Source: Leptolyngbya sp. SIO4C5
GTDB taxonomy: Bacteria > Cyanobacteriota > Cyanobacteriia > Phormidesmidales > Phormidesmidaceae
DNA: 19,630 bases
Assembly: GCA_010671965.1 (NCBI GenBank)
Contig: JAAHIC010000001.1
Coordinates: 1 to 19,630, forward strand
Direction: 5' to 3'
Shown here: in pieces, positions 1 through 19,630 of the stretch
How positions within the stretch are numbered: position 1 is the stretch's first letter
How the letters are laid out: each line of letters starts with the position of its first letter
Program-made: the position numbers and the translations under genes
The notes under the pieces: generated by a model
What the model saw: the letters and a program-made list of their open reading frames with translations, nothing else
Database searches by the model: none
What the model was told of the DNA's origin: nothing

Positions 1-95
<95 letters not shown>

Positions 96-131
96 TCCCG
101 CTTGATTGACTGATTGTTTCTAAAGCTTGAG

Positions 132-162
132 AAGCCCCTCCGCGATCGCGGAGGGGCTTTTT
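132..162 (+). terminator. Rho-independent terminator after psbA
   Basis: A perfect inverted repeat spans 132-159 (arms AAGCCCCTCCGCGA and its complement) and runs into T158-T162. The centre of the hairpin is a HIP1 octamer (142-149). It lies 37 bases after the psbA stop codon and fits a strong intrinsic terminator. Confidence 0.9.
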
Positions 163-417
163 GCCGTCAAAGCCCAAAATCGCAGCTCGCTACTTTGGTA
201 GCCCAAACTCGTAAACGCTGTTAACAGTGCAACACTGATGGGGAGTGATGTTGTAGCGATCGCTCCTATTCTTTTTAATTCTCTTTAAAGAGAGCGATTC
301 TCATTAGTCAGCAATTTTCTTAGCGGAATCTACGGAAAAACGCTGAAACGCCTGAAAACTGGTTAAACTCAGGTTCTTATTCTTTCTGAATAAGAACTAT
401 CGGAGTTTGGGTTCAAG
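163..417. other. Intergenic region upstream of the recombinase gene
   Basis: No gene is supported here. It holds one HIP1 site near 255, a 14-bp palindrome TCTCTTTAAAGAGA at 280-293, and a hairpin at 373-397 described separately. The two dyads are the only candidates I see for control sites or recombination sites of the adjacent recombinase gene; the function is unknown. Confidence 0.5.
373..397 (+). promoter_or_regulatory. Hairpin just upstream of the recombinase start
   Basis: A perfect 10-bp inverted repeat (GTTCTTATTC / GAATAAGAAC) with a 5-base loop ends 20 bases before the recombinase ATG. It could be an operator, a leader hairpin limiting translation, or part of a recombination core site. 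Only the dyad is directly seen. Confidence 0.45.
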
Positions 418-1044
418 ATGCCGAAGGTCAATCGCAAAGGGCAAGCTGAAGTTTTAAGTCAGGAGCAGTTGCAGCAGCTCTGGAGCGAACTTAACTTTCC
501 GCACGCTTTGATCACTCAATTGGCCTACTACACGGGAAGCCGCATCAGCGAAATCTGCTCACTCAAGGCTGAAGATGTCAGCGCCGGTAAGGTGGTGATC
601 CGCCAGCACAAGACCGAGCGCACAAAAGAAGTTGTGATAGTGCCCCCGTTAAAGATGGCGATCGCCTCAGCGCCTCTCCCCTCAACCGGGTATCTCTTTC
701 CAGCGGCGACATGGACAAGGGCAACGGTCAAGCGCTATCGGATTCAGCGCCATAGCACCGGCGACCGTCACTTTGAGCAGGTGGGTGAATTAGGCCCGCG
801 CCCGCATATCAGCACTCGCGCCGTGGATAAGGCGTTGCGGAAAGCCTGTGACACGCTTGACTTGGAGGGAGTGAGCACGCATACCTTTAGGCGATCGCTG
901 GCAACACATCTGTATGATGCGGGAGTGCCGCTGCGACAGATTATGGAGATTACGGGCCATGCGAGCTTGGCCTCGTTGACGAGCTATCTGAATATTGAAC
1001 AGCGGGCAGCGAGTGATGCGCTGCTGAGTTTCTTCGCGACTTGA
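418..1044 (+). CDS. Tyrosine recombinase/integrase, catalytic domain only
   Basis: The 208 aa product carries the tyrosine recombinase (phage integrase) catalytic set: Arg42 in GSRISEI, Lys65 in the QHKTERTK hairpin, His155 and Arg158 in HTFRR, His181 in TGHAS, and the nucleophile Tyr190 in SYLNIE. Such enzymes cut and rejoin DNA at specific sites, for integration, excision or resolution of plasmid dimers. Full-length members are usually around 300 aa with an N-terminal core-binding domain. This one begins almost directly at the catalytic domain, so it is either a short stand-alone subtype or an N-terminally shortened gene. No upstream extension is visible, and GGAG lies close to the chosen ATG. 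It is isolated, on the opposite strand to the partition genes and next to the psbA terminator. Resolvase duty for the adjacent replicon, or past integration beside psbA, are both plausible inferences. Confidence 0.85.
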   Translation: MPKVNRKGQAEVLSQEQLQQLWSELNFPHALITQLAYYTGSRISEICSLKAEDVSAGKVVIRQHKTERTKEVVIVPPLKMAIASAPLPSTGYLFPAATWTRATVKRYRIQRHSTGDRHFEQVGELGPRPHISTRAVDKALRKACDTLDLEGVSTHTFRRSLATHLYDAGVPLRQIMEITGHASLASLTSYLNIEQRAASDALLSFFAT

Positions 1045-1286
1045 TAAGGCGATAGCGGGGTTTGAGTAGTAGATGACCCAAAACCTACGCTAAGCACCTT
1101 TAGCTCTATGTACCAATTGGCCTAGTGTTCAATTAGTACGTCTCATTGAGACTGAGAAGGCGAAAAGCAGTGTCTTTTAAGTCTTTATATACCAATAGTT
1201 TCAGCCTTAGCGTATGTTTCTGTTCCATTGCTCCTCAAACCCTGATACTGAGCGCTAGATTTAGACACTCGTTCGCTTTTCTATAT

Positions 1287-1310
1287 CTGTATTTCTTTAT
1301 TTCTGTAAAT
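1287..1310 (+). repeat. 24-bp element downstream of the partition genes
   Basis: The 24 bases starting CTGTATTTCTTTATTTCTG match the element at 2240-2263 at 22 of 24 positions, in the same orientation. The two copies bracket the partition operon. It is a candidate binding site for the ribbon-helix-helix partner, for example a centromere half-site; this is inference from position and repetition. Confidence 0.55.
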
Positions 1311-1328
1311 ACGTAAGTAAAGAAATAC
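1289..1328 (-). terminator. Inverted repeat at the end of the partition operon
   Basis: An 11-bp inverted repeat (GTATTTCTTTA / TAAAGAAATAC) with an 18-base spacer sits immediately beyond the stop codon of the minus-strand partition operon, which lies at 1331. The stem is AT-rich, so as a terminator it would be weak. It overlaps the 24-bp element and may instead be part of a protein-binding site. Confidence 0.35.
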
Positions 1329-1330
1329 GA

Positions 1331-1609
1331 TTACCCGTAATTCTCTTCCAACAGCTCCCGCAACATCTCTATCATCGTTACCCCCTCCATCACTGCTTTA
1401 CCCTTAATCTTCCGGTGTAGAGACTCTGGTATGTCGAGCGTTAGGCGCTTGAGCTTTTCCTTGGATTCTTCAGCCTTGGATGGCATTGGTTCAGCCTTAT
1501 CAGTAGGGGGCGTCTTTGGTTCCGTTCGGACTTCGCGCGTCTCTACCCAATCATCGAGATTTGCTTGAGGTTTAGGTTGGGATCCAAAGGTAACTTTCTT
1601 ACGTGCCAT
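1331..1609 (-). CDS. Ribbon-helix-helix partition partner (ParB/ParG-like)
   Basis: The 92 aa product has a basic, disordered-looking N-terminal half rich in Lys, Pro and Glu, then a ribbon-helix-helix fold at about residues 53-90: a strand (KRLTLDIPE) followed by two helices (SLHRKIKGKAVMEG and TMIEMLRELLEE). This architecture, a flexible tail plus a C-terminal RHH dimer that binds DNA, is that of ParG-type centromere-binding proteins paired with small ParA ATPases. Its ATG overlaps the 3' end of parA by 11 bases, so the pair is translated together. A likely role is binding the 24-bp elements on either side of the operon, both to segregate the replicon and to repress the operon. The family assignment rests on fold pattern and gene order, not on strong sequence identity. 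Confidence 0.75.
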   Translation of the reverse strand: MARKKVTFGSQPKPQANLDDWVETREVRTEPKTPPTDKAEPMPSKAEESKEKLKRLTLDIPESLHRKIKGKAVMEGVTMIEMLRELLEENYG

Positions 1610-2234
1610 TGTTCAGCTCCAATAGCTCATCAGCTAGCGCCATGATTTCTTTAGCAGCTTGTCCTTTTGGATCGGTTTCTAGAACAGTCTGCCCAGTGGC
1701 TGCTGACTCAGCAAACGGTACTCGCTGACAGACTTGCGATCGCAGCACCGGAATATCAAACCCAGACAGCGCTTCCACCACATCGCGCCCGATCGCTGTA
1801 TTCACAATTTTACGATTAATCGCAAATACAGATTTAAGTTTTTCCTTAAATACAGAAGCTTCTCGAAAAAGGTCGATCACTTCTTGAGCGGCCCAGACAT
1901 CGTAGGGCGAAGGCTGAACGGGAATGAGAACGAGATCGGCAGCGGCGATCGCAGAGCGGGCCAGTTCGCTCACACGCGGCGGCCCATCAATCACGACGTG
2001 GTCATAGTTCTTTGCCATTTCTGGTAGGTCACGGTGAATTGTCGGACGATCTAAGCCCACAACGCTGAAGGGCGGCTTATCTTCTCGTGCGGCGGCCCAG
2101 TCTCGCGCCGAGCCCTGCGGATCAGCATCGACGAGCAACACCAAAGCCCCTTTAGTCGCTAGGGCGTGGCTGATGTGAACCGCTAGAGTTGTCTTACCGA
2201 CACCCCCTTTCTGATTCTGGACTGAGATAATCAT
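1599..2234 (-). CDS. parA: ParA-family partition ATPase (small, type Ib)
   Basis: The 211 aa product is a deviant Walker-type ATPase that moves or positions plasmids before division. The Walker A motif KGGVGKTT is at residues 9-16, a second conserved segment VDADPQGSA starts near residue 35, and the Walker B strand VVIDGPP lies around residue 80. The protein starts directly at the nucleotide-binding domain and has no N-terminal helix-turn-helix, which defines the small type Ib (ParF-like) class that usually works with an RHH partner. That partner gene follows with an 11-base overlap. The start MIISVQNQKGG is the usual one for the class. Immediately upstream are two tandem 24-bp repeats that probably act as operator, and possibly centromere. 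Confidence 0.9.
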   Translation of the reverse strand: MIISVQNQKGGVGKTTLAVHISHALATKGALVLLVDADPQGSARDWAAAREDKPPFSVVGLDRPTIHRDLPEMAKNYDHVVIDGPPRVSELARSAIAAADLVLIPVQPSPYDVWAAQEVIDLFREASVFKEKLKSVFAINRKIVNTAIGRDVVEALSGFDIPVLRSQVCQRVPFAESAATGQTVLETDPKGQAAKEIMALADELLELNNGT

Positions 2235-2239
2235 GATTT

Positions 2240-2287
2240 CTGTTTTTCTTTATTTCTGCAAATCTGTTTTTCCTTATTTGCAGTGAA
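2240..2287 (+). promoter_or_regulatory. Tandem 24-bp repeats upstream of parA (operator/centromere candidate)
   Basis: Two units of 24 bases lie head to tail, starting CTGTTTTTCTTTATTT (2240) and CTGTTTTTCCTTATTT (2264); these first 16 bases differ at one position. They begin six bases from the parA start, where an operator would lie. The first unit matches the element beyond the other end of the operon at 22 of 24 positions. Binding by the RHH partner is inferred. Confidence 0.55.
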
Positions 2288-2696
2288 GCGTATTTGAAGA
2301 AAGTTGCTATTGCGATTTTATGGTGAAAGGTAGTTCAGGATTTACGAAAGCCTTGCAACTTTCCCAGCACCCTCAGATCCAGCTTTGCCTAGGCGAATAA
2401 ACTTGTAGCCGTAACGAAACCTGCGATCGCCACCTAAACAACACGCTTAAGACTCTAGCTCCCAGCTTGACCAAGCTAGGGATTTTGCGCATGTGATGTC
2501 TTTCTTTCTCAGCTTCTCGATATCTACCCTGTCGGTTCCTACCTTTAGACACATGAGCCGCTAGTCAGCTTGCTCTCAGATTTCTCAGGAACCCGTTAAG
2601 CCATTCTCAGGTTGCGGTCAGAGAAGCCTCAGAGAGAGCCGTCATAGTAGGACTCAAGATGATTGAAGTCAAAAACGCAAACTAAGGAGCTAAATC
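2288..2696. other. Intergenic region between parA and the secreted repeat gene
   Basis: I see no coding sequence here. It contains one HIP1 site near 2428, a short imperfect dyad around 2455-2485, and the 11-mer GTCATAGTAGG at 2641, which recurs at 3928. Promoters for parA (leftward) and for the gene at 2697 (rightward) must lie here, but no convincing -35/-10 pair stands out. Confidence 0.4.
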
Positions 2697-3074
2697 ATGA
2701 AACGCATCACCTTCGCTATCTTCTCTCTCGCCCTCTCTGCCGCAGCTATCTCTCCGGCCCAGGCAATCACCGCCGAATCGGCCAATCGCATTGACCAGGC
2801 TCGCCAAGAACATCTCGATAACAAATCCTCCGACAAATTTGACCAACTGCGCTCTGAACACTTAGACAACAAAGAGGAAACCAAGTTTGACCAGCTGCGC
2901 CGCGACCATCTGAACAACAAAGAAGACTTCTCCAAGTTCGATCGCCTGCGCCGCGAGAACCTGAGCAAGTCCACTGATAAGTTCGACCAGCTACGCTCTG
3001 AGCACTTGGACAATAAAGAAGAAACCAAGTTTGACCAGCTGCGCCGCGACCACCTGAACAACAAAGCTATCTAA
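2697..3074 (+). CDS. Secreted/periplasmic charged repeat protein, function unknown
   Basis: I do not recognise this 125 aa protein. Residues 1-23 form a clear Sec signal peptide: a basic start MKR, a hydrophobic core, and a cleavage site after AQA. The mature part is built from six copies of a roughly 16-residue unit with consensus KFDQLRSEHLDNKEET, very hydrophilic and probably helical. Units 2-3 and 5-6 are nearly identical, also at DNA level (about 2836-2931 against 2980-3065), so the gene grew by an internal duplication. AAGGAG at 2684-2689, seven bases before the ATG, is an excellent ribosome binding site, and two terminators follow, so this looks like an expressed single-gene unit. The regular charged helices could bind protein, polysaccharide or metal; nothing in the sequence decides. 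It sits between the partition and replication genes of the plasmid-like segment. Confidence 0.8.
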   Translation: MKRITFAIFSLALSAAAISPAQAITAESANRIDQARQEHLDNKSSDKFDQLRSEHLDNKEETKFDQLRRDHLNNKEDFSKFDRLRRENLSKSTDKFDQLRSEHLDNKEETKFDQLRRDHLNNKAI

Positions 3075-3121
3075 GCGCTCTATCGGCTAGCGTTCGAGTT
3101 ACACGCTACACCTTCAACACC

Positions 3122-3152
3122 AAAGCCCTCGACTCATGCGCGGGGGCTTTTT
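3122..3152 (+). terminator. Terminator after the repeat-protein gene
   Basis: Arms AAAGCCCTCG (3122-3131) and CGGGGGCTTT (3141-3150) pair over 10 bp with one G-U pair, a 9-base loop and a following T run. It lies about 50 bases after the stop codon. Confidence 0.8.
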
Positions 3153-3198
3153 CCAAGCTTGATGCACGGCTCCTTGTATCAATCATCGATGCATCAAG

Positions 3199-3227
3199 GC
3201 CCTAGTCGTTTTGGCTAGGGCTTTTTT
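3199..3227 (+). terminator. Second terminator in tandem
   Basis: GCCCTAG (3199-3205) pairs with CTAGGGC (3215-3221), followed by six T residues. A longer dyad, CTTGATGC at 3158-3165 and GCATCAAG at 3191-3198, lies between the two terminators. The tandem arrangement should isolate the upstream gene well. Confidence 0.8.
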
Positions 3228-3267
3228 GGTGGCAATAAGGGAAGCGATCGCTTTACTGCTGAAACTG

Positions 3268-3414
3268 TTACTGCTTTTGCTCAATCCACTCAGTTAACTC
3301 TTTCACTGTCTGTGCGTAGTCTTTTAGGGCTACCAAGACGTTTTCTAACGGTTGCCTTACATCTGTGTTAGGACGATGACCAGTGTTATTAGTGGCGGCT
3401 TGAAACTCGCTCAT
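3268..3414 (-). CDS. Possible small protein, 48 aa
   Basis: An open frame from ATG at 3414 to TAA at 3268 encodes 48 aa, beginning MSEFQAATNNTGHRPNTD and ending in a probable amphipathic helix (LENVLVALKDYAQTVKELTEWIEQKQ in two parts: LENVLVALKDYA, QTVKELTEWIEQKQ). The composition looks protein-like and the C-terminal heptad spacing suggests a short coiled coil. No good ribosome binding site precedes it and I know no homologue. It lies between the tandem terminators and the CopG-like gene, in the opposite direction. It may be a real small plasmid protein or chance. Confidence 0.35.
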   Translation of the reverse strand: MSEFQAATNNTGHRPNTDVRQPLENVLVALKDYAQTVKELTEWIEQKQ

Positions 3415-3614
3415 CGCAAGAACACAGCGAACGGAGCGTAGCACTTCCGCTCCGCTTCTCGTCTAAGTGCGAAGAGAGCAGCCAGCGAAGTTATGATTCA
3501 ATCCCAACGCAGAGCAATTACGCTCTCGTTTAAAGAATTTTGTAGACACTTGCGATCGCCCGTACTCTATTGTCATATGATTGTCTGAACTAAAAGATGA
3601 CTCGGAGATGATAG

Positions 3615-3791
3615 ATGACTACAGAAACCCCTGTAGAGAAACGGCGCGATCAGATGATTCGGATGCGGCCCTCTCTTAAAAAGAAGGCTCAGATCGAGGC
3701 AGTCTACCGCGAGTGCAAGCTCAGCGACATTATCGAAGACGCTTTGAACCTTTACTTTGCTCAGAAAGAACGTTCAGAAACGTCCTCATAA
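3615..3791 (+). CDS. CopG/Arc-type ribbon-helix-helix regulator, 58 aa
   Basis: A 58 aa frame starts MTTETPVEKRRDQ and has the RHH layout: a strand (QMIRMRPS, about residues 13-20), helix A (LKKKAQIEAVYREC) and helix B (KLSDIIEDALNLYFAQKE). GGAG at 3604-3607 lies seven bases before the ATG, a good ribosome binding site. RHH proteins of this size bind DNA as dimers. On plasmids they typically limit copy number by repressing the initiator gene, or act as antitoxins. No toxin gene is visible beside it, and the next gene downstream is a probable replication protein, so copy-number control is the better inference. A HIP1 site lies near 3552, upstream of the start. Confidence 0.7.
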   Translation: MTTETPVEKRRDQMIRMRPSLKKKAQIEAVYRECKLSDIIEDALNLYFAQKERSETSS

Positions 3792-4123
3792 GCACTCACC
3801 TCTTGCAAACAGTAGTAAGGAGGTACAGATCAAGTCCAAACTAAGCAAGGTTTAAGTGGATACACGAAGCTTACAGCGGGAAAGTCTAAAAGCTTCAGCA
3901 GAATCTCGAAAGATGTTTGAACGTCCTGTCATAGTAGGGTTTCAGAGTCATCTACCTGTTGATTCTGCAGTATGAAACCACTCAAAAACAAAAATTCCCC
4001 CGGACAAACACTCCGAGAGAATCTGAAAATCCTTCAAACAGTGCGACATTAGAACCGCACACACCTAGAAGGAAATCCACCGCTCCTGTAGAAACCACTC
4101 ATTATTGAAGGCCGCCATTTGCG
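3792..4123. other. Intergenic region before the winged-helix gene
   Basis: No convincing gene is seen. AAGGAGGT at 3817-3824 is a perfect anti-16S match with no usable start codon after it, which suggests a lost gene start. The 11-mer GTCATAGTAGG at 3928-3938 repeats the one at 2641. At the right edge GCCGCC (4111-4116) and GGTGGC (4123-4128) can form a 6-bp hairpin that includes the GTG start of the next gene. Confidence 0.4.
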
Positions 4124-5482
4124 GTGGCTATTATGACTATGTTCATTATGACTCAAAATCGGGCGGAAGCAACTCCGCAAAATGGCCCTATTGTCGAAAA
4201 AACTCGATACTACCAGTTCACCCCAGAGGTAGCCCGGAAGCTACGCAAAGCCAAGCTAACTCGCTCAGAGTGGGAGCTGTGGAGCTATCTCACAACCCTC
4301 GATCCCTTCGGCGATCGCTATGTTCAACTCCCTACGCTAAAGGAAGTTTTAGCCGAAGTTGAGATTTCTAAAGCAACGTTCTACCGAGCGATCGCCAAGC
4401 TGCAAGAGCATGACCTGATCGATTTTCAGGTGGGTGACATCAGGTTTCGTAATTTACTCGGACGAGAGAATAGTCTCAAAAATGCGACACCAGTCTCAAA
4501 AATGAGAAAGTTGTCTCAAAAATGCGACACCAGTCTCAAAAATGAGAAAACTTTCGCAGAACTGAGACTCGATTCTCAAAATTGCGAAAATCGATCGCCA
4601 AAACCCCCGCAGGCTCTAGCGTCTAGATCGCCTCATACTCTTCAGACTTTTCAAACAGATCCAAACACTTTAAAACCGCAACCGAGTGTGTGTTTTGAGG
4701 AAAATAACCAAAAGTCCAAAGAGGTTGATCAAGAAAAAATTGCTGGTCAGCGATCGCCCGTCAAGCTAACAGAAAAAGAAAGTTGTCAAAGACCCCTTAC
4801 AACAAAGCGAGAGACTGTCCCTGATACCTCTAATGACCGCAAGAAAATTCTATGGCGAGCGAAAAAAATAGGCGTCAACTTTGACGATCGCAAGCTGAAA
4901 CAGGCGATCGCGGCTCATCCCGATCGCTTAGAGCAAGCCGTGACTGCTTTGGTGGAGAAGTCTGAAACAGTACGCTATCCGACTCGCTTCTTGGAGCGGG
5001 CCATCTTGGAAGCCTGGGAGCCGGAGACAAAGCAAAATCTAAGGTTTAGCCAGTGGTTTGATGAGGCCAAGCGGCAGGGCTGTGAAGTGCTAGGCGGCCA
5101 GATAATTGATGACGTGCAGTGGGTGTATGCCTCAGGCGGGCAGCCGTATCGCTGGCATGAGTTAAAAAGCTTGTCCTGGGATGAGCTAAAAGCCAAGTTG
5201 AATCCAGTTCCAGCAGATCTAGCACCGCCCGGATCAGAGGTAATTGCCTATCAGCCTAGATTGTTCCAGGAAGCGTCTGAAACCTTATTCAATGACCTTT
5301 CCCCTTTGTTAGTGGCCGTAGACGCTGAAATTGGCCGCTTAGGCTGGTCTGAGGCAACGTTGTCAGAACGCCTGTATCAGTGGTTTGTCAAACGTGAGCT
5401 GTCGTCGCTGATAGACGACCAGCTTTATGAGCTGCTAGATCTGCTGCGAGAGATTGGTGAACCTGTGGAGGTGGCATCATGA
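4124..5482 (+). CDS. Winged-helix plasmid protein, probable replication protein
   Basis: The frame encodes up to 452 aa. Residues about 28-110 look like a winged helix-turn-helix: YYQFTPEVARKL, then TRSEWELWSYL, then the recognition segment TLKEVLAEVEISKATFYRAI and a wing (LIDFQVGDIRFRN). A low-complexity, lysine- and serine-rich linker (about 117-240) follows, including residues encoded by a 20-bp DNA repeat. The C-terminal part is helical, with RYPTRFLERAILEAWEP around residue 287. A DNA-binding domain with a tail is usual for plasmid replication or copy-control proteins, and its place before a RepA-type gene fits. The start is uncertain: GTG 4124 lies inside a small hairpin, and ATG 4133, 4139 or 4148 are alternatives, none with a strong ribosome binding site. 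The TGA overlaps an ATG (ATGA) that begins the decayed reading frame downstream. Confidence 0.65.
   Translation: MAIMTMFIMTQNRAEATPQNGPIVEKTRYYQFTPEVARKLRKAKLTRSEWELWSYLTTLDPFGDRYVQLPTLKEVLAEVEISKATFYRAIAKLQEHDLIDFQVGDIRFRNLLGRENSLKNATPVSKMRKLSQKCDTSLKNEKTFAELRLDSQNCENRSPKPPQALASRSPHTLQTFQTDPNTLKPQPSVCFEENNQKSKEVDQEKIAGQRSPVKLTEKESCQRPLTTKRETVPDTSNDRKKILWRAKKIGVNFDDRKLKQAIAAHPDRLEQAVTALVEKSETVRYPTRFLERAILEAWEPETKQNLRFSQWFDEAKRQGCEVLGGQIIDDVQWVYASGGQPYRWHELKSLSWDELKAKLNPVPADLAPPGSEVIAYQPRLFQEASETLFNDLSPLLVAVDAEIGRLGWSEATLSERLYQWFVKRELSSLIDDQLYELLDLLREIGEPVEVAS
4473..4592 (+). repeat. 20-bp tandem repeats inside the winged-helix gene
   Basis: Four near-identical 20-base units start at 4473, 4493, 4513 and 4533, each opening GTCTCAAAAATG. 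They alternate between endings GCGACACCA and AGAAA. Two decayed units continue in exact register at 4553 and 4573. The period is not a multiple of three, so the unit is read in all three frames and the repetition is a DNA property, not a protein repeat. Twenty bases is close to two helical turns, as in protein-binding iterons. Confidence 0.85.
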
Positions 5483-5936
5483 CGCCCCTTCGGGTTTACA
5501 ACTTGCGGTACTGCTAGATGTGGTCCCCTACGAAATCGGAAATCCGTGTCTGCTACTTTCTCAGGCCAAGGTGGGCGATCGCTATCAGCTATACAGGCGA
5601 ACGGGAGCGTTGGAAATAGCTGAACCGGGTTAGGTCGTTTTTCGCGTGGGTGAGCAGCACTAGCTTTTCAATCAGCGAGCGGCTGAAGAGATCCAGCTAT
5701 CTCCCCAAAACAGCCTGCTGAGCGATCGCGCCAGCGATGGCTTAGTCCAAAAGGACAATCTTGCGGCTGGCTAGAGGAGGGCATCGGCAACAAGAAGCGT
5801 AAGAACCCTACCACCAGCTACTACTACTGCTGGGATGAGGTAATTCAACCTGGAGAAACGCAGCGGCAGAAGATGTCTGTCAAAGTTCTGATTTCTGTGC
5901 AATTGTCACCTAATACGATGACTAGAATTTTCGCTT
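5479..5936 (+). pseudogene. Decayed gene remnant between the two replication genes
   Basis: A reading frame once coupled to the upstream gene by ATGA (5479-5482) is broken. The ATG frame stops after 12 codons. Protein-like sequence continues in another frame from 5481 (LLDVVPYEIGNPCLLLSQAK, then VGDRYQLYRR) but meets TAG at 5631 and 5661. It runs on as FNQRAAEEIQLSPQNSLLSD and then shifts frame near 5729 to RQRWLSPKGQSCGWLEEGIG and NKKRKNPTTSYYYCWDE. The last part resembles a small cyanobacterial protein type I have seen, with GN(K/R)KRKNP and aromatic SYYYCW motifs; I know no function. At least two frameshifts and two stops separate the pieces, so it is a pseudogene or, less likely, badly affected by sequencing errors. 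Confidence 0.55.
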
Positions 5937-7076
5937 ATGCTCACACCGTCACAGAGTAAGCTTTTAAACTTCGCAGTACAAATTCGTGAGACTGAGTATG
6001 AGCCTGAGAAGGCCTTTATTAGTCGAGAAATGGTGCAGGCAACATTACCTCATAGAAATCCTGGTGATATTCCTGCTTGGAGCCGAGTAAACGGCAACTA
6101 TGCACTAGTAATTCAACCGGGTTGGGATAGCTGGAAAAATCAATCTTTCGGCTATCCGTATGGAACGATTCCTCGGCTTTTAATTTTCTGGCTCATGACA
6201 GAAGCGCTCAAGACCGGCAGCAGGCGTTTAGAGGTGGGTGGTTCATTAGCTGAGTTCATGGGCAAGCTCGGGCTTGATTCTTCTCGAGGAGGCAAGCGCA
6301 GCGATGCAGCTCGACTTCGCGACCAAATGGAGCGGCTTTTTAGAGCACGCATTAGCTTTGAATACCGAGATGATGAGCAAGCAAGCTGGCACGATCTGCA
6401 AATAGCCTCTAAGGGCATGATGTGGTGGCATCACAATTTAGCTGAGCAGCCGACGCTTTGGGAGAACTGGGTTGAGCTGAGCGAGGATTTCTTTAGGGCT
6501 GTAACTGCCCATCCCATCCCAGTTGATATGAATGCTTTGCAACGTCTCAAAGGTTTGGCTTTAGCACTCGATCTTTATGCCTGGCTGACCCATGAGTCAT
6601 TTCGTAGCAATGCTCGAAAGAAAGCTCGAAAGGTTTCATGGCGATCGCTGCACAACCAATTTGGAGCCGAATATAGCGATTTGCGAAATTTCAGCCGGAA
6701 AATGATGGAAGCTCTCAACAAGGTCAAGATCGTTTTTCCAGGCCTTGAAGTTGAAACGTTCAAAGGGGGAATCGCTGTCAAACCTGGCCAGTTAGCGGTT
6801 TCTGCCATAAAGACAGCGTCAGCTCCACGAAAGTTAGAGAAGTCTACTCTTCCCACCTCCACAAGCTCAGAGGATAAGGGTGATGAAATCCCTGAATCTC
6901 TACGGCTATCGGCCAAGACATTAGGCAAAGCAACTGAGTTGATGCAAGAGACTGACTGGGACATCGCTGACATGGAAGAGCAATTTTACAATTACGTCCG
7001 AAGCAAAGGAGTACCAAAAGACCTAGGTCGAGCATTTCTAGGCTTTGTACGCAAGAAAATCCAATCTGAATCTTGA
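5937..7076 (+). CDS. Plasmid replication initiator, RepA_C family
   Basis: The 379 aa product resembles plasmid-encoded RepA proteins of the RepA_C type. Diagnostic segments are PYGTIPRLLIFWLMTEA (about 74-90), the basic RRLEVGGSLAEFMGKLGL that follows, and the RSDAARLRDQMERLFRARIS stretch around 121-140. Further on come a WVELSEDFF strand and a second helix-rich module with LALDLYAWLTHESF and KVSWRSLHNQFG, typical of a winged-helix half of an initiator. The last 90 residues look flexible plus a short helical tail. The initiator should bind the 17-bp iterons that begin about 155 bases downstream and recruit DnaA and helicase. It is in the same direction as the winged-helix gene, separated by the pseudogene. 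ATG 5937 has no clear ribosome binding site, but the protein start MLTPSQSKLLNFAVQIRETE looks natural. Confidence 0.8.
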   Translation: MLTPSQSKLLNFAVQIRETEYEPEKAFISREMVQATLPHRNPGDIPAWSRVNGNYALVIQPGWDSWKNQSFGYPYGTIPRLLIFWLMTEALKTGSRRLEVGGSLAEFMGKLGLDSSRGGKRSDAARLRDQMERLFRARISFEYRDDEQASWHDLQIASKGMMWWHHNLAEQPTLWENWVELSEDFFRAVTAHPIPVDMNALQRLKGLALALDLYAWLTHESFRSNARKKARKVSWRSLHNQFGAEYSDLRNFSRKMMEALNKVKIVFPGLEVETFKGGIAVKPGQLAVSAIKTASAPRKLEKSTLPTSTSSEDKGDEIPESLRLSAKTLGKATELMQETDWDIADMEEQFYNYVRSKGVPKDLGRAFLGFVRKKIQSES

Positions 7077-7195
7077 ATTCCAAGTTCTGAACTTAAAATC
7101 TTTTCCTCCAAGCAATCGCTGAATTCCAAAGCCCTTGACCCCCGCGTTCCCAAATCGGTGGGTCTGATCATACACTCACCCTCCTGATTTCTGTT
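7077..7195. other. Left edge of the origin region
   Basis: No gene is supported between the repA stop codon and the first DnaA box. A half iteron, CGCTGAATT, sits at 7118-7126, matching the first half of the iteron unit downstream. No other structure was found. Confidence 0.4.
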
Positions 7196-7472
7196 TGTGG
7201 AAAACTTGTTAAGAATTATTTCTTTTCAACGCTGAATTGGTACACATTGCGACTTTTTCCACAAAAAACGGCGCTGAATTGGTACACATTGCGACTTTTT
7301 CCACAAAAAACGGCGCTGAATTGGTACACATACGAACGCTGAATTGGTACACATTAGGAGCAAAACAACGCTGAATTGGTACACATTCTTACGCTGAATT
7401 GGTACACATATCCTTTAATACACCTTTAGTTTTAAAAACACCTTTAGTTACGCGCAGCTTTTCTGTGGAAAA
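7196..7472. other. oriV: Iteron-type plasmid replication origin
   Basis: Three hallmarks of an iteron origin lie together just after the initiator gene. Six 17-bp iterons run from 7231 to 7409. Four exact TTTTCCACA DnaA boxes occur at 7196-7204 (minus), 7255-7263 (plus), 7297-7305 (plus) and 7464-7472 (minus), so the outer boxes face inward around the iterons. An AT-rich stretch at 7411-7449 contains a 12-bp direct repeat ACACCTTTAGTT (7420 and 7438) suited to strand opening. The arrangement is seen directly; that it is an active origin is inference from iteron plasmids in general. Confidence 0.85.
7231..7409 (+). repeat. Six 17-bp iterons
   Basis: The unit GCTGAATTGGTACACAT occurs exactly at 7231, 7273, 7315, 7338, 7370 and 7393, all in the same direction. 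Steps are 42, 42, 23, 32 and 23 bases, that is about four, four, two, three and two helical turns, so the copies face nearly the same side of the DNA. The first three lie in a 42-bp repeat that also carries a DnaA box. They are the expected binding sites of the RepA_C protein. Confidence 0.9.
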
Positions 7473-7485
7473 CTCAAAGCGGAAC

Positions 7486-7569
7486 AGCAAAGTTGCGGAA
7501 GGCGGTCAAGGGCTTCGCAAGGGCTTCTGCTTCGCTCCAGCCCCCTTGACCGCCTTCCGCAACTTTGCT
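7486..7569. repeat. Large perfect inverted repeat (27-bp arms) beside the origin
   Basis: Arms 7486-7512 (starting AGCAAAGTTGCGGAAGGCGG) and 7543-7569 are perfect reverse complements over 27 bp with a 30-base loop rich in GCTTC. A stem this long is unusual for a terminator, and no T run follows. It could extrude as a cruciform, act as a single-strand initiation, transfer or resolution site, or be bound by a plasmid protein. It lies 13 bases after the last DnaA box. Confidence 0.85.
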
Positions 7570-7582
7570 CGGAGGTTAACAA

Positions 7583-7605
7583 GAGGAATGCCTTAAGCAT
7601 TCCTC
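7583..7605 (+). terminator. Short hairpin after the large inverted repeat
   Basis: GAGGAATGC (7583-7591) and GCATTCCTC (7597-7605) form a perfect 9-bp stem with a 5-base loop, followed by an A-rich rather than T-rich run. Read leftward, the same stem would be followed by T-poor sequence, so its role as a terminator is doubtful; it may belong to the origin structure. Confidence 0.35.
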
Positions 7606-7618
7606 CAAAAAACAAGCA

Positions 7619-7765
7619 TTGACAGAACACATACTTCAAAGCTCTCGACTGTCTCGGAACCAGTTGGAGCGTTTCGGCTTCATTGACAGCTACTTGTCAC
7701 AGCAAGGCGACTCGTTCATCAAGCAAGTCACCCAGACCCTGAGACTACAAAATCGGACTGCCTAA
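7619..7765 (+). CDS. Possible small protein or gene remnant, 48 aa
   Basis: An open frame from TTG 7619 to TAA 7763-7765 gives 48 aa with protein-like composition (including SRLSRNQLERFGFIDSYLSQ). A plausible terminator follows at once (7776-7805), which suggests that a gene ended here. No ATG and no ribosome binding site are seen, so this may be the 3' remnant of a larger gene cut by rearrangement next to the origin. I do not recognise it. Confidence 0.25.
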   Translation: MTEHILQSSRLSRNQLERFGFIDSYLSQQGDSFIKQVTQTLRLQNRTA

Positions 7766-7775
7766 GCAAACGCTA

Positions 7776-7805
7776 AAGGTTCTAGTCACCGCGACTGGAG
7801 CTTTT
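7776..7805 (+). terminator. Probable terminator between plasmid backbone and cpc cassette
   Basis: AAGGTTCTAGTC (7776-7787) pairs with GACTGGAGCTTT (7793-7804) over 12 bp including three G-U pairs, with loop ACCGC and a short pyrimidine run after it. It would shield the cpcS promoter from transcription out of the replication region. Confidence 0.5.
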
Positions 7806-7859
7806 CCTTGGCTTGGCCGACAAGTAAGTTATGAAGACCAGATTGTCGACCTTAGGTGG

Positions 7860-7889
7860 TTGGTACGAACCCTGCTTTTGCTTTAATAT
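7860..7889 (+). promoter_or_regulatory. Candidate sigma70-type promoter for cpcS
   Basis: TTGGTA (7860-7865) and TAATAT (7884-7889) are separated by 18 bases and lie about 65 bases before the chosen cpcS start. The fit to the consensus is fair. No regulator site could be identified. Confidence 0.4.
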
Positions 7890-7954
7890 AGGCAAAATGT
7901 AAAAAAATATTGCGTTTGTTTGACTTAGAGCCAAAGGAACCCAGGAAGTTTTTG

Positions 7955-8494
7955 ATGACTGCGTTTATTAATACGGTTGAGCAATCGTCCGAGCTACTCG
8001 TTAAAGAGTTTTTTCAGCTTTGTGAAGGAAACTGGCGTTCTGAGCGTCGTTACTACACGTTGCACAATGACGAGATTCAAGAGGTTGTTAGCTATCTAAC
8101 AATTCGTTTCCTAAAGCAGGAAAGTTCTGAGCTTTTGAATCTGGCCCAGATGCATCAGCTAGAAAACTCTTCAAAATTAGTCTGTGGAGCTTTCACGTCA
8201 TGGGAGAGCAACTACAAGGGACCTAGTGCCAAAACGCTGACGGGGTCTACCATCTTTGGCGTTTCTGGCACTACGCTGTATCGCGATCGCGGCTTTGCTA
8301 CTTCTAAGCCCGTTTGCGCCCAGTTCTATATGCGAACTCCCAAAACCATGTGCCTGAAGACTGAGTATGGTGGATCAGCCTTTGAAGAAGAAATTAAGCT
8401 AATTGGTTCTGGTTATAGAACGCGGCAGACAATCATCTCGCGGGCTGGAGAAGAACAAATGATCGGTCAATATTTAGAAAAGCGGACTGCTTGA
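7955..8494 (+). CDS. cpcS: CpcS/CpeS-family phycobiliprotein bilin lyase
   Basis: The product from ATG 7955 is 179 aa and belongs to the CpcS/CpeS lyase family, lipocalin-like beta-barrel proteins that attach phycocyanobilin to Cys82-type sites of beta subunits and to allophycocyanin. Family features visible are EFFQLCEGNWRSERRYYTL near the N-terminus, a VSYLTIRFL strand, LVCGAFTSWES, the GSTIFGV and LYRDRGFATSKP segments, LKTEYGGSAFEEEIKLIG, and the ending RTRQTIISRAGEEQMIGQYL. The frame is open to TTG 7910, but AGGAA at 7943-7947 is well placed for ATG 7955, and the protein start MTAFINTVEQSS is typical. It reads toward cpcG, probably as its own unit because an AT-rich hairpin follows. Its likely partner is the phycocyanin beta subunit encoded 1.5 kb downstream. 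Whether it works alone (CpcS-III type) or needs CpcU cannot be read from sequence. Confidence 0.88.
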   Translation: MTAFINTVEQSSELLVKEFFQLCEGNWRSERRYYTLHNDEIQEVVSYLTIRFLKQESSELLNLAQMHQLENSSKLVCGAFTSWESNYKGPSAKTLTGSTIFGVSGTTLYRDRGFATSKPVCAQFYMRTPKTMCLKTEYGGSAFEEEIKLIGSGYRTRQTIISRAGEEQMIGQYLEKRTA

Positions 8495-8530
8495 GTAAAG
8501 AGCTGGTAGGTTACTTTCGCCTGGTTAGTT

Positions 8531-8561
8531 ACATTTGTTTATCCAAAAAGTAAACAAATGT
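8531..8561 (+). terminator. Hairpin after cpcS
   Basis: ACATTTGTTTA (8531-8541) and TAAACAAATGT (8551-8561) form a perfect 11-bp AT-rich stem with a 9-base loop, followed by TTCGTTTT. It begins 36 bases after the cpcS stop and probably ends that transcript. Confidence 0.6.
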
Positions 8562-8823
8562 TTCGTTTTGTGCGCGGCGAGATTAATCCTTTGTTGAAGG
8601 GAATTAGCCTTGACTGTCTCTGAAACTCTTTCTGTCAGGCAATTTTGGCTTTTAGACTACAGCATAAGTGCTGGTAAAAGCGAAAATCGAAATTAGAAAA
8701 AAGCTACACTTATCCACAAGATCTGTAACGTTTTATCAGAGCTGACGCAGCCAGAGACGTGCATTCCCCTATGATTGGGATGAATTTATACGGTTTCATA
8801 CGGATCAAGGAGCTTGCGTAGGC
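8562..8823. other. Upstream region of cpcG
   Basis: No gene is seen. A consensus DnaA box TTATCCACA lies at 8710-8718, apart from the origin cluster. AAGGAG at 8807-8812 is the ribosome binding site of cpcG. The cpcG promoter should be here, but only weak matches (for example TTGGGA near 8776 with CATACG downstream) are visible. Confidence 0.45.
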
Positions 8824-9582
8824 GTGGCTATTCCTCTATTAGAGTACTCCCCAGCTAGTCAAAATCAGCGCGTTGAGGGATATGTAGTTCCTGGAGATGA
8901 TCAACCTAAAGTTTACTCAACTGACAATATCCTCTCCGGAACAGAGATGGACAATCTGATTGAAGCGGCTTATCGTCAGATGTTCTTCTATGCTTTCAAA
9001 TGGGATCGCGAAGTTGCTTTAGAGTCTCAATTACGCACGGGTCAGATTACCGTCCGAGACTTTATTCGCGGGCTCATGCTGTCTAAGACTTTCCGAGATA
9101 GTTTTTACGAGAAAAATAGTAATTATCGTTTCGTTGAACAGTGCATTCAGCGCGTTCTGGGACGAGACCCTTACAACGAGCAGGAGAAAATTGCCTGGTC
9201 TATCGTGATTGCGACTAAGGGTCTTCAAGGCTTTGCAGACGCTTTACTCAACAGCGAAGAGTACATCAATAACTTTGGGTACAATACGGTACCCTATCAG
9301 CGTCGTCGAGTTCTACCTTCTCGTGAGGAAGGAGAACGCCCAATCAATATTAAGTCGCCTCGATACGATGCCTATTTTCGGGCCAAACTGGGCTTTCCTC
9401 AGCCTATCTGGCAGACTCAGGTGCGGCGCTTCCGCCCTCAAGAGAAGCAAGCTCGGGAGGGAGATCCGTCCCAGTTCCTGTCAATGGCTCAAAGTATTCG
9501 GCCCAGGAGCAATACTCCCCAGCAGCTCTCTGCGATGAATGTCGATTATCAAAAGGCTGTTCCTTACCGGAAACTTTCCTAA
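8824..9582 (+). CDS. cpcG: Phycobilisome rod-core linker CpcG
   Basis: The 252 aa product is a rod-core linker that fixes phycocyanin rods to the allophycocyanin core on the cytoplasmic face of the thylakoid. A phycobilisome linker domain occupies about residues 25-165, with [38 protein letters not shown], the [20 protein letters not shown] signature and the [20 protein letters not shown] end. The C-terminal 90 residues are basic and hydrophilic, with no membrane helix, so it is the conventional CpcG1 type and not the membrane-anchored CpcG2/CpcL type. The start is GTG 8824 with AAGGAG 11 bases upstream and the family-typical beginning [10 protein letters not shown]. It lies 445 bases before cpcB with a terminator-like structure between, so it is probably a separate transcript. 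Allophycocyanin core genes, its docking partners, are not in the window. Confidence 0.95.
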
Positions 9583-9602
9583 CAACGGCTTTAGATGTTT
9601 TT

Positions 9603-9699
9603 AGCGCTTTTGCAAATGTGCAGAGGGTGATGCTAGCTGCCTATGAGTTCTCAGGGCTGATCTAGCTACTCATTTGCTTAATTTGCAAAGGCGCTTTTT
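9603..9699 (+). terminator. Long-range stem terminator after cpcG
   Basis: AGCGCTTTTGCAAAT (9603-9617) pairs with ATTTGCAAAGGCGCT (9681-9695) over 15 bp with one G-U pair, and T residues continue to 9699. The 63-base loop may fold further. It begins 20 bases after the cpcG stop. The long loop is unusual for an intrinsic terminator. Confidence 0.55.
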
Positions 9700-10027
9700 C
9701 GTGCTTTCAAGCAAAATTGTTGCCATCAAATAATTTAATTTTTTCTTAATTTTTCGATTCGTTTTGAGTGTCTTTTGCGGGCTGTTATTAGCTTTCGTAA
9801 CTTTTTGTAAAAAAAGACCGCTTTCTAATAATTTTTAACAATTAGCACCTTCATGGCGTTGTATAAATGGTTCCTGAAGGGCTTTAAGAAATAAACAACA
9901 GGTTTTTGACCTGAAAATTGTTCAATTTGCTCTCATCTAAGCTGAGTAAATTTGGCATTAACTTAATTAAGCTTTTCATTTTTCAATAACCCTACCCAAT
10001 CGAAACCAACTAGGAGGCTAGTTACCT
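9700..10027 (+). promoter_or_regulatory. cpcBA promoter and leader
   Basis: This AT-rich stretch precedes the most highly expressed genes of the operon. TATAAAT at 9862-9868 is the best -10 candidate, giving a leader of roughly 150 bases, but no good -35 lies at the normal distance. A 6-bp dyad, CCTTCA (9848-9853) and TGAAGG (9875-9880), brackets the -10 element and could bind a regulator. AGGAGG at 10012-10017 is a strong ribosome binding site 10 bases before cpcB. Long leaders are usual for cpc operons. Confidence 0.5.
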
Positions 10028-10546
10028 ATGCTCGACGCATACGCAAAGGTTGTTGCTCAAGCTGATACCAGAGGCGCATACGTTTCCTCTTCTGAGGTAG
10101 ACGCTCTGATGAACATGGTTAAAGAAGGCAATAAGCGCCTAGACACTGTTAACCGGATCACCAGCAATGCTTCTTCCATCGTTGCTGATGCTGCTCGTTC
10201 TCTGTTTGAGGAGCAACCCCAGCTAATTTCTCCTGGTGGAAATGCTTACACCAACCGCCGGATGGCTGCTTGCCTCCGCGACATGGAAATCATCCTGCGC
10301 TATGTCACCTATGCAATGTTCACTGGCGATGCTAGCGTTCTTGATGATCGTTGCCTGAATGGTCTACGTGAGACCTATGTTGCCCTAGGTGTTCCTGGTG
10401 CTTCCACTGCAACTGGCATTCAAAAGATGAAGGATGCCGCTATTGGTATTGCTAACGATCGCAACAACATCACTCAAGGTGACTGCAGCTCTCTCATGTC
10501 TGAGCTGTCTGGCTATTTCGATCGCGCTGCATCAGCAGTTGGCTAA
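10028..10546 (+). CDS. cpcB: C-phycocyanin beta subunit
   Basis: The 172 aa product has the exact family length. It forms the alpha-beta monomer of phycocyanin that builds the rod discs of the phycobilisome. Bilin-binding Cys82 is in [11 protein letters not shown] and the second bilin site Cys153 is in [12 protein letters not shown]. Asn72, the residue that is methylated by CpcM, is present in [11 protein letters not shown]. Cys109 is the third conserved cysteine. Cys82 is served by CpcS-type lyase, encoded upstream; Cys153 needs CpcT, which is not encoded in the window. It is the first gene of cpcBACCDEF, 88 bases before cpcA. Confidence 0.98.
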
Positions 10547-10634
10547 GTCTGAATATCTTTAGTTTGACTGACTATTAGCGAGAGCGAAGTCTAACTGATC
10601 GAATCAATTTGAGAGAGTAGGAGAGATTAAAATC

Positions 10635-11123
10635 ATGAAAACCCCTTTAACTGAAGCTGTTGCAGCAGCAGATTCCCAAGGCCGTTTCCTCAGCCCCACT
10701 GAGTTCCAAGTTGCTTTTGGCCGCATTCGCCAGGCGGAAGCCAGCCTCACTGCAGCTAAGTCCTTAGCAGATAAGGCTCAGCAATTGGCAGATGGTGCTG
10801 CTCAAGCGGTATACCAGAAGTTTCCCTACACGACCCAGATGCAGGGACCTCAGTATGCAGCTGACCAGCGCGGTAAGGACAAGTGCGTTCGGGACATCGG
10901 CTACTATCTGCGGATGATCACCTACTGCCTAATCACTGGTAGCACTGGTCCTATGGACGAGTACCTGATTGCTGGCTTAGCTGAAATCAATAGCACTTTT
11001 GAGCTATCCCCCAGCTGGTACATCGAAGCTCTCAAGCACATCAAGGCTAACCACGGTCTATCTGGTGACCCTGCTGTTGAAGCTAATTCCTACATCGACT
11101 ACGCAATTAATGCTCTAAGCTAG
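10635..11123 (+). CDS. cpcA: C-phycocyanin alpha subunit
   Basis: The 162 aa product matches the usual alpha length. Cys84, the single phycocyanobilin site, is in [17 protein letters not shown]. The beginning [20 protein letters not shown] is characteristic. The bilin is attached by the CpcE/CpcF lyase pair, encoded at the end of the same operon. AGGAG at 10619-10623 is the ribosome binding site. The stop codon TAG at 11121-11123 is embedded in a strong hairpin, described separately, so the 3' end of the cpcBA message is probably protected or the transcript partly ended there. Confidence 0.98.
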
Positions 11124-11133
11124 AGCATTAATT
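11105..11133 (+). promoter_or_regulatory. Hairpin spanning the cpcA stop codon
   Basis: A perfect 13-bp stem (11105-11117 with 11121-11133, arms AATTAATGCTCTA and its complement) closes on a 3-base loop AGC, and the stop codon TAG is the first part of the right arm. It would form once ribosomes leave cpcA and could block 3' exonucleases, giving more cpcBA than linker message. Confidence 0.7.
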
Positions 11134-11135
11134 TG

Positions 11136-11193
11136 GCCCGGAAAAGCAGCTGTTCTTCTACATCAAGTAGTAAAGAGACCTGTTTTTTCGGGC
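11136..11193 (+). terminator. Attenuator-like inverted repeat between cpcA and cpcC
   Basis: GCCCGGAAAAGCAG (11136-11149) pairs with CTGTTTTTTCGGGC (11180-11193) over 14 bp with two G-U pairs. It lies just after the stop-codon hairpin. Partial termination here would lower cpcC-cpcF expression relative to cpcBA, a stoichiometry step known in cpc operons; activity in this case is inference. Confidence 0.5.
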
Positions 11194-11258
11194 TGTTTTG
11201 TAGGTGCCGGTTTGAAAGAAAACTGTCAAAAGTTGCTTATCAAGCGGAGAACATAATT

Positions 11259-12071
11259 ATGGCCAGCTTAAAAGAAGCAGGAAAGTTAGGTATTCAACCA
11301 TTCAACGAGGCTGAGATGGTTGAACTGCGACCTAACTGGGGAGCGGGCGATGTGCAAGCGGTCATTTGGGCTGCTTATCGTCAGGTGTTAGGTAATGAGC
11401 ATTTGATGCAGAGTGAGCGACTGAGCAGCGCTGAATCTCTGTTAAAGCAGGGTAATATCACTGTTCGAGATTTTGTACGAGCGATCGCGCAGTCAGAACT
11501 ATATCGAGAAAAGTTTTTTTATCCTAATTTTCAGATTCGCTTTATTGAATTGAATTTTAAGCATCTGCTTGGCCGTGCTCCTTACGATGAGGCGGAGATT
11601 GCAGAGCATGTTGATCTTTATAGCTCTCAGGGATACGAGGCTGAAATCAATTCTTATATTGATTCTGCAGAATATCAAAAGAGCTTTGGCGATCGCATAG
11701 TTCCGTACTACCGCGACTTTGTCACTCAAGGAATTGGTCAGAGAACGGTTGGATTTAGCCGCTTGTTCCAGCTTTATCGGGGCTACGCTAACAGCGATCG
11801 CGCTCAGAATCAAAAGCAAGGACGGTTGATCTGGGAAGTAGCTAGAAACACGGCTTCTCCCCTACCTCAGTCATCCGCTGCGCTGACAGGTGGTAATAGA
11901 AGCGATCGCAGCAATACCTATCGGGTCAAAGTTGCCCAATCGCCAACATCAGGCTCAACAGTAGTCCGGCAGGGAACGCGAGACTTTGTAGTTCCTTACA
12001 GCCAGCTTTCCAAGAAGCTGCAGGAGCTAAATAAAAGAGGCAGCAAAATTATCAGCGTGACCTCTGCTTAA
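11259..12071 (+). CDS. cpcC: Phycocyanin rod linker CpcC (copy 1)
   Basis: The 270 aa product from ATG 11259 is a rod linker that stacks phycocyanin hexamers. A phycobilisome linker domain covers about residues 20-180, with [60 protein letters not shown] and the [19 protein letters not shown] close. A C-terminal CpcD-like domain (about 220-270) starts at [11 protein letters not shown] and ends [24 protein letters not shown] at 11245-11248 supports this ATG. The frame is open further left to 11133, but that part lies in the attenuator hairpin and does not look like protein. A second, related linker gene follows 74 bases later; the pair arose by duplication and probably occupies different rod positions. 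Confidence 0.95.
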
Positions 12072-12145
12072 GCCCATTGAGGATGCTTTTCAGATTTTAG
12101 AATCGTCAGGAATTCGATTTTTAATTCATTACGAAGGAGATTTAA

Positions 12146-13024
12146 GTGGCTATCACAACAGAATCCTCTCGGTTGGGAACAACCGCCTATAGAGACATTA
12201 GTCCGGTTGAGCTGCGTCCTAATGCGTCTCGTGATGATGTCGAGATGGTCATTCGCGCTGTTTACCGGCAGCTCTTGGGCAATGATTATCTAATGCAGTC
12301 TCAGCGTTTAGGAAGCGCTGAATCTTTACTGCGTGACGGAGGTCTGACGGTTCAAGACTTCGTACGCCAGGTAGCTAAGTCAGAGCTATACAAGTCAAAG
12401 TTTTTCTACAACTGCTTTCAGACTCGTACTATCGAGCTGAACTATAAGCATCTGCTGGGTCGCGCTCCCTATGATGAAGCAGAAATTGTCTACCACTTAG
12501 ATCTCTACGAAAACGAGGGATACGAAGCTGATATCGACTCTTATATCGATTCTGCGGAATATCAGAGCGCCTTTGGTGACAACATTGTGCCGTACTACCG
12601 GGACTTTGAAACCACCAACGGTGGTGCAGGCCAGCAGACAGTTGGGTTTACACGCATGTTTCGCCTCTATCGGGGCTATGCCAATAGCGATCGCGCCCAG
12701 CCTGAAGGCGGAACGCCTCGCCTAGCTAGAGAACTCGGCCGCAACCAAGCCTCATCAGTGGTAGCGCCTGCTCAAGGTGGCGGTGGCTGGGGCTATCGTC
12801 CTTCTAAGCAGGGGGTTACGCCTAAAAGCGCTTTTGGCGGCGTCAGCTCTTTAGGCCAAGGCGGACGGCTTTACCGGGTTGAAGTCGCGGGTGTTTCTGG
12901 TCCTCGTTATCCTCGCGTTCGTCGCAGCAACCAGTCGTTTGTAGTTCCTTACGAAGAACTTTCAAATCAAATGCAGAGAGTTCAGCGTATGGGCGGCAAG
13001 ATTGCTAGCATCACGCCTATTTAG
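12146..13024 (+). CDS. cpcC: Phycocyanin rod linker CpcC (copy 2)
   Basis: The 292 aa product has the same layout as its neighbour: an N-terminal linker domain with [59 protein letters not shown] and [20 protein letters not shown], then a longer Gly-rich linker (about 205-235) and a CpcD-like C-terminal domain from [20 protein letters not shown] to the end. GTG 12146 is the start, with AAGGAG upstream at the right distance and the family-typical opening [11 protein letters not shown]. Tandem cpcC genes are common where rods hold three phycocyanin discs. A terminator-like stem separates it from cpcD. Confidence 0.95.
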
Positions 13025-13046
13025 CTTTTTCCCTATTGATTTAACC

Positions 13047-13082
13047 AAAGGGGAAAGTTAGCAACATCTAATTTCCCCTTTT
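13047..13082 (+). terminator. Terminator or attenuator between cpcC and cpcD
   Basis: AAAGGGGAAAGTTAG (13047-13061) pairs with CTAATTTCCCCTTTT (13068-13082) over 15 bp with one G-U pair, loop CAACAT, ending in Ts. It is a good intrinsic terminator within the operon, so readthrough into cpcDEF is probably partial. Confidence 0.7.
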
Positions 13083-13120
13083 AGGTTCTCTACTTAGCTA
13101 TTTGGAGAAAAAAGAGTCGC

Positions 13121-13384
13121 ATGTTGGGTCAATTTTTGGGTGGTAGAAGAAGCGGATCTCAGTCAAGCTCTCGCCTGTTTCGATATGAAGTAACAGGTTT
13201 GAGTCAAAATGAGCAAACCGATAAAACGGAATATCCTATTCGCTCTAGTGCTAGCACTTTTATCACGGTTCCCTATGAGCGGATGAACCAGGAGATGCAG
13301 CGCATTACTCAAATGGGTGGCACAATTGTCAGTATTGAGCCGGTAAATTTTGACCCAACTGCAGGAAATAGCGAAGAAGGCTAA
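13121..13384 (+). CDS. cpcD: Rod-capping linker CpcD
   Basis: The 87 aa product is the small linker that caps the outer end of phycocyanin rods. The CpcD fold is visible as SRLFRYEVTGLSQNEQ, the STFITVPYERMNQEMQRITQ segment and the closing GGTIVSIEPVNF; the same domain ends both CpcC proteins. Length fits the family. The start MLGQFLGGRRSGSQSS is typical. It is 15 bases before cpcE, so the two are translated from one message. Confidence 0.95.
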   Translation: MLGQFLGGRRSGSQSSSRLFRYEVTGLSQNEQTDKTEYPIRSSASTFITVPYERMNQEMQRITQMGGTIVSIEPVNFDPTAGNSEEG

Positions 13385-13399
13385 CTGTCGCTTTATCCT

Positions 13400-14260
13400 A
13401 TGGCATCAGACTCAGGTTCTGAAAATTCTCGGGCATCATCTTCAGCAAAAGCTGCTGCTGGTGATGCTTTAACAGTTGAGCAGGCGATCGCTTATCTCAA
13501 AGGTAGCGATTTAAGCTTGCGAGTCTATGCCGCCTGGTGGCTCGGTCGTTTTCGCATCAATGACGATCATGCTGTCGCAGCTTTAATTGATGCCTTGGCA
13601 GATGAAGACGATCGCACAGTTGCAGGGGGATATCCGCTGCGCCGCAACGCTGCCCGGGCTCTGGGTAAATTGGGCGATCAAAAAGCTGTTTCGGCCTTAG
13701 TAGATAGCCTAGGCTGCTCGGATTTCTACGTCAGAGAAGCTGCAGCTCAGGCTCTAGAGATGCTGGGGAATCAAAAGAGTGTTCCTAGGCTGATACAGTT
13801 ACTCAAAAACGAAGTGCCTGGTACCCAGCCTTCGCCAGAGCAGCCTATTATGATTCAGCCTTACGATGCACTCATAGAAGCGTTGGGTACTTTGGGTGCA
13901 GTTGAGGCTAAGGCATTGATTGCGTCCTTTTTAGACCATCCGGTTGAGCGTGTCCAATATGCTGCTGCTCGATCCTTATACCAGATAGCTTCTGATACTC
14001 AAGAGGCTCAGCAGTATGGCGATCGCTTAATTCAGGCCCTATCTCATCAAAAGCTGCAGCTACGACGCGCTGCTCTAGCCGATTTAGCCGCAATAGGATA
14101 TCTACCCGCCGCTAAGGCGATCGCGGAGACACTTGCTGAAAATAGCCTCAAACTCATTGCTTTAAAGGGTTTGCTTGAAAAAGAGCTGCAGCAGTCTGAT
14201 ACAAATCAGCTCTCCCATGAGTCAATTCAGGTAATGCAGCTGATGGATACTCTGCTGTAG
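13400..14260 (+). CDS. cpcE: Phycocyanin alpha-subunit bilin lyase, CpcE subunit
   Basis: The 286 aa product is CpcE, one half of the E/F-type heterodimeric lyase that attaches phycocyanobilin to Cys84 of the alpha subunit. It is built of HEAT/armadillo-like helical repeats, seen as recurring segments such as AVAALIDALADEDDRTV, NAARALGKLGDQKAVSALVD, VREAAAQALEMLGNQKSVPR and VQYAAARSLYQIAS. The N-terminal signature EQAIAYLKGSDLSLRVYAAW, followed by WLGRFRINDDHAVAALIDAL, is characteristic of CpcE. Length is normal for the family. It follows cpcD closely; cpcF comes 137 bases later. Confidence 0.95.
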   Translation: MASDSGSENSRASSSAKAAAGDALTVEQAIAYLKGSDLSLRVYAAWWLGRFRINDDHAVAALIDALADEDDRTVAGGYPLRRNAARALGKLGDQKAVSALVDSLGCSDFYVREAAAQALEMLGNQKSVPRLIQLLKNEVPGTQPSPEQPIMIQPYDALIEALGTLGAVEAKALIASFLDHPVERVQYAAARSLYQIASDTQEAQQYGDRLIQALSHQKLQLRRAALADLAAIGYLPAAKAIAETLAENSLKLIALKGLLEKELQQSDTNQLSHESIQVMQLMDTLL

Positions 14261-14317
14261 CTGCAGCCCAGCCTATTATTCTCTACTTAAAAGTACTGTT
14301 TTTTGTAACGTTTGCTT

Positions 14318-14336
14318 ACTTACAAGTCATGTAAGT
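14318..14336. promoter_or_regulatory. Small dyad in the cpcE-cpcF gap
   Basis: ACTTACA (14318-14324) and TGTAAGT (14330-14336) form a 7-bp dyad with a 5-base spacer within a 137-base AT-rich gap. It may mark an internal promoter or operator for cpcF. Only the dyad is directly seen. Confidence 0.3.
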
Positions 14337-14397
14337 TATTAAATTGCTACTTATGGGGATTTTTTTGCCCTAAGCAGCAGTCTCAGGACAATAGGGA

Positions 14398-15225
14398 ATG
14401 GCAAACACTCAGGTTCTCAAGCTGATTCGTGCAGTTGACGAAGCAGCCTCTCCTGACCAGTTAATTAAGGCCGTGCGGGCACTGTCTCAATCAGGAACAG
14501 AGGCAGTCATTCCAACTTTGATTACTGTTTTGGGCTATAACAACCCAGGGGCCTCGGTTGCGGCAGTAGAAGGACTCGTGAAACTAGACTCTGTTGCTGT
14601 TCCCTTTTTGCTAGAGCAAATTCAGGAAAATACTAACTACAGTGCCAGAGCTTGGGCCATTCGCGCGTTGGCCGGTATTGGTGATCCGCAAGGATTGGAA
14701 ACTTTACTCACTGCTGCAATTGATGATTTCTCTATGAGCGTACGCCGAGCCGCGGCGAGAGGTCTAGGAATTTTGCGCTGGCAGATGCTGGTACCCGAAA
14801 AGCTGATATCTGGCCAAGAGCAGGCTTTGGGCGTGCTTTTTCAGGCTGTAGAAAAAGATCCTGAATGGGTTGTCCGCTATGCTGCCGTTGTTGGGCTACA
14901 GGAGTTTGCTGCCGCTGTCTTTGTCAGGCATCCTAACTGGCTAATCAAGATTCAAAATCAGCTAGGGCAGATTGCTCAAGCCGATGCTAATCTAGCTGTG
15001 AAAACACGCGCATTGCTGGCCCAACAGCGAATTCAGCCAAGCCTAGAAGAAATTCAGCTCAAAATAGCCGATGTTGATGCGACAGAAAGCAACCACTGGC
15101 AGCTAACGCTGGAAAGGCTCTACAGTCGCAAAGCACAAGAACGATGTCAGGAAGAAGGCAACCCATATAAGTTTCGAGCTGTAGCTGCCGCAATCCAAGA
15201 TATGCTAGGTGAACAAACTCGATAG
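14398..15225 (+). CDS. cpcF: Phycocyanin alpha-subunit bilin lyase, CpcF subunit
   Basis: The 275 aa product is CpcF, the partner of CpcE. HEAT-like repeats are evident: IRAVDEAASPDQLIKAVRAL, AVIPTLITVLGYNNPGASVA, YSARAWAIRALAGIGDPQGL, MSVRRAAARGLGILRWQMLV and WVVRYAAVVGLQEFAAAVF. The last 60 residues leave the repeat pattern, with ERLYSRKAQERCQEEGNPYK. Slightly longer than many CpcF proteins but in family range. It ends the recognisable cpc genes. The gap before it is longer than elsewhere in the operon, so independent expression is possible. Confidence 0.92.
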   Translation: MANTQVLKLIRAVDEAASPDQLIKAVRALSQSGTEAVIPTLITVLGYNNPGASVAAVEGLVKLDSVAVPFLLEQIQENTNYSARAWAIRALAGIGDPQGLETLLTAAIDDFSMSVRRAAARGLGILRWQMLVPEKLISGQEQALGVLFQAVEKDPEWVVRYAAVVGLQEFAAAVFVRHPNWLIKIQNQLGQIAQADANLAVKTRALLAQQRIQPSLEEIQLKIADVDATESNHWQLTLERLYSRKAQERCQEEGNPYKFRAVAAAIQDMLGEQTR

Positions 15226-15377
15226 CTTGTCGCTTTCTTTATTACAAGTTACAAATCGGGTCGGTCCTGCTAAGCTACGCTGAACAAGAGTCACTTGAGC
15301 GATTTCATGATGCAGTGAACAGTTTTCGCTGCTGTGCAAAACGCAACAAACACCGGCAGGCTAACCAGGAGATAGGG

Positions 15378-17084
15378 TTGATTAGCGACAGCGCACATTC
15401 TCTATATATGCGATCGCAGTCCTTACCTGCTACTGAGGGTACTGCACAAGAAACTTTTGCTGAGCAACATGCTCAGGGAATTACTGTATACCTAAGACAG
15501 CATTCTAGTCTGTCGGAACTGACTGCTGTCGAGCTTTATCAACAGCTACTCGAAATATACGGAGAAAAGCTTGACCAGGAGATTACTAGCGACACAATCT
15601 TGACAGATATAAAAAATCTGGTTCAAGAACAGTTTGATCAAGATTGTCTTTGGCAAACAATCGCTCAAGAAATTTGGGCTAATCTAGTTCTTCGGGCAAC
15701 CCAAGAAGTACAGCGAGATTTAGGAGCGGAATTCCTAGATTCTCTAGACTGGGAAGAATTTAACCAAATTCTAAAACAATATTTGTTTAGCCCAAATACA
15801 TTCAACCTAGAACAGCGAATTCACAATCTTGAAGAGCATTATGCTCACACCCTAGCGCTCAAAATCATTCAAGATTTAGATCTTGAAAGCCAGTCAGTTG
15901 CAGCGCTAAAACGACAGTTCAAAATCAAATCCTATATCGTTTCATCTCCGACAGCGGCTGCAGAGACAGAACTAAATCAGACAGGTCCTATTACAGAAAT
16001 TGCCAGCGACTTCCCGATTTTGTGCCGTGAAACTGATGCAGGCGAAATTTCTTTTTCAGACAAATTTCAGTCAGACTTGTGGCAGTCTGATACTCGCGGA
16101 ATTGCCTATCTCCGCTATCACGCCAAGCACAATCGCAACAACTATTTAGAGCACTACATCACCAGCGCTGGTGAAATTAAAACTTTGCCCTGGGAAGCTA
16201 CTGAGCAAATCATCAACAAATTTGGGTTACATGCGGCAAAGGTTCAGCTGATTTTGGCCGCTCACGCAGCCCAGCAGCCTTCTCCGTGGCAAAGTACTTT
16301 CACGCTCACTGCCAGCGAGATTGCTAAAGCCTTAGACTGGGACTGCCGAACTCCTAAATCAGGCGCAGTCTGTCGTAGCCGTATTGCCAGCTTAGTTTAT
16401 GCGCTCTCTTGTCTACTAATAAAGGTAGTTTGGCTCAATAGTCCATCTAGTTCTAAGCAGGCTGTTCAGACGCCGGTGAGTAAGCTTTGGGAAGCTCTAA
16501 TCAGTCCTGTTGGCGAATTTGATTGGACAACGGGGCGAATTGAATCTTCGAAGGAGATTCGATTTGTGATTAGACCAGGACTGTGGATTTCCGATTTTAC
16601 AGAGAAATCCGACGCATCTGCCTGGCAATCTCTTCAGCAATTCGGGCAGGTAGCTTTAACACTATTGAGACTTGATGCCTATCGCAATGAGCTAATACTG
16701 CGCTTGGTTTTGTATTTGATGCTGGGCTTGCGTCTGCGGGCCAGCGATTCTAATCCATATGAATATGAAGTGGGTGCCCTGTTAAAAGCGGCTTTGTCTG
16801 CAGATGCTATTCAGGCAGCAGAGAGTGATCTTGAGCAGGGACAACAACTTTTCGAGCAATGGACTCAGGCATTAACCATTCTTGAGCAATTGGGCTGGTC
16901 GGCTGAAAACAATAACGCTTGTCCGGCTACTGCTACTGCGGGAGGCGTCAGTCTGTATGCAACTCCCTATCCTAAATGGCTTGATCTGACTCAGAACATG
17001 AGAAAGCCAAGAGGATGGGTTCATAACTGGCTACAGCAGAGGCTTATCATTAAGCCATTTTGGGAATCTAGCTTGCTTGAGTGA
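15378..17084 (+). CDS. Uncharacterised large protein after cpcF
   Basis: I cannot assign a function. From TTG 15378 the product is 568 aa; GTG 15315 (589 aa) and ATG 15408 (558 aa) are in-frame alternatives. TTG has the best ribosome binding site, AGGAG at 15367-15371. The N-terminal third is acidic and helical. A middle part holds RGIAYLRYHAKHNRNNYLEH, then LPWEATEQIINKFGLHAAKV and a likely helix-turn-helix around TLTASEIAKALDWD. Later come a strand-rich part (EIRFVIRPGLWISDF) and a helical LRLDAYRNELILRLVLYLML. No signal peptide is seen; the LRLVLYLMLGL stretch is probably buried, not membrane-spanning. It resembles my memory of unannotated cyanobacterial proteins often linked with accessory DNA, which suggests a DNA-binding or replication-related role; this is weak inference. 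The region 17085-17148 after it holds no gene. Confidence 0.75.
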   Translation: MISDSAHSLYMRSQSLPATEGTAQETFAEQHAQGITVYLRQHSSLSELTAVELYQQLLEIYGEKLDQEITSDTILTDIKNLVQEQFDQDCLWQTIAQEIWANLVLRATQEVQRDLGAEFLDSLDWEEFNQILKQYLFSPNTFNLEQRIHNLEEHYAHTLALKIIQDLDLESQSVAALKRQFKIKSYIVSSPTAAAETELNQTGPITEIASDFPILCRETDAGEISFSDKFQSDLWQSDTRGIAYLRYHAKHNRNNYLEHYITSAGEIKTLPWEATEQIINKFGLHAAKVQLILAAHAAQQPSPWQSTFTLTASEIAKALDWDCRTPKSGAVCRSRIASLVYALSCLLIKVVWLNSPSSSKQAVQTPVSKLWEALISPVGEFDWTTGRIESSKEIRFVIRPGLWISDFTEKSDASAWQSLQQFGQVALTLLRLDAYRNELILRLVLYLMLGLRLRASDSNPYEYEVGALLKAALSADAIQAAESDLEQGQQLFEQWTQALTILEQLGWSAENNNACPATATAGGVSLYATPYPKWLDLTQNMRKPRGWVHNWLQQRLIIKPFWESSLLE

Positions 17085-17148
17085 AGACTGCTTTTTGATA
17101 TTTTCAGCATCTTTAGTCAGGCACAATAGAGAATTTTGTTAAAAACAC

Positions 17149-17177
17149 TTTACAAAAAGACATATTTTTGCTACAGT
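17149..17177 (+). promoter_or_regulatory. Candidate promoter of the first complete-start psbA
   Basis: TTTACA (17149-17154) and TACAGT (17172-17177) are separated by 17 bases, about 80 bases before the psbA ATG, giving a leader length normal for psbA. No clear ribosome binding site precedes the ATG. Confidence 0.5.
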
Positions 17178-17258
17178 TACATTAGTGGACAAGTAACAAA
17201 TCTTTAGTTGCTTGTTCCGACATACATATTTGTTTCAACGCAAACGCAATAATTCATT

Positions 17259-18586
<1,328 letters not shown>

Positions 18587-18735
18587 AAATGCTGAGAAAC
18601 ATTTCAAAAAAAGAAGTTTCTTTGCCGAGATGGTCAGAAACTCAATGAGAATCCTTAATCTATTGTCATGTGAGATCACTGTAGCTTAACCTTGACTCAC
18701 ATTTTCGTTGTTATCCATAATTGGCAATCATCACT

Positions 18736-19630
18736 ATGACTTCTACACTGCAAAGACGTGAAAACGTCGGAGCATGGGAGCAGTTCTGCCAGTGGATCAC
18801 CAGCACCGACAACCGCCTTTACATTGGCTGGTTCGGCGTTCTGATGATTCCCACACTGCTAGCTGCCACCACCTGCTTCGTCATCGCCTTCATCGCGGCT
18901 CCGCCGGTTGACATCGATGGCATCCGTGAGCCAGTAGCCGGATCTCTAATCTACGGCAACAATATCATCTCCGGTGCGGTTGTTCCTAGCAGCAACGCCA
19001 TCGGTCTGCACTTCTACCCGATTTGGGAAGCCGCTTCTTTAGATGAGTGGCTCTACAACGGCGGCCCTTATCAGTTCATTATCTTCCACTTCCTCACAGG
19101 CGTTTTCGCCTATATGGGGCGCCAGTGGGAACTGAGCTACCGCTTGGGTATGCGTCCTTGGATCTGCGTTGCTTACAGCGCTCCGCTGTCTGCAGCAACT
19201 GCAGTCTTCCTGATTTATCCTTTGGGCCAGGGTTCATTCTCTGACGGTATGCCTCTGGGTATCTCTGGTACGTTCAACTTCATGTTCGTCTTCCAGGCAG
19301 AGCACAACATTCTGATGCACCCCTTCCACATGCTGGGAGTAGCCGGTGTGTTTGGCGGAGCGCTCTTCAGCGCGATGCACGGTTCTTTGGTGACCTCCTC
19401 TCTGGTGCGTGAGACCACCGAGACCGAGTCTCAGAACTACGGATACAAGTTTGGCCAGGAAGAAGAGACCTACAACATCGTGGCGGCTCATGGCTACTTC
19501 GGTCGTTTGATCTTCCAATATGCCAGCTTCAACAACAGCCGCGCGCTGCACTTCTTCTTGGGTGCATGGCCTGTGATTGGAATCTGGTTCACGGCATTGG
19601 GCATCAGCACGATGGCGTTCAACCTGAACG
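18736..19630 (+). CDS. psbA: psbA, partial: D1 protein (Q130 form), runs off the window
   Basis: The first 298 codons of a D1 gene are present; the end lies outside. Residues include Gln130, typical of low-light D1 forms, Tyr161, Asp170, Glu189, His190, His198, His215 and His272. Gly80, Phe158 and Thr286 are all retained, so it is not the low-oxygen D1' form. Compared with the upstream copy, amino-acid changes occur only up to residue 155 (for example C125A, E130Q, V151L, A152S); beyond that only synonymous differences remain, and the last 127 bases are identical. This polarity is typical of gene conversion. A TTGACT/CATAAT pair at 18692-18721 lies too near the ATG for a normal leader, so the promoter is uncertain. 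Confidence 0.95.

Follow-up and report, generated by a model that had tools for sequence, protein, structure and literature searches.

The window, the entire 19,630-bp contig C1 of a 5.6-Mb Leptolyngbya-like draft genome (G000), encodes a plasmid-type replicon together with phycocyanin genes, and its bases 1–18153 probably constitute a rod-and-D1 plasmid of ~18.2 kb that closes via psbA. Arguing for this reading are a complete-looking replicon, the repeats at the contig ends, psbA halves that can be paired, rod genes detected nowhere else in the draft, likeness to another contig of the same genome (C239), and the precedent of plasmid pPSE7367.01. The genes run in the order tyrosine recombinase, RHH/ParA, RepA_C, iterons, cpcS, cpcG, cpcBAC1C2DEF, an unknown ORF (orf589) and psbA, with the following features.

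3–95, + strand: psbA 3′ end, the last 30 D1 residues and stop (from translation)
418–1044, + strand: short tyrosine recombinase, perhaps an Xer-like dimer resolver (Phage_integrase E 2.6e-24; XerA-like match below cut-off)
1283–1310, + strand: T-rich repeat near the par 3′ end (repeat family D7; related copy at 2236–2263, upstream of parA)
1331–1609, − strand: probable RHH-type partner protein for ParA (weak match to the PHROG Arc-like repressor, E 1.1e-4; overlaps the end of parA)
1599–2234, − strand: ParA partition ATPase (NCBIfam ParA_partition, 287.5 bits, cut-off 180)
2697–3074, + strand: orf125, repetitive ORF of 125 aa (near-identical ORF on the genome's own contig C239)
4124–5482, + strand: orf452, ORF of 452 aa, possible DnaD-like replication accessory (PHROG DnaD-like helicase loader, E 2e-4, weak)
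5937–7076, + strand: RepA_C replication initiator (Pfam RepA_C, E 2.7e-25)
7230–7409, + strand: probable origin of replication (18-bp iterons, six exact copies)
7955–8494, + strand: cpcS-type bilin lyase (CpeS E 4.4e-36; ORF open from 7910, internal ATG at 7955)
8824–9582, + strand: cpcG rod-core linker (at most 250 bits against CpcG models, below cut-off)
10028–10546, + strand: cpcB (phycocy_beta 305.7 bits, cut-off 279.3)
10635–11123, + strand: cpcA (phycocy_alpha 298.8 bits, cut-off 269.45)
11259–12071, + strand: cpcC1 rod linker (ORF open from 11133, internal ATG at 11259)
12146–13024, + strand: cpcC2 rod linker with CpcD-like end
13121–13384, + strand: cpcD (rod_cap_CpcD 129.4 bits, cut-off 80)
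13400–14260, + strand: cpcE (399.9 bits, cut-off 330)
14398–15225, + strand: cpcF (252.7 bits, cut-off 220)
15315–17084, + strand: orf589, between cpcF and psbA (71% identical in the congener G001)
17259–18153, + strand: psbA1, 5′ part (ends in a 127-bp repeat, 18027–18153)
18153–18154, no strand: probable misjoin of psbA1 to the DNA preceding HIT (exactly where the 127-bp repeat stops)
18239–18586, + strand: HIT-family protein, probably outside the plasmid (Pfam HIT, E 3.2e-31)
18736–19630, + strand: 5′ part of psbA2, truncated at the end of the contig

Profile matches recovered all the genes named in a first-pass annotation near the places given for them, the RHH partner weakly; the interval 418–15225 in which it placed them does contain the backbone and cpc genes, whereas the psbA genes lie outside it at 3–95, 17259–18153 and 18736–19630. 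The iterons with DnaA boxes that it described are six identical direct copies of CGCTGAATTGGTACACAT at 7230–7409 with four DnaA-box-like sites around them, and a scan of the whole window allowing up to 4 mismatches revealed no further iteron. Searching with TTATCCACA at no more than 1 mismatch gave ten DnaA-box-like sites in the whole window; the four between 7196 and 7472 all read TTTTCCACA, and two of these are inside a 42-bp direct repeat. Features of an iteron-type theta plasmid with a RepA_C initiator are present, namely the RepA_C gene, iterons near rep, and partition genes (RHH weak), and the two T-rich repeats flanking the par genes are a possible partition site. Neither Pfam nor NCBIfam matched the RHH candidate, and Pfam, NCBIfam and PHROG assigned no family to orf125 or orf589. 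Among 26 orf589 homologues, three carry XRE-type HTH domains, and the peptide between the origin and cpcS (frame within 7560–7770) showed no convincing match beyond the window's own loci.

We compared the backbone with other replicons. RepA matched 920 plasmid records by tblastn, every one below 60% identity, and a plasmid DNA search with bases 418–7800 returned 213 records, with only the parA region aligned among the 20 matches listed. RepA relatives were not found in the genome-contig scan or in the G001 genome, nor were relatives of RepA or orf589 found among viral contigs. The genome-contig scan yielded 127 CpcB relatives, and around the best 80 of these 127 loci we detected no homologues of the recombinase, RHH protein, ParA, orf125, orf452 or RepA (tblastn, 1e-6), in flanks of at most 10 kb that were often ended by contig ends, and with a single RepA query that misses other Rep types. 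Within the host genome, C239 has three stretches in common with the C1 backbone (82–91% identity); C239 was also considered as a closed circle and rejected, the terminal overlap being absent.

In the phycocyanin half, cpcBA and its linker and lyase genes adjoin the plasmid genes. The NCBIfam cut-offs were exceeded by cpcB, cpcA, cpcD, cpcE, cpcF and psbA1; cpcG and both cpcC genes matched linker models yet stayed below the CpcG cut-offs, with the PBS linker domain above the Pfam cut-off in all three. C1 holds the only cpcBA, cpcC and cpcG detected in the genome, and a second cpc operon was searched for in G000 with none detected. Seven other phycobilisome-domain matches were found there (four allophycocyanin-type, two in one 1086-aa frame, one untyped), the allophycocyanin-type genes being on contigs other than C1. 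GC content ranges from 0.43 to 0.52 along the contig with no clear step between the backbone and cpc halves, which is neutral as evidence.

We then examined the contig ends. Both fall inside psbA, and exactly 127 bp of each recurs at another place: bases 1–127 are identical to C395:1–127, with divergence from 128, and 19504–19630 equals 18027–18153 exactly. These repeats look as k=127 assembly breakpoints do. psbA1 and psbA2 show 44 differences in the first 729 aligned sites and 0 in the last 127, and the break at 18153 is exactly 127 bp past the last difference; the C-terminus read in psbA1 after this base is probably an assembly join, and we dropped the idea of a real D1 variant because the break coincides with a k-mer boundary. 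Two psbA 5′ parts and two 3′ ends were found in G000, so the halves can be matched in pairs. Joining psbA1 to the 3′ end at base 1 would close a circle of ~18,225 bp, with a 72-nt gap taken from the G001 gene length. In G001, four psbA 5′ regions accompany 3′ ends on three contigs only; that draft has lost psbA fragments, so the G000 draft may also lack pieces.

The same psbA halves can be paired the opposite way, which gives an integrated form; this graph is compatible with integration via psbA as well. We consider it unlikely, although a serious possibility, that the plasmid integrated by one crossover in psbA to give the order HIT-psbA hybrid, recombinase, par, rep, cpc, orf589, psbA hybrid, C395, with the rep and par genes as passengers or with free and integrated forms coexisting. 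The 127-bp repeats agree with integration just as with a free plasmid, the psbA1/psbA2 differences are distributed as after exchange, and the DNA downstream of HIT-psbA2 seems altered relative to G001, whose psbA2-type 3′ end was not found in G000; no decay is visible in the replicon genes and iterons, however, and they look intact. Taken as two alternatives, extra-chromosomal or integrated, the proposal of the first-pass annotation holds, given that a complete-looking replicon adjoins cpc and the contig can close through psbA.

Also counting against the plasmid reading is the join at 18153, which is continuous and without Ns. Were the junction 18153|18154 real, psbA1 would be truncated with an odd C-terminus and HIT-psbA2 would share the replicon, in a circle of 19,702 bp; the DNA of 18100–18500 indeed has a single location in the draft, the psbA repeat aside. 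We regard this as improbable, since the break coincides with a repeat of the same length as that at the other end, G001 has HIT-psbA2 and cpc on separate contigs, and one input would have to feed two psbA 3′ ends. A search for the HIT neighbourhood with a PAS-kinase query gave partial matches only, at 45% or less. At least one join in C1, 18153|18154, looks false, and the plasmid genes and cpc operon could have been falsely joined between the origin and cpcB from separate molecules. In other assemblies, near-identical orf589 (99%) and orf452 (97%) do occupy different contigs, of 16,942 and 23,189 bp, so the cpc genes may be separate from the plasmid there, which also weighs against the plasmid reading. 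Such a chimera is nonetheless very improbable: bases 96–7955 matched, among the fetched loci, only C239, C395, one G001 contig and in part RepA relatives, and within this comparison no exact long repeat was found near the origin-cpcS border.

Relatives place the cpc genes in the history of the genus. Of 100 loci, 95 entered the CpcBA tree as rows after the removal of four duplicates and of one locus that had no cpcA nearby; its 20 G rows were taken from 39 genomes searched. cpcBA of G000 is sister to that of G001 (100/100), and the cpc-orf589-psbA block is common to both; on this evidence, the operon dates back at least to the origin of the genus. Above that level the gene tree departs from family grouping, with the two congeners clustering among three other families' rows (100/84) and apart from the remaining eight of their own family, and an older transfer of cpcBA into the genus is conceivable because the family does not form one group. 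A cpcBA phylogeny following the species tree, with no second copy, the outcome that the first-pass annotation named as contrary to its proposal, was thus recovered at genus level and not above it. In G001 the operon sits among other genes; parts of four G001 proteins searched in G000 revealed no empty chromosomal site (aminotransferase part, 84%, C258; GH3-like part, 48% and 62%, C397 and C712; glycosyltransferase part, 25%, C673; CrcB, no match).

These results do not support a recent gain of the module, which the first-pass annotation had suggested, as the only detected cpcBA is here and the congener shares both its lineage and the block. Its proposed spread between strains is not supported either, and a Pfam scan of the six backbone ORFs, shorter ORFs lying outside it, showed no relaxase or conjugation protein. 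A change in the light colours used by the host is likewise unsupported when the genome's only detected cpcBA is this one. The psbA and 127-bp contig ends, the sole rod genes and the congener-shared block had been overlooked.

Under the plasmid reading, the assembler would have collapsed the psbA 3′ stretch through which bases 1–18153 close. Judging from their families, RepA would start replication at the iterons, ParA and the RHH protein would segregate the copies, and the Xer-like recombinase would keep them monomeric. The cargo would comprise every rod gene detected in the host (cpcBA, cpcC1, cpcC2, cpcD and cpcG) with the lyases cpcE, cpcF and cpcS and psbA, while allophycocyanin-type genes on other contigs would supply the antenna core; the cpc-orf589-psbA block would here adjoin a replicon in place of the neighbours seen in G001. 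Since no other rods were detected, host need would retain the plasmid, like a tiny chromid. Because its psbA and the HIT-linked psbA have a stretch of identical DNA in common, the plasmid could enter or leave the chromosome by homologous recombination. We tentatively propose, with rather less assurance than the plasmid itself, a minimal obligate photosynthesis plasmid, an ~18-kb sole source of rods for a host whose antenna core is encoded elsewhere in the genome, able to enter and leave the chromosome through its own psbA. If the circle is true, the host relies on a very small replicon for the only copy of its rod genes, antenna size or rod supply could track plasmid copy number, losing the plasmid would remove the rods in a single step, and recombination at psbA would offer a concrete path for a light-harvesting operon out of or back into the chromosome.

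Plasmid-borne phycocyanin genes are already known in a few cyanobacteria, for example as a multi-copy set on pREB3 and on the 329-kb plasmid pPSE7367.01; titles and abstract openings among the matches listed, subscription journals and preprints being outside their scope, described no comparable small rod plasmid. According to the available text of two papers (PMC9324425, PMC11633204), pREB3 of Acaryochloris marina MBIC11017 carries phycocyanin genes, linkers and lyases, as C1 does beside its plasmid genes, and no corresponding set is described there on the chromosome. The same text gives pREB3 four cpcA/B paralogues, three cpcG and bilin synthesis genes, against one cpc set on C1; it presents psbA paralogues without a link to pREB3, whereas psbA adjoins cpc on C1; and it describes the pREB3 genes as regained by horizontal transfer, whereas the C1 block is common to the congener. 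pPSE7367.01 of Pseudanabaena sp. PCC 7367 (NC_019690) shares the Rep family (RepA match 47% over 77%) and has cpcBA (CpcB 81%), rod linkers and CpcT- and CpeS-type lyase annotations; unlike C1, it measures 328,634 bp, is typed as conjugative in PLSDB, and has rep and cpc ~160 kb apart. Rhodobacteraceae plasmids, in the available text of PMC6052148, carry photosynthesis gene clusters with a replication module inside, for which a return to the chromosome was proposed; they resemble C1, if it is a plasmid, in having genes central to photosynthesis on a replicon outside the chromosome, and differ in that the cluster is anoxygenic and its horizontal transfer was shown by tree conflict. psbA itself occurs in 18 PLSDB records of cyanobacterial plasmids, and two of these, from Kovacikia minuta and Fischerella sp. 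NIES-4106, are also in the CpcB match list, with phycocyanin-like or allophycocyanin hits.

The window is the whole of contig C1 (19,630 bp), from a draft genome of 5,604,439 bases in 1,203 contigs (98.78% complete, 1.7% contamination). Our analysis confirmed what the first-pass annotation had described, plasmid backbone genes (recombinase, ParA, RepA_C and iterons) beside a phycocyanin cassette running from cpcS to cpcF, with psbA:

418–1044: tyrosine recombinase, short
1331–1609, minus strand: probable RHH protein
1599–2234, minus strand: ParA
5937–7076: RepA_C initiator
3' of RepA: six exact 18-bp iterons
7955–15225, one strand: cpcS, cpcG, cpcB, cpcA, cpcC1, cpcC2, cpcD, cpcE and cpcF
after 15225: orf589 and psbA

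Ten sites resembling TTATCCACA (at most one mismatch) were present in the window, four of them within 7196–7472. A 27-nt perfect inverted repeat with a 30-nt loop (7486–7569), perhaps a terminator, lies between the origin and cpcS. Profile comparison assigned no clear family to orf125 and orf452 (125 and 452 aa). RepA relatives occurred in 3 of the 57 family genomes searched (this draft, G022 and G063), and none was found in the congeneric genome G001. Another contig of the draft, C239 (L066/L174; 23,795 bp), resembles the C1 backbone over three stretches (82%, 90.6% and 85% identity); it also has a recombinase and, on inspection by eye, a separate ParA-like ORF. C239 appears plasmid-like. When tested for a circle, it does not close on itself. 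The backbone likeness suggests module exchange between plasmids.

We surveyed the whole draft for phycobilisome genes. Nine Phycobilisome domain matches were detected: cpcB and cpcA on C1; four allophycocyanin-type by best NCBIfam model (contigs C713 and C58, and two in C455), of which two exceed the NCBIfam cut-off; two within a single frame of 1086 aa on C455, taken by us as ApcE from its architecture; and a weak match on C1094, matched by no NCBIfam model. Linker domains numbered seven, three on C1 and four in the 1086-aa frame. The sole detected rods are thus encoded on C1 and the core on other contigs. The search for a second cpc operon detected no further one in the draft, with cpcBA and rod linkers on C1 only; since the draft is 98.8% complete, a second rod gene copy is unlikely.

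CpcB shares 94% and CpcA 96% identity with its G001 counterpart, the next row by CpcB identity reaching 84% and 85%, and the CpcBA tree places the two congeners as sisters (support 100/100). On the 22,063-bp cpc contig of G001, cpcBACCDEF-orf589-psbA stands in the same order at about 71% DNA identity (75% and 80% at other common loci), with glycosyltransferase-like ORFs, read by eye, upstream. Sister placement and conserved order together indicate a block no younger than the genus. Agreement with the species tree thus holds at genus level, but above it the family is split among branches: the congeners cluster with rows from three other families (100/84), the remaining eight rows of their own family fall in another branch, and deeper supports are modest (90/78, 91/86). 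This grouping argues against simple vertical descent above the genus, and can be explained by older transfer into it or by noise from the 334 alignment columns. The earlier proposals of spread between strains and of a change in the light colour used by the host were not supported. Because it sits between cpcF and psbA in G001 as well as here, orf589 (15315–17084) is a candidate regulator; its 26 homologues in a protein search include three with XRE-type HTH domains.

The 30 C-terminal residues of D1 are encoded at bases 3–95. Bases 1–127 are identical to C395:1–127, diverging at 128, and 18027–18153 (end of psbA1) is identical to 19504–19630 (end of psbA2, cut by the contig end), with a difference just before. 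Exact 127-bp repeats at both ends are typical branch-point leftovers of k=127 de Bruijn assembly. Our reading is that two psbA copies would share an identical 3' stretch of ~326 nt (127+72+127; the 72 nt taken from G001 gene length), which the draft does not contain in that form. Searches of the draft gave no psbA 5' part beyond psbA1 and psbA2 (the third match, C427 at 33% identity, is probably psbD), and no 3' ends besides C1 and C395. ORFs on C395 that by eye resemble ABC-transporter and UbiA genes led us to take it as chromosomal. Between the copies (17298–18153, 18775–19630), 44 differences in the first 729 sites, with one cluster at about 290–425, are followed by none in the last 127, suggesting exchange. 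In the G001 assembly, four psbA 5' regions stand against 3' ends on three contigs, pieces having dropped out at breaks of this kind, so this draft may lack pieces too. The orf125 region (2511–2899) is 77% identical to DNA directly 3' of a psbA 3' end in G001 (C47; L175 460–845), a match by which the psbA-orf125 neighbourhood may be old in the genus.

Beyond 18153, psbA1 no longer matches D1, and the DNA there is that upstream of HIT-psbA2 in G001, where HIT-psbA2 and cpc lie on separate contigs. Position 18153|18154 coincides to the base with the expected end of a k=127 contig, and we take it as a false join, although it contains no Ns. If so, 1–18153 would close to an 18,225-bp circle and HIT-psbA2 would continue into C395. 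The opposite pairing of the psbA halves, our main rival, would integrate the same plasmid through one crossover in psbA. The first-pass alternatives, extra-chromosomal or integrated, both fit the psbA end repeats and neither is proven; we consider the plasmid probable and integration rather unlikely.

Against 72,556 PLSDB records, CpcB gave six matches at E 1e-5, two above 60% identity (Pseudanabaena PCC 7367, 81%; Kovacikia minuta, 74%), and psbA matched 18 records. No minimal replicon combining psbA with a sole rod set turned up among the PLSDB matches or in the literature searched. Plasmid pPSE7367.01 of Pseudanabaena PCC 7367 encodes a RepA of the same family as that of C1, plus cpcBA, linkers and lyases. 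A. marina pREB3 is reported to carry phycocyanin genes (PMC9324425, PMC11633204) and Rhodobacteraceae plasmids to carry photosynthesis clusters (PMC6052148). Given pPSE7367.01 and pREB3, phycocyanin genes on plasmids are already known.
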